IMG/VR virus record: IMGVR_UViG_3300032223_003463
Coordinates: 1-31,698 of that record
Length of the DNA: 31,698 nucleotides
Reading direction: 5' to 3' (one strand)
Source of the DNA: a virus
Position numbers and translations under genes: made by a program. Within the stretch, counting starts at the first letter, position 1. Every line of letters starts with the position of its first letter. This document shows, one piece after another, positions 1-31,698 of this stretch. The notes below the pieces were generated by a model, which saw nothing but the letters and a program-made list of their open reading frames with translations, was not told the origin of the DNA and did no database searches.

Positions 1-12
1 AGTGCGCCCAAC
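1..12. repeat. 12-bp terminal direct repeat, left copy (candidate cos)
   Basis: AGTGCGCCCAAC at 1-12 is identical to 31687-31698. The two copies are the exact ends of the window. A 12-base match at both ends is very unlikely by chance. It fits either a lambda-like 12-nt cohesive end represented at both ends, or an assembler overlap of a circular molecule. Confidence 0.55.
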
Positions 13-49
13 CCCGATTTTTTTGGGTTCAAATAGATTCCTTGGCACC

Positions 50-159
50 TTGGTGGCACGGTTGGCACGGTATGGCACGGTCGTGTTTTCTGACCGTGCC
101 ACCCAGAAATCCTTGAAAATGAGAGGTTTTCCAAGTTGGTGGCACGGTTGGCACGGTAT
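50..159 (+). repeat. TGGCACGGT iteron cluster
   Basis: Five direct copies of TGGCACGGT lie here in two groups (54-81 and 140-157). Copies within a group are spaced 9 or 10 bp apart, close to one helical turn. A sixth copy sits at 298-306. An inverted copy at 93-101 pairs with the copy at 73-81, extended by one base on the inner side, to give a 10-bp inverted repeat (73-82 with 92-101). Confidence 0.75.
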
Positions 160-317
160 TTCCCCCATTTCACGTGCGCACGCGCATGCGGACGCGCCCG
201 CAGGAACGTAATTCAACCTATTGGGCCTCCGGGTGAACCTACCATGGCAACCATGCCACCTATTTAATAACAGCATCACCGGGAGAGGGTTACGCCGTGG
301 CACGGTCATGGACATGG

Positions 318-1952
318 TCAGGCTGCCACCCGGCGAACCACGAATTGCCGGGACCGGCTCCCCCCACCGGATCCACCCTTCCCCCTGGCATCCTCCCCCC
401 TGACAAACTCAATGGTCCCAAATTTTGAACCATCGAATCGGGAGCAAATCTTTCCAAACGATGATCGCTCCCTTCTCTTGAGGTCCTCGCGTTCCGGGGA
501 ATCCTCAGCCAAGACCCACTCAAAAAACCCTCGTTCCCTTGAGAACTCCATGAGTTCCTGAGCAGTAAATGTCCTTCCTTCGGATTCATCGATGGCACTT
601 TCCAAAGCCTCAACAACAAGCTGCTGCATATCCCGCAGGGTATCGTCCGCCTGTTTGGCTGGCCGGGTCACGGGGTTGGGCAATCCTATGGCTTCGAGAA
701 TGCCACCAAAGAGGTGCCCCCACTTTGCAAAGGATCCATGCCTTTCGCTTCCTTCAGGTCTGCCCTCTTCGTTCCAGTAGCGAATCACGGCCCACAAGGC
801 CGCAAGGATCTCTGGACGCCTGAAAATGATTTCCGGCTCACCCATGGGCTTCTGGATCTGTCGATCCTCGGAACAGGCCTCCACCACCTCGAGGTCGAGG
901 ATGATCGACCGGCGGCGCATGTCAGGACTCACCCTAGCATGGTTCCCTGAAATAAAGACCAAGCATTGCTTTTCCACGGTGAACATCTTGGACACCCCAA
1001 GCACTCGGTCAGAATAGGTGCTCGAAGTAATAAATGCCTCCAGAGAGGCGTTCCCAATGAGTCCTGCCCAGTTGTCGAAAATAAGGTAAGGCGATCCGGC
1101 CAGCGCCGCCGAAGCCAAAAGCTTTGCCAGGGCGTCGGCACGGGAAGGATCTGGAGGGGGGCCGATGACCGCCGGTCCAAAGGTAGGGCAAACCGCCATG
1201 CGAATGAGAAGAGTTTTTCCGGCCCCTTCCCGGTTCGCGGCATAAATGAAAACCGGCCTCTGGTGAGTGGAATGCAGAAGCATGTCCCCGTAGACCCCAA
1301 GCATCGAAGAAAGGGCGACCGACTTGGCACGGGCGGGATCCTCCCGGGGCCATGCGAATTCCTTCAGCAGATCCTCCAGCAGGAGCATCGCGTCCATGAG
1401 CTGCATGTCCTCCCGGTATTCGACGGCCCCCACGGTAAAGGTCTGGGCCTCGTCGTCGTATCCGATCGGCAGCAGTTCAAGTTTTCCGTTGGGACGTATG
1501 ACCGGCTGCCGAACTGAATTGACCCTGCGAATCGGCTTGAGCTGGCGGATGAATTGAACCGATTCCAAGACAAGACCGGCGGAAGCTTCGGTCATCGTCG
1601 CGTCCTCGAGGCGCCGGTCCTTGCCGGTTCCTGTCCATTTTTGAACCCGGATGTATTGCTCCACCCAAGTGCAAAAACTCTTTTGCCCCATCGGTTCGAG
1701 CTTTCCTCCGTCCGAAACGTACAACGCGATTCCGTCCCGCGTGAAAATCCTTTGCTCCCGAAGTTTTTTCCCAAGCTCGGCGGCAAATACGGAAAGTGAT
1801 TTGCCATCCCCTGGCAAAACGATCTCCGGCCGTCCGTCCATGGGTGGCGGTTCCATTGCTGCAACGGAAGATTCCAATCCTGCCAGCCATTCGGCAGCAG
1901 GAACCCTGGCAGCCATAAGCTGACCAACTATCATTTCCTTTGTATCACTCAC
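318..1952 (-). CDS. Replicative ATPase/helicase (AAA+/SF3-like)
   Basis: 544 aa. The central ATPase core has a Walker A motif (NREGAGKT, about residues 240-247), a Walker B-like YLIFDN (289-294), a sensor-1-like FISGN (333-337) and an arginine-finger candidate RRR (346-348). This order is typical of phage and plasmid replicative helicases of the D5/SF3 type. The first 200 residues match nothing I recognise and may be a primase-associated or DNA-binding part. The Gly/Arg-rich tail at about 520-540 may bind nucleic acid. The start overlaps the upstream coiled-coil gene by 4 bases, so they are co-transcribed with the primase. It is the last gene before the iteron region, which suggests it acts at that origin. 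The helicase class is inferred from motifs only. Confidence 0.7.
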   Translation of the reverse strand: MSDTKEMIVGQLMAARVPAAEWLAGLESSVAAMEPPPMDGRPEIVLPGDGKSLSVFAAELGKKLREQRIFTRDGIALYVSDGGKLEPMGQKSFCTWVEQYIRVQKWTGTGKDRRLEDATMTEASAGLVLESVQFIRQLKPIRRVNSVRQPVIRPNGKLELLPIGYDDEAQTFTVGAVEYREDMQLMDAMLLLEDLLKEFAWPREDPARAKSVALSSMLGVYGDMLLHSTHQRPVFIYAANREGAGKTLLIRMAVCPTFGPAVIGPPPDPSRADALAKLLASAALAGSPYLIFDNWAGLIGNASLEAFITSSTYSDRVLGVSKMFTVEKQCLVFISGNHARVSPDMRRRSIILDLEVVEACSEDRQIQKPMGEPEIIFRRPEILAALWAVIRYWNEEGRPEGSERHGSFAKWGHLFGGILEAIGLPNPVTRPAKQADDTLRDMQQLVVEALESAIDESEGRTFTAQELMEFSRERGFFEWVLAEDSPEREDLKRRERSSFGKICSRFDGSKFGTIEFVRGEDARGKGGSGGGSRSRQFVVRRVAA

Positions 1953-2482
1953 TTTATTTTACGCGCAATTTTTAGATTTTTACCTTTCACTTTATATTTC
2001 TGCACGGATCGAAGCATCGCGTTATCGGATTCTAGTTTTTTTATGTAATTGCGCGCATCCTTTAACTTTTTTTTAACTTTCATAACACCCTCTATGTGTT
2101 TAAAATTTCTTAAATATATTAAATCACGTTGTGTTTGTAACTTCATTTGGAAGTATTTTTCACGAAGTCGGGTAAGTTCTAAATATGTATCGTCAATTTT
2201 AGGAATTAAATCCTCTTCCCACTCCATGTGTTCTCGAATAATTGTTTTTGCGGATTCAAGCTCTTGATTTGCTTTTTCAATCTCTAATTTTGTTTTTTCA
2301 AGCTCTTGCTTTGTTTTGTTATGCGATTCTTTCTCGCGGCAAATCGGGGATCTCCAATCGTTTCCTAATTTGTCTATGAAATGATATTTCCCTCCGCAAA
2401 ACTTGCATTTTTTGTCTTTAACACCAGTTGCCCCTGCTGCCTTAATCGTAATTTCATCGATGTCGTTTTCAATTTTTTTCAT
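1949..2482 (-). CDS. AT-rich zinc-ribbon/coiled-coil protein, unknown function
   Basis: 177 aa, Lys/Glu-rich. Near the N-terminus is a possible zinc site (CKFCGG at about 26-31, a further Cys-Arg-Glu near 48). It is followed by a long charged heptad-like segment (about 50-165), strongly suggestive of coiled coil, and a basic tail. Base use is unlike its neighbours: positions 2041-2220 are 54/180 G+C (30%), against 34/60 in 2521-2580 of the adjoining primase. It overlaps both neighbours by 4 bases, so it is fully built into the replication operon despite its foreign composition. It may be a recent insertion (moron) or a replication accessory factor. I do not recognise the family. Confidence 0.75.
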   Translation of the reverse strand: MKKIENDIDEITIKAAGATGVKDKKCKFCGGKYHFIDKLGNDWRSPICREKESHNKTKQELEKTKLEIEKANQELESAKTIIREHMEWEEDLIPKIDDTYLELTRLREKYFQMKLQTQRDLIYLRNFKHIEGVMKVKKKLKDARNYIKKLESDNAMLRSVQKYKVKGKNLKIARKIK

Positions 2483-3381
2483 TTTTCAATAGTTTGTTTG
2501 CTTCTAAGAAAGTTTTCTCCCCAATCCGTAAAATCCAACTTCCCTCCCGGTGCGTCCGGCCATAAATCCTCCCACCGGATCACATGCACCTGGCATCCTG
2601 CGGCCGCCAAGGCCTTGGAGACCATGACGGCATGTTGCTTTCCCGGTTCGTCCCGATCCGGGCAAATCGTGACGTTTCTTCCTGCCAAGGAATTGCTGAA
2701 AGAATTCCTCCATTTCCCGGCCCCCATGGGTGAGGTCGTAGATAAGAATCCCAATTTCCTTGCGTTGTCCGCGTCCTTTTCTCCCTCAAATAACCAAATT
2801 TCTTCGTCCGGCCTTGAAGTGATCTGATCGAGGTTGTAGAGCACCGGCTCGACGCCAGACAGGGACCAGATCCACCATCCACCACGCACCCTGTCCAATC
2901 TCGCTTCATATTTGCCAAACTTTTCTCCCTCTTGTGCCACGCGGCGCTGAAGAAATGTTTTCTGGCCCGTTTCCTTGTCCCTGTACCGTAAAGTCTGGTG
3001 AACAATCGCCCCGTCGGCGGTTTTGTAATCGTAAATGCAGACAAGCTCCCGGTTTTCCCATCCTTTGGATTTGGATTTTTTCTTGGAAGGTTCTGACGTT
3101 TCTTCAAACCCGCATTCCTTTTGCAACCAAAGAATCGCTTCCTTTGGGCCGCATTGCTTGACCTCCTGGATAAGAAGGATCGAATCACCGGACTGATCGG
3201 TGGCGTGATCCCTCCAAAAAAGCTCCCCGTTTTTTTCAAAAATCGAAAAGCTTTCGTTGTTATCCGGCCGCAGCGGGGAGCAAAACACGCCCGTTTTGTT
3301 TGGCCATTCCGAGATCCCAAGCCGTTGGGCAATGGCATGGAGATCCATTCTGTCCTTCATTTCGCGAACACTAATTTTCAT
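2479..3381 (-). CDS. DNA primase-like protein with zinc-binding and Toprim domains
   Basis: 300 aa. The N-terminal third looks like a shortened CHC2-type zinc-binding primase domain (FCSPLRPDNNESFSI at about 33-47, WRDHATDQSGDSI at 56-68). The C-terminal part is a Toprim fold: the acidic motif FEGEKDADN (198-206) carries the catalytic Glu, and PDRDEPG (241-247) the DxD metal ligands. A Lys/Ser-rich linker (about 97-110) separates the halves. It would synthesise RNA primers for the neighbouring ATPase; phage primases and helicases are often adjacent like this. The zinc domain is short and its ligand set incomplete to my eye, so nucleotide-binding without full primase activity is possible. ATG start; no clear Shine-Dalgarno. 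Confidence 0.8.
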   Translation of the reverse strand: MKISVREMKDRMDLHAIAQRLGISEWPNKTGVFCSPLRPDNNESFSIFEKNGELFWRDHATDQSGDSILLIQEVKQCGPKEAILWLQKECGFEETSEPSKKKSKSKGWENRELVCIYDYKTADGAIVHQTLRYRDKETGQKTFLQRRVAQEGEKFGKYEARLDRVRGGWWIWSLSGVEPVLYNLDQITSRPDEEIWLFEGEKDADNARKLGFLSTTSPMGAGKWRNSFSNSLAGRNVTICPDRDEPGKQHAVMVSKALAAAGCQVHVIRWEDLWPDAPGGKLDFTDWGENFLRSKQTIEK

Positions 3382-3386
3382 GGATA

Positions 3387-3755
3387 TTATCTGTTGGACT
3401 GAGCCTCGAATCGAACGAAGCGGTCGATCTGCTCAACCGTCAAAACCGATTCCGATCCCTGGGTGATTCCTAGCCGCTTGCGAATTCTGCAAGCGGGTTT
3501 GCCCAGGACGGCACACAAAAGCTCCAATCCGGGGCCCTCGAGGAACTCAATCGTTTCCTCTGCATCGACCGCGCTGAGAAAACCCAAAGGGCGTTTGTAT
3601 TGTTTGGTTTTCCCGACTCTGAACCATCTGGAGTGGTCCACGGAATTTCCCTGAATGGCCCCGCAAGCCTTGAGTTTCACGTAGTCCTCAATGGCTTGAA
3701 GCATGATTCGGCAGAGGAGGTACCGAACGGCCGGAATTTGCCCGATGAATGTCAT
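3387..3755 (-). CDS. Hypothetical protein in the replication operon
   Basis: 122 aa. The start overlaps the stop of the preceding gene as ATGA, which fixes the start and implies translational coupling. The N-terminal half has a helical stretch around IEDYVKLKACGAI (about 22-34). The C-terminal half is acidic then basic. No catalytic motif or known domain is recognised. It lies 5 bases upstream of the primase, so it probably belongs to early DNA metabolism or control. Confidence is for its being a real gene, not for any function. Confidence 0.65.
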   Translation of the reverse strand: MTFIGQIPAVRYLLCRIMLQAIEDYVKLKACGAIQGNSVDHSRWFRVGKTKQYKRPLGFLSAVDAEETIEFLEGPGLELLCAVLGKPACRIRKRLGITQGSESVLTVEQIDRFVRFEAQSNR

Positions 3756-4018
3756 TTCCGGTTTGGTTTTGGAAACAACACCATGGAAGGGGAAAACCTT
3801 TCCATTTCGCGTTTCATCCTTTTCAGGTCCCCCGCGATTTCCCGGGCCAGTGGAAGCTCAAACCAAATCCCTTCCTCCCCGTCGAGCTCGGCCACCTTGA
3901 CCATTTCAGAAAACATCGCCAGCAGCGGAAGCAGATGACCGCATTCGATTCTGAGGCGCTTGTTTTCCGCCCTTAGGGCGGAAATCTGATCCGCTAATTC
4001 CATGACGCCGGAATCCAT
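3752..4018 (-). CDS. Small coiled-coil-like hypothetical protein
   Basis: 88 aa from the ATG at 4018, which overlaps the TAA stop of the upstream gene (TAATG). A longer reading from 4153 is possible but would lie entirely over that gene, so I prefer the coupled start. The N-terminus (MELADQISALRAENKRLRIE, about 6-25) has leucine/heptad character and may form a short coiled coil, followed by hydrophobic and basic helices. It ends in an ATGA overlap with the next gene. The family is not recognised. Confidence 0.6.
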   Translation of the reverse strand: MDSGVMELADQISALRAENKRLRIECGHLLPLLAMFSEMVKVAELDGEEGIWFELPLAREIAGDLKRMKREMERFSPSMVLFPKPNRK

Positions 4019-4665
4019 TACCTGGTCGCTTTCCAGATCGCCGCTGCGCGTTCGCAGAGCAGGTAGATCGGCTTGAGCTCGTCGAGCAGGGCCCGCAGAT
4101 CCTCCGGCGGCCATCCCTCCAGGGGGCGTTCCCGGAGAGTTGATGCGGCCCATCGGTCGTATAACCCCCGGACGCCATTGATGGTTGGAATTCCACGGGA
4201 TTCTGATTCCTCACGCCGAGTCACTTTCCCCTGCTCAATGGATTCTCGCAGTTCCCCGGGGGTCAGGCCTTCATGGATTGCCAGTTTTGCCCACCGGCTC
4301 ATGTCGGCGGGACCCGAGCATTCCTCAAGGAGGACCTTGGCGTGCTGAGGGGAAACTCCGCTTTCGCAGACATCCTCCGGAAGCAGGGCAAGCTGCCTGG
4401 CATTTTCCAATACCAAGGGGGCAAACATCAGTTGCCCGGACTCCAGCTCGACCACCGCCTTGCCAAACTGAGCCATTCCGTAGCGGGTCCAATCGGCCAC
4501 CCATTTCGTTGTCGCCTTTGAGGCGTTTGCCAAGACAAAGCCCACTTTTACCCATTCCGCCCTAGTCGTACCTTCGGCAAAAACCAATCCGTTTTCGGTG
4601 AGGTTAAACCGAGGCGTGATCCCGTCCGTTCCCTCGACGCTGAGGGTCATGTTTTGCGTGTTCAT
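4018..4665 (-). CDS. LmbU/ParB-like DNA-binding protein (putative)
   Basis: 215 aa. The layout of conserved-looking segments recalls LmbU-type regulators, best known from actinobacteria. There is an N-terminal TRAEWVKVGFVL segment, then WVADWTRYGMAQFG (about 56-69), then a leucine-rich block ending in a 'Ls..Ha.vl' segment (VSPQHAKVLLE), then a tryptophan-containing helix and a 'glt..eLR' segment (EGLTPGELRES). The tail carries a basic stretch and Trp/Leu helices. Proteins of this shape act as transcription factors or ParB-like DNA binders. It lies 9 bases downstream of the HTH gene, inside the early leftward operon, so a regulatory or partition role is plausible. The assignment rests on remembered pattern similarity only. 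Confidence 0.45.
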   Translation of the reverse strand: MNTQNMTLSVEGTDGITPRFNLTENGLVFAEGTTRAEWVKVGFVLANASKATTKWVADWTRYGMAQFGKAVVELESGQLMFAPLVLENARQLALLPEDVCESGVSPQHAKVLLEECSGPADMSRWAKLAIHEGLTPGELRESIEQGKVTRREESESRGIPTINGVRGLYDRWAASTLRERPLEGWPPEDLRALLDELKPIYLLCERAAAIWKATR

Positions 4666-4674
4666 TTTTGATTT

Positions 4675-5211
4675 TTAAGCGGCCGCCTGAGTTTCTGATT
4701 CCTCTTCCCACGGGGCCGTTGTGGAAACAGGGACCTTTGAGGCTTTCCTCCAATGATTTTTCTTTTGAGCTTCCCGGTACTTTTCCCGGGCAGATTCGCT
4801 TTTCATGTGAGCGCTGCGCTTGAGACCAAGAAGGTCCTCCCACTGGATGGCCCGTTTTGAAATGGCCGCCCGGGTGACCCCGAGTCCCTCCGCCGCAAGC
4901 GACATGGTGGGCCATTTCAAAAGCCGGTTCATGCCGACGGCAAAAGCCAGCCCGTAGACTGCCACCCGCAAATCGCCCCCGACATGAATCAGCACCCCGA
5001 TCACCCTTCCGAGGAGACCACTTTGCGCGGATTCACTTGCCAGATCCATCTGCGCGTCGTGCCAGGCACCGATCTCTCGGGCCACGCCAGGAGAAACCCG
5101 CCAGCGTTCCTGCACGTAATCGGCCGTCGTGTCCATGAGCGCCGCGAAATCCGGGGCATCCTGCACGGCCATGTCGGCCGCGTCGTGAAATTCGTGTTCT
5201 GAGGGGATCAT
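4675..5211 (-). CDS. Helix-turn-helix DNA-binding protein
   Basis: 178 aa from the ATG at 5211, which forms an ATGA overlap with the upstream zinc protein. A longer reading to 5403 would run over two other genes, so I reject it. Residues about 101-125 (around LAAEGLGVTRAAISKRAIQW) have the spacing of a helix-turn-helix. They are followed by a basic region (130-160) rich in Lys/Arg. The N-terminal 60 residues are acidic. It could be a replication initiator or an early regulator. The iteron region and the RHH operator are possible targets, but nothing links them directly. Confidence 0.6.
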   Translation of the reverse strand: MIPSEHEFHDAADMAVQDAPDFAALMDTTADYVQERWRVSPGVAREIGAWHDAQMDLASESAQSGLLGRVIGVLIHVGGDLRVAVYGLAFAVGMNRLLKWPTMSLAAEGLGVTRAAISKRAIQWEDLLGLKRSAHMKSESAREKYREAQKKNHWRKASKVPVSTTAPWEEESETQAAA

Positions 5212-5408
5212 GAATTTTGATGGGATTGATTTGTGAAAATGCCCGTGGAAACGCTTTCGGTCGCAGCGGCCGGCGCGGCGTCCAAAACGTCCGCCACCCA
5301 CATTTTGCATTTCGGGCAGTTCCAGTAGGCCTCCACCACCGTTGATCGAGAAACGGCGGTTTTTGCCGCGAACTTGCTCAGGAAGGTCATTCGGTGAAGG
5401 CATTTCAT
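5208..5408 (-). CDS. Small zinc-ribbon-like protein
   Basis: 66 aa from the ATG at 5408, which overlaps the upstream stop as ATGA. The middle holds a CPKC pair (about 34-37). A further Cys near the N-terminus (MKCLH) could complete a metal site, although a full four-ligand set is not obvious. The C-terminus is Ala/Ser/Thr-rich and probably flexible. It is part of a chain of tiny coupled genes (5909 to 4675). Function unknown. Confidence 0.6.
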   Translation of the reverse strand: MKCLHRMTFLSKFAAKTAVSRSTVVEAYWNCPKCKMWVADVLDAAPAAATESVSTGIFTNQSHQNS

Positions 5409-5644
5409 GGGTTTTCCTCCTTCAGGGATCTCCTGAGCTTTTCCCAAGACCATGCCACCTCGTCCGGCGCCTCGAGGCGAAGGTCCGGATCATGCAGAAC
5501 CGCTTCGGCCGCCATGACGGCATCTTGGCATTCCGCGCAAAGGTGCCAGGGGAAAGACCCCTCGAAGGGAATCCCGTGGACCCATTGAGCCGGTTGCTTG
5601 CAGTCCGGCATCGAGCAGCACCCAAGGTCTTGGAAGGATTTCAT
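5405..5644 (-). CDS. Small cysteine-rich (zinc-finger-like) protein
   Basis: 79 aa from the ATG at 5644, preceded by a strong purine-rich ribosome site (GGAGGGAGGGCGGAAA). A longer reading to 5707 has no such support and would cover the 27-aa gene. Cysteines occur as CCSMPDC (about 9-15) and CAEC (35-38) with a His beside the second pair (WHLCAEC), a plausible zinc finger. The C-terminal half is acidic with conserved-looking tryptophans. It is coupled to both neighbours by ATGA overlaps. Such small zinc proteins are common in phage early regions. No specific role can be given. Confidence 0.65.
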   Translation of the reverse strand: MKSFQDLGCCSMPDCKQPAQWVHGIPFEGSFPWHLCAECQDAVMAAEAVLHDPDLRLEAPDEVAWSWEKLRRSLKEENP

Positions 5645-5724
5645 TTTCCGCCCTCCCTCCAGCACATGAATGCGAAGATCAAAAGAAGCGCCCCCATCAG
5701 GGCACATGTGTAATCTGGATTCAT
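5641..5724 (-). CDS. 27-residue membrane miniprotein
   Basis: A very short gene reading MNPDYTCALMGALLLIFAFM followed by CWREGGK. It has one hydrophobic helix (about 7-21) and a basic tail. Evidence that it is real: its ATG overlaps the upstream stop (ATGA), its TGA overlaps the downstream start (ATGA), and GGAGGTGG sits a few bases before its start. Without it the flanking genes would be separated by 76 bases in an otherwise gap-free operon. Small single-pass peptides of this kind can be superinfection or holin-modulating factors, but nothing shows that here. Confidence 0.6.
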   Translation of the reverse strand: MNPDYTCALMGALLLIFAFMCWREGGK

Positions 5725-5909
5725 GCTGCCACCTCCTTGCGCAGGGGCCGGGCTGTCATCCGGTATTTTTTTTGCAACTCTCCGAGGCGGGAAAAAAACT
5801 CCCAGGCATAAGGGATGCAGGGACGAAGTCCATGCGACTCCCGGTGGGCGGGCATAAGGGCCTTTTTCCCAACAAACCGCAGGGCGGCCTCAAGGCAGGG
5901 ATCCTTCAT
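5721..5909 (-). CDS. Small basic hypothetical protein
   Basis: 62 aa from the ATG at 5909, which overlaps the TAA of the preceding small membrane ORF (TAATG). It is basic and helical, with the segment YAWEFFSRLGELQKKYRM (about 33-50) and a basic C-terminus. The start I chose removes 25 unsupported residues of a longer reading. No domain recognised. Position suggests an early-expressed gene. Confidence 0.55.
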   Translation of the reverse strand: MKDPCLEAALRFVGKKALMPAHRESHGLRPCIPYAWEFFSRLGELQKKYRMTARPLRKEVAA

Positions 5910-6136
5910 TAGAGGACCCCCCATTTGTGGAAAATGTAGATCCCGCTGGGGATCCAGGACAGGGCCCCGACAATGGCCATCCATTTCGCCAGAATGTAAT
6001 CCGGATCAATCTTCTGGTGACACTCTTGGTGACACTCGGTTTTTGATGTCCGATTTACTCTGTAGGAACCCGCGCTGCCCCGCATGGATTCGAACCATGA
6101 ATCTGCGGTTTCAGTCATTTTTTGCGATATTTTCAT
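5909..6136 (-). CDS. Small membrane protein ORF overlapping attP (start uncertain)
   Basis: 75 codons if read from the ATG at 6136. The last 30 or so residues (KWMAIVGALSWIPSGIYIFH then KWGVL) look like a genuine transmembrane segment, and its stop overlaps the next start as TAATG. The first part, however, is simply a translation of the tRNA-like attP core (6075-6114) and the repeat arm, so only the C-terminal half may be coding. An in-frame ATG near 5977 would give a 23-residue peptide. Integration through the core would cut the long form in two. Treat the 5' half as doubtful. Confidence 0.4.
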   Translation of the reverse strand: MKISQKMTETADSWFESMRGSAGSYRVNRTSKTECHQECHQKIDPDYILAKWMAIVGALSWIPSGIYIFHKWGVL

Positions 6137-6206
6137 CGGTTTTCTCTGTAGGGTGTCTTACTTTTTTTTGGGTTTTTTGGCTTTGCTGGTGACACTAGTG
6201 ACACTC
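6015..6206 (+). repeat. GTGACACT repeats flanking attP (candidate integrase arm sites)
   Basis: GTGACACT occurs four times in the same orientation: at 6017 and 6029 on one side of the core, and at 6189 and 6198 on the other. The first two sit in the identical 11-mer TGGTGACACTC. A second repeat, CTCTGTAGG, also flanks the core (6058-6066, 6144-6152). Paired direct repeats on both sides of a core are the usual form of arm-type integrase or excisionase binding sites. The binding protein is inferred. Confidence 0.55.
6075..6114 (-). other. attP: Candidate attP core: 3' half of a tRNA gene
   Basis: On the minus strand this segment reads as the 3' part of a tRNA. In order: anticodon-position CTG (6112-6114), two purines, anticodon-stem 3' strand ACCGC, five-base variable loop AGATT, a perfect T-arm (CATGG-TTCGAAT-CCATG, 6083-6099), acceptor strand CGGGGCA (6076-6082) and discriminator G (6075). 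No CCA is encoded and no 5' half is present, so it is not a whole tRNA gene. A72 with G73, implying U1, and CTG would suit tRNA-Gln, tentatively. Many tyrosine integrases use tRNA 3' ends as attachment sites. The integrase gene starts 110 bases away. Confidence 0.7.
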
Positions 6207-6223
6207 GAGCGTAGGTTGGCCAC

Positions 6224-7363
6224 ATGGCCTCCCTTTATCGACGAACCAGGTCTCCGTTTTGGTGGATAAAATACCGAACGACCTCGGGGGTCATTCGGTA
6301 CGAGTCCACCGGATTCCGGATCGGAACCGTTTCCGAATCCAGAAAGGCCAAGGCGCTTTTGCATCAGCGCCAGATGGAGGAGCTCAACTCCCCCACGGAC
6401 CCGGCGCTCAAAACCAAAATGAGCACTTGGGTCGTGAAATTCCTCAAAGCCAGACATTCCAGCTCCCCGCGTTCCCTCGAAAAATACCTCGGAACATGGA
6501 AGGTTCTGGAAACCTTTTTCGACGAGCGCGGAGTTCAAAGGGCTGAACAAATCACCCGGGGGCATTGCATCGACTACATCGAGGCCCGGCAGCTTGGTCT
6601 CGCCGGGCTCGGTCCCGCATCCAAAAACACCGCGCTGCACGACCTCAGGATCCTGAGGGCCGTGCTTTATGAGGCCGAACGCCGGGGGTACATCGTGAAA
6701 AACCCCGCTGCCCGTCTGGGCATTTCCCCGGATCGACCCAAGGAGAAAAAGGAATTCACCGCCGAGCAGATCGCCCTGGTCGAGGAAAAGCTCAAAAGCG
6801 AAAGCGAGCCCATGCAGATCGCCTGGGCAATCGCCATCCGTCAGGGATGCAGAATTGCGGAAACGTCCCTTCCCTTGAGCGCCGTGAACATCGACCAGGG
6901 AACCATCACGTTCCGACTCAAGGGGGGCCGGCACCACGTGACCATGCTCCATCCCGAGCTGGTCCCCCTGTTTGAAAGGTTCAAACGGGAAGGACGCAAG
7001 GAAACCTACCCTTTCAGCACAAACCTGTCCCGGGATTTCACCCGATTTTTCCGCAGAAAAGACGTGAACCTCAGGGACCATTCCTTTCATTGCACCCGTG
7101 TCACGGCCATCACCCGCCTTGCCCGCAGCGGAAGGGTCAGCGAACAGATGGCGATGAGATTTATCGGACATTCGACGCAAGCGGTTCATGCCGTGTATCA
7201 GAAGCTCGGCGCACTCGATTTGGGGCCTTGCGTTTCCGAACTGAGCGAGAAAAGAAATTTGTCGTCCGAAAGTCCGGGTTGCTTTCCAGCCAGGAAAGGG
7301 CGTGCTCGAGGGTTGTCTTTGTCCCGTACTGGAGGACGTAGCCAGCGGACTGCATTGCGGTAA
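6224..7363 (+). CDS. int: Tyrosine integrase
   Basis: 379 aa. It recombines attP with the host attachment site, here probably a tRNA 3' end. The N-terminal about 60 residues resemble an arm-binding/beta-sheet domain (WWIKYRTTSGVIRYESTG, 13-30). A SAM-like core-binding domain follows (about 65-165), then the catalytic domain with the full set: Arg210 (QGCR), Lys233 (LKGGRHH), His289-x-x-Arg292 (HCTR), His316 (FIGHS) and nucleophile Tyr325 (VHAVYQ). The last about 40 residues (beyond 340) look like unselected sequence because a convergent HTH gene occupies the opposite strand. It is one of only three plus-strand genes. No strong Shine-Dalgarno precedes the ATG. Confidence 0.93.
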   Translation: MASLYRRTRSPFWWIKYRTTSGVIRYESTGFRIGTVSESRKAKALLHQRQMEELNSPTDPALKTKMSTWVVKFLKARHSSSPRSLEKYLGTWKVLETFFDERGVQRAEQITRGHCIDYIEARQLGLAGLGPASKNTALHDLRILRAVLYEAERRGYIVKNPAARLGISPDRPKEKKEFTAEQIALVEEKLKSESEPMQIAWAIAIRQGCRIAETSLPLSAVNIDQGTITFRLKGGRHHVTMLHPELVPLFERFKREGRKETYPFSTNLSRDFTRFFRRKDVNLRDHSFHCTRVTAITRLARSGRVSEQMAMRFIGHSTQAVHAVYQKLGALDLGPCVSELSEKRNLSSESPGCFPARKGRARGLSLSRTGGRSQRTALR

Positions 7364-7430
7364 CGTAGGCCCGGGAGCGGCTTAATTGCTGGGCCAGTTG
7401 GCTTTTGTTGAGAAAGCGCACGCTCATCAT
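7161..7430 (-). CDS. HTH protein, possible excisionase or lysogeny regulator
   Basis: 89 aa from the ATG at 7430 (a second ATG follows at once). I prefer it to the TTG at 7466 because a promoter-like pair (7465-7493) would start transcription downstream of that TTG. Residues about 4-45 (FLNKSQLAQQLSRSRAYVTA then MQSAGYVL) have the shape of a helix-turn-helix/MerR-like winged helix, followed by HALSWLESNP. Its 3' end runs antisense over the last 203 bases of the integrase. A small HTH protein beside int is the usual place for an excisionase. A repressor is equally possible. Confidence 0.55.
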   Translation of the reverse strand: MMSVRFLNKSQLAQQLSRSRAYVTAMQSAGYVLQYGTKTTLEHALSWLESNPDFRTTNFFSRSVRKRKAPNRVRRASDTRHEPLASNVR

Positions 7431-7464
7431 TTGCTCGTTTTTATCCGCATCTGCACGACTCTGC

Positions 7465-7493
7465 AAGATATTTTTTCAAAAAAAATGCGACAA
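7465..7493 (-). promoter_or_regulatory. Promoter candidate for the HTH gene
   Basis: On the minus strand: -35 TTGTCG (7493-7488), 17-base AT-rich spacer, -10 TATCTT (7470-7465). Each hexamer matches the sigma-70 consensus at 4 of 6. Start of transcription would fall near 7458, about 28 bases before the ATG at 7430. Confidence 0.4.
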
Positions 7494-7501
7494 AACCAAA
7501 A

Positions 7502-7516
7502 AATTGTACGACAATT
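7502..7516. promoter_or_regulatory. Palindromic operator candidate
   Basis: AATTGT-ACG-ACAATT is a perfect inverted repeat with 6-bp arms. It lies 5 bases before the RHH gene start and just upstream of the divergent promoter. CGACAA occurs both in the right arm region and again at 7488-7493. RHH dimers bind short palindromes, so autoregulation is the simple reading. Confidence 0.5.
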
Positions 7517-7521
7517 AAAAC

Positions 7522-7746
7522 ATGGGCAGGAAATTCAGCAGATCCGGAAGGTCAATTTCGATTGGCTTGGAAGGAGAATTGCGCGAGGCGGCACTCACCA
7601 GGGTGGATCTGCTTGGAATCACGTTTTCCCAATACGTCCAAGGATTGATCCGAAACGATCTGATTCACGGAGGGCGGGATTTCACCATCCTCGCATCTCA
7701 ACCTTCGGACAAAGTTTTGGGAAAAAGGAAAAGGGCTTTGGGGTGA
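7522..7746 (+). CDS. Ribbon-helix-helix (CopG/Arc-type) DNA-binding protein
   Basis: 74 aa. A basic N-terminus leads into a beta-strand-like RSISIGLEGEL (about 10-20), a helix (REAALTRVDLLG) and a second helix starting at TFSQYVQGLIRNDL (34-47). This is the classic RHH order, in which the strand inserts into the DNA major groove. The length fits the family. There is no Shine-Dalgarno: the palindrome 7502-7516 occupies that position, so a bound repressor would also block translation start. It diverges from the HTH gene across a 90-base AT-rich control region, making this the best candidate for a lysogeny switch, since no CI-like repressor is visible. Confidence 0.65.
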   Translation: MGRKFSRSGRSISIGLEGELREAALTRVDLLGITFSQYVQGLIRNDLIHGGRDFTILASQPSDKVLGKRKRALG

Positions 7747-7753
7747 TTTATTC

Positions 7754-7769
7754 CTTTCCCGCCGGAAAG
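7754..7769 (+). other. Small hairpin after the RHH gene
   Basis: CTTTCC-CGCC-GGAAAG is a 6-bp inverted repeat with a 4-base loop, 8 bases after the RHH stop. No T-run follows, so a terminator is doubtful. It could protect the transcript end or modulate the downstream gene, whose AAAGAAAG ribosome site lies 11 bases farther on. Confidence 0.3.
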
Positions 7770-7791
7770 ATCATCCGATAAAGAAAGATCC

Positions 7792-7989
7792 ATGGCAAAA
7801 GTTATCCAACGTCACTGCAAGGTTTGTCAGGCAATGCGCCCTTTTTGCAAAGAATCCGTGAACCACGTCCTGCATTTTTTGATCACGCTTGTATCGGCCG
7901 GACTTTGGGGAGTGATCTGGATCCTTTTGGCCGTCGGAAACATGATCAAACCGTATCGATGCCAAAACTGCGGCCAGCCCAGGCACTAA
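7792..7989 (+). CDS. Small membrane protein with split zinc ribbon
   Basis: 65 aa. CKVC (about 9-12) near the N-terminus and CQNC (58-61) near the C-terminus flank one hydrophobic segment (HFLITLVSAGLWGVIWILLA, 28-47). The two CxxC knuckles could form one zinc ribbon if both ends face the cytoplasm, or a disulfide-type site otherwise. It follows the RHH gene on the same strand and its stop codon overlaps that of the convergent metallopeptidase-like gene. Expression in the lysogen is plausible from its position. Function unknown. Confidence 0.65.
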   Translation: MAKVIQRHCKVCQAMRPFCKESVNHVLHFLITLVSAGLWGVIWILLAVGNMIKPYRCQNCGQPRH

Positions 7990-8276
7990 AATTCGTCCGC
8001 CGCTTTCAGTTTTTTTAACACCCGGTCAAAGAGTTCCCCGAACTCGGTGCAAAATTGTTCACTGAGCGCGGGATTGGCTGCGTGAAGCAGTTCATGGCAG
8101 ATCACCTCTTCGATCGACCGGGACCGGCCTTTGCGTTGGGTTTGCACGACGATCTTGCGCAACTCGTCGTCCGTGGACCCGTCGTCCGTGACCCCTTTGG
8201 TCGATCCGGGGTACCCGAACCCGATCCTCCATCGTTTTCCCCCGATCGTGGCGCTGGTCACGACCCGGAAACTCAT
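7986..8276 (-). CDS. Small zinc metallopeptidase-like (HExxH) protein
   Basis: 96 aa. The motif CHELLHAANP (about 60-69) is an HExxH zinc site with a downstream acidic helix (SEQFCTEFGELFDRVL) that may supply the third ligand. This matches a type of short phage protein with an IHE.LHA core often labelled SprT-like or neutral zinc metallopeptidase. The N-terminal half is beta-rich with an exposed charged loop. It is coupled to the upstream 62-aa gene (4-base overlap). Substrate unknown; it might act on host proteins late in infection. Confidence 0.6.
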   Translation of the reverse strand: MSFRVVTSATIGGKRWRIGFGYPGSTKGVTDDGSTDDELRKIVVQTQRKGRSRSIEEVICHELLHAANPALSEQFCTEFGELFDRVLKKLKAADEF

Positions 8277-8461
8277 TCCTCGAGTTTGTCGTAAAGTTTC
8301 AGGCGGATCATGTTCATGAAATCGTCGAGCTGATCGAGCATCGCTTTATGATCGGCCGTGGCGCAGCGCAATCGGAACGGCAAACCCATCCCACGGATTT
8401 TTACGACCAAGGTCAGGTCGAAATGGCAAGGCGGGTTCATTTCAGGAAATTCAATCTTCAT
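8273..8461 (-). CDS. Small hypothetical protein
   Basis: 62 aa. A beta-rich N-terminal half (HFDLTLVVKIRGMGLPFRL, about 13-31) is followed by an amphipathic helix (MLDQLDDFMNMIRLKLYDKL). It starts 3 bases after the metallophosphoesterase stop and overlaps the metallopeptidase-like start by 4 bases, so the three are one transcription unit. No family recognised. Confidence 0.6.
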   Translation of the reverse strand: MKIEFPEMNPPCHFDLTLVVKIRGMGLPFRLRCATADHKAMLDQLDDFMNMIRLKLYDKLEE

Positions 8462-8464
8462 GTT

Positions 8465-9469
8465 TTACAAAAGTTTCCCACCATGGATGCGGCGGTTTTC
8501 GACCTCGAAGGTCCCGTCCTTGTTCAGGTAGACGATGGCAAACCCATGGTTGTGCCGGTTCAGCGGCATGTAGGCCGGAGTGAGTTCGCAAAGGCATCCC
8601 GAGGAAAAACAGGTGATCATCTTTCCCGTGACCGTCGGTTCGGTATGCTCGCTGGATTGGTGAAGGTGCCCCGTCAGGGTGGAATCTTTGGCTTTGAGGA
8701 AATATCCCCTGGCAGCGTTCACCGGGGCCAGGATCGCCTGACGGTATTCGTGGCCGTGAAGGATCGTGAGTTTCCCGGCCCGGATCGGGCGCTTGTCCGT
8801 CACGTACTCCACCCCGAGGGATTCAAACCCCATCAGCGCCAGGAAACGGAATTCAGGGATGTCGAGCAGTTCCGGGGCTTTGACCCGGAGGTAACTTTGA
8901 TAACGCTCATCGTGGTTCCCGTCTTTCCAGATGATGCGGATGCCCAAAAATTCTTTCCGAAGGAATCCAAGGAATTGTTTGACCGCATCGATCTCTTCGG
9001 CAGCCGATCGTTCCCGGGGGTCTTTTTCAAACCGGGAAAGTTGGTAAAAATCAATCGTGTCGCCGTTGAGCAGGATGCAATCGATTTTGCGTTTTTTGAA
9101 ATGCTGAAGGGCAATTTGAAGCGCCGGGATGTTGTGATACGGAATGTGAATGTCACTGAGGACGCCGATCCTTTCGACCCCCTTGAGTTCAAAATGCTTC
9201 CAGACCCTTTCCGCGCTCAAAGGGAGCGACATCGGGTTGTGCGGTTTTTGGAGCGTCCGATAGTGTTCCCTTTCTTTGATTTGTTCCCGGGCCAGTTTTC
9301 CGTGAGCCCCTCGGTAGGACCGAATCACGCTTCTGACGGAATCCACATTCGACCAGACTTCTGGATGTTCTTTGAAAAGCTTTCTGGCAAGGGTCAGTGA
9401 GGGTGTTTCAGGAAAGCGCTTCAATGCTTTCAAAATAATGTTTTTCCCGATGGGATTTGAGGCTGCCAT
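8465..9469 (-). CDS. Calcineurin-like metallophosphoesterase
   Basis: 334 aa. All five metal-binding motifs of the family are in order: SDIH (105-108), NGDTID (135-140), GNHDE (184-188), HGHE (238-241) and GHLH (267-270). Such enzymes hydrolyse phosphomono- or diesters with two metal ions. The first about 95 residues carry a helical segment (TLARKLFKEHPEVWSN, about 26-41) resembling a DNA-binding or adaptor domain fused in front of the phosphatase. It lies between a MazG-like gene and a peptidase-like gene after the lysis genes, so it may work in nucleotide turnover or on modified nucleic acid. The substrate cannot be read from sequence. Confidence 0.85.
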   Translation of the reverse strand: MAASNPIGKNIILKALKRFPETPSLTLARKLFKEHPEVWSNVDSVRSVIRSYRGAHGKLAREQIKEREHYRTLQKPHNPMSLPLSAERVWKHFELKGVERIGVLSDIHIPYHNIPALQIALQHFKKRKIDCILLNGDTIDFYQLSRFEKDPRERSAAEEIDAVKQFLGFLRKEFLGIRIIWKDGNHDERYQSYLRVKAPELLDIPEFRFLALMGFESLGVEYVTDKRPIRAGKLTILHGHEYRQAILAPVNAARGYFLKAKDSTLTGHLHQSSEHTEPTVTGKMITCFSSGCLCELTPAYMPLNRHNHGFAIVYLNKDGTFEVENRRIHGGKLL

Positions 9470-9472
9470 GAC

Positions 9473-9805
9473 TCAGTCCCGCAAACGCGGTTTGGGATGC
9501 GGGCGGGGGGCGTTTTCTCCCACAAGGTGATCCAGGATGGTCGCCGCCATCGAAAGGGTCATCGATTCATCCTCCCGCATGATGGCGGCAAGGGACCGGA
9601 TGGATTGCAGCCGCTCGACAAGGTGGTGAAGGTACGCCACCGAATCCAAAGCCTCTTCCCGGAGTTGTTTGGCATACCAGGACGCCCCGGCCGTCTGAAA
9701 CGCGGTCCGGTGCTCGAGCTGGCCCCGGGAATACTTTTCCAACCCTGCCAGGTATGCGGTGCCCCAAATGGTCTGGGAATCTTCCTCTGGCGTGATCGGG
9801 TTCAC
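9473..9805 (-). CDS. MazG-like / nucleotide pyrophosphohydrolase-like protein (putative)
   Basis: 110 aa from a GTG start chosen because a TTGAC motif lies exactly 14 bases upstream (9820-9824), as for other late genes here. The segment KQLREEALDSVAYLHHLVER (about 46-65) carries the ExxD-type acidic pattern with following Tyr-Leu seen in small MazG-like phage proteins. An upstream Gly/Glu/His region would provide the first metal ligands. Such enzymes remove pyrophosphate from nucleotides. The acidic set is incomplete compared with true MazG, so this is tentative. Its neighbours are the endolysin and a phosphoesterase. Confidence 0.4.
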   Translation of the reverse strand: MNPITPEEDSQTIWGTAYLAGLEKYSRGQLEHRTAFQTAGASWYAKQLREEALDSVAYLHHLVERLQSIRSLAAIMREDESMTLSMAATILDHLVGENAPRPHPKPRLRD

Positions 9806-9820
9806 TTGGTGGCCGGGGTG

Positions 9821-10375
9821 TCAAACGTCGCAATAAACCCGGATCAGGTCGGCGTTTCGGTTCAGCCATCCCCGGATCCATTGCGGTTGGTTCTGGTTTT
9901 GATAGTAGCGGCCCCCTTTGGCCACGACGGCCCGGGCCAAATCCTTTGGAAAAGGCACTTTCCATGTCGATGCAACGGTCAATGGGCCGATTTTTCCGTC
10001 GATTTTGACCGGCTGCCCGTAATCGACCAAGGCGGCCTGAAGGAATGTGGCAGCGTGCTCCAACCCGGTATTGACCGCAAAATTGGCAACGACTTCCCCC
10101 ACCCCTCCAGGCATGGTTTCCGCATGAGACGGGATCCAATAGCGCTCCCGGTAGGTCATGGCTTCCCATTGAGGGGTTGGATCGTGGGTCAAACCGTCGT
10201 CGCGTTCTGTCAGGCCGCCAAAAGTCACCCCGGCCCCGTCGTGAAGGTCCTCCGGTTGGATGTTCCCCTGAGAATCCGTGGAAACTTCCCATTTCAGGAT
10301 CCAAGCCAGCCATTTCCTGAAGCGTGAGGAAAAGCCTTCGGTATTGGCTGCAATGATGATGTCGGCAACGGTCAT
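9821..10375 (-). CDS. Endolysin, GH108-type muramidase with C-terminal peptidoglycan-binding domain
   Basis: 184 aa. The N-terminal domain resembles GH108 lysozyme-like enzymes: a catalytic Glu candidate in ILKWEV (Glu30; the usual form is WEGG), then GVTFGGLT and a YRERYW segment. The C-terminal half matches the PG_binding_3 layout, VKIDGKIGPLTVAS followed by an Arg/Tyr segment and QPQWIRGWLNRNADLI. It would cut the glycan backbone of peptidoglycan. There is no signal peptide, so release needs a holin. The gene sits directly after two small membrane genes and overlaps the upstream one by 4 bases, completing a lysis cassette. The Gly-to-Val change after the catalytic Glu is slightly unusual. 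Confidence 0.8.
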   Translation of the reverse strand: MTVADIIIAANTEGFSSRFRKWLAWILKWEVSTDSQGNIQPEDLHDGAGVTFGGLTERDDGLTHDPTPQWEAMTYRERYWIPSHAETMPGGVGEVVANFAVNTGLEHAATFLQAALVDYGQPVKIDGKIGPLTVASTWKVPFPKDLARAVVAKGGRYYQNQNQPQWIRGWLNRNADLIRVYCDV

Positions 10376-10614
10376 GGGGATTGATTTTCCGCGAACCGGC
10401 CGCCGATCCTGGCAGCGCTAAGGCTGCCCACCGAAACGCTCAAAAGGTCGGAAAGGTTTTTGGGCAAATCGACCACCTCGTGAAAAAACCAATTCCGGAC
10501 CAGAAAATAGATTGCGACCCCGCAAATGACGCTCACGACGATCCAAAGGGAAATTCGCGTGGCGCTGGGCGTCCCTCCGGGTTCGGAAACCGCATTTTTC
10601 AGGAATTCGAGCAT
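10372..10614 (-). CDS. Holin candidate
   Basis: 80 aa from the ATG at 10614, which shares a base with the preceding stop. A longer reading lacks support. It has one strong transmembrane helix (ISLWIVVSVICGVAIYFLVR, 21-40) followed by a second, amphipathic segment (LPKNLSDLLSVSVGSLSAAR) and a short charged tail. Small size, position immediately before the endolysin and a 4-base overlap with it fit a holin that releases the lysin. The 60-aa two-helix protein at 11198-11380 is a competing holin candidate; one of them may act as antiholin or pinholin. Confidence 0.55.
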   Translation of the reverse strand: MLEFLKNAVSEPGGTPSATRISLWIVVSVICGVAIYFLVRNWFFHEVVDLPKNLSDLLSVSVGSLSAARIGGRFAENQSP

Positions 10615-10958
10615 CAAATCGGTTTGGCAAAAACGATCAGTCCTTTGATCGCAGAAAGGATCGGCCCCCTGAAAATCCACGCCAACAAACCGCCAATCAG
10701 AATGTAGAGTTCGAGGAACTTCTTGAGTGCGTGGCGGCTTTTCTCTTTCAGGACGGCGTTTTCCTGTTGGAGATCGGTGACCGTTTTTTCAGCCTGTTTC
10801 AGGTCCCATGCCGCCTTGGAAAGCTCGGCCTTTTGTTCCCGGGCCAGTTCGGAAATGTGCTTCAGGGTGGCAATCTGGTCCGCCTTGCTAATTTCGATTG
10901 CATGAAGCGTGCAGGATGCCATTCCCAACGCCACAATCGCCCCCAGAATCGCTTTCAT
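10614..10958 (-). CDS. Unimolecular spanin-like protein (putative)
   Basis: 114 aa. The N-terminus looks like a lipoprotein signal (MKAILGAIVALGMASC, with Cys16 as candidate lipidation site; Met at -3 is not ideal). A charged, heptad-rich segment follows (about 25-78), then a C-terminal transmembrane helix (FLELYILIGGLLAWIF, 81-96) with a hydrophobic/basic tail. Outer-membrane lipid anchor, periplasmic coiled coil and inner-membrane helix in one chain is the plan of u-spanins such as T1 gp11, which fuse the two membranes at lysis. It sits between the small lipoprotein gene and the holin candidate. Alternatively it pairs with that lipoprotein as a two-part spanin in unusual topology. Confidence 0.5.
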   Translation of the reverse strand: MKAILGAIVALGMASCTLHAIEISKADQIATLKHISELAREQKAELSKAAWDLKQAEKTVTDLQQENAVLKEKSRHALKKFLELYILIGGLLAWIFRGPILSAIKGLIVFAKPI

Positions 10959-11182
10959 AAGGATTTCTGGAGCAGGACAGCCTTTGCGTCAATCCGGTCG
11001 GAAATCGAGGCGGCAGCGGAAATCGACGTTTGCGCCGAGGAAAGCGGTTTGGTGGATTTCTGGGGGTTCGAGCACGCCAAAAGAAACAAAGCCAACCAGG
11101 TGAGGATGGCGATCCGGATGGTGAGCCAACGGTATTGCAACCGTTTCCAAACCAATTTGGAAAGGGCCCTGAGGATTTCCAT
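10955..11182 (-). CDS. Small lipoprotein of the lysis cassette
   Basis: 75 aa from the ATG at 11182, chosen because TTGAC lies exactly 14 bases upstream (11197-11201). The TTG at 11188 is less likely. A basic N-terminus and hydrophobic stretch (IRIAILTWLALFLLAC, 22-37) end in a lipobox-like LLAC with Cys37. The rest is a Ser/Ala-rich segment (about 38-75). It could be an outer-membrane spanin subunit acting with the downstream coiled-coil protein, which it overlaps by 4 bases. The signal is longer than usual for a lipoprotein, so an ordinary membrane anchor is possible. Confidence 0.5.
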   Translation of the reverse strand: MEILRALSKLVWKRLQYRWLTIRIAILTWLALFLLACSNPQKSTKPLSSAQTSISAAASISDRIDAKAVLLQKSL

Positions 11183-11197
11183 CCCCAAGACCCACCG

Positions 11198-11380
11198 TCA
11201 ACGCTTGAACGCTTTGTAGATCGACACCGAGGAGGCGACGATGGACAGCCCGACAGCCGCAAATTGCATGACCGGGTGAACTTCCACAAAGCTCGACGCG
11301 GCAAAAAAGACTCCAAGGAAGCCGCTAAAAACGCTTCCCCCGATGTCAGGGACCGATGAAATGGGTGTTCCGTGGCTCAT
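11198..11380 (-). CDS. Two-helix small membrane protein, holin-like
   Basis: 60 aa with two hydrophobic segments (about 14-32 and 37-53) joined by a short loop containing EVHP, and a basic C-terminus (YKAFKR). This is the size and topology of class II holins. It is the first membrane gene of the lysis cassette and is coupled to the upstream 87-aa gene by a 4-base overlap. Whether this or the single-helix protein before the endolysin is the holin cannot be decided from sequence. Confidence 0.5.
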   Translation of the reverse strand: MSHGTPISSVPDIGGSVFSGFLGVFFAASSFVEVHPVMQFAAVGLSIVASSVSIYKAFKR

Positions 11381-11640
11381 GGAATGTTTTTGGGAATGAG
11401 GGATTTGAGTTTTGCACCAGGGTCGGGACCAAGGATTTCGAGGATCCTGGCTTCGACGGCCGCCTGAGTGTAATCGCCGGCCGCGTCATAATCTTCACCC
11501 GACCACAACGTGATCGAAGCAGGAATGGCCGTGAGGGCCGCCACGGCCAGTTTTTTGGAAGAATTGTCCATCAGGACAAACTCCAGTTTGGAAATTGTGA
11601 TTTCCTTGATCGGAAGGGTGATTGGAGCGGGGAGGTTCAT
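11377..11640 (-). CDS. Hypothetical protein between fibre and lysis genes
   Basis: 87 aa. The beta-rich N-terminus (LPIKEITISKLEFVLMD, about 9-25) is followed by a short insert with Trp-Ser-Gly-Glu-Asp and a C-terminal helix (AAVEARILEILG). It starts just after the fibre stop and overlaps the holin-like gene. The position suggests a fibre chaperone or small tail component, but no family is recognised. Confidence 0.5.
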   Translation of the reverse strand: MNLPAPITLPIKEITISKLEFVLMDNSSKKLAVAALTAIPASITLWSGEDYDAAGDYTQAAVEARILEILGPDPGAKLKSLIPKNIP

Positions 11641-11642
11641 GA

Positions 11643-12854
11643 TTAGTTGTCGAGCTGTTTCCAGGTTGTTCCGTTGAAACCGTAGAAATGATGGTTGGTC
11701 GTGTTGAAATAAATGGTTCCCGCTTGGTAGTTCGTCAGTTCCGAAACGGCGGATTGGCCCACAAGATTGAGGGTCGCAGAATTGAAATTCCCGTCGGCAT
11801 CGGAACCACTGTTGTTATTGGCTAAAAAAGACCCGTCCTGGTTGATCGTAAATGTTCCGCCGCCAAAAGAACCCGTGCCGTTAAAAATAGCATTCCCCGC
11901 AGAAAAGAAATTTCCGGTCACTCCCATGCTGGAAGCCAAAACAAGGTTTCCATACTGATCCGCCGTGTAAAAGGAAATGGCTTGCTCAGAATATCCCGCC
12001 CGGGTGTCGAAATAAATGAGTGCGCCGTTGTAACCGTAGGCCTGAACATTTCCGTTCCCGTCCATGTTTGCCCCAAAGTAAAAATTGTAATTTGCGTAAT
12101 TGAGACCCATGGCCGCCCAAGCCTGAGACAAGCCATCGAGGGGCCAATGCAAAGTGGCAGGGTTTAGAGAAACCGTTCCGCCGGTGACGCTTAATGTCCC
12201 TCCAACTGTAACATCCCCCGTGGTTGTGACGCTGTCCGGAGAAATATCCGAGCCGGTCACGTTGGCGGCGCTTCCCGTGGCACCGGTGGCCCCGGTAGTT
12301 CCGGGAATGCCTTGAATTCCTTGGGGACCGGTAGCGCCGGTGGCCCCGGTAGCACCAGCGGGCCCTGTGGCCCCGACAGTTCCCGTTGCTCCTGCAATGC
12401 CCTGAATTCCTTGGGGACCGGTAGCGCCTGTAGCTCCGGTAGCACCAGCGGGCCCCGTTGCTCCAGTTGCCCCGACGGTTCCCGTAGCTCCTGCAATACC
12501 CTGGATGCCCTGAGCCCCTTGCGGGCCGGTAGCACCTGCGGGCCCTGTGGCCCCGACGGTTCCCGTTGCTCCTGTAATACCCTGGATGCCTTGAATTCCT
12601 TGCGGCCCGGTAGCGCCTGTGGCTCCGGTGGCACCAGCGGGCCCCGTTGATCCTGTTGCCCCGGTGGCACCCGTTGGGCCAGCCGGTCCTTGCAATAAAC
12701 TGAGTACCGCCTGGTCGGCGGGGTTTTGCGGGATGGAAAGGGAAATGCTTGAACTGTCAGTGATGGAAAGGGAAACGCCAGCCGTTGAACCGGACGTCAC
12801 GGTCAGCGCCACCGGATCCCCATTTGTGATGGAGAGGTAGACGACGCTGCTCAT
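11643..12854 (-). CDS. Collagen-like tail fibre protein
   Basis: 403 aa. The N-terminal 55 residues are beta-rich and probably attach to the tail. Residues 56-193 are 46 uninterrupted Gly-X-Y triplets built from GPQ, GIQ, GAT and GPA units, giving a collagen-type triple helix and so a trimeric fibre. The rest is Gly/Asn/aromatic-rich and ends in a short motif common at fibre C-termini ([17 protein letters not shown], then TTWKQLDN). It likely mediates host binding. The start overlaps the upstream BppU-like gene by 4 bases. The repeated DNA (12276-12689) invites slippage and length change. Confidence 0.85.
12276..12689 (-). repeat. Gly-X-Y encoding repeat block
   Basis: 46 consecutive collagen triplets. 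At the DNA level, near-identical blocks encode GPQGIQGI plus [15 protein letters not shown] several times over. Synonymous differences between copies show they are not all recent duplicates. Confidence 0.85.
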
Positions 12855-13222
12855 GTCACAATCGTGATGCGCCCGATGACTTCAATGGACCCAAACAGGA
12901 GTTTTACAGGATCCGATCCGGTTTGGGTCAGGAAAACGTCGTAATAAAGAAACGAATTCTCGGACGTGATCGGCAGCGCGGCCGTTTGAGTGGCCGAAAG
13001 ATTCAGTTGAGCGGTTCCTCCGGCTGCCGAAAGGATGACAGGGGTGAATTCCCCCAAAAGCGATCCCCCGGGGAAATCCCGGATTTGGGCTTTGAGGCCT
13101 TTTCCTGTCAGGGAAATGGGATTGGTGCCGTCATTGAGGGAAAGCGCCAGGGTAAAAGGAGCGCCTTGCTCGAGGGCCCTGGAATAATCGGCCGTGTTGG
13201 TGAGGTCGTGAAGTGCCGCCAT
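12851..13222 (-). CDS. BppU-like tail adaptor protein
   Basis: 123 aa, beta-rich. The order '[15 protein letters not shown]', '[18 protein letters not shown]', '[13 protein letters not shown]', '[10 protein letters not shown]' and 'LLFGSIEVI' matches the pattern of BppU-like N-terminal modules, which link fibres to tail tips. A TTGAC motif sits 14 bases before the ATG (13237-13241). It lies directly before the collagen fibre gene, suggesting it attaches that fibre. It resembles the 109-aa product at 13910-14239 in layout, so the two are probably paralogues. Confidence 0.6.
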
Positions 13223-13223
13223 G

Positions 13224-13913
13224 TCAGAGCTCCACCGTCAATTTTGCGGCGGAAACGTCGGTGGTTTTTGCCCAGCTGGTGGGGAATTCATAGATCAAAG
13301 AATCGGTCTGATAGATGAAAGAAGCGTTCGTTGCCGTGGAATCCACGGGATCCAAATGCACAATGACATTTCCAATCCCGAGTCCGGTGCTGTAGGCCGT
13401 GTAACCGTAATCCCCAAGGCCACGGTCGTTGATTAGGTTGGAAATCCAAGCATCGACCAAGGCTTGAAAAGCGGTCGATATGGAATTGTACGCCCCCAAA
13501 GTTTCGTCGTACCCCCAATCGCCCCATGGAATCTGAATGGGGAGCACGGTGTCTCCGTTAAAAAGAAACGATTTTCCAACCGGATCGAATGCCCCGTAAT
13601 ACCCTTGGACAAATCCCAAGGCCGGGTTGTTGTCGTCGATGTATTCGTCCGTTCGGTAAAATTTCGCCAAAGCTGGAAACGCAAAAGTGTAAGCGTTCCG
13701 ATGGACAAAACTTGTTCCTCCAGGCAAACTTGTTCCTCCAGGCAAAACAAATTCCACAATTTCCACGTTGATTTCGATTCTTTGCGAAACCAAAAACCCT
13801 GAGATTCCGGATTCCAAGGAATCATCCTGCCAACCGACCGAAACGGTAAGGTTTTCGGTAATATCCGCTGCGGATGCTCCTGCGCGGAAATCGGCCGTGA
13901 CCGACGGGATCAT
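13224..13913 (-). CDS. Tail-tip/fibre-region structural protein, unknown
   Basis: 229 aa, rich in Asp, Gly and aromatic residues, with no membrane segment. Residues 57-68 are two copies of LPGGTS, encoded by an exact 18-bp tandem duplication (13711-13746). The middle has short aromatic and acidic stretches (PWGDWGYDETLGAYN). It sits between the two BppU-like genes and overlaps one by 4 bases, so a tail-tip or receptor-binding role is likely from context. No family recognised. Confidence 0.6.
   Translation of the reverse strand: MIPSVTADFRAGASAADITENLTVSVGWQDDSLESGISGFLVSQRIEINVEIVEFVLPGGTSLPGGTSFVHRNAYTFAFPALAKFYRTDEYIDDNNPALGFVQGYYGAFDPVGKSFLFNGDTVLPIQIPWGDWGYDETLGAYNSISTAFQALVDAWISNLINDRGLGDYGYTAYSTGLGIGNVIVHLDPVDSTATNASFIYQTDSLIYEFPTSWAKTTDVSAAKLTVEL
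13711..13746 (-). repeat. 18-bp tandem duplication in a tail gene
   Basis: The unit CTTGTTCCTCCAGGCAAA (plus strand) occurs at 13711-13728 and again at 13729-13746 without a mismatch, keeping the frame and duplicating LPGGTS. Identity of the copies points to a recent event. Confidence 0.9.
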
Positions 13914-14239
13914 GCCACGGTAATGGCCGGAGTGACGGTGACGGTCCCCTCGAGGGCGCGGATTTTGTACCCGGTGCTTTTGGTCAAAAGCACGTCGTAC
14001 AGATAATTTCCCGGGGAAAGGGACGAACTGGTAACTGCGGACATGGTGAGCGCCATGGCACCGGATGAAGTCGGAGTTCCAAACGTCACCGTAAAGGAAG
14101 CAATCAGCGGGCCGTCGTAGGTTTTACGGATCTGAGCGACGGCCGAACTTCCATTGGTATCGAACGCCGCGCCGTTTTCCGTCAGGGAAACCGCCAAAGA
14201 ATAGGAAGCCCGCTGCGGGATCGTGATGTTGTAGATCAT
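13910..14239 (-). CDS. BppU-like tail adaptor protein, second copy
   Basis: 109 aa, beta-rich. 'QRASYSLAVSLTENGAAFD', 'SSAVAQIRKTYDGPLIAS', 'SPGNYLYDVLLTKS' and 'ALEGTVTVTPAIT' follow the same order as the 12851-13222 product, including the Tyr-Asp in the fourth strand. It overlaps genes on both sides by 4 bases. As with its paralogue, it probably forms a small beta-sandwich connecting tail-tip and fibre components. Evidence is pattern-based only. Confidence 0.55.
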   Translation of the reverse strand: MIYNITIPQRASYSLAVSLTENGAAFDTNGSSAVAQIRKTYDGPLIASFTVTFGTPTSSGAMALTMSAVTSSSLSPGNYLYDVLLTKSTGYKIRALEGTVTVTPAITVA

Positions 14240-15525
14240 GGGATGAGCTGCTGGTTCACGGTCACGGGCGCCTGGGCGGCGGTCAGTTTGTTGCCGCTTT
14301 CGGTGAGTTCGATCTCAAGCATTGCGGAGGCGGAAACTTCATCGGAAAGCAGATCGTTGATGGCGGCCCCGGTGACGGCCAGCGTGCCTGTTTTCCCGGC
14401 CGGGGACGATAGTGTCGAAACAACCGTGAACAGGGGCATCGAGGACAGCCCCTTCTGATTGGAAAAATTCAAATAATAGTATTCCCCAGGGATTCCGGTG
14501 ACGCGGATGTTCCCGGCCCCGATCGCATAGGTTTTTTGGAGGGATTTTTCCACGACGTCCGGAGTGACTTGAAAATCGAAAGGAGGGGCGCTTTCGGTGA
14601 TGGTTTGAACGTAGGGGGACGTGGACGTGGTCGAGGTGATGTAATCCATCGCCACAAAGGAGGCCGGAAGCCTCAGGTAGAAACTCGTTTGGCTCGGTAC
14701 ACTGAAAACCGAATAGGTGGTTCCGGCCGTGGCCCCGCTGAGACCGGTGAACCCCTGAAGGAGGACCGGTTGATTGACCGAAAGTCCGTGGTTCGAAGTC
14801 GTGGTGAAGAGGCCACCGACAACCGGGGCCGTGACCGCCCCGATCGTGACCCCAGGAAGCGAAAGGGTGAAAGTCCCGGCGTTCGGAACTTGCGTGAAAG
14901 AAAGCTTCTGGACGCAATTCACTCCGGTGGCCCCGGTGGCCACCATCGAAACCGTGGCGGTGACCCCGGTAGCTGCGGAGCTGAAACTCGTTTGACTGAC
15001 GGCCGGGTCGCAGAAAAGCAGGATTTGCTGCACGTCATTGACCGAGGATGTCCCGGTGACGCGGCGTTGGATCACGGCCTCGGTGGTCGGGAACAGGTTG
15101 GAAACGTCCACCGTGAACGCGGTTCTGGTCCCGGCGGAATTGAACGTGATCTGGAAATTGGTCACTAGGGATCCGGTGACGGTGACGCCCCCGGCCGAGG
15201 AGACGCTCGAAAGGGCGTTCAGGGCCGTCTGGATTTCGGCCACGCTTGAGGAGGCTGCCAGATTGCTCGTCGTTTGGCCTCCGTAGGTGATGGTCCAGGT
15301 CCCTCCCGTTGGCTCGGATGCCAAGGTCCCGATGCCGACCTTGACCGAAGCCGAACTCTTATCTACGATTTCGTATGGTTTGGAAACAATCCCTGTTTGC
15401 TGGAAAAAATAGAGATTGAGCGTTTCCGTGTCTCCGGCAAAGAAAGGGGCGATTTGAGGATTCCCTCCCCCGGGACCGGCCATGAATGTCCTGGACGTCA
15501 GATCGACATAGAGGTTGCGGGCCAT
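14236..15525 (-). CDS. Large tail/fibre structural protein
   Basis: 429 aa, rich in Ser, Thr, Val and Gly, predicted to be all beta. The N-terminus (MARNLYVDLTSRTFM, then FFAGDTETLNLYFFQQTG at about 28-45) again resembles the BppU-like strand order. Residues about 72-150 contain a filament-type domain (GGTWTITYGGQTTSNLAASS, then VAEIQTALNALSS), a unit I associate with phage tail proteins. TTGAC lies 14 bases before the ATG (15540-15544), with a G-rich ribosome site between. It probably forms part of the tail tip or a side fibre. Exact role unknown. Confidence 0.6.
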   Translation of the reverse strand: MARNLYVDLTSRTFMAGPGGGNPQIAPFFAGDTETLNLYFFQQTGIVSKPYEIVDKSSASVKVGIGTLASEPTGGTWTITYGGQTTSNLAASSSVAEIQTALNALSSVSSAGGVTVTGSLVTNFQITFNSAGTRTAFTVDVSNLFPTTEAVIQRRVTGTSSVNDVQQILLFCDPAVSQTSFSSAATGVTATVSMVATGATGVNCVQKLSFTQVPNAGTFTLSLPGVTIGAVTAPVVGGLFTTTSNHGLSVNQPVLLQGFTGLSGATAGTTYSVFSVPSQTSFYLRLPASFVAMDYITSTTSTSPYVQTITESAPPFDFQVTPDVVEKSLQKTYAIGAGNIRVTGIPGEYYYLNFSNQKGLSSMPLFTVVSTLSSPAGKTGTLAVTGAAINDLLSDEVSASAMLEIELTESGNKLTAAQAPVTVNQQLIP

Positions 15526-15548
15526 GCCTTCCCCACCCTGTCAACAGA

Positions 15549-15788
15549 TCAAGAAAGCCGTTCCTCGAACCAAAGGCCCTCCGGGCAAGCGGCCGTTGCC
15601 AAACGCAATTTGGCGGCCGTTGCGCAGCCGCAGCGCTGGCATTTCCCGGATCCGCCAAACCCTTTGGGGTCCCAAAACGAACATTTGGAACAGATTGTTT
15701 TGCGCAATTCCAAACCGGCGGCGGAAACAACGGGGAATCCTTTTCCTGCCCATTTCCCAAGGTCTTTTGCGGCAGAAATGGGGTTCAC
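15549..15788 (-). CDS. Cysteine-rich zinc-binding protein in the tail module
   Basis: 79 aa from the GTG at 15788, which overlaps the upstream stop as GTGA. Longer readings would lie over the preceding gene by up to 88 bases. It has CSKC (about 33-36), CQRCGC (49-54) and a later ACPEGLW segment; the spacing suits a zinc knuckle or rubredoxin-like fold. Short proteins ending in CP..W occur near tail genes of other phages. It might be an assembly factor rather than a virion part. Confidence 0.6.
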   Translation of the reverse strand: MNPISAAKDLGKWAGKGFPVVSAAGLELRKTICSKCSFWDPKGFGGSGKCQRCGCATAAKLRLATAACPEGLWFEERLS

Positions 15789-16441
15789 GCCACGGTCATT
15801 TGAAGGGACAGCGAAGCCGTAAGGGTCATATTCCCTGAAAAATTGTCTTTTTTGGCCCATCCCGGGTTCCACGTGTTGTAAAGGGTCCCCGTGAATGTCG
15901 CGCCCAGGAACGTGAAAGTGTAACTGCCGGAGGAATCCAAATCGGTCACATCCACTTGCGCGTTGTAATCGGTGCTGTACCCCGAGGCGGCCACCGAAAT
16001 CAAATACAAGGGAGCTTGAAAATTCAGATCCGGGCAGCCGATTTGGAATCTGGCAGTGACCACGGCGTTTCCGTCTTCAAAATTGTGGGTCACGTAGTTG
16101 GAACAAGTGGTGACGTCATATTGAGTTTGAATCGGCAAAAAAATCGAAATTTCCGAAACCAATGGAAAGATTCCGCAAACGGCATGGCGGCTTGAAGGAA
16201 CCCTAAATTCCGGATCGCCGGTTTGGTAGCTTTCGGCGTTGCCCTCTTCTGTATCGTTCTCCGAACCGTCTGGGCAATCCGTGGAATAGGTTTGGGAAGA
16301 TGAAATCGACAGATCGCCGGTGGCGGAAAATTGTACATCTCGAGGGATGTCGTTCTGATAGACAAACGAAACATCGACTTGCTGAACGGCCAGATAATCC
16401 CCCGGGGGATTGAATTTGCAGCAGGGAAGCAGGAAAGCCAT
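15785..16441 (-). CDS. Tail-region structural protein, unknown
   Basis: 218 aa, beta-rich, with six cysteines (two adjacent near the N-terminus, PCC) and many aromatic and Asp/Asn residues. There is no transmembrane segment or recognised domain. The C-terminus (FSGNMTLTASLSLQMTVA) looks like edge strands. It lies in the string of tail-tip genes after the tape measure. The cysteines may bind metal or form disulfides. Confidence 0.55.
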   Translation of the reverse strand: MAFLLPCCKFNPPGDYLAVQQVDVSFVYQNDIPRDVQFSATGDLSISSSQTYSTDCPDGSENDTEEGNAESYQTGDPEFRVPSSRHAVCGIFPLVSEISIFLPIQTQYDVTTCSNYVTHNFEDGNAVVTARFQIGCPDLNFQAPLYLISVAASGYSTDYNAQVDVTDLDSSGSYTFTFLGATFTGTLYNTWNPGWAKKDNFSGNMTLTASLSLQMTVA

Positions 16442-16447
16442 GACCCT

Positions 16448-16711
16448 TTAGGACATCGCCAGCACGGTGATCTGTTTGGCCTGACCGTTTTCGCAAACGG
16501 TGATTTGGTACGGCCGGAAAAGAAATTCGATTTTCTGACCGCTTTCCGTGACTGAAACCCGGAAGATTTTCCCTGTCGGGTCGTCCATGATCATGCAGCG
16601 GGCAAAATTGTCGTCGAGATCCGAGGCTTTGATGGTGGCCGGGGGTGCTGAGGATCCCGGCGCCCCCTTGCCAAGGTACTGCTTGAATTCGATCAGACCG
16701 TATTTGCTCAT
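16448..16711 (-). CDS. Small tail-region hypothetical protein
   Basis: 87 aa. The N-terminus is flexible (LGKGAPGSSAPPATIKASD). The rest is beta-rich with the segment KIEFLFRPYQITVCENGQ (about 60-77). It lies 12 bases downstream of the 219-aa gene and 6 upstream of the 218-aa one. Not recognised. Context suggests a minor tail-tip component. Confidence 0.5.
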   Translation of the reverse strand: MSKYGLIEFKQYLGKGAPGSSAPPATIKASDLDDNFARCMIMDDPTGKIFRVSVTESGQKIEFLFRPYQITVCENGQAKQITVLAMS

Positions 16712-16723
16712 GGGTCAGCAGGG

Positions 16724-17383
16724 TCAGATCGTGGGTTTGGGAAGGTCGTCGTATGGACCGATCCCGTATTCGCTGGTCACAATCAGGGAAATGTCGAATT
16801 GGATGGTGACCTCGTCCACGGCCCCGAAATTGTCCACCTTGACCGAAACAAGGTTCACCGCCCGCCCTGCCCAATTAAACATCTGGGTGAAATAGGTCGA
16901 AGTGTAACCAAGGGGGTTTGTGTTGTCCCGGATCAGGTCAAAGTATTGCAAAGATTGGTTTCCCGTGACTTCTTCCGGGGTCGGGTGCGTGGTATCGACT
17001 GCGGATCCCGCCGGGAGCACATAGTTTTTGGTCAAAATCGGGGCCACGTAAGAAAAGCTCAGATTGTCGAGATTCCCGTGTTTGACTTGGGAGGACCGCG
17101 TCACGTAGGGAACCGCAAAATCCAAAGCCGACGCGACCCCATAATAAGTGCAGAAATAGGTGGAAATGGCCCCATCGGTGCTTTCTTGAGGGGGAGTGAA
17201 AAGCGAAAGCAGCGGGTATCCGTCGGGGACGTGGCCTTTGACCAAGATGTTCCTTGCTGTATTTGCATAGGAAGCGGCGCAGGAATAGGTTCTCGCCAAC
17301 TGAACCAGGCGCGACGGCTTTTGCATCAGCACGTCGGCCGGGGTGACGATCAACTTGTTCGTGGGGCCTTGGTAGACGGTCAT
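16724..17383 (-). CDS. Tail protein downstream of the tape measure (distal-tail candidate)
   Basis: 219 aa, mixed alpha/beta. It is the first gene after the tape measure, the usual place of the distal tail (Dit) protein, and its length is near typical for Dit (about 200-300 aa). Segments around LARTYSCAASYANTARNILV and FTQMFNWAGRAVNLVSVKVD are notable, but I cannot match them to a family. The Dit assignment is therefore positional only. Confidence 0.45.
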   Translation of the reverse strand: MTVYQGPTNKLIVTPADVLMQKPSRLVQLARTYSCAASYANTARNILVKGHVPDGYPLLSLFTPPQESTDGAISTYFCTYYGVASALDFAVPYVTRSSQVKHGNLDNLSFSYVAPILTKNYVLPAGSAVDTTHPTPEEVTGNQSLQYFDLIRDNTNPLGYTSTYFTQMFNWAGRAVNLVSVKVDNFGAVDEVTIQFDISLIVTSEYGIGPYDDLPKPTI

Positions 17384-17384
17384 T

Positions 17385-19583
17385 TCAAGAAAGGGCGTAA
17401 ATCGGAAGTTTTTTGTCGATCGAGGTGAGCAGGGTGTTCATCACGGACTTGATGTCAGTGAGGATCGTGGCCGTCTTTTCGCCGGAATCTTTGATTGCTT
17501 CAACGGCTTCTTTGGCCGCGTCGGCGGCCGCCTGGGCTTTGGACCCGACGTCATCGGCCCCGGACCCCTGGGGGCCCATGTTTTTGTCCACTTGATCGGA
17601 AAACTGTTTCCACGCTTGGTCCATGGAATCCTTGAAAGACATGCCGCTGTCTTTTCCGATCTGATCCGCCAGGGCCCGGATGGAGTCCTGGGCGTTGGCA
17701 TTCCCTGATGACCCGGAATAATCCGAAAAATCACGGACGGTTTGTTTGTAGGCGGAATCCAAAAGGGCCCGTTGGGCCATATCGTCTTTCCGCTGCGCCT
17801 CGGCTGCCGCCGCGCCGCCGCCCGCGCCTTGCTGGGTCATGCGGGAAACGTAATCCTGCATGCTTTTGGAATAAGGAGTCCCGTTGATGTCGGAATTGGA
17901 ATTGTACAGGTCGGCCTGTTGATCGTAGGACATGCCGGACGTGTTCTTGAACATGCCGGTGTTGAGCGCGGAACCCGAAAGGATCGGTTGCGCTGCGCGG
18001 CCGCCGCCGCCTGATCCCCCGCCCCCGGGTGCCGCGAGGCCTTCTCCAGACCCTCCCGAAGCTTCCTGCATTTTCTTCAATGCTTCGGATTCGCTTTGGG
18101 CACCTTCCCGGATTGCTTTCCCGGCTTCGACCATGCTGTCGGCGTCTTGGGCAAGCTTGTCCATGGCTTCCTTGGATCCGAAAATGTTCGATTTGAATGT
18201 TTCACTGTTGGAAACCACCTTGTTCATGGTTTCCAAGAAAGAGTCGCCCGATTTGGTCATGGAATCGGCCAAATCCCCTTTGATGTTGTCCGCAAGGGCG
18301 TCGATTCCGGCTTTTGCTTTTTGCAGGAAATCGCCGTTGGCGTCGTTGTACGCCTTTTCCATGTCGTCGGCGCTGCCGGTCCACATTTCGTTAAATTTGC
18401 CCCGGACGTAATCGAGGGGGTGGGTCAGCATGGCCTTGAGCTCTTCGCCCATTTTGGAAAAAAGGTCCATGAGCCACCGGCCGACGTTCTCAAGCATGGA
18501 CATCCAACTCGTGTTGGAAACCTGACGGAACACCTCAAAGATCTTTTCAATGATTTCGAGGGTTTTGCTTTCGATGGAAAGGAGCGCAAGAATCACGGAG
18601 TCCAAAAGCATCCTGCCGACGTTTTCAAACAGATCGGAACTGAATGCAGCTTGGAAAAATTGCTGGGCGTAATTGAAAGCCGTTCCGAACATCGAAGTCA
18701 GGTCGTCTCCGGCTTTGGCAAAAGCCATGGAAAAATAATCCCCCAAAAAGGAAATTTGTTCCGGAAAGGTTTTGGTGAAAAATCCGGTGACCAGGTCGGC
18801 AAAATAAAGGATGCCTTCCCCGAGGCTTTGACCGAACTTTGCGGCATCCACGTCCTCGAGGTGTTCGAGCATGGTGACCAAAGCGGGATTGACCTTGTCG
18901 AGGATTCCAGCCGCCAGCTCGACCGCTTTGTGGCCCATTTCGGAAAGGGACGTCTCGACGTAATGGAACACGTTGGCGTTGCGTTCCATGATTTCGGCAA
19001 AGGTTCCGACCTGTTTTCCCGCGCGGGAAATGTTTTCGTCATATTCCCCAAAAAGGGCCAGCGTCTTGCCCCCGGCTTTTCCAAAAATCTCAAGGGCGAT
19101 GGCGGCGCGTTCCGCGGGATCCGGGATTTCCGCGATGCGTTTGGCCAGGGTGCGGAATTGTTCGTCCGGGGAAAGTCCCCGGATTTCCTCTGCGGTCATT
19201 CCAAGCTTGGAAAGCTTTTCGGCAGCCTTTGACCCTTCGTCCCCGGCCTCCACGAGGAAACGCTGCATTTTATTGATGTTTTTCCCCAACTCATCGGCGG
19301 GGATGCCGGCGTTTTCAAACGCCCGGCCCATCACCAGAAGCTTGTCTGCGGCAATTCCGGTCTGTTCCGAGAATTTGGCAACACGGGAGCCTTCCTCGAG
19401 GGCCGCATGGAACGTCTCGACGGCTTTACGAACCGCCTCATAGGAAAGGAAAAGCTCCCCGAGCTTTTGACTCATTTCCTGAAATTTTTCCCCAAGGGCG
19501 TGACCGGCTTTTTCAACGGCGGAAAAATCCCCGAGGATTTGGTCTTTCCCCTCTGTTCCGAATGTTACTGTCACGTCACTCAT
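17385..19583 (-). CDS. Tape measure protein
   Basis: 732 aa, the longest product. The N-terminal 200 residues carry the TP901-type pattern: predicted coiled coil, then EQTGIAADKLLVMGRAFENA (73-92) and FGKAGGKTLALF. A hydrophobic region lies at about 250-345, then Gly/Ala/Ser-rich linkers (about 520-560) and a helical C-terminus. Tape measures set tail length; at about 0.15 nm per residue, 732 aa predicts a tail near 110 nm. A strong Shine-Dalgarno (GGAGG) precedes the ATG, which overlaps the upstream gene by 4 bases. No lytic transglycosylase or peptidase domain is visible. Confidence 0.88.
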   Translation of the reverse strand: MSDVTVTFGTEGKDQILGDFSAVEKAGHALGEKFQEMSQKLGELFLSYEAVRKAVETFHAALEEGSRVAKFSEQTGIAADKLLVMGRAFENAGIPADELGKNINKMQRFLVEAGDEGSKAAEKLSKLGMTAEEIRGLSPDEQFRTLAKRIAEIPDPAERAAIALEIFGKAGGKTLALFGEYDENISRAGKQVGTFAEIMERNANVFHYVETSLSEMGHKAVELAAGILDKVNPALVTMLEHLEDVDAAKFGQSLGEGILYFADLVTGFFTKTFPEQISFLGDYFSMAFAKAGDDLTSMFGTAFNYAQQFFQAAFSSDLFENVGRMLLDSVILALLSIESKTLEIIEKIFEVFRQVSNTSWMSMLENVGRWLMDLFSKMGEELKAMLTHPLDYVRGKFNEMWTGSADDMEKAYNDANGDFLQKAKAGIDALADNIKGDLADSMTKSGDSFLETMNKVVSNSETFKSNIFGSKEAMDKLAQDADSMVEAGKAIREGAQSESEALKKMQEASGGSGEGLAAPGGGGSGGGGRAAQPILSGSALNTGMFKNTSGMSYDQQADLYNSNSDINGTPYSKSMQDYVSRMTQQGAGGGAAAAEAQRKDDMAQRALLDSAYKQTVRDFSDYSGSSGNANAQDSIRALADQIGKDSGMSFKDSMDQAWKQFSDQVDKNMGPQGSGADDVGSKAQAAADAAKEAVEAIKDSGEKTATILTDIKSVMNTLLTSIDKKLPIYALS

Positions 19584-20446
19584 GACTTAACCTCCTTGAG
19601 GGCAAAACGGATTTCTTTGTTCATGGAACGGTAAAACTTGTCCTGGGCAATCCGGACGGCTTCGGAAAATCCCGATCCCCTGAGCGCTTTATCCGCCCAC
19701 GGGATCCTGCTGGTCAGGATCATGACGGGGTTTTTGGTTTCGCATTTGTCGGTCACCGTGGCCCCGGCACGGTCCACGTGGCGTTTCACCCATGCCGGGA
19801 TGCCCGAAAGGGAATCTTTCACGTCGGCTTCCACTTTGATGGCCGCAGCCGCCCATGCCGCTTTGGTCAATCCGACGTTTTTTTTCTGTTCCGTGATATA
19901 GGAAACAAGCGAACCGGTGTCGGAAATGATGGTCTTGGACCGGGATTTGACCCTTCCAAAGGAATTCCTTGCCGCCTTGTGGACCGAATGGCTTGGCGTT
20001 TGCTCAAGGTTAAAGGACGCCCATCGCCCGGAATTGGCTAGGATTGCCCTCAGGTCCTCGACCCCTTTTGCCCGGTGGGCCTTTTTGTTTTTTCCCCGAC
20101 CGGGAACCGTTGCGTGATCGATGGCGGCAACCAAAGCTTCCCCGAGGGATTTGTTTTGCAACCGTTCGGCCATGCCCCTGAGGCCTTTGGTTGAAGCACC
20201 GACGCTTTGGGGTAACGGTGCCAGGGAAAGGAACACTTTGAGAATGTCGTTGGTAGTGGCTTGTTCCCCTTCTTTTTTGGCCTCGCTTCCCATTCCGAAT
20301 GGCGGCGTGTTGTAGCAAAGGTTCACACAAAGCTGCCGGGCCGCCCGGCGCATGGTGGACGCAATCGTTTTTCCGGTGACTTCCTGATACTGCGCCATTT
20401 TTTGACGCAGTTTTTCGACGGAAATGTGCATTTTCGGGACGGCCAT
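19580..20446 (-). CDS. Tail protein with gp10-like N-terminus
   Basis: 288 aa, basic. The first 55 residues (HISVEKLRQKMAQYQEVTGK, then a run of Arg/Ala and NTPPFG) resemble HK97 gp10-like neck/tail-completion proteins. The rest is helical with several Lys/Arg clusters. TTGAC lies 16 bases before the ATG (20463-20467). It sits between the tail assembly chaperone and the tape measure, which is not the usual gp10 position, so it may instead be a tape-measure partner. Moderate confidence. Confidence 0.5.
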   Translation of the reverse strand: MAVPKMHISVEKLRQKMAQYQEVTGKTIASTMRRAARQLCVNLCYNTPPFGMGSEAKKEGEQATTNDILKVFLSLAPLPQSVGASTKGLRGMAERLQNKSLGEALVAAIDHATVPGRGKNKKAHRAKGVEDLRAILANSGRWASFNLEQTPSHSVHKAARNSFGRVKSRSKTIISDTGSLVSYITEQKKNVGLTKAAWAAAAIKVEADVKDSLSGIPAWVKRHVDRAGATVTDKCETKNPVMILTSRIPWADKALRGSGFSEAVRIAQDKFYRSMNKEIRFALKEVKS

Positions 20447-20449
20447 TTG

Positions 20450-21099
20450 TCAGTTGTCGGATGTCAATCGACTCAACTCTGCATCAAGATCCAACTTGTC
20501 GTCGGCCCACCGCAGCTCCTTCCCACCTTGCCAAGAATGGAAATCCAACAGGCGCATCCCCTCGCTGAGCGGAAGTTCCCAAACCAAGAAATCATGGGGC
20601 CAGTGGGTTTTTTCGGCCAGCCCGGCGATGTAGGAAATCAGCCAGCCCGGCCGCCAGCTTTTGGGCTTGCTGGACCCGGGGAAACGCTTCCCTTGGCAAC
20701 CGTCCGGGCCTTGTTCATCCGTTCCACCAGGGCGATAATGCGTGGAGTGGCTTCCTGAAAGACGTTCGGTTCGTATTCGTCGAGGAAGTCGATGACCCGT
20801 TCGCGGAAAGCTCCCGGCTTCCCGTAAAGGGCGCGGACCTCGGCCTTGGGCCGGGATTGGTTAAAAAGGATCGCCCCGACGTCGAATGCCAGGCTTGTCG
20901 TTTTGCCAAGAAGGATGCCCACCCCGGCATCGAGGAGCAACGCAAGGTCCCCGGCCGTGATGGCCCTGAGCTCCATCCCGGAGATTTCTTCGGAATCCCT
21001 GAGGATTTCGCCGTCGAGCTCGGCGTTGCGCTGGTCGGTGTTGATCTCGTTGAGGTCGTCGTCGAGATCCTGATCAATTTTCAGTTTTTTGTTTTTCAT
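20450..21099 (-). CDS. Tail assembly chaperone, -1 frameshift product (gpG-T-like)
   Basis: The T part is an open frame with no start of its own between the chaperone stop (20638) and 20450. After a -1 slip on CCCAAAA (20665-20659, in-frame as C CCA AAA), reading continues AGC TGG CGG CCG, giving SWRPGWLISYIAGLAEKTHW, then PHDFLVWELPLSEG and about 40 more residues ending at TGA 20450-20452. The extension is tryptophan-rich and protein-like, typical of T domains that contact the tape measure. Total about 215 aa. Frameshifting at this gene pair is widely conserved in siphophages. Only the efficiency is unknown. Confidence 0.8.
20638..21099 (-). CDS. Tail assembly chaperone, short form (gpG-like)
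   Basis: 153 aa. An acidic, Lys-rich start is followed by a helical domain (SGMELRAITAGDLALLLDAG, about 40-59) and a low-complexity end (GSVSPGPASPKAGGRAG). Size, acidity and position before the tape measure match the G product of lambda-like tails, which keeps the tape measure soluble while the tube polymerises. Near its end is an in-frame CCCAAAA heptamer, the signal for the longer fusion form described separately. Confidence 0.75.
   Translation of the reverse strand: MKNKKLKIDQDLDDDLNEINTDQRNAELDGEILRDSEEISGMELRAITAGDLALLLDAGVGILLGKTTSLAFDVGAILFNQSRPKAEVRALYGKPGAFRERVIDFLDEYEPNVFQEATPRIIALVERMNKARTVAKGSVSPGPASPKAGGRAG
20659..20665 (-). promoter_or_regulatory. -1 ribosomal frameshift site CCCAAAA
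   Basis: The heptamer fits X-XXY-YYZ with X=C, Y=A, Z=A and lies in the correct frame of the chaperone gene (AGC CCA AAA GCT). It is 19 bases before the zero-frame stop. A GC-rich stretch follows (GGCGGCCGGGCTGGC), which could pair downstream. I could not define one definite stem. Confidence 0.8.
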
Positions 21100-21110
21100 A
21101 ATCCGGAAAT

Positions 21111-21521
21111 TCAGGACGCAAGCTCGGCCAAACTTGCTTTTTCTTCTTTGCCAAGTTTGGAAGTGACCAGAAGTCGCTTGTCTCCCCTCTGAAGAAGCGT
21201 GTGCCGGGGGACGTTGTGGCTTTCGGCAATGATGTGGGTCCGGTTGAACATGACTTCCCGGGCAAGGAAAAAACAGACCATGTCCGAAGGGCGTTCAAGT
21301 TCCCCTGGGGCCTTTTCCTCCCATGCACGGATAAAGGAAGCGATTTCCTTTCCGGAATCGTTGATGCCATGGAAATGCCAGGTAAAAGTTTCCCGGCCGT
21401 CTTTGACCAACCGAGTGCATTCGCTTCCCGGCTTGAAAGGAAACCCGGCGGCGTGAAGGGAAACGGCGAGTTTCAGATCGCTCGTGGAAAACCAGACCCC
21501 TTGCCCGTCCGTGATATTCAT
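21111..21521 (-). CDS. DUF5659-like hypothetical protein
   Basis: 136 aa. The first half (FSTSDLKLAVSLHAAGFPF, about 11-29, then a 'F.WHF' strand and IASFIRAWEE) resembles the small DUF5659-type domain found in phages, whose role is unknown. The second half is basic with a helix (LGKEEKASLAELAS). It lies between tail tube and tail chaperone genes and may be a tail assembly factor. The domain match is from memory. Confidence 0.45.
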   Translation of the reverse strand: MNITDGQGVWFSTSDLKLAVSLHAAGFPFKPGSECTRLVKDGRETFTWHFHGINDSGKEIASFIRAWEEKAPGELERPSDMVCFFLAREVMFNRTHIIAESHNVPRHTLLQRGDKRLLVTSKLGKEEKASLAELAS

Positions 21522-21547
21522 TCGACTGTTTATTCAGGAAGAACCGA

Positions 21548-21910
21548 TCAGATATTTGGGTACCTGGTCGCCGAGATGTTGATCTCCTTGAACTTAGTGG
21601 GGCCCTTGGAAAGGCTCACGGCATGAACGCAGACGGTCCCGGTGGTCACGCCTCCGACCGACTCGATGTTGGCCAAGGTGAGTGCCGCGCCTACGGCCGC
21701 AGCCGCCACTCCGGTGGTTCCGGCGATGGTTCCGGAAATGGAAACCTCGGCCCTTGTGTTGTAATAGGCCACCAACGCCACGTCGCCGGAGGCGTTGCGG
21801 ACTTCGCTCTTGTCGCTCTGGGCGTTGATCGAGACGGTGTTGAGGAGGATTCCGGATTCGGAAGTGGCGCCGAAAGAGACGCCCGTGGTGGAGCCGAGGA
21901 GGGTTGCCAT
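21548..21910 (-). CDS. Major tail tube protein
   Basis: 120 aa, small for the family. Beta-rich with little charge (GVSFGATSESGILLNTVSIN, about 10-29; ALVAYYNTRAEVSISGTI, about 45-62) and a Gly/Ala/Val core, as expected for a protein polymerising into rings. It lies after the tail-terminator candidate and upstream of the chaperone. TTGAC lies 17 bases before the ATG (21928-21932), with GGAAG between. No sheath gene is present, supporting a non-contractile tail. Confidence 0.65.
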   Translation of the reverse strand: MATLLGSTTGVSFGATSESGILLNTVSINAQSDKSEVRNASGDVALVAYYNTRAEVSISGTIAGTTGVAAAAVGAALTLANIESVGGVTTGTVCVHAVSLSKGPTKFKEINISATRYPNI

Positions 21911-21933
21911 AATGCTTCTTCCCGAGTGTCAAC

Positions 21934-22362
21934 TCAGCTTCTCGGGGAGGCCTGAAGCGTGAACGTGTAGGCCCGACTGATGAGCCGGTCGTCCCGGGTG
22001 TCGGAAACCCCGCCGTCATATTCGGCACCGTAGACGATCACCCCGCCGTTGGAGAGTTGGGTCACGTCCCCCGTCATCAAGGCCTCGATCTGGTCGAACA
22101 TCAGCTCGACGGTTTGGTTCCCACTGGTGGATTTGTCCGGGGAGGCTGCCGACCAGGCATTGGCATGGATGACGATCTCGACGTTCATCCTGTAGACGGC
22201 GTATCCCGGGATGCTGACAGCCCCTCGGGTGACGGCAACCGTGACCCGAGGCACCGTGACGGCGCTGTCGTCGTTGGCGTTGGAAACCTGAACCCCGGCA
22301 AGCCGGGGAAGGGTGGACAGGCGGGCGACGATCGCTCTGGATAGGGTTTGTTCCAAAGTCAT
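21934..22362 (-). CDS. Tail terminator / neck protein candidate
   Basis: 142 aa from the ATG at 22362, 2 bases after the preceding stop; a TTG 6 bases earlier is possible. The N-terminal helix with LSRAIVARLSTLPRLAGV, then alternating strands (RVTVAVTRGAVSI, MNVEIVIHANAW) and a helix near VELMFDQIEALM, follow the alpha-beta order of lambda gpU / HK97 gp10-type terminators. It lies between the head-tail joining gene and the tube gene. Function inferred mainly from order. Confidence 0.5.
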   Translation of the reverse strand: MTLEQTLSRAIVARLSTLPRLAGVQVSNANDDSAVTVPRVTVAVTRGAVSIPGYAVYRMNVEIVIHANAWSAASPDKSTSGNQTVELMFDQIEALMTGDVTQLSNGGVIVYGAEYDGGVSDTRDDRLISRAYTFTLQASPRS

Positions 22363-22364
22363 GG

Positions 22365-22673
22365 TCAAAGGCTGGGCGTTGAGGCGGTGATCGTGTAACC
22401 GGGGCCCTCGTCGTCGATCCGGACGATCTGATAATCGGTCCCGTCGGAAGTGATCATGTTCCCCACGGTCGGCCTCGACCCCCTGAGGTCGGCTTTGCGG
22501 ACCGCCGCACTGATCCCTTTGGTTTGGTTATGGCCTCCCGTCATGAACTGATCCTGGAGTTCGACGGAGGAAACAACGGCGCGAACCGGCCTGTTTGCCA
22601 CGATGATGGTCTGCCCGGCGACATCGAGCATGTCGCGCAATCCGGCGTCCAGAAGTGACCAAGCCTGGTTCAT
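22365..22673 (-). CDS. Head-tail joining protein candidate
   Basis: 102 aa. A short N-terminal helix is followed by strands around TIIVANRPVRAVVSSVEL and a C-terminal pair (GNMITSDGTDYQIVRID, then GPGYTITAS). This resembles the beta-barrel head-closure proteins (lambda FII/SPP1 gp16 type), which typically have a '...g.iy.V..v..dg.g...L' end. TTGAC lies exactly 14 bases before the ATG (22688-22692), inside the upstream gene. Confidence 0.5.
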   Translation of the reverse strand: MNQAWSLLDAGLRDMLDVAGQTIIVANRPVRAVVSSVELQDQFMTGGHNQTKGISAAVRKADLRGSRPTVGNMITSDGTDYQIVRIDDEGPGYTITASTPSL

Positions 22674-22861
22674 GCCTTGCCCCGGGTGTCAAGAGACCGC
22701 TTTTTTGCAAAAATGGCGTCGTAATTGTCCCGAAAGGCTTGGGAAAAACAATTCCTTGGGCAGGATCCTTTGCCATTGGTTCCGATCCCTTGGCTTTTTT
22801 TGAAGGATTGGATCTCCCTTTTTGTTTCAGAGATCGCGGAAGTGCTGCAATCGAGTTTCAT
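22670..22861 (-). CDS. Small hypothetical protein between glycosyltransferase and connector genes
   Basis: 63 aa, basic, with three cysteines (LDCS near the start, GSCPRNC at about 33-39). Overlaps of 4 bases with both neighbours (22858-22861 and 22670-22673) support it as real. No family recognised. It may belong with the glycosyltransferase pair or with the connectors. Confidence 0.5.
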   Translation of the reverse strand: MKLDCSTSAISETKREIQSFKKSQGIGTNGKGSCPRNCFSQAFRDNYDAIFAKKRSLDTRGKA

Positions 22862-23634
22862 GACTTGGGAAGGACCGAGTCCCGAAACTGCTCGTAAGAG
22901 GTCAGCGGCAGCGTGGCGGCCCGCTGCCAGACGCTTTCATTCTGTTCGAGGTTGACCGCTTCGGCCCTGAGGTTGTGCCAGACGTTGCTTTGTCTGGAAT
23001 GCCGCACAAGGGGACCGGCCAGGTTGAAGCATTTCCCGTCGGCATAGGCTTTTCTTTGCCACAAATACCCCTGCCAAATGTCGTCGAAGCGCTCCACGTT
23101 GATAAATTTGCACCAGGGATATTCCTCGGCGCGGAATGCAAGATTCATGCCGCAAAGGGGGAAGTATTTTCCAAAGATGGCTTTCCGGGAAAATTCCATG
23201 GGCCGGGTGGCCCCGTGGACCAACTGGCCCGGGGCGTCATAATCCCCAATCTCGGTCCAAAACCCCATCGAGGCCGCCACCGGCATGCGCACCGTCCGCG
23301 TAAAGTATGGGGTTCCCCGGCTCGCCGGTTCGGTGACTTGTTCGTAGAGCGGAAGCTCGATCGGTTTCAACGCATTTTCATGGTCGGCGATCAAGCTCTG
23401 GATGGTTTGCCCCTCGAGGGGGAAACAGTCGTCATCCAGCACGATGATGACTTTGGCGGCCCATTTGATGGCGTTTTCGATGCCTTTGTTCTTTGTCAGG
23501 GCGCAGCCGGACTTGTCTTTGTCTTGCTGAAGGACAAGGAAGGTTTCCCGGCCGTTCAATCCCCAGGCTGCCAAAAAAGCGTCCCGTTGAGACGGGTTGT
23601 GCCAGGGAACGACGATTTGCGTGGAGGGGTTCAT
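22858..23634 (-). CDS. Reversibly glycosylated polypeptide / UDP-arabinose mutase-like protein (GT75-like)
   Basis: 258 aa. The order of motifs closely follows plant RGP/UAM proteins: VLDDDCFP (65-72, metal/nucleotide-binding DDD), GFWTEIGDYDAPGQL (124-138; plants have a 'glWlniPDYDAPtQL' block), PLCGMNLAF (159-167; 'PmCGMNLAF' in plants) and RFDDIWQGY (182-190; 'RyDDmWaG'). A histidine-serine block follows (VRHSRQSNVWHNL). It is about 100 residues shorter than plant enzymes (about 350). Family members interconvert UDP-arabinopyranose and furanose and become glycosylated themselves. Here it may supply or transfer a pentose for virion decoration with the adjoining glycosyltransferase, which it overlaps by 4 bases. 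A decent purine ribosome site (GAGGAAAA) precedes the ATG. Confidence 0.75.
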   Translation of the reverse strand: MNPSTQIVVPWHNPSQRDAFLAAWGLNGRETFLVLQQDKDKSGCALTKNKGIENAIKWAAKVIIVLDDDCFPLEGQTIQSLIADHENALKPIELPLYEQVTEPASRGTPYFTRTVRMPVAASMGFWTEIGDYDAPGQLVHGATRPMEFSRKAIFGKYFPLCGMNLAFRAEEYPWCKFINVERFDDIWQGYLWQRKAYADGKCFNLAGPLVRHSRQSNVWHNLRAEAVNLEQNESVWQRAATLPLTSYEQFRDSVLPKS

Positions 23635-25364
23635 TTTTCCTCTTTCCTGACGGCATCGGGATTGCGCCGATCGAAGATCGCTTTCCCGAACTCATAGGCC
23701 TCCTTTTTGTTCCCGACCTCGTAAGTGGCATCCATGGGGGCCTTGCCAAAAAAGGCATGGTGGTGGGTAAAGGTGAGCGTACTGGGTCGGATGATCCCGG
23801 CTTTTTCCGCCCGGAAACTGAATTCGGTGTCGGAATAGACCCCCCGGTATTCTCCGCTCAAGAATTCGCCATAAGGGAGTCCGAGGGTTTGCGGCACGGG
23901 CCGCGTGAACACCTGGGTGACCAATAGGGTGTCTTTACGGCTGCCGTCGGAAACCCCGAGCACCGACGGGGCGTTCACGTCACCGATCTGGCTGAGGATC
24001 TGCTCATCCCACCAGATCGGGGGCTCGATGTCGTCTTGGGCTCCGACTAGGACAAGCCCCTCGGAAGCAGAAAACGCAGCGTTGTTGTTGCGGACCATGG
24101 TTCCCCCAAGGTCGTCCAGATGGCCCGCCTCCGTGGTGACGTGCCGGAACCGGCCGAGGACTTGCGTGCTTTCGGTGTCGTCCTCGCTGAAAGCAAAAAT
24201 GTATTCGACCGAGGCCGGATCCTTGGCCCTTTCGAGGAAAAGTTTCCGGGTGAGCGCCGCCTGATGGGGGCGGCCCCGGGTGGGATGCAGGACGCTGATT
24301 TTGCGGCCTTGTTTGATGAAATGGTCTTTTTCGAGGGCATCGGCCTCTTGGAATTGTCCGTTGAGCCTCAGGGCCGTGGTGTAGACGAACAACCCCGCCC
24401 AACCGTAAAGACCCTCCCGGTGTGTCCACGGGCAAAGCCTTGGTTTGGGAAGCACCATGGCCATGCGGGCAAGCGCCAGGCATTCCTGAGGCTTGTTCAT
24501 GTCACTGTAAAGGGCGCTCAGGTAGCAAAGCGCCTCGCGTCGCCACGGCTCGAGGCCCCAGGCTTCCCGTAGCAAAGAAATCTTTGCCTCGGGATCCTGA
24601 GACCAGCGCGAAAGCATGACGTAGAGTTCGTAAGCTTCGCACGTTTGGAGCAGGGAATGGTTTGCTTTCCACCCCTGAAGGGCCGCCACGGCCGTCTTGA
24701 TGGCGTCGTCCATGCGGCCCGTCGCCTCGTATTCCTGGCAGACGTAAAACTGATAACGGGGTTCGGCCGGAAGGCTTTCGATGATGCGGATGTTGCGTTC
24801 GTTGGGCTTGTCCTCCCGGACGGTGCCCGGCATGTGGGTGACGGCCACTTGGTCGTCCTCGATGCGGTCGGGGGCGTCCTTGGTGCAGACCATGTGCTCA
24901 TGCACGGCCCCTTCCCATCGCACGATCCCGGCGCGGCCGATGCGTTCGCGGAACGGTGCCAGCCCGTTGTTGGAAAGCCGGTAGGCGCAGTAAAAAAGGT
25001 CGAAATCCTCCTTTTGCATGATTTCCTGCAACCGGGCGGCACTGGCTTCGTCGATGACGTCGTCGGTGTCGGCCCACATGAGGTGGGAATGACCGTCGGC
25101 AGACCCAAGGTCAAAAGCCATTTGCCGAGCCGCGCCGAAATTGTCCACATGGGGCCAATCCCCATGCCCTTCCGCGTTCTTGTAGACTGCGGTTTTTGCC
25201 CCCAACCGGGCGGCGATCTCCAAGGTGGCGTCCGGGGTCTGGGCGCCGCAAGCCTGGACGATGTAGATGTGGGGGGTGAGTTTTTTGAAACTCGTGACGA
25301 ACCGTTCGATCAGATGCTCGACGTTCCCGGCAATGGCGCAAAGCGCTAAGGATTTTTCAGGCAT
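23631..25364 (-). CDS. Two-domain glycosyltransferase with TPR-like middle
   Basis: 577 aa. Domain 1 (about 1-190) is GT2-like: LALCAIAGNVEHLIERFV at the start and MWADTDD (96-102) as the DxD metal site, followed by FDLFYCAYRLS. Residues about 195-350 are helical repeats resembling TPRs (YEATGRMDDAIKTAVAALQG; YLSALYSDMNKPQECLALAR). Domain 2 (about 354-577) is a second GT-A-like fold, starting ISVLHPTRGRP and carrying VGAQDDIEPP (440-449). TTGAC lies 18 bases before the ATG (25383-25387), just past the capsid terminator. It sits between capsid and connector genes, so the likely target is a virion protein or the host surface. The acceptor is unknown. Confidence 0.8.
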   Translation of the reverse strand: MPEKSLALCAIAGNVEHLIERFVTSFKKLTPHIYIVQACGAQTPDATLEIAARLGAKTAVYKNAEGHGDWPHVDNFGAARQMAFDLGSADGHSHLMWADTDDVIDEASAARLQEIMQKEDFDLFYCAYRLSNNGLAPFRERIGRAGIVRWEGAVHEHMVCTKDAPDRIEDDQVAVTHMPGTVREDKPNERNIRIIESLPAEPRYQFYVCQEYEATGRMDDAIKTAVAALQGWKANHSLLQTCEAYELYVMLSRWSQDPEAKISLLREAWGLEPWRREALCYLSALYSDMNKPQECLALARMAMVLPKPRLCPWTHREGLYGWAGLFVYTTALRLNGQFQEADALEKDHFIKQGRKISVLHPTRGRPHQAALTRKLFLERAKDPASVEYIFAFSEDDTESTQVLGRFRHVTTEAGHLDDLGGTMVRNNNAAFSASEGLVLVGAQDDIEPPIWWDEQILSQIGDVNAPSVLGVSDGSRKDTLLVTQVFTRPVPQTLGLPYGEFLSGEYRGVYSDTEFSFRAEKAGIIRPSTLTFTHHHAFFGKAPMDATYEVGNKKEAYEFGKAIFDRRNPDAVRKEEK

Positions 25365-25409
25365 ATTCGGTTTTGCCGACCTGTCAACTTAACTCCAGAA
25401 AAGCGGAAA

Positions 25410-25436
25410 CCCCCGGGAGCCGAAGCTCGCCGGGGG
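25410..25436 (-). terminator. UUCG-loop hairpin after the major capsid gene
   Basis: On the minus strand CCCCCGG-C-GAGC-TTCG-GCTC-CCGGGGG forms an 11-bp stem with one bulged base and the very stable UUCG tetraloop, 27 bases after the capsid stop. Only TTT follows, so it may be a leaky terminator or a 3' stabiliser that raises capsid mRNA relative to downstream genes. Confidence 0.7.
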
Positions 25437-25463
25437 CCGTGCGCGTGAAGGGAGGAGGTCCGC

Positions 25464-26354
25464 TTAGTAGGCGAAGCGGGCGAGTCCCTGGGTGACTCCT
25501 GCCGTCCATCCCGCGAGCGCCTCGAAGGTCACGAAATGCGTGCCGAGGCTGAGCGAGTAGTGGCGACGGTAGGTCATCGAGAGGCCGCTGGCCTCGTCGG
25601 TGATGACCTTGCTGCTGATGTACAGCGAGTCGTCCTGAGGGGTAAGCGGTCGGACAGCCAGGGCGATGGCGCTCGGGTGAGCGACAAACCCGAGGGTGTT
25701 GCCGGTGCTGGGGATGGAGGAAACCTCCATGGCGTCCAGACCGAGCACGCGGGGGAGCTTGCCCTCCTTGATCGCGTCCCCGCCGAAAGCGAGGTTGGCG
25801 AGAAGGTTTGTGGAGTCACCGAGCAGGGTGTTGAACGAATCGTTGTTCAAGATCAACGCCGCATCCTCGATGGCCACCCCGGCGGCCGCAAGGGCCTTGC
25901 GGGCGCTGCGGACGTGGGAAAGGGCGAAGGAAACCGCTCCGGACGTCACGGTGACGGTCTGGAAGTAACCGGTCGTGCAGACCAGGGAGGTCATGAGCGC
26001 CTGGCTGATGGCCACGGCGACGGCCTTGCCCTGCTGGAAAGCGAACTTCTCGATGTCGGCGAAGCTCGACCCGTGGAACTGGCTGTCCTTGATGCCAACC
26101 GTGGCCTTGCGGTACTGGTTGAGCGTGATGTCCGCATTGGAGGCGCTGCCGGCGTCGGCGCTCTCATAGGCTTCCGAAGCCGTGGTCGCCGTGATGTTGG
26201 CGACGATGGGAACGGAGATCACCGTGCCACGGCGTGCCGCGTCGGTGTTGTAGCTGGTGCTGAACTTGCTCAGCGGGGCCAGGGATGCCGTGAAGGCGTT
26301 GAGGGCGATCTGAGAAATGAGCGTGTCATTCAGACCTGTGAGTGTTGCTGCCAT
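25464..26354 (-). CDS. Major capsid protein
   Basis: 296 aa. The N-terminus (LNDTLISQIALNAFTASLAP, about 8-27) and middle match P22-coat-type/HK97-fold capsid proteins: an early RGTVISVPIVANITATTA strand (42-59), a long spine-like helix region (DIEKFAFQQGKAVAVAISQA, about 99-118), and a late VAHPSAIALAVRPL strand before a YRRHYSLSLGTHFVTFEALA block. The position directly after protease/scaffold fits. The 30-base leader contains no G and hence no Shine-Dalgarno, unusual for a gene that must be highly expressed. A strong hairpin follows the stop. Confidence 0.85.
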   Translation of the reverse strand: MAATLTGLNDTLISQIALNAFTASLAPLSKFSTSYNTDAARRGTVISVPIVANITATTASEAYESADAGSASNADITLNQYRKATVGIKDSQFHGSSFADIEKFAFQQGKAVAVAISQALMTSLVCTTGYFQTVTVTSGAVSFALSHVRSARKALAAAGVAIEDAALILNNDSFNTLLGDSTNLLANLAFGGDAIKEGKLPRVLGLDAMEVSSIPSTGNTLGFVAHPSAIALAVRPLTPQDDSLYISSKVITDEASGLSMTYRRHYSLSLGTHFVTFEALAGWTAGVTQGLARFAY

Positions 26355-26384
26355 GGTGGTGGGTGGTTTGGTTGAGGGTGAGGG
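26355..26384 (-). promoter_or_regulatory. G-free, A/C-rich leader of the major capsid gene
   Basis: The whole spacer between protease stop and capsid ATG contains no G on the coding strand (ACCCTCA-CCCTCAACC-type repeats). Such leaders are unstructured, and capsid translation must begin without Shine-Dalgarno pairing. Neither a TTGAC motif nor a purine box is present here. Confidence 0.6.
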
Positions 26385-26771
26385 TTACTTGTGAGCGGGC
26401 TTGAGCAGGGAGCGGATCTCGGGGTGCTGGCGGGCGAATGCGACCCGTTCCTTGTCGGATGCCAGGGCCTCGAACCGGGCCACGAGGTTTTCCCCGGAGG
26501 GCTCGCTGGCGACGGCCTCGGTGCCGCGACCGGCTTCCTCGAGGATCGAAAGCTTGGTGATGACCGCGTCGAGCTTGGCGCTCATTTCGGTCTTTTCCTC
26601 GGCGGCAATCGCGTCGTCGATGGCCTTCTGGTCATCCACGGGGTCCTGAGCGATGAACGCGTCGAGTTTGTCGGAGAGGGCCTTGATGGCCTCGGTGATG
26701 GGGGCGAGCGCGGCGCTGATCGGGTCAGCGGCGAGGGCCTCCTGGGCGGGGTTCACTTGGTCTTGTGCCAT
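26385..26771 (-). CDS. Nested capsid scaffold protein (internal start)
   Basis: 128 aa, in frame with the protease gene, starting at its Met177 (MAQDQVNPAQEAL). The content is helical and acidic throughout, ending in FARQHPEIRSLLKPAHK, which may bind the capsid protein. Support for a separate start: GTTGACA lies 18 bases upstream (26790-26794), the same spacing as before the 577-aa glycosyltransferase, although inside coding sequence. Nested scaffolds under a protease gene are well known in lambda-like phages. Confidence 0.6.
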   Translation of the reverse strand: MAQDQVNPAQEALAADPISAALAPITEAIKALSDKLDAFIAQDPVDDQKAIDDAIAAEEKTEMSAKLDAVITKLSILEEAGRGTEAVASEPSGENLVARFEALASDKERVAFARQHPEIRSLLKPAHK

Positions 26772-27299
26772 AGGTAATGATTTCTCGCTGTCAACCGGAA
26801 GGGAATCGGCCATCCCCTCGTCCGGAACAAATGCCGGGGCGTCCTGTTTCTTTTCCTCGGTCTTTGCGGCCAGTTTTTTCAGCACGCTGCGGGATGAATA
26901 AACCCCGCTCGGATTCGCGGCGGCGCGGCTCACGAGATCCACGGACAAGAGCTCGGCGACCCGGGCGAATTTAGCACCGGCCTTTTCCACGCACGATCCG
27001 AGCCAAGAAATGGAAAACCCGAGGGAATCCGGAAAAATGTCCAGGATCTTGGAATAATAGTTGGCGAGCGGATGCTCTCCGATGAGTTCCATGTCGGCGC
27101 GGACCTGTTCTCCTTCGATGCGGAAATTGGACATGGCCCCGATGAGGTCGGTGACCGATTCGTCGTGATCCGGGAAAACCTTGACCGGCGCGGCGGAGTT
27201 GCCGAGCTGGCAAACCTGTTCGAGGGTTGTGGCGTCGATCTCGGTGTCGTGACCGAGGGCGGGACCGATGGTGATGACGGAGACTCCGGGGAATTTCAT
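26385..27299 (-). CDS. Prohead protease with C-terminal scaffold domain
   Basis: 304 aa. Residues 1-140 follow the pattern of phage head-maturation serine proteases: VKVFPDHDESVTDLIGAMSN (39-58) with His45 as candidate catalytic base, then FPDSLGFSIS (89-98) with a Ser (probably Ser96) as candidate nucleophile. The second half (from about 177) is acidic, Ala/Glu-rich and helical (ITEAIKALSDKLDAF; LDAVITKLSILEEAG), as in scaffolds. TTGAC lies 15 bases before the ATG (27315-27319). As in lambda C/Nu3, the scaffold seems to be made both as a fusion and from an internal start at 26771. Confidence 0.75.
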   Translation of the reverse strand: MKFPGVSVITIGPALGHDTEIDATTLEQVCQLGNSAAPVKVFPDHDESVTDLIGAMSNFRIEGEQVRADMELIGEHPLANYYSKILDIFPDSLGFSISWLGSCVEKAGAKFARVAELLSVDLVSRAAANPSGVYSSRSVLKKLAAKTEEKKQDAPAFVPDEGMADSLPVDSEKSLPMAQDQVNPAQEALAADPISAALAPITEAIKALSDKLDAFIAQDPVDDQKAIDDAIAAEEKTEMSAKLDAVITKLSILEEAGRGTEAVASEPSGENLVARFEALASDKERVAFARQHPEIRSLLKPAHK

Positions 27300-27418
27300 A
27301 CCCTCGGATCCCCCGTCAACAATTCAAAGCGAGGGCGTTGTGAATAGTCCTTTTGCAACAAACAGGCGTTGCGTAAAGCAACCCGCCGTTGCCTTTACAC
27401 AAAAAACGCTGCCCCTCG
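27300..27418 (-). promoter_or_regulatory. Structured intergenic leader between portal and protease
   Basis: 119 bases without a gene, the longest gap in the late operon. Alternating elements GCAAC (27355), GTTGC (27368), GCAAC (27378) and GTTGC (27388) can form mutually exclusive hairpins: 27373-27382 with 27388-27398, or 27365-27372 with 27378-27386. This could be an attenuator, RNA processing site or promoter region. The TTGAC motif of the protease lies at its downstream end. Confidence 0.4.
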
Positions 27419-28786
27419 TTATGCCTGCGGCATTCCGACCAGCGCTTCGCTCGGCTTGGCCGGAAGCGGCGCGGGAATCTGAACCGGGGCCACGGGACCA
27501 AGGAGCGCTTTTTCTTTCGAGATTTGCGAGGTTTGCTCCTCCCAATCCTGCCCGTAGCTGCCGAAGTATTCCTCGCGGCTCATGAGACCGGCCTCGACCA
27601 GGGCAATGTCGCTTTGGGCGTCCCGGCCATGGTCCACCGTGATCGAGCGCGGGCAAATCCACGAGGTGGAATTCCACCCCGGGGTGGCTGGCAGTTCGCC
27701 GTTCTTGATGGCCACGGCAATGGCGTATCTCCAGATCCGGCGCAATGCCTGGGCGATGAGAAGGTTTTGGCGTTGCTCGAACCGGCGGGCGGCCTTGGCG
27801 GTGACCAGACGGGTGTTGGCCCCCGAGACCTTCGAGGAATCCCAAACGAATTCGTAAGGAAGCTGCAACCCAAGGCACGCGGCACGGATGTATTGCTCGA
27901 GGTGCTGGTCGAGACGGTCGTTGGGGCGGTTGAGTTGGAAACTTTTGAGGTCTTGGTCGCCGCGCAGCCGGATGAGGGCCCCTCCTCCCCAGACCGTTTC
28001 GAGGGTTTTTTGGTCATCCTGAGTGGTGGGCCCAAAGATCCCCGCGCCGCCGCCGTTTTTGGAAATGGCCACCATGGAAATGGTCGATGCGGCCTTGGTG
28101 GCTTGCATTTCGAGACGGAGAAGTTCGTCCCGGTCGAGCACGGTGTTGATGGCCACGGCGATGCGCGGGTAACCGCGCACCTGGTCCGCCCGCTCGGGCT
28201 CGAAAATGTGAACCATGTCCTCGGCATCGATCCGCCGGAAACTGCCGTCATTTTGCAGGATGTAATAGGCTTTGGCCCGGCCAAAATTGTCGATCTGGAC
28301 CCCGTCAAAGAAATTGTCTTTCCCGTCGTGTTCGGGAGGGGTTTGGACGCGGTGGCCTTCGACGACTTGGAGTTGGGCGCGGGTTCCGTCTTTGGTTTTG
28401 GTCAGAACGATGAAAATTTCGCCGTCCCGGTCGAGCGCCTCACTGATAAGAAGCTGAAGGGTCGGAAAATCGAATTTTCCCGAAACCTCGGGATAAACGC
28501 ACCAGGAGGACCACCAATCCTTGGCTTTTTCATCCCAGGACTCGTCGCCGCTTTTCGGCATGACCCGGATCCCGCCCCCGACGGCATACCGGGCTATGTC
28601 GGTGATGGCGCTTTTGACGATGGCGTTATTGTAGTAGCACTTGCGGGAAAGCGCCACGAGGCGCATCCGGTCCAACCCCGTGATGTCCTCCCGGGAATCC
28701 GTGGCCCGGGCCCATGTGAGCGAACGCTCCTGGGGACGCCAGCCGAGGGCGTCGAGCATCCTGCCGACGTATGCCGAAATGTTCAT
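27419..28786 (-). CDS. Portal protein (lambda family)
   Basis: 455 aa. It forms the dodecameric ring at the packaging vertex. The N-terminal region (LSRKCYYNNAIVKSAITDIA, about 46-65, followed by RYAVGGGIRV) and the central AYYILQNDGSFRRIDAEDMV and HIFEPERADQVRGYPRIAVA segments are characteristic of the lambda gpB family, as is the later CLGLQLPYEFVWDSSK block. The C-terminus is Pro-rich. Length is slightly short for the family (about 500). A Shine-Dalgarno GGAGG lies 9 bases before the ATG. It follows terminase and two small genes, in classic order. Confidence 0.92.
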   Translation of the reverse strand: MNISAYVGRMLDALGWRPQERSLTWARATDSREDITGLDRMRLVALSRKCYYNNAIVKSAITDIARYAVGGGIRVMPKSGDESWDEKAKDWWSSWCVYPEVSGKFDFPTLQLLISEALDRDGEIFIVLTKTKDGTRAQLQVVEGHRVQTPPEHDGKDNFFDGVQIDNFGRAKAYYILQNDGSFRRIDAEDMVHIFEPERADQVRGYPRIAVAINTVLDRDELLRLEMQATKAASTISMVAISKNGGGAGIFGPTTQDDQKTLETVWGGGALIRLRGDQDLKSFQLNRPNDRLDQHLEQYIRAACLGLQLPYEFVWDSSKVSGANTRLVTAKAARRFEQRQNLLIAQALRRIWRYAIAVAIKNGELPATPGWNSTSWICPRSITVDHGRDAQSDIALVEAGLMSREEYFGSYGQDWEEQTSQISKEKALLGPVAPVQIPAPLPAKPSEALVGMPQA

Positions 28787-29050
28787 TTAATGGGTTCCTC
28801 CGAATGTGATGTAGGTGATGCCCATCCCGGACGAATTCCCGTCCAGAATGTCGATGGCCTCGACGACGATTTCCAACAGGTCATCCGCCGAATAGTTCTG
28901 AAGCATGGCGGCGCTCCGGCCCCCTGCGGTGCTGGAAGCGACAAATGCCAGTTGCCCGTTGCCGCTGAGGATTCGCTCTTTGCAGGATTCCTTGATCCCC
29001 AAAAGCTCGGCCCGGGTAAAGGCCTTGGAAAACAACAGTGCGCGTGTCAC
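28787..29050 (-). CDS. Small protein at the gpW (head-tail joiner) position
   Basis: 87 aa from a GTG start. TTGAC is exactly 14 bases upstream (29065-29069). It has a helical N-terminus (SKAFTRAELLGIKESCKERI), a Gly/Ser-rich middle and a helix at SADDLLEIVVEAIDIL (about 54-69). Lambda carries the small joiner gpW between TerL and portal; size, position and two-helix character agree, but sequence similarity is not evident to me. Confidence 0.5.
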   Translation of the reverse strand: MTRALLFSKAFTRAELLGIKESCKERILSGNGQLAFVASSTAGGRSAAMLQNYSADDLLEIVVEAIDILDGNSSGMGITYITFGGTH

Positions 29051-29277
29051 GCCGAAGTCCGACCGTCAACGATCCCGGAAGCGTCCCATGCGGGGTTGTC
29101 GTGGGAAACGCGGCGCCATTGATCCGGGGTGAGGGTTTTTGCGTTGAAGTGATGCACCAAAGCGGACGCCCAAAGGATGTCCGAGTCGTTCCACGGGGCG
29201 CCGGGGTAGAAATTCCGGATCCGGCGCATTTCCCCCAGAACCCGTTCAAGCTCCCGATGATCCCGGGGTCTCTTCAT
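29047..29277 (-). CDS. Small hypothetical protein after TerL
   Basis: 76 aa. The start lies 32 bases inside the 3' end of TerL in another frame. It is basic, with a helical N-terminus (RELERVLGEMRRIRNF) and tryptophan-containing segments (APWNDSDILWASALVHHF). It overlaps the next gene by 4 bases, so it is coupled into the packaging operon. The family is not recognised. Confidence 0.55.
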   Translation of the reverse strand: MKRPRDHRELERVLGEMRRIRNFYPGAPWNDSDILWASALVHHFNAKTLTPDQWRRVSHDNPAWDASGIVDGRTSA

Positions 29278-31033
29278 CGATCACAAAATCCTGTCCGGGA
29301 TCGGTCTGGTTCATGCGCTGCCATTCGCTGGCGGCCACAAGCCACATTTTTTCACAATCCCCGAGGTGATTGGCCCCGACGGTGGCCCATTCGAGGGTGC
29401 GCATCCCCCGGGGCCCCCGGCGCTCGACAAGGCGTTCCCCGGTGAGTTGGGTGACGTAATCGCGGCGGACGTCCCTGGGAAGATGCCATTTTGCCTCCCG
29501 GCGTTGGATGCTTTGCAGATAAAGGCGTTCTTTCCAGAAATCGTCGTCCGCCTGGTACATCGGGATCATTTTGTCCCGGGACATGATTTCCTGAAAAACG
29601 ACCGGCTGCCTCATGCCTTGGGAAACGGTCCTGCCTTTGTAGGCCGCCCAGGAACGCGGCATCGAGGAAACGAAATCGTACACCCCGGCGATCGACCGGG
29701 CGGCATACCCGGAATCGACCAGTCCGAATTGGCACGAAACGCTTCCGCCGGTTGCGGTCGGGTATTTTTGAGAAAAAATGCCTCGGATCGCGTCCCATCC
29801 GATGGCGGTCCCGTAATCCACAAGGAAACTTGAGCCGTCAGACGCCAGGGCCCGGACCACCCACCACAATTCGGTTTGCTGGACATCGACGGCCATGATG
29901 ACCACGGCGGGGTCCGGGATCGGACAGGTCCCGAGGCGGTACTCCGGCGAGGCCTTCATGACTTCCTCGATTTCCCCGCTTTTTACCGTGGAAGCCTGGG
30001 GAACCCACGGCAGCGCCAGGGTGGAATTGATAAAATTGCGCAATCCTCCGGGGGATTCCTTATCCCGAAGGAATTCCACCGCCAATTCCCCCCAAGTCAC
30101 CCAGGGGGAATAGAGGGCGTTCAAATGATAACTATGCACGCCCCGGGGCGCGTCCGGGTTTTCCGGCCTCCAAACACCCCCGCGCAGCATTGCCGATTTG
30201 CTTTGTTCGTAAATCGGCGCGGCGCACGCCCGGCAAACGTAATGCGCGGTGGCGGCCACTTTCTTGAAATCCCACCCATCTTCCAACCGCGCCGACTGAT
30301 CCCATCGCATTCCCTCCCACTCCAGTTTCTGTTGATGATTGCATGACGGGCACGGAACCATGAAATGCCGACGGTCTCCGGAAAGGTATTCCTGCCAGAT
30401 CGTCCCGGTGTCGAGCGTCGGGGTGCTGGTTTTCAGCACCATGCCCTGGGGAAAATTTCTGGTCCGTAGTTCCACAAGCCGTAGGGCCGAGGCCTCCCGC
30501 TTGCTTTCCTCGGGGAATTTGTCCACCTCGTCGGCAATCACCAATCCGCAGCTTCGGGACGAAAGGTTCGAGGCCGAAGTGCCGACCAAGTAAACGTTCA
30601 TTTTCCGCATGGCCATTTCCAAAGTCTGGAAACGGTCAGGATCGGACGGTTTTTCTTCAGCCAGGGCGGCGCAGTCCTCGATGAGCGGCTGCAACCGGTC
30701 CCGGGAAAAGGAACGGGCCAAATGCTCGCTTGGCATTGCCCAGAGCGCCGGGGTGGGCTTCCTTTTAATGCGGTATGCCAAGGCCGCCATCATGGTGGTC
30801 GTTTTGGCACTCTGGACCCCCCAACAGAGAGTGATGCTTTTGACCCCGAGTTCCCCGGTTCTATTCAAGGGCTCAACAACGTAGGGGGTCAAAATGGTGC
30901 TGTATTTGCCGGGCGAACTTGAGGATCGGGCGGAAAGGGTCAGATTCTCCTCGCACCATTCCGTCACGGTTTGCGGCGGGGGCGGCGTAAGGGCCGCCCT
31001 GGCATCGTTTTCAAACTCAACGTCGCAGAACAT
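29246..31033 (-). CDS. terL: Terminase large subunit (GpA family)
   Basis: 595 aa from the ATG at 31033, 4 bases after the TerS stop and 9 bases after GGAGG. A longer reading to 31207 lies over TerS and is rejected. ATPase: Walker A-like WGVQSAKTT (71-79), Walker B LVIADEVDKFP (164-174) and KTSTPT (201-206, coupling motif). A two-knuckle zinc ribbon follows (CPSCNHQQ at about 228-235, then CRACAAP). The nuclease part carries VIMAVDVQQTELWWVV with its first metal-binding Asp, and a second at GLVDSGYAARSI. It cuts concatemers and pumps DNA. GpA-type terminases act at cos, which fits the terminal repeat nearby. Confidence 0.93.
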   Translation of the reverse strand: MFCDVEFENDARAALTPPPPQTVTEWCEENLTLSARSSSSPGKYSTILTPYVVEPLNRTGELGVKSITLCWGVQSAKTTTMMAALAYRIKRKPTPALWAMPSEHLARSFSRDRLQPLIEDCAALAEEKPSDPDRFQTLEMAMRKMNVYLVGTSASNLSSRSCGLVIADEVDKFPEESKREASALRLVELRTRNFPQGMVLKTSTPTLDTGTIWQEYLSGDRRHFMVPCPSCNHQQKLEWEGMRWDQSARLEDGWDFKKVAATAHYVCRACAAPIYEQSKSAMLRGGVWRPENPDAPRGVHSYHLNALYSPWVTWGELAVEFLRDKESPGGLRNFINSTLALPWVPQASTVKSGEIEEVMKASPEYRLGTCPIPDPAVVIMAVDVQQTELWWVVRALASDGSSFLVDYGTAIGWDAIRGIFSQKYPTATGGSVSCQFGLVDSGYAARSIAGVYDFVSSMPRSWAAYKGRTVSQGMRQPVVFQEIMSRDKMIPMYQADDDFWKERLYLQSIQRREAKWHLPRDVRRDYVTQLTGERLVERRGPRGMRTLEWATVGANHLGDCEKMWLVAASEWQRMNQTDPGQDFVIDEETPGSSGA

Positions 31034-31037
31034 CCGC

Positions 31038-31628
31038 TCAGGCCTCCGAAGCGACCCTGAGGGTGTTTTCCGCCCATTCCTGAAGCACCAGCGCAGCCAA
31101 GTCCGGGTCGGAAGGGTTGCAACGCTTGGCAACGGCCTCAGGAAGCGACAAAAGGTGGTCTTTGATTGCGGAAAGCTTTCTGTTTTGTGCCCCAATGGCG
31201 CTTGCACGGTCCACCAGCGCCCCTATTGCTTGCTGATGTTTGATGAAAGCCAGATCCGCCCTCCCCCTTTCCGCTCTTGCGGCGGAATAATTGCGAAGGG
31301 CCGCATGGATGCCGTCGAAATCCTTGGCCCGCAGCCGTTCCTGAAGCACGGCATAGGCGACCTTTTCCACTTTGCGGACCCTGTCCCGGACGGCTTCTGG
31401 TGATTCCCCATCGACCAGGGCGGCCGGCGGTTCATCACCACCATCGAGGATCGGATCCGGTGCTTCGATCTGCGGGATGAGTTTCACCCTGGCACTGCGC
31501 TGGCCGTGCGACATCCTCCAGCTCGAGGCGGCTTCCACCGAATTCAGCGGCATACCTTTTTTTGCCCACTTGCTGACCGCTTGCCGAGAGCATCCCCATG
31601 CGGCTGCAATTTCTGAGATCGAACTCAT
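31038..31628 (-). CDS. terS: Terminase small subunit
   Basis: 196 aa. The N-terminus is a helix-turn-helix (ISEIAAAWGCSRQAVSKWAK, about 4-23, then KGMPLN), like the Nu1-type DNA-recognition domain. The middle is a long helical, charged segment (about 75-130) for oligomerisation; the C-terminus (ALVLQEWAENTLRVASEA) would contact TerL. GTTGACA lies 15 bases before the ATG (31644-31648). It would recognise packaging DNA, probably in the 70 bases between its start and the genome end, the position of cosB in lambda. Confidence 0.8.
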   Translation of the reverse strand: MSSISEIAAAWGCSRQAVSKWAKKGMPLNSVEAASSWRMSHGQRSARVKLIPQIEAPDPILDGGDEPPAALVDGESPEAVRDRVRKVEKVAYAVLQERLRAKDFDGIHAALRNYSAARAERGRADLAFIKHQQAIGALVDRASAIGAQNRKLSAIKDHLLSLPEAVAKRCNPSDPDLAALVLQEWAENTLRVASEA

Positions 31629-31698
31629 GCCGGATTGCCATCTGTCAACCTACGTTTGCCAAAGTTTCTCTCGGAAATTGCATGCCAGTGCGCCCAAC
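31629..31698. other. Right-end non-coding segment, putative cos region
   Basis: 70 bases between the TerS start and the window end. It contains the GTTGACA motif of TerS, two CATGCC elements, and at the very end (31687-31698) the second copy of the 12-base terminal repeat. Position beside TerS corresponds to cosN/cosB in lambda. No TerS-binding repeats are obvious in this short stretch. Confidence 0.5.

Follow-up and report, generated by a model that had tools for sequence, protein, structure and literature searches.

A TTGAC motif at a narrow distance upstream of phage start codons, a probable Shine-Dalgarno-independent signal for translation initiation

The DNA analysed, called the window below, is the whole 31,698-nt stretch of IMG/VR virus record IMGVR_UViG_3300032223_003463, with its late genes on the minus strand. 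TTGAC had been predicted to precede twelve starts on this strand, and all twelve sites were found, with gaps of 14-18 nt (all minus strand; coordinates are those of the pentamer). The site at 31644..31648 (GTTGACA) lies 15 nt before the TerS start at 31628, and the PHROG match of TerS begins at residue 3 of the protein read from there. The 87-aa gene after TerL starts with GTG at 29050, 14 nt from TTGAC at 29065..29069 (GTTGACG); it is homologous to contig L005 2642-2905 (79% identity), whose family carries TTGAC at 22/22 loci in a clustering that left out the window's own gene. Between portal and capsid, 27315..27319 (GTTGACG) lies 15 nt before a gene starting at 27299, with a predicted fold of -16.0 kcal/mol in the start region and TTGAC at 52/52 loci of its family. 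The name protease, originally given to this gene, is weakly supported: a relative matched the PHROG head maturation protease (E=0.029), and the window protein itself had no match. Inside the same gene, 26790..26794 (GTTGACA) precedes an in-frame ATG at 26771, the predicted nested scaffold, by 18 nt.

The gap is also 18 nt for the site at 25383..25387 (GTTGACA) before a glycosyltransferase-like gene at 25364 (Pfam match below cut-off), in whose family 25/39 loci carry TTGAC. The head-closure (Hc1) gene at 22673 follows 22688..22692 (CTTGACA) by 14 nt; its PHROG match begins at residue 1, and 29/31 loci of its family, across three sets, have the motif. TTGAC at 21928..21932 (GTTGACA) stands 17 nt before the gene at 21910, which was named tail tube and had no PHROG match. 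Family evidence is sparser at 20463..20467 (ATTGACA, 16 nt before 20446; only 5/45 family members carry TTGAC), at 15540..15544 (GTTGACA, 14 nt before 15525, a family of one in the clustering) and at 13237..13241 (ATTGACG, 14 nt before 13222 and inside the upstream ORF 13224-13913; one of the two family members has TTGAC). The remaining sites, 11197..11201 (GTTGACG) and 9820..9824 (TTTGACA), each lie 14 nt upstream, of ATG 11182 and GTG 9805 respectively, in front of genes named lipoprotein and MazG-like in the original prediction.

The minus strand of the window contains 27 TTGAC in all, the number that had been estimated, and all eight GTTGACR on both strands sit at TTGAC-spaced starts. TTGAC at 14-18 nt was found for 12/35 listed minus-strand starts against 0.15 expected, a count on a fixed start list for which at least three starts (31628, 26771 and 11182) were chosen with the motif in view. 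Across 20,000 circular shifts the maximum was three starts. In an unbiased scan of mechanical ORFs TTGAC was the top 5-mer, at 7/42 vs. 1.8 expected; one of these seven, 20424 on the plus strand, is antisense, and the set lacks TerS, portal, 29050 and 21910, which were lost to overlapping ORFs in clustering. None of the 11 early minus-strand starts tried carried TTGAC at this spacing, as predicted, and of the three plus-strand starts tried 20424 alone has it. In relatives the motif is not strictly confined to late genes: a family of 246-aa proteins, encoded on the other strand from the late genes, carries TTGAC in 5/5 records. No Rfam element reached gathering score in the window or in seven motif-bearing loci.

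TTGAC was the first or second 5-mer at the 14-18 spacing in two related viral-contig sets and in Verrucomicrobiota prophage regions, in agreement with the predicted fixed spacing and conservation in relatives. The unbiased scan gave 26/81 ORFs vs. 1.8 for contigs L005-12, 146/653 vs. 22.9 for L013-70 (a redundant set), 144/829 vs. 18.1 for L194-273 (52 non-redundant of 80 contigs) and 53/570 vs. 15.1 for 27 prophage-region loci including Moulinsart, eight of which had no TTGAC starts. The pentamer occupies positions -23 to -15 of the start codon and its inner edge is sharp, with a steep drop in the gap distribution below 14 or 15 nt. The motif tracks protein families across loci, with rates of 52/52, 30/30, 22/22, 22/22, 29/31 and 26/29. 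Among 94 non-redundant sites in relatives, 48 were intergenic, 11 lay within the upstream gene and 23 had no called upstream gene within 500 nt. TTGAC contains TGA, but an upstream-stop artefact was rejected, as only 12/94 of these sites are the called upstream stop. Gene calling was mechanical, taking the longest ORFs with at most six candidate starts each, and some of the starts in the host and TTGAC-less sets are therefore wrong. L013-70 is also redundant; the family-level tests (rates, matched orthologues, within-family swap) are safer.

Host chromosome chunks showed no enrichment: 2/114 ORFs in G079, 4/140 in G025, 1/120 in G129, 2/101 in G232, 1/35 in G112, 4/53 in G114, and 7/198 vs. 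5.4 in G229, G235, G164 and G216 together. Host ribosomal-protein regions gave 4/221 vs. 8.0, and a host-wide signal was rejected on these samples. Six phages of other phyla (two covered for the first 24 kb only) had 7/270 ORFs vs. 7.2. Presence throughout the phylum was not supported either: no annotated start had TTGAC at 14-18 nt in the cultured Verrucomicrobiota phage P8625 (0/52) or among the 23 examined of 43 annotated genes of the cultured phage Moulinsart. For phages of the Akkermansia type, mechanical scans gave a weak excess, in Moulinsart (4/36 vs. 1.6) and in Moulinsart plus L120 (9/61 vs. 3.2). The hosts of TTGAC-bearing phages are apparently Verrucomicrobiota, which is shown for the prophages. 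A 51-row TerL tree, weak in its deep forks, placed bearers in at least two separated clades; the TerL proteins of the G025 prophage and of Akkermansia phage Moulinsart were nearly identical. No description of a TTGAC start motif was found among the matches listed from the open-licence PMC literature, preprints excluded.

The conserved sequence is only [GT]TTGAC[AG], 6-7 nt, shorter than the suggested TTGACRSNBGG. No position from -11 to -1 exceeded 0.12 bits (n=84), and A at -3 was without conservation. Many non-bearers had been thought to carry GGAGG instead; Shine-Dalgarno content was alike in bearer and non-bearer families (14% and 15%) and in matched families (0.18 with TTGAC vs. 0.28, p=0.38), and an either-or use of the two signals is thus unsupported overall. 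One 86-aa family does have purine-rich, Shine-Dalgarno-like leaders in 5/5 members without TTGAC and 0/7 with it.

Around the start codon, TTGAC starts are predicted to be more structured, with a hairpin mostly absent at TTGAC-less starts; this finding is new and not part of the original prediction. Swap tests on sequences de-duplicated at 70-75% identity gave z of -5.4 (prophages), -4.8 (L194-273) and -3.4 (L013-70) for TTGAC starts and of +2.5, +0.3 and -2.2 for TTGAC-less starts, the large TTGAC-less sets being represented by samples of 400 starts or, per round, 200 families. TTGAC-less starts of L013-70 are thus also slightly paired. Start structure at the family level was -8.29 vs. -7.17 (sd 0.33). 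Where a family had members with and without TTGAC, as 12 did, structure tended to accompany the motif (matched orthologues, -7.76 vs. -3.58, p=0.005), with the matched family of window gene 19580 in the opposite direction (-4.2 vs. -6.3). Predicted pairing covaries in many bearers between the leader and codons 2-7 (within-family swap, 14/18 vs. 23/40). In the window's own group start-codon pairing was not significant (z -0.8), and extra structure was confined to the gap (-2.20, against -1.05 after shuffling); 14 host TTGAC starts showed no significant start pairing (z -1.1).

The internal in-frame start carries TTGAC in 51/52 genes of the 27299 family and is without start pairing (-6.00 vs. 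-5.79). At 51/52 of these sites (29 distinct sequences) the codons are GTT-GAC, although GTT makes up only 391/1317 Val and GAC 711/1043 Asp codons. The view that selection acts on nucleotides is supported. Because the hairpin is not significant here or in the window's group, TTGAC is taken as the primary signal. The motif points to internal in-frame starts, such as the nested scaffold, that ordinary gene calling misses, and would improve start prediction in TTGAC-bearing phages.

TAAC was the top 4-mer in 100 host ribosomal-protein-operon genes (23 vs. 3.8), and YTAAC stands there at a place similar to that of TTGAC. It is a sister motif that the original prediction lacked. Comparison with the host 16S 3' end had also been proposed; TTGAC was not complementary to the 3' ends of two 16S genes, which read GGATCACCTCCTTTCT, and had no match to their CCTCC tail. 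Two Verrucomicrobia are listed among 'SD-scarce' organisms with CCUCC in an excerpt of PMC10783764. Phage-encoded bS21 has been described (PMC9723584, in part); it was found in 0/12 phage records, possibly fragments and excluding that of the window.

Taken together, the sequence comparisons suggest that TTGAC probably serves certain phage lineages as an RNA-level, Shine-Dalgarno-independent translation-initiation signal (probability roughly 0.55). Of the functions first proposed, a translational enhancer fits best, and the motif may instead be the target of a small RNA or a protein. Evidence is against a DNA repressor site: only 6-7 nt are conserved, 40/52 window TTGAC lie away from the 12 starts and the spacing is kept relative to the start codon. 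Hairpins at start codons usually inhibit initiation, an effect equally in line with repression, and a phage protein might bind TTGAC and the hairpin and block the translation of late genes, either in a lysogen or at an early stage of infection, much as T4 RegA acts on early mRNAs. Such an operator would explain why many bearers have structured starts, why the motif is in phages and not enriched in the host, and why a regulator-like family is shared near late genes. We consider it unlikely, since TTGAC is kept where pairing is absent (internal starts) or not significant (the window's group), the hairpin varies in position relative to TTGAC while the TTGAC-to-start spacing is narrow, and host ribosomal-protein genes have a similar motif in a similar place. 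That family, which encodes an HTH-like protein (4675..5403, minus strand, in the window) and stands shortly before late genes in relatives, was found in 14/16 phage units plus one weak case (G296, 2.6e-06), not in G235, and in 0/53 host chunks and 0/4 control phages. As a candidate regulator, and as a reader of TTGAC, it is a lead only: its structure model is weak (pLDDT 68), with no confident fold match (best PDB match E 0.45).

The same family has weak, sub-threshold sigma-like matches, as might suit a late promoter at which host RNA polymerase and a phage HTH factor read a TTGAC box and give each gene a short-leader mRNA. TTGAC resembles a -35 box, many sites are intergenic and few bearers have a -4 overlap. 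In a sigma-70 promoter 15-19 nt separate the -35 from the -10 hexamer, but the best -10 match after TTGAC was no better than the control (2.26 vs. 2.39, n=84), GC between motif and start was raised (0.59-0.68) with no AT-rich stretch, and no other box was conserved out to -70. Sites within genes and at internal in-frame starts, covariation of leader and codons, and an 18-nt upper limit that an ordinary leader would not need make this promoter quite improbable. We give little credence to an endonuclease that cuts at or near TTGAC and leaves late mRNAs with a short 5' leader and terminal hairpin; in late regions, stem-loops are indeed predicted beside the motif at a fixed distance, but the hairpin is optional and most of the window's TTGAC lie elsewhere. 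Direct pairing of TTGAC or YTAACC with 16S rRNA outside the anti-Shine-Dalgarno is hardly credible: GGTTAA, the complement of TTAACC, is present in both full-length 16S genes and could pair with TTGACC via one G-U, but GTCAA, which would pair with TTGAC exactly, is missing from the G025 16S and present a single time in the G079 16S, and TTGAC is usually followed by A or G, not by C.

If TTGAC is an initiation signal, it would be positioned where the mRNA exits the 30S subunit; domain 4 of bS1 has been placed at -12 to -15 (PMC6847099, in part). An RNA-binding factor, perhaps bS1 or a phage protein beside it, may bind TTGAC, recruit the 30S subunit and open the start hairpin. Structured late starts would then depend on TTGAC, the capsid gene would instead use an unstructured, G-poor leader, and YTAAC may be read likewise as a sister form. 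A more speculative extension, which we hold only tentatively, is that TTGAC and YTAAC are phage and host dialects of one Shine-Dalgarno-free signal at the ribosomal mRNA exit of Verrucomicrobiota, the phage G form marking hairpin-locked late starts opened selectively by a phage-supplied or modified factor. Viruses would then carry an orthogonal initiation system. How ribosomes that keep but rarely use the anti-Shine-Dalgarno choose starts is a wider question, for which TTGAC is a testable handle: short, fixed and family-conserved, with optional leader-codon pairing.

Like the Shine-Dalgarno sequence, which is spaced ~5-9 nt from the start, TTGAC is short and position-bound before start codons, but it lies further upstream and does not match the 16S tail. 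The stoperators of mycobacteriophage L5 are repeated asymmetric sites in phage genomes whose consensus contains the complement of TTGACA; they are longer repressor DNA sites not tied to start-codon distance, unlike the short, tightly spaced TTGAC. Initiation in Flavobacterium uses a Kozak-like A-rich context without Shine-Dalgarno sequences in a phylum that keeps the anti-Shine-Dalgarno, with structure and upstream nucleotides tuning initiation and bS1 proposed as reader (excerpts of PMC6847099); there single adenines at -3, -6, -12 and -13 matter and are not phage-specific, whereas TTGAC is a fixed pentamer. T4 RegA controls ~30 phage mRNAs at A+U-rich, unstructured sites that include the AUG (PMC3014915, in part), whereas at TTGAC starts the stretch after the motif is GC-rich, structure is common and the motif itself lies well before the AUG. 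The SAS and ESAS of cluster K mycobacteriophages, GGGATAGGAGCCC immediately upstream of starts with an SD-like AGGAG inside, are conserved by gene family, about half with an added inverted repeat, and are of unknown function (PMC3203893, in part). TTGAC differs in being 5-7 nt at 14-18 nt without GGGATAGGAGCCC, its pairing often spanning the start codon; both are phage motifs at many gene starts that follow gene families.

The original prediction placed TTGAC before 12 late-gene starts on the minus strand, with gaps of 14–18 nt between the pentamer and the start codon. Every one of these sites was found at the gap claimed, and the minus strand does carry 27 copies of TTGAC. The heptamer GTTGACR occurs eight times on the two strands together, and all eight copies lie at these late starts. 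Overall, TTGAC stands 14–18 nt before 12 of 35 window starts; when the motif positions were shifted circularly 20,000 times, the mean was 0.15 and no shift gave more than 3. Because the motif was already known when at least three of these starts were picked, a cleaner figure comes from an unbiased 5-mer scan of mechanically called ORFs, in which TTGAC ranked first among all 5-mers (7/42 vs 1.8 expected); one of the seven matches is an antisense ORF, and this ORF set omits several true late genes.

A TerL search gave 66 related viral loci. Among the eight closest to the window, TTGAC was found at gaps of 13–18 nt in 26/81 ORFs (1.8 expected), and in the other 58, which are redundant (L013-70), in 146/653 (22.9 expected), where the overlapping TGACA ranks above it. 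TTGAC was the top 5-mer in a second TerL group (L194-273; 80 loci, 52 non-redundant), with 144/829 vs 18.1. Across 27 prophage-region loci, which include host flanks and the Akkermansia phage Moulinsart, it stood behind TGACA only (53/570 vs 15.1); eight of these loci had no TTGAC at starts. The distribution of gaps drops off sharply on the side of the start codon, at 14 nt in the window's group and L194-273 and at 15 nt in L013-70. The predicted motif is confirmed and is conserved in relatives.

When 2239 proteins were clustered into 723 families, TTGAC was borne by one or more members of 63 of them. Several are saturated or nearly so (52/52, 30/30, 22/22, 22/22, 29/31 and 26/29), and the motif is seldom borne by the capsid (2/63) and portal (7/115) families. 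The TerL family bears it in 34/167, 33 of these 34 in L194-273. Within the TerL match stretch of two loci, L052 (5830-7569) and L053 (1792-3561), in-frame stop codons appear when it is read from these coordinates, which may reflect a frameshift, an insertion or an alignment gap. TTGAC is also carried in 5/5 records by a metallophosphoesterase-like gene (L280 6627-7373, with orthologues in G289-G293) that lies on the other strand from the late genes. The head genes include a glycosyltransferase-like protein (window 23631-25364; Pfam below cut-off), whose family of 39 is kept in relatives.

The viral window record has matches to terminase, portal, major head, tape measure, primase and integrase. 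Its host is probably verrucomicrobial, because an Akkermansia phage gave the best TerL match among deposited phages, one of 31 candidate stretches from named genome contigs was confirmed as a match, in a Limisphaerales MAG (43% over 95 residues), and a related TerL was present in 24/288 genomes drawn from the phylum of that MAG.

A host-wide signal was rejected, since TTGAC was not enriched in the sampled host chromosome; six phages of other phyla likewise showed no enrichment (7/270 vs 7.2 expected). A promoter was considered, and no -10 element was found downstream of TTGAC (n=84); outside [GT]TTGAC[AG], every position between -70 and +39 relative to the motif stayed at or below 0.25 bits (n=84). 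GC content of the 15 nt preceding the start codon was 0.59–0.68 at TTGAC starts vs 0.51–0.55 at TTGAC-less starts, the opposite of a melting region. Nor is the motif an artefact of upstream stops, as a called upstream stop accounts for only 12/94 sites. Rfam gave no match in the window or in seven motif-bearing loci.

Gene 27299 lies between portal and capsid. Its predicted identity as a protease finds weak support in a PHROG head maturation protease match for a relative (E 0.029) and none in the window protein, which had no match. In 51/52 members of its family TTGAC lies 15 or 18 nt ahead of an in-frame internal start, and 51/52 internal sites use the codons GTT-GAC (29 distinct sequences). 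Across the family's genes, GTT makes up 391/1317 Val codons and GAC 711/1043 Asp codons. Such constancy would be expected if ribosomes have to enter at this point, and selection on the protein can hardly account for it, although the sequences are kin. The internal product might be a scaffold, as the original prediction suggested and as an analogy to lambda would have it.

Predicted structure was stronger at TTGAC starts than at other starts. When codons 2-7 were exchanged for those of other bearers, the native fold was the stronger in prophages (-8.57 vs -6.82, n=50, z -5.4), L013-70 (-9.63 vs -8.09, n=21, z -3.4) and L194-273 (-7.75 vs -6.70, n=69, z -4.8); at TTGAC-less starts z was +2.5, -2.2 and +0.3, respectively. 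At the family level, 63 bearer families gave -8.29 vs -7.17 (sd 0.33) and families without TTGAC -5.96 vs -5.91. Within families, the native leader-codon fit was better in 14/18 bearer families (P=0.009) and 23/40 others (P=0.29). Twelve families with both forms folded at -7.76 for bearers and -3.58 for non-bearers (P=0.005), and chimeras of non-bearer leaders with bearer codons at -4.57 (P=0.003); the family of window 19580 went in the opposite direction. The clearest cases (e.g. L109 17086, L160 3535, L015 13480) place the start codon in the hairpin loop. In the window's own group the swap was not significant (n=19, z -0.8) and the gap region folded beyond shuffles (-2.20 vs -1.05, n=23). 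Because TTGAC is kept in that group and at the internal starts of the 27299 family, which lack start-codon pairing of this kind, the pentamer is, on these predicted folds, the element that stays constant and the hairpin an optional addition selected together with it.

Annotated starts examined in cultured Verrucomicrobiota phages had no TTGAC (0/52 in P8625, 0/23 in Moulinsart). These two phages and prophage locus L120 carry YTAAC shortly before starts (21/104 ORFs vs 9 in an interval further upstream), and host ribosomal-protein operons likewise show YTAAC(C) 12–20 nt before many starts. Among 100 called genes of nine such operons, TAAC was the top 4-mer at gaps of 12–20 nt (23 vs 3.8) and none had TTGAC at 10–21 nt. 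TAAC was found in the operons of 7/9 hosts, G216 and G126 being those without it, and 27/31 YTAAC sites in a wider set are not a called upstream stop. No enrichment of YTAAC was seen in a further 761 host ORFs or, taken as a whole, in the viral contigs that bear the motif. Phage TTGAC is thus a single A-to-G change away from TTAAC and is similarly placed. GGTTAA, which is exactly complementary to TTAACC, is present in both 16S genes read (L168, L169).

The most economical reading of these patterns is that TTGAC is a Shine-Dalgarno-independent initiation signal that, within the material sampled, is restricted to certain phage lineages. Two Verrucomicrobia that have CCUCC are classed as 'SD-scarce' (PMC10783764). 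Published work describes initiation in Flavobacterium as tuned by structure around the start and places bS1 domain 4 at -12 to -15 (PMC6847099); S1 is reported to unfold structured mRNAs (PMC3858243). TTGAC, at -23 to -15, lies at or just beyond the domain 4 position. We infer that it may dock bS1, or a phage factor beside bS1, and that docking would permit initiation at otherwise closed starts. The capsid gene (window 25464-26354) would take a separate route; leaders in its family are A/C-rich (9% G) and unstructured, with a predicted fold of -1.86 (41 distinct) vs -8.50 for TTGAC bearers (301 distinct). bS21 was sought in 12 phage records and not found. As a lead only, the HTH-like family of window 4675-5403, which lies close to the late genes, is a candidate reader and is present in 14/16 phage units plus one weak match; neither it nor the neighbouring family of window 4018-4665 has a confident database match, and the latter occurs in 9/16 phage units.

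Follow-up and report, generated by a model that had tools for sequence, protein, structure and literature searches.

The 31,698-nt viral contig analysed here (IMG/VR record IMGVR_UViG_3300032223_003463, the window in what follows) contains, in this order, genes for TerL, portal protein, ORF304, major capsid protein (MCP), a glycosyltransferase of 577 aa (GT577), a protein related to reversibly glycosylated polypeptides (RGP), a 63-aa ORF, head-closure protein Hc1 and tail terminator. The features of the locus that concern us are as follows.

25464..26354, minus strand: major capsid protein, likely acceptor (phrog_283 major head protein, E = 5.6e-19)
23631..25364, minus strand: two-domain glycosyltransferase of 577 aa, probable virion-protein glycosyltransferase (phrog_13126, phrog_14945; AlphaFold2, Foldseek; adjacency to MCP)
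23631..23634, minus strand: 4-nt ATGA overlap of the GT577 stop and the RGP start, presumed to couple their translation
22858..23634, minus strand: short RGP/GT75-like protein of 258 aa, predicted NDP-pyranose mutase, optional accessory gene (Pfam, AlphaFold2, Foldseek, clade support 100/100)
22670..22861, minus strand: conserved 63-aa ORF, downstream edge of a variable slot (directly after GT577 in relatives L047 and L048, after a DUF3431 gene in L045 and L046)
22365..22673, minus strand: Hc1, next conserved structural gene (phrog_82; same order in L045-L049)

The RGP gene starts with ATG. The initial annotation compared its product with plant RGP, or UDP-arabinopyranose mutase (UAM), on the strength of four sequence blocks, and all of these were found: DDDC at residues 67-70, DYDAPGQL at 131-138, CGMNLAF at 161-167 and RFDDIW at 182-187. 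The motifs of the phage protein follow the order DDD, RGxP(F/Y), D(Y)DA..QL, FP(M/L)CGMN, R(F/Y)DD and HS(K/R)xSN, which we take to be that of plant RGPs, in part from the structure 8cid. Analysis against Pfam matched PF03214 (RGP/GT75) alone, scoring 41.2 bits (E = 1.5e-10) where the gathering cut-off is 23.8 bits, and this bears out the proposed relationship. The same family was matched individually by 24 of the 25 members of the short RGP family described below.

Searches with the lone sequence gave weak matches in PDB (best MtdL, E 0.8) and weak glycosyltransferase matches in PHROGs, and these were resolved by profile and fold searches. A profile of the short RGP family detected MtdL at 2e-8 and the UDP-arabinopyranose mutase 8cid (rice UAM2) at 4e-8 in PDB. 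The AlphaFold2 model, built on 25 sequences, had a pLDDT of 93.8 and a pTM of 0.91, and all seven of its top Foldseek matches in PDB were GT75 proteins. MtdL, a bacterial GT75 GDP-fucose/galactose pyranose mutase (PDB 7xpr, 7yua), was the best of these at 8e-12 (range 8e-12 to 8e-11), rice UAM2 was found at 2e-11, and the next fold at 1e-5; the structural comparison with plant UAM that had been suggested earlier therefore places it among the top matches. The model has a GT-A fold and also resembles GT2 enzymes. An ordinary GT2 protein without RGP similarity, the alternative named in the initial annotation, was examined and rejected, since Pfam gives RGP only and the top PDB folds are GT75. The protein is ~74% identical to its counterpart in L002, with pN of 0.21 and pS of 0.82 (saturated). 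Such low non-synonymous change against saturated synonymous change indicates a real gene, and it evolves under purifying selection. Overall, sequence, fold and catalytic residues give strong support to the relationship with RGP/GT75.

The equivalences of catalytic residues to those of MtdL, AtRGP2 and OsUAM1 were taken from sequence alignment rather than coordinate superposition. They are located in the window as follows.

23428..23436, minus strand: D67-D68-D69, equivalent to MtdL D109-D111, predicted Mn/nucleotide binding (alignment; role from PMC9937993)
23317..23319, minus strand: R106 in SRGTPY, equivalent to the glycosylated Arg of GT75 (OsUAM1 R158, MtdL R159)
23242..23244, minus strand: D131, equivalent to MtdL D195 and AtRGP2 D182, essential Asp near the sugar (alignment A3; PMC9937993)
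23143..23154, minus strand: CGMN block, plant-type, with G162 aligned to AtRGP2 G216 and MtdL S228
23080..23091, minus strand: R182-F-D-D185, equivalent to MtdL R257...D260, predicted phosphate binding and catalytic acid/base
22993..23001, minus strand: H212-S-R214, equivalent to MtdL H287 (Mn ligand) and R289

RGP thus has equivalents of all of MtdL D109/D111, R159, D195, R257, D260, H287 and R289. R106, D131, M163, R182, D185, H212 and R214 are invariant in the 25 short RGPs, as are D67 and D69; the middle position of the DXD motif is D68 in 19 and G in 6, and G162 likewise varies. D69 and H212, both invariant, correspond to the Mn-binding pair. Mutating the equivalents of D67, R106, D131, R182 or D185 abolishes the mutase activity of MtdL, AtRGP2 or OsUAM1 (PMC9937993).

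The position of the key Arg was fixed by bacterial and viral intermediates, because the RGxP[FY] column is common to the phage RGP, UAM-like proteins (L034, L035, L037) and an MtdL-like protein (L041). A HMMER alignment to rice UAM2 that paired the phage SRG with FRKG was rejected for this reason, VRGYPF being the true partner. According to the numbering of PMC9937993, MtdL S228 and Q229 correspond to G162 and M163, and the candidates G136 and Q137 were dropped; at these two positions RGP has Gly and Met in place of the Ser and Gln of MtdL.

The base-contact position, Thr13 in MtdL, is occupied by Pro10 in RGP and likewise by Pro in plant RGP/UAM proteins (OsUAM1, AtRGP2, 8cid). A T13P change has been examined in MtdL as a base-selectivity site (PMC9937993). 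Pro10 fits the UDP-using plant RGPs and suggests a preference for UDP over GDP. The equivalent of MtdL S86 is Cys44, which is uninformative for GDP versus UDP.

Canonical GT75 proteins have three regions and 340-377 aa, an architecture from which the short clade departs. The window RGP has 258 aa against 376 aa in MtdL, to which it is ~19% identical. The alignment showed that a ~40-aa nucleotide-loop segment present in MtdL is absent throughout the clade and that the C-terminal helix region is mostly missing, what is left of it being mostly the first helix. As both parts are shortened clade-wide, we term the protein a short variant and not a canonical UAM. W219 and L222, two hydrophobic residues at the dimer interface, are retained. 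At the position of MtdL D87 and AtRGP2 S91, where the alignment borders the deleted loop, the 25 short RGPs appear to have 17 A, 7 G and 1 S, the window residue being A45. Changes at this position abolish mutase activity (PMC9937993), and the position itself is not conserved across GT75.

The apparent Ala/Gly at this position and the loss of the nucleotide loop and of the C-terminal region weaken the reading of RGP as a mutase. They could be explained by loss of the mutase role, with the short RGP acting as a glycosyltransferase itself alongside its partner transferase and using protein, glycan or DNA as acceptor. The GT-A fold with its GT2 similarity agrees with this, as does the ability of GT75 enzymes to put sugar on their own Arg (PMC9937993). 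However, the mutase-essential Arg and the surrounding Asp/His set are invariant, and the transfer would already be done by the partner transferases, GT577 or the TAGT described below. We therefore consider a transferase role rather unlikely.

AtRGP5 and OsUAM2 are GT75 members without activity, and plant RGPs undergo reversible autoglycosylation (PMC9937993); the retained Arg could accordingly also belong to a catalytically poor relic or to a self-glycosylated carrier that primes a glycan. A relic would hardly have retained every mapped catalytic residue throughout so diverse a clade, and the gene is under purifying selection. The carrier role gains no separate support from the invariant Arg, because GT75 mutase activity needs that Arg, and no known carrier use of an Arg-linked sugar was found in the literature searched. 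Taken together, a relic or carrier appears highly improbable.

The short clade consists of 29 viral contigs and one bacterial MAG. In a midpoint-rooted tree the 25 short RGPs were separated by a long branch (support 100/100) from canonical bacterial and viral RGPs. The top viral fold match, a protein of comparable size, is A0A6J5N5Z7 from an uncultured Caudovirales, which is known by its annotation only ('Reversibly glycosylated polypeptide (Fragment)') and is 26% identical to the window RGP. The designation as plant RGP was thus right about GT75 kinship and too narrow otherwise: the phage protein is short, lies in a separate viral clade, has phage glycosyltransferases as partners and, in contrast to plant RGP/UAM, its second Arg (R165) is not conserved.

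A scan of 84,980 species genomes found one close copy (Gemmatimonadales MAG, 57%) and one distant canonical protein (28%). Only three of 50,697 phage records had any match: a 595-kb metagenomic phage, whose RGP is full-length, and cyanophage S-T4 with two records (E 8e-3). Seven viral contigs, recovered with the RGP of the 595-kb phage, also carry canonical RGPs. The full-length canonical proteins in contigs of huge phages and other viruses (L034, L126-L132) constitute a second viral RGP lineage. RGP exceeded the cut-off in 8 of 297 Acidobacteriota genomes and in none of 298 Gemmatimonadota genomes, in a group search which can miss short forms. This limit is apparent from a Gemmatimonadota genome with the short form, which scored 25.8 bits when searched alone and was unmatched in the group search. 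Bacterial members of GT75, MtdL and Hyg20, have been characterised (PMC9937993). With canonical-length RGPs also found in bacteria and in a small number of other viruses, the family is uncommon, yet not confined to plants; the earlier description of it as rare outside plants goes too far. In the literature searched we found nothing linking RGP with phages and no characterised phage GT75 enzyme, the bacterial ones being few.

In the Gemmatimonadales MAG contig (L031) the short RGP lies beside genes that, judged by reading, are of sialic-acid, epimerase and surface-glycan-like type. The phage terminase nearest to that of the window is from Akkermansia phage Moulinsart, at 32% too weak for a host assignment.

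The two-domain glycosyltransferase that had been noted next to RGP was found at the coordinates given above, its stop overlapping the RGP start. From its N- to its C-terminus, GT577 comprises a GT2-like GT-A domain, a helical stretch of TPR-like character and a second GT-A domain. Its AlphaFold2 model (pLDDT 88.3) best matched the peptide glycosyltransferases ThuS/SunS at 9e-16. These share the N-terminal GT-A domain and the helical repeat region, whereas the C-terminal GT-A domain is an addition of GT577, and identity is 14%. The family is present in at least 80 viral contigs, and in 72 of 80 a detectable MCP is immediately upstream. A viral-contig search with MCP as the query gave no matches by itself. 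RGP is absent from all 80 GT577 relatives. The slot behind GT577 holds a DUF3431 gene (L045, L046) or is empty (L047, L048) in the closest relatives, and holds GT2 or methyltransferase-like genes in more distant ones. RGP is thus exchangeable cargo at this place. Across the window and L045-L124 the arrangement of a transferase fixed behind MCP and a slot variably filled with RGP, DUF3431, GT2 or methyltransferase genes has the appearance of a general capsid-glycosylation locus.

The adjacency to MCP, the variable slot and the ThuS/SunS-like fold indicate that GT577 probably glycosylates a virion protein, most simply MCP, which we infer to be the acceptor from gene order and fold resemblance. 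The window also encodes a collagen-like tail fibre protein (11643-12854, minus strand; PF01391, E 3e-22), another possible acceptor of glycans.

Most relatives have a different partner for the short RGP. TAGT (PF20691) was found in 20 of the 30 records and is absent from the window. Among the 29 viral relatives, RGP is directly downstream of it in 18 and lies at a distance of one gene in two others. The typical cassette consists of a ParB-like gene, TAGT and RGP, mostly followed by the terminase, and the TAGT and RGP genes usually overlap or abut, as GT577 and RGP do in the window. ParB-TAGT pairs lack RGP in 18 of 41 loci. The pair of ParB-like gene and TAGT upstream of the terminase, with short RGP as an optional third, is seen in L005, L008-L020, L022-L027 and L133-L174. 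NAD-dependent sugar epimerase genes occur in the RGP cassette of two relatives. An uncharacterised protein of 289-328 aa is encoded directly upstream of RGP in L025 (7114-7983) and L022 (6999-7985); that of L025 had no match in Pfam or PHROGs.

TAGT is named from DNA-modification operons, and its position directly ahead of RGP in most relatives, with ParB-like genes upstream, could mean that a furanose or other sugar is destined for phage DNA bases, not the capsid, with RGP as part of a base-hypermodification system. Pentosylation of DNA by phages is known (PMC6024577; PMC12838424). TAGT and Tet_JBP, which together would mark TET/JBP hypermodification, did not occur in the same phage: Tet_JBP was found in 0 of 30 records, in a search where the control was also unmatched and the records are fragments. 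DNA C5-methylase was present in only three of the 30, and an hmC pathway in RGP-bearing records is unsupported by these searches. Moreover, the window RGP has neither TAGT nor ParB nearby, and its partner is a ThuS/SunS-like transferase behind the capsid gene. DNA as the target is therefore distinctly unlikely in our estimation.

GT75-type mutases contract activated sugars from a six-membered to a five-membered ring. RGP pairs with two families of glycosyltransferase, GT577 and TAGT, and is optional in both settings, which fits supply of a donor better than acceptor-specific transfer. We think it rather probable that the short RGP supplies the adjacent transferase with donor by ring contraction, converting NDP-pyranose to NDP-furanose. 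It would act as a minimal GT75 enzyme whose R106 serves a metal-dependent mutase reaction on NDP-sugars, from pyranose to furanose. As optional cargo, presumably coupled translationally to a glycosyltransferase, it would alter the ring form of the donor used by that enzyme. In the window the SunS/ThuS-like GT577 behind MCP would attach the furanose, so that the capsid, or some other virion protein, would bear furanose-containing glycans. Its position directly behind MCP and its SunS/ThuS likeness make capsid furanose glycans the likely outcome. For this locus, with GT577 behind MCP and RGP in an optional slot, the context best supports supply of a furanose for decorating the capsid; activity, donor, acceptor and translational coupling are what we infer for this system.

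The likeliest donor would be a UDP-sugar present in any host, for example UDP-galactose converted to UDP-galactofuranose. This is favoured because no extra phage genes are needed and because plant UAMs are reported to convert UDP-Galp to UDP-Galf. UDP-arabinofuranose may be considered as an alternative donor; no UDP-pentose-making enzyme was recognised within the window.

More tentatively, and with somewhat less than even confidence, we propose that phages own a lineage of minimal Arg-dependent NDP-sugar mutases, a plug-in that switches the sugar of their own glycosyltransferases from pyranose to furanose, on the capsid in some phages and on DNA or another target in others. This would be the first case of a phage virion or DNA furanosylated by means of a virus-encoded mutase. 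If active, the short clade would to our knowledge contain the smallest GT75 mutase known, would test which parts of the fold catalysis requires and would be a source of scarce NDP-furanose donors. If the proposal is true, phages would adjust their own glycan chemistry by exchanging genes located after a conserved transferase linked to the capsid. Such tuning of glycans would bear on immune recognition of phages, capsid glycans of mycobacteriophages being reported as a shield against antibodies (Freeman et al. 2023, as cited in PMC11256854). In the TAGT phages it would bear on evading host defence as well, provided that their target is DNA.
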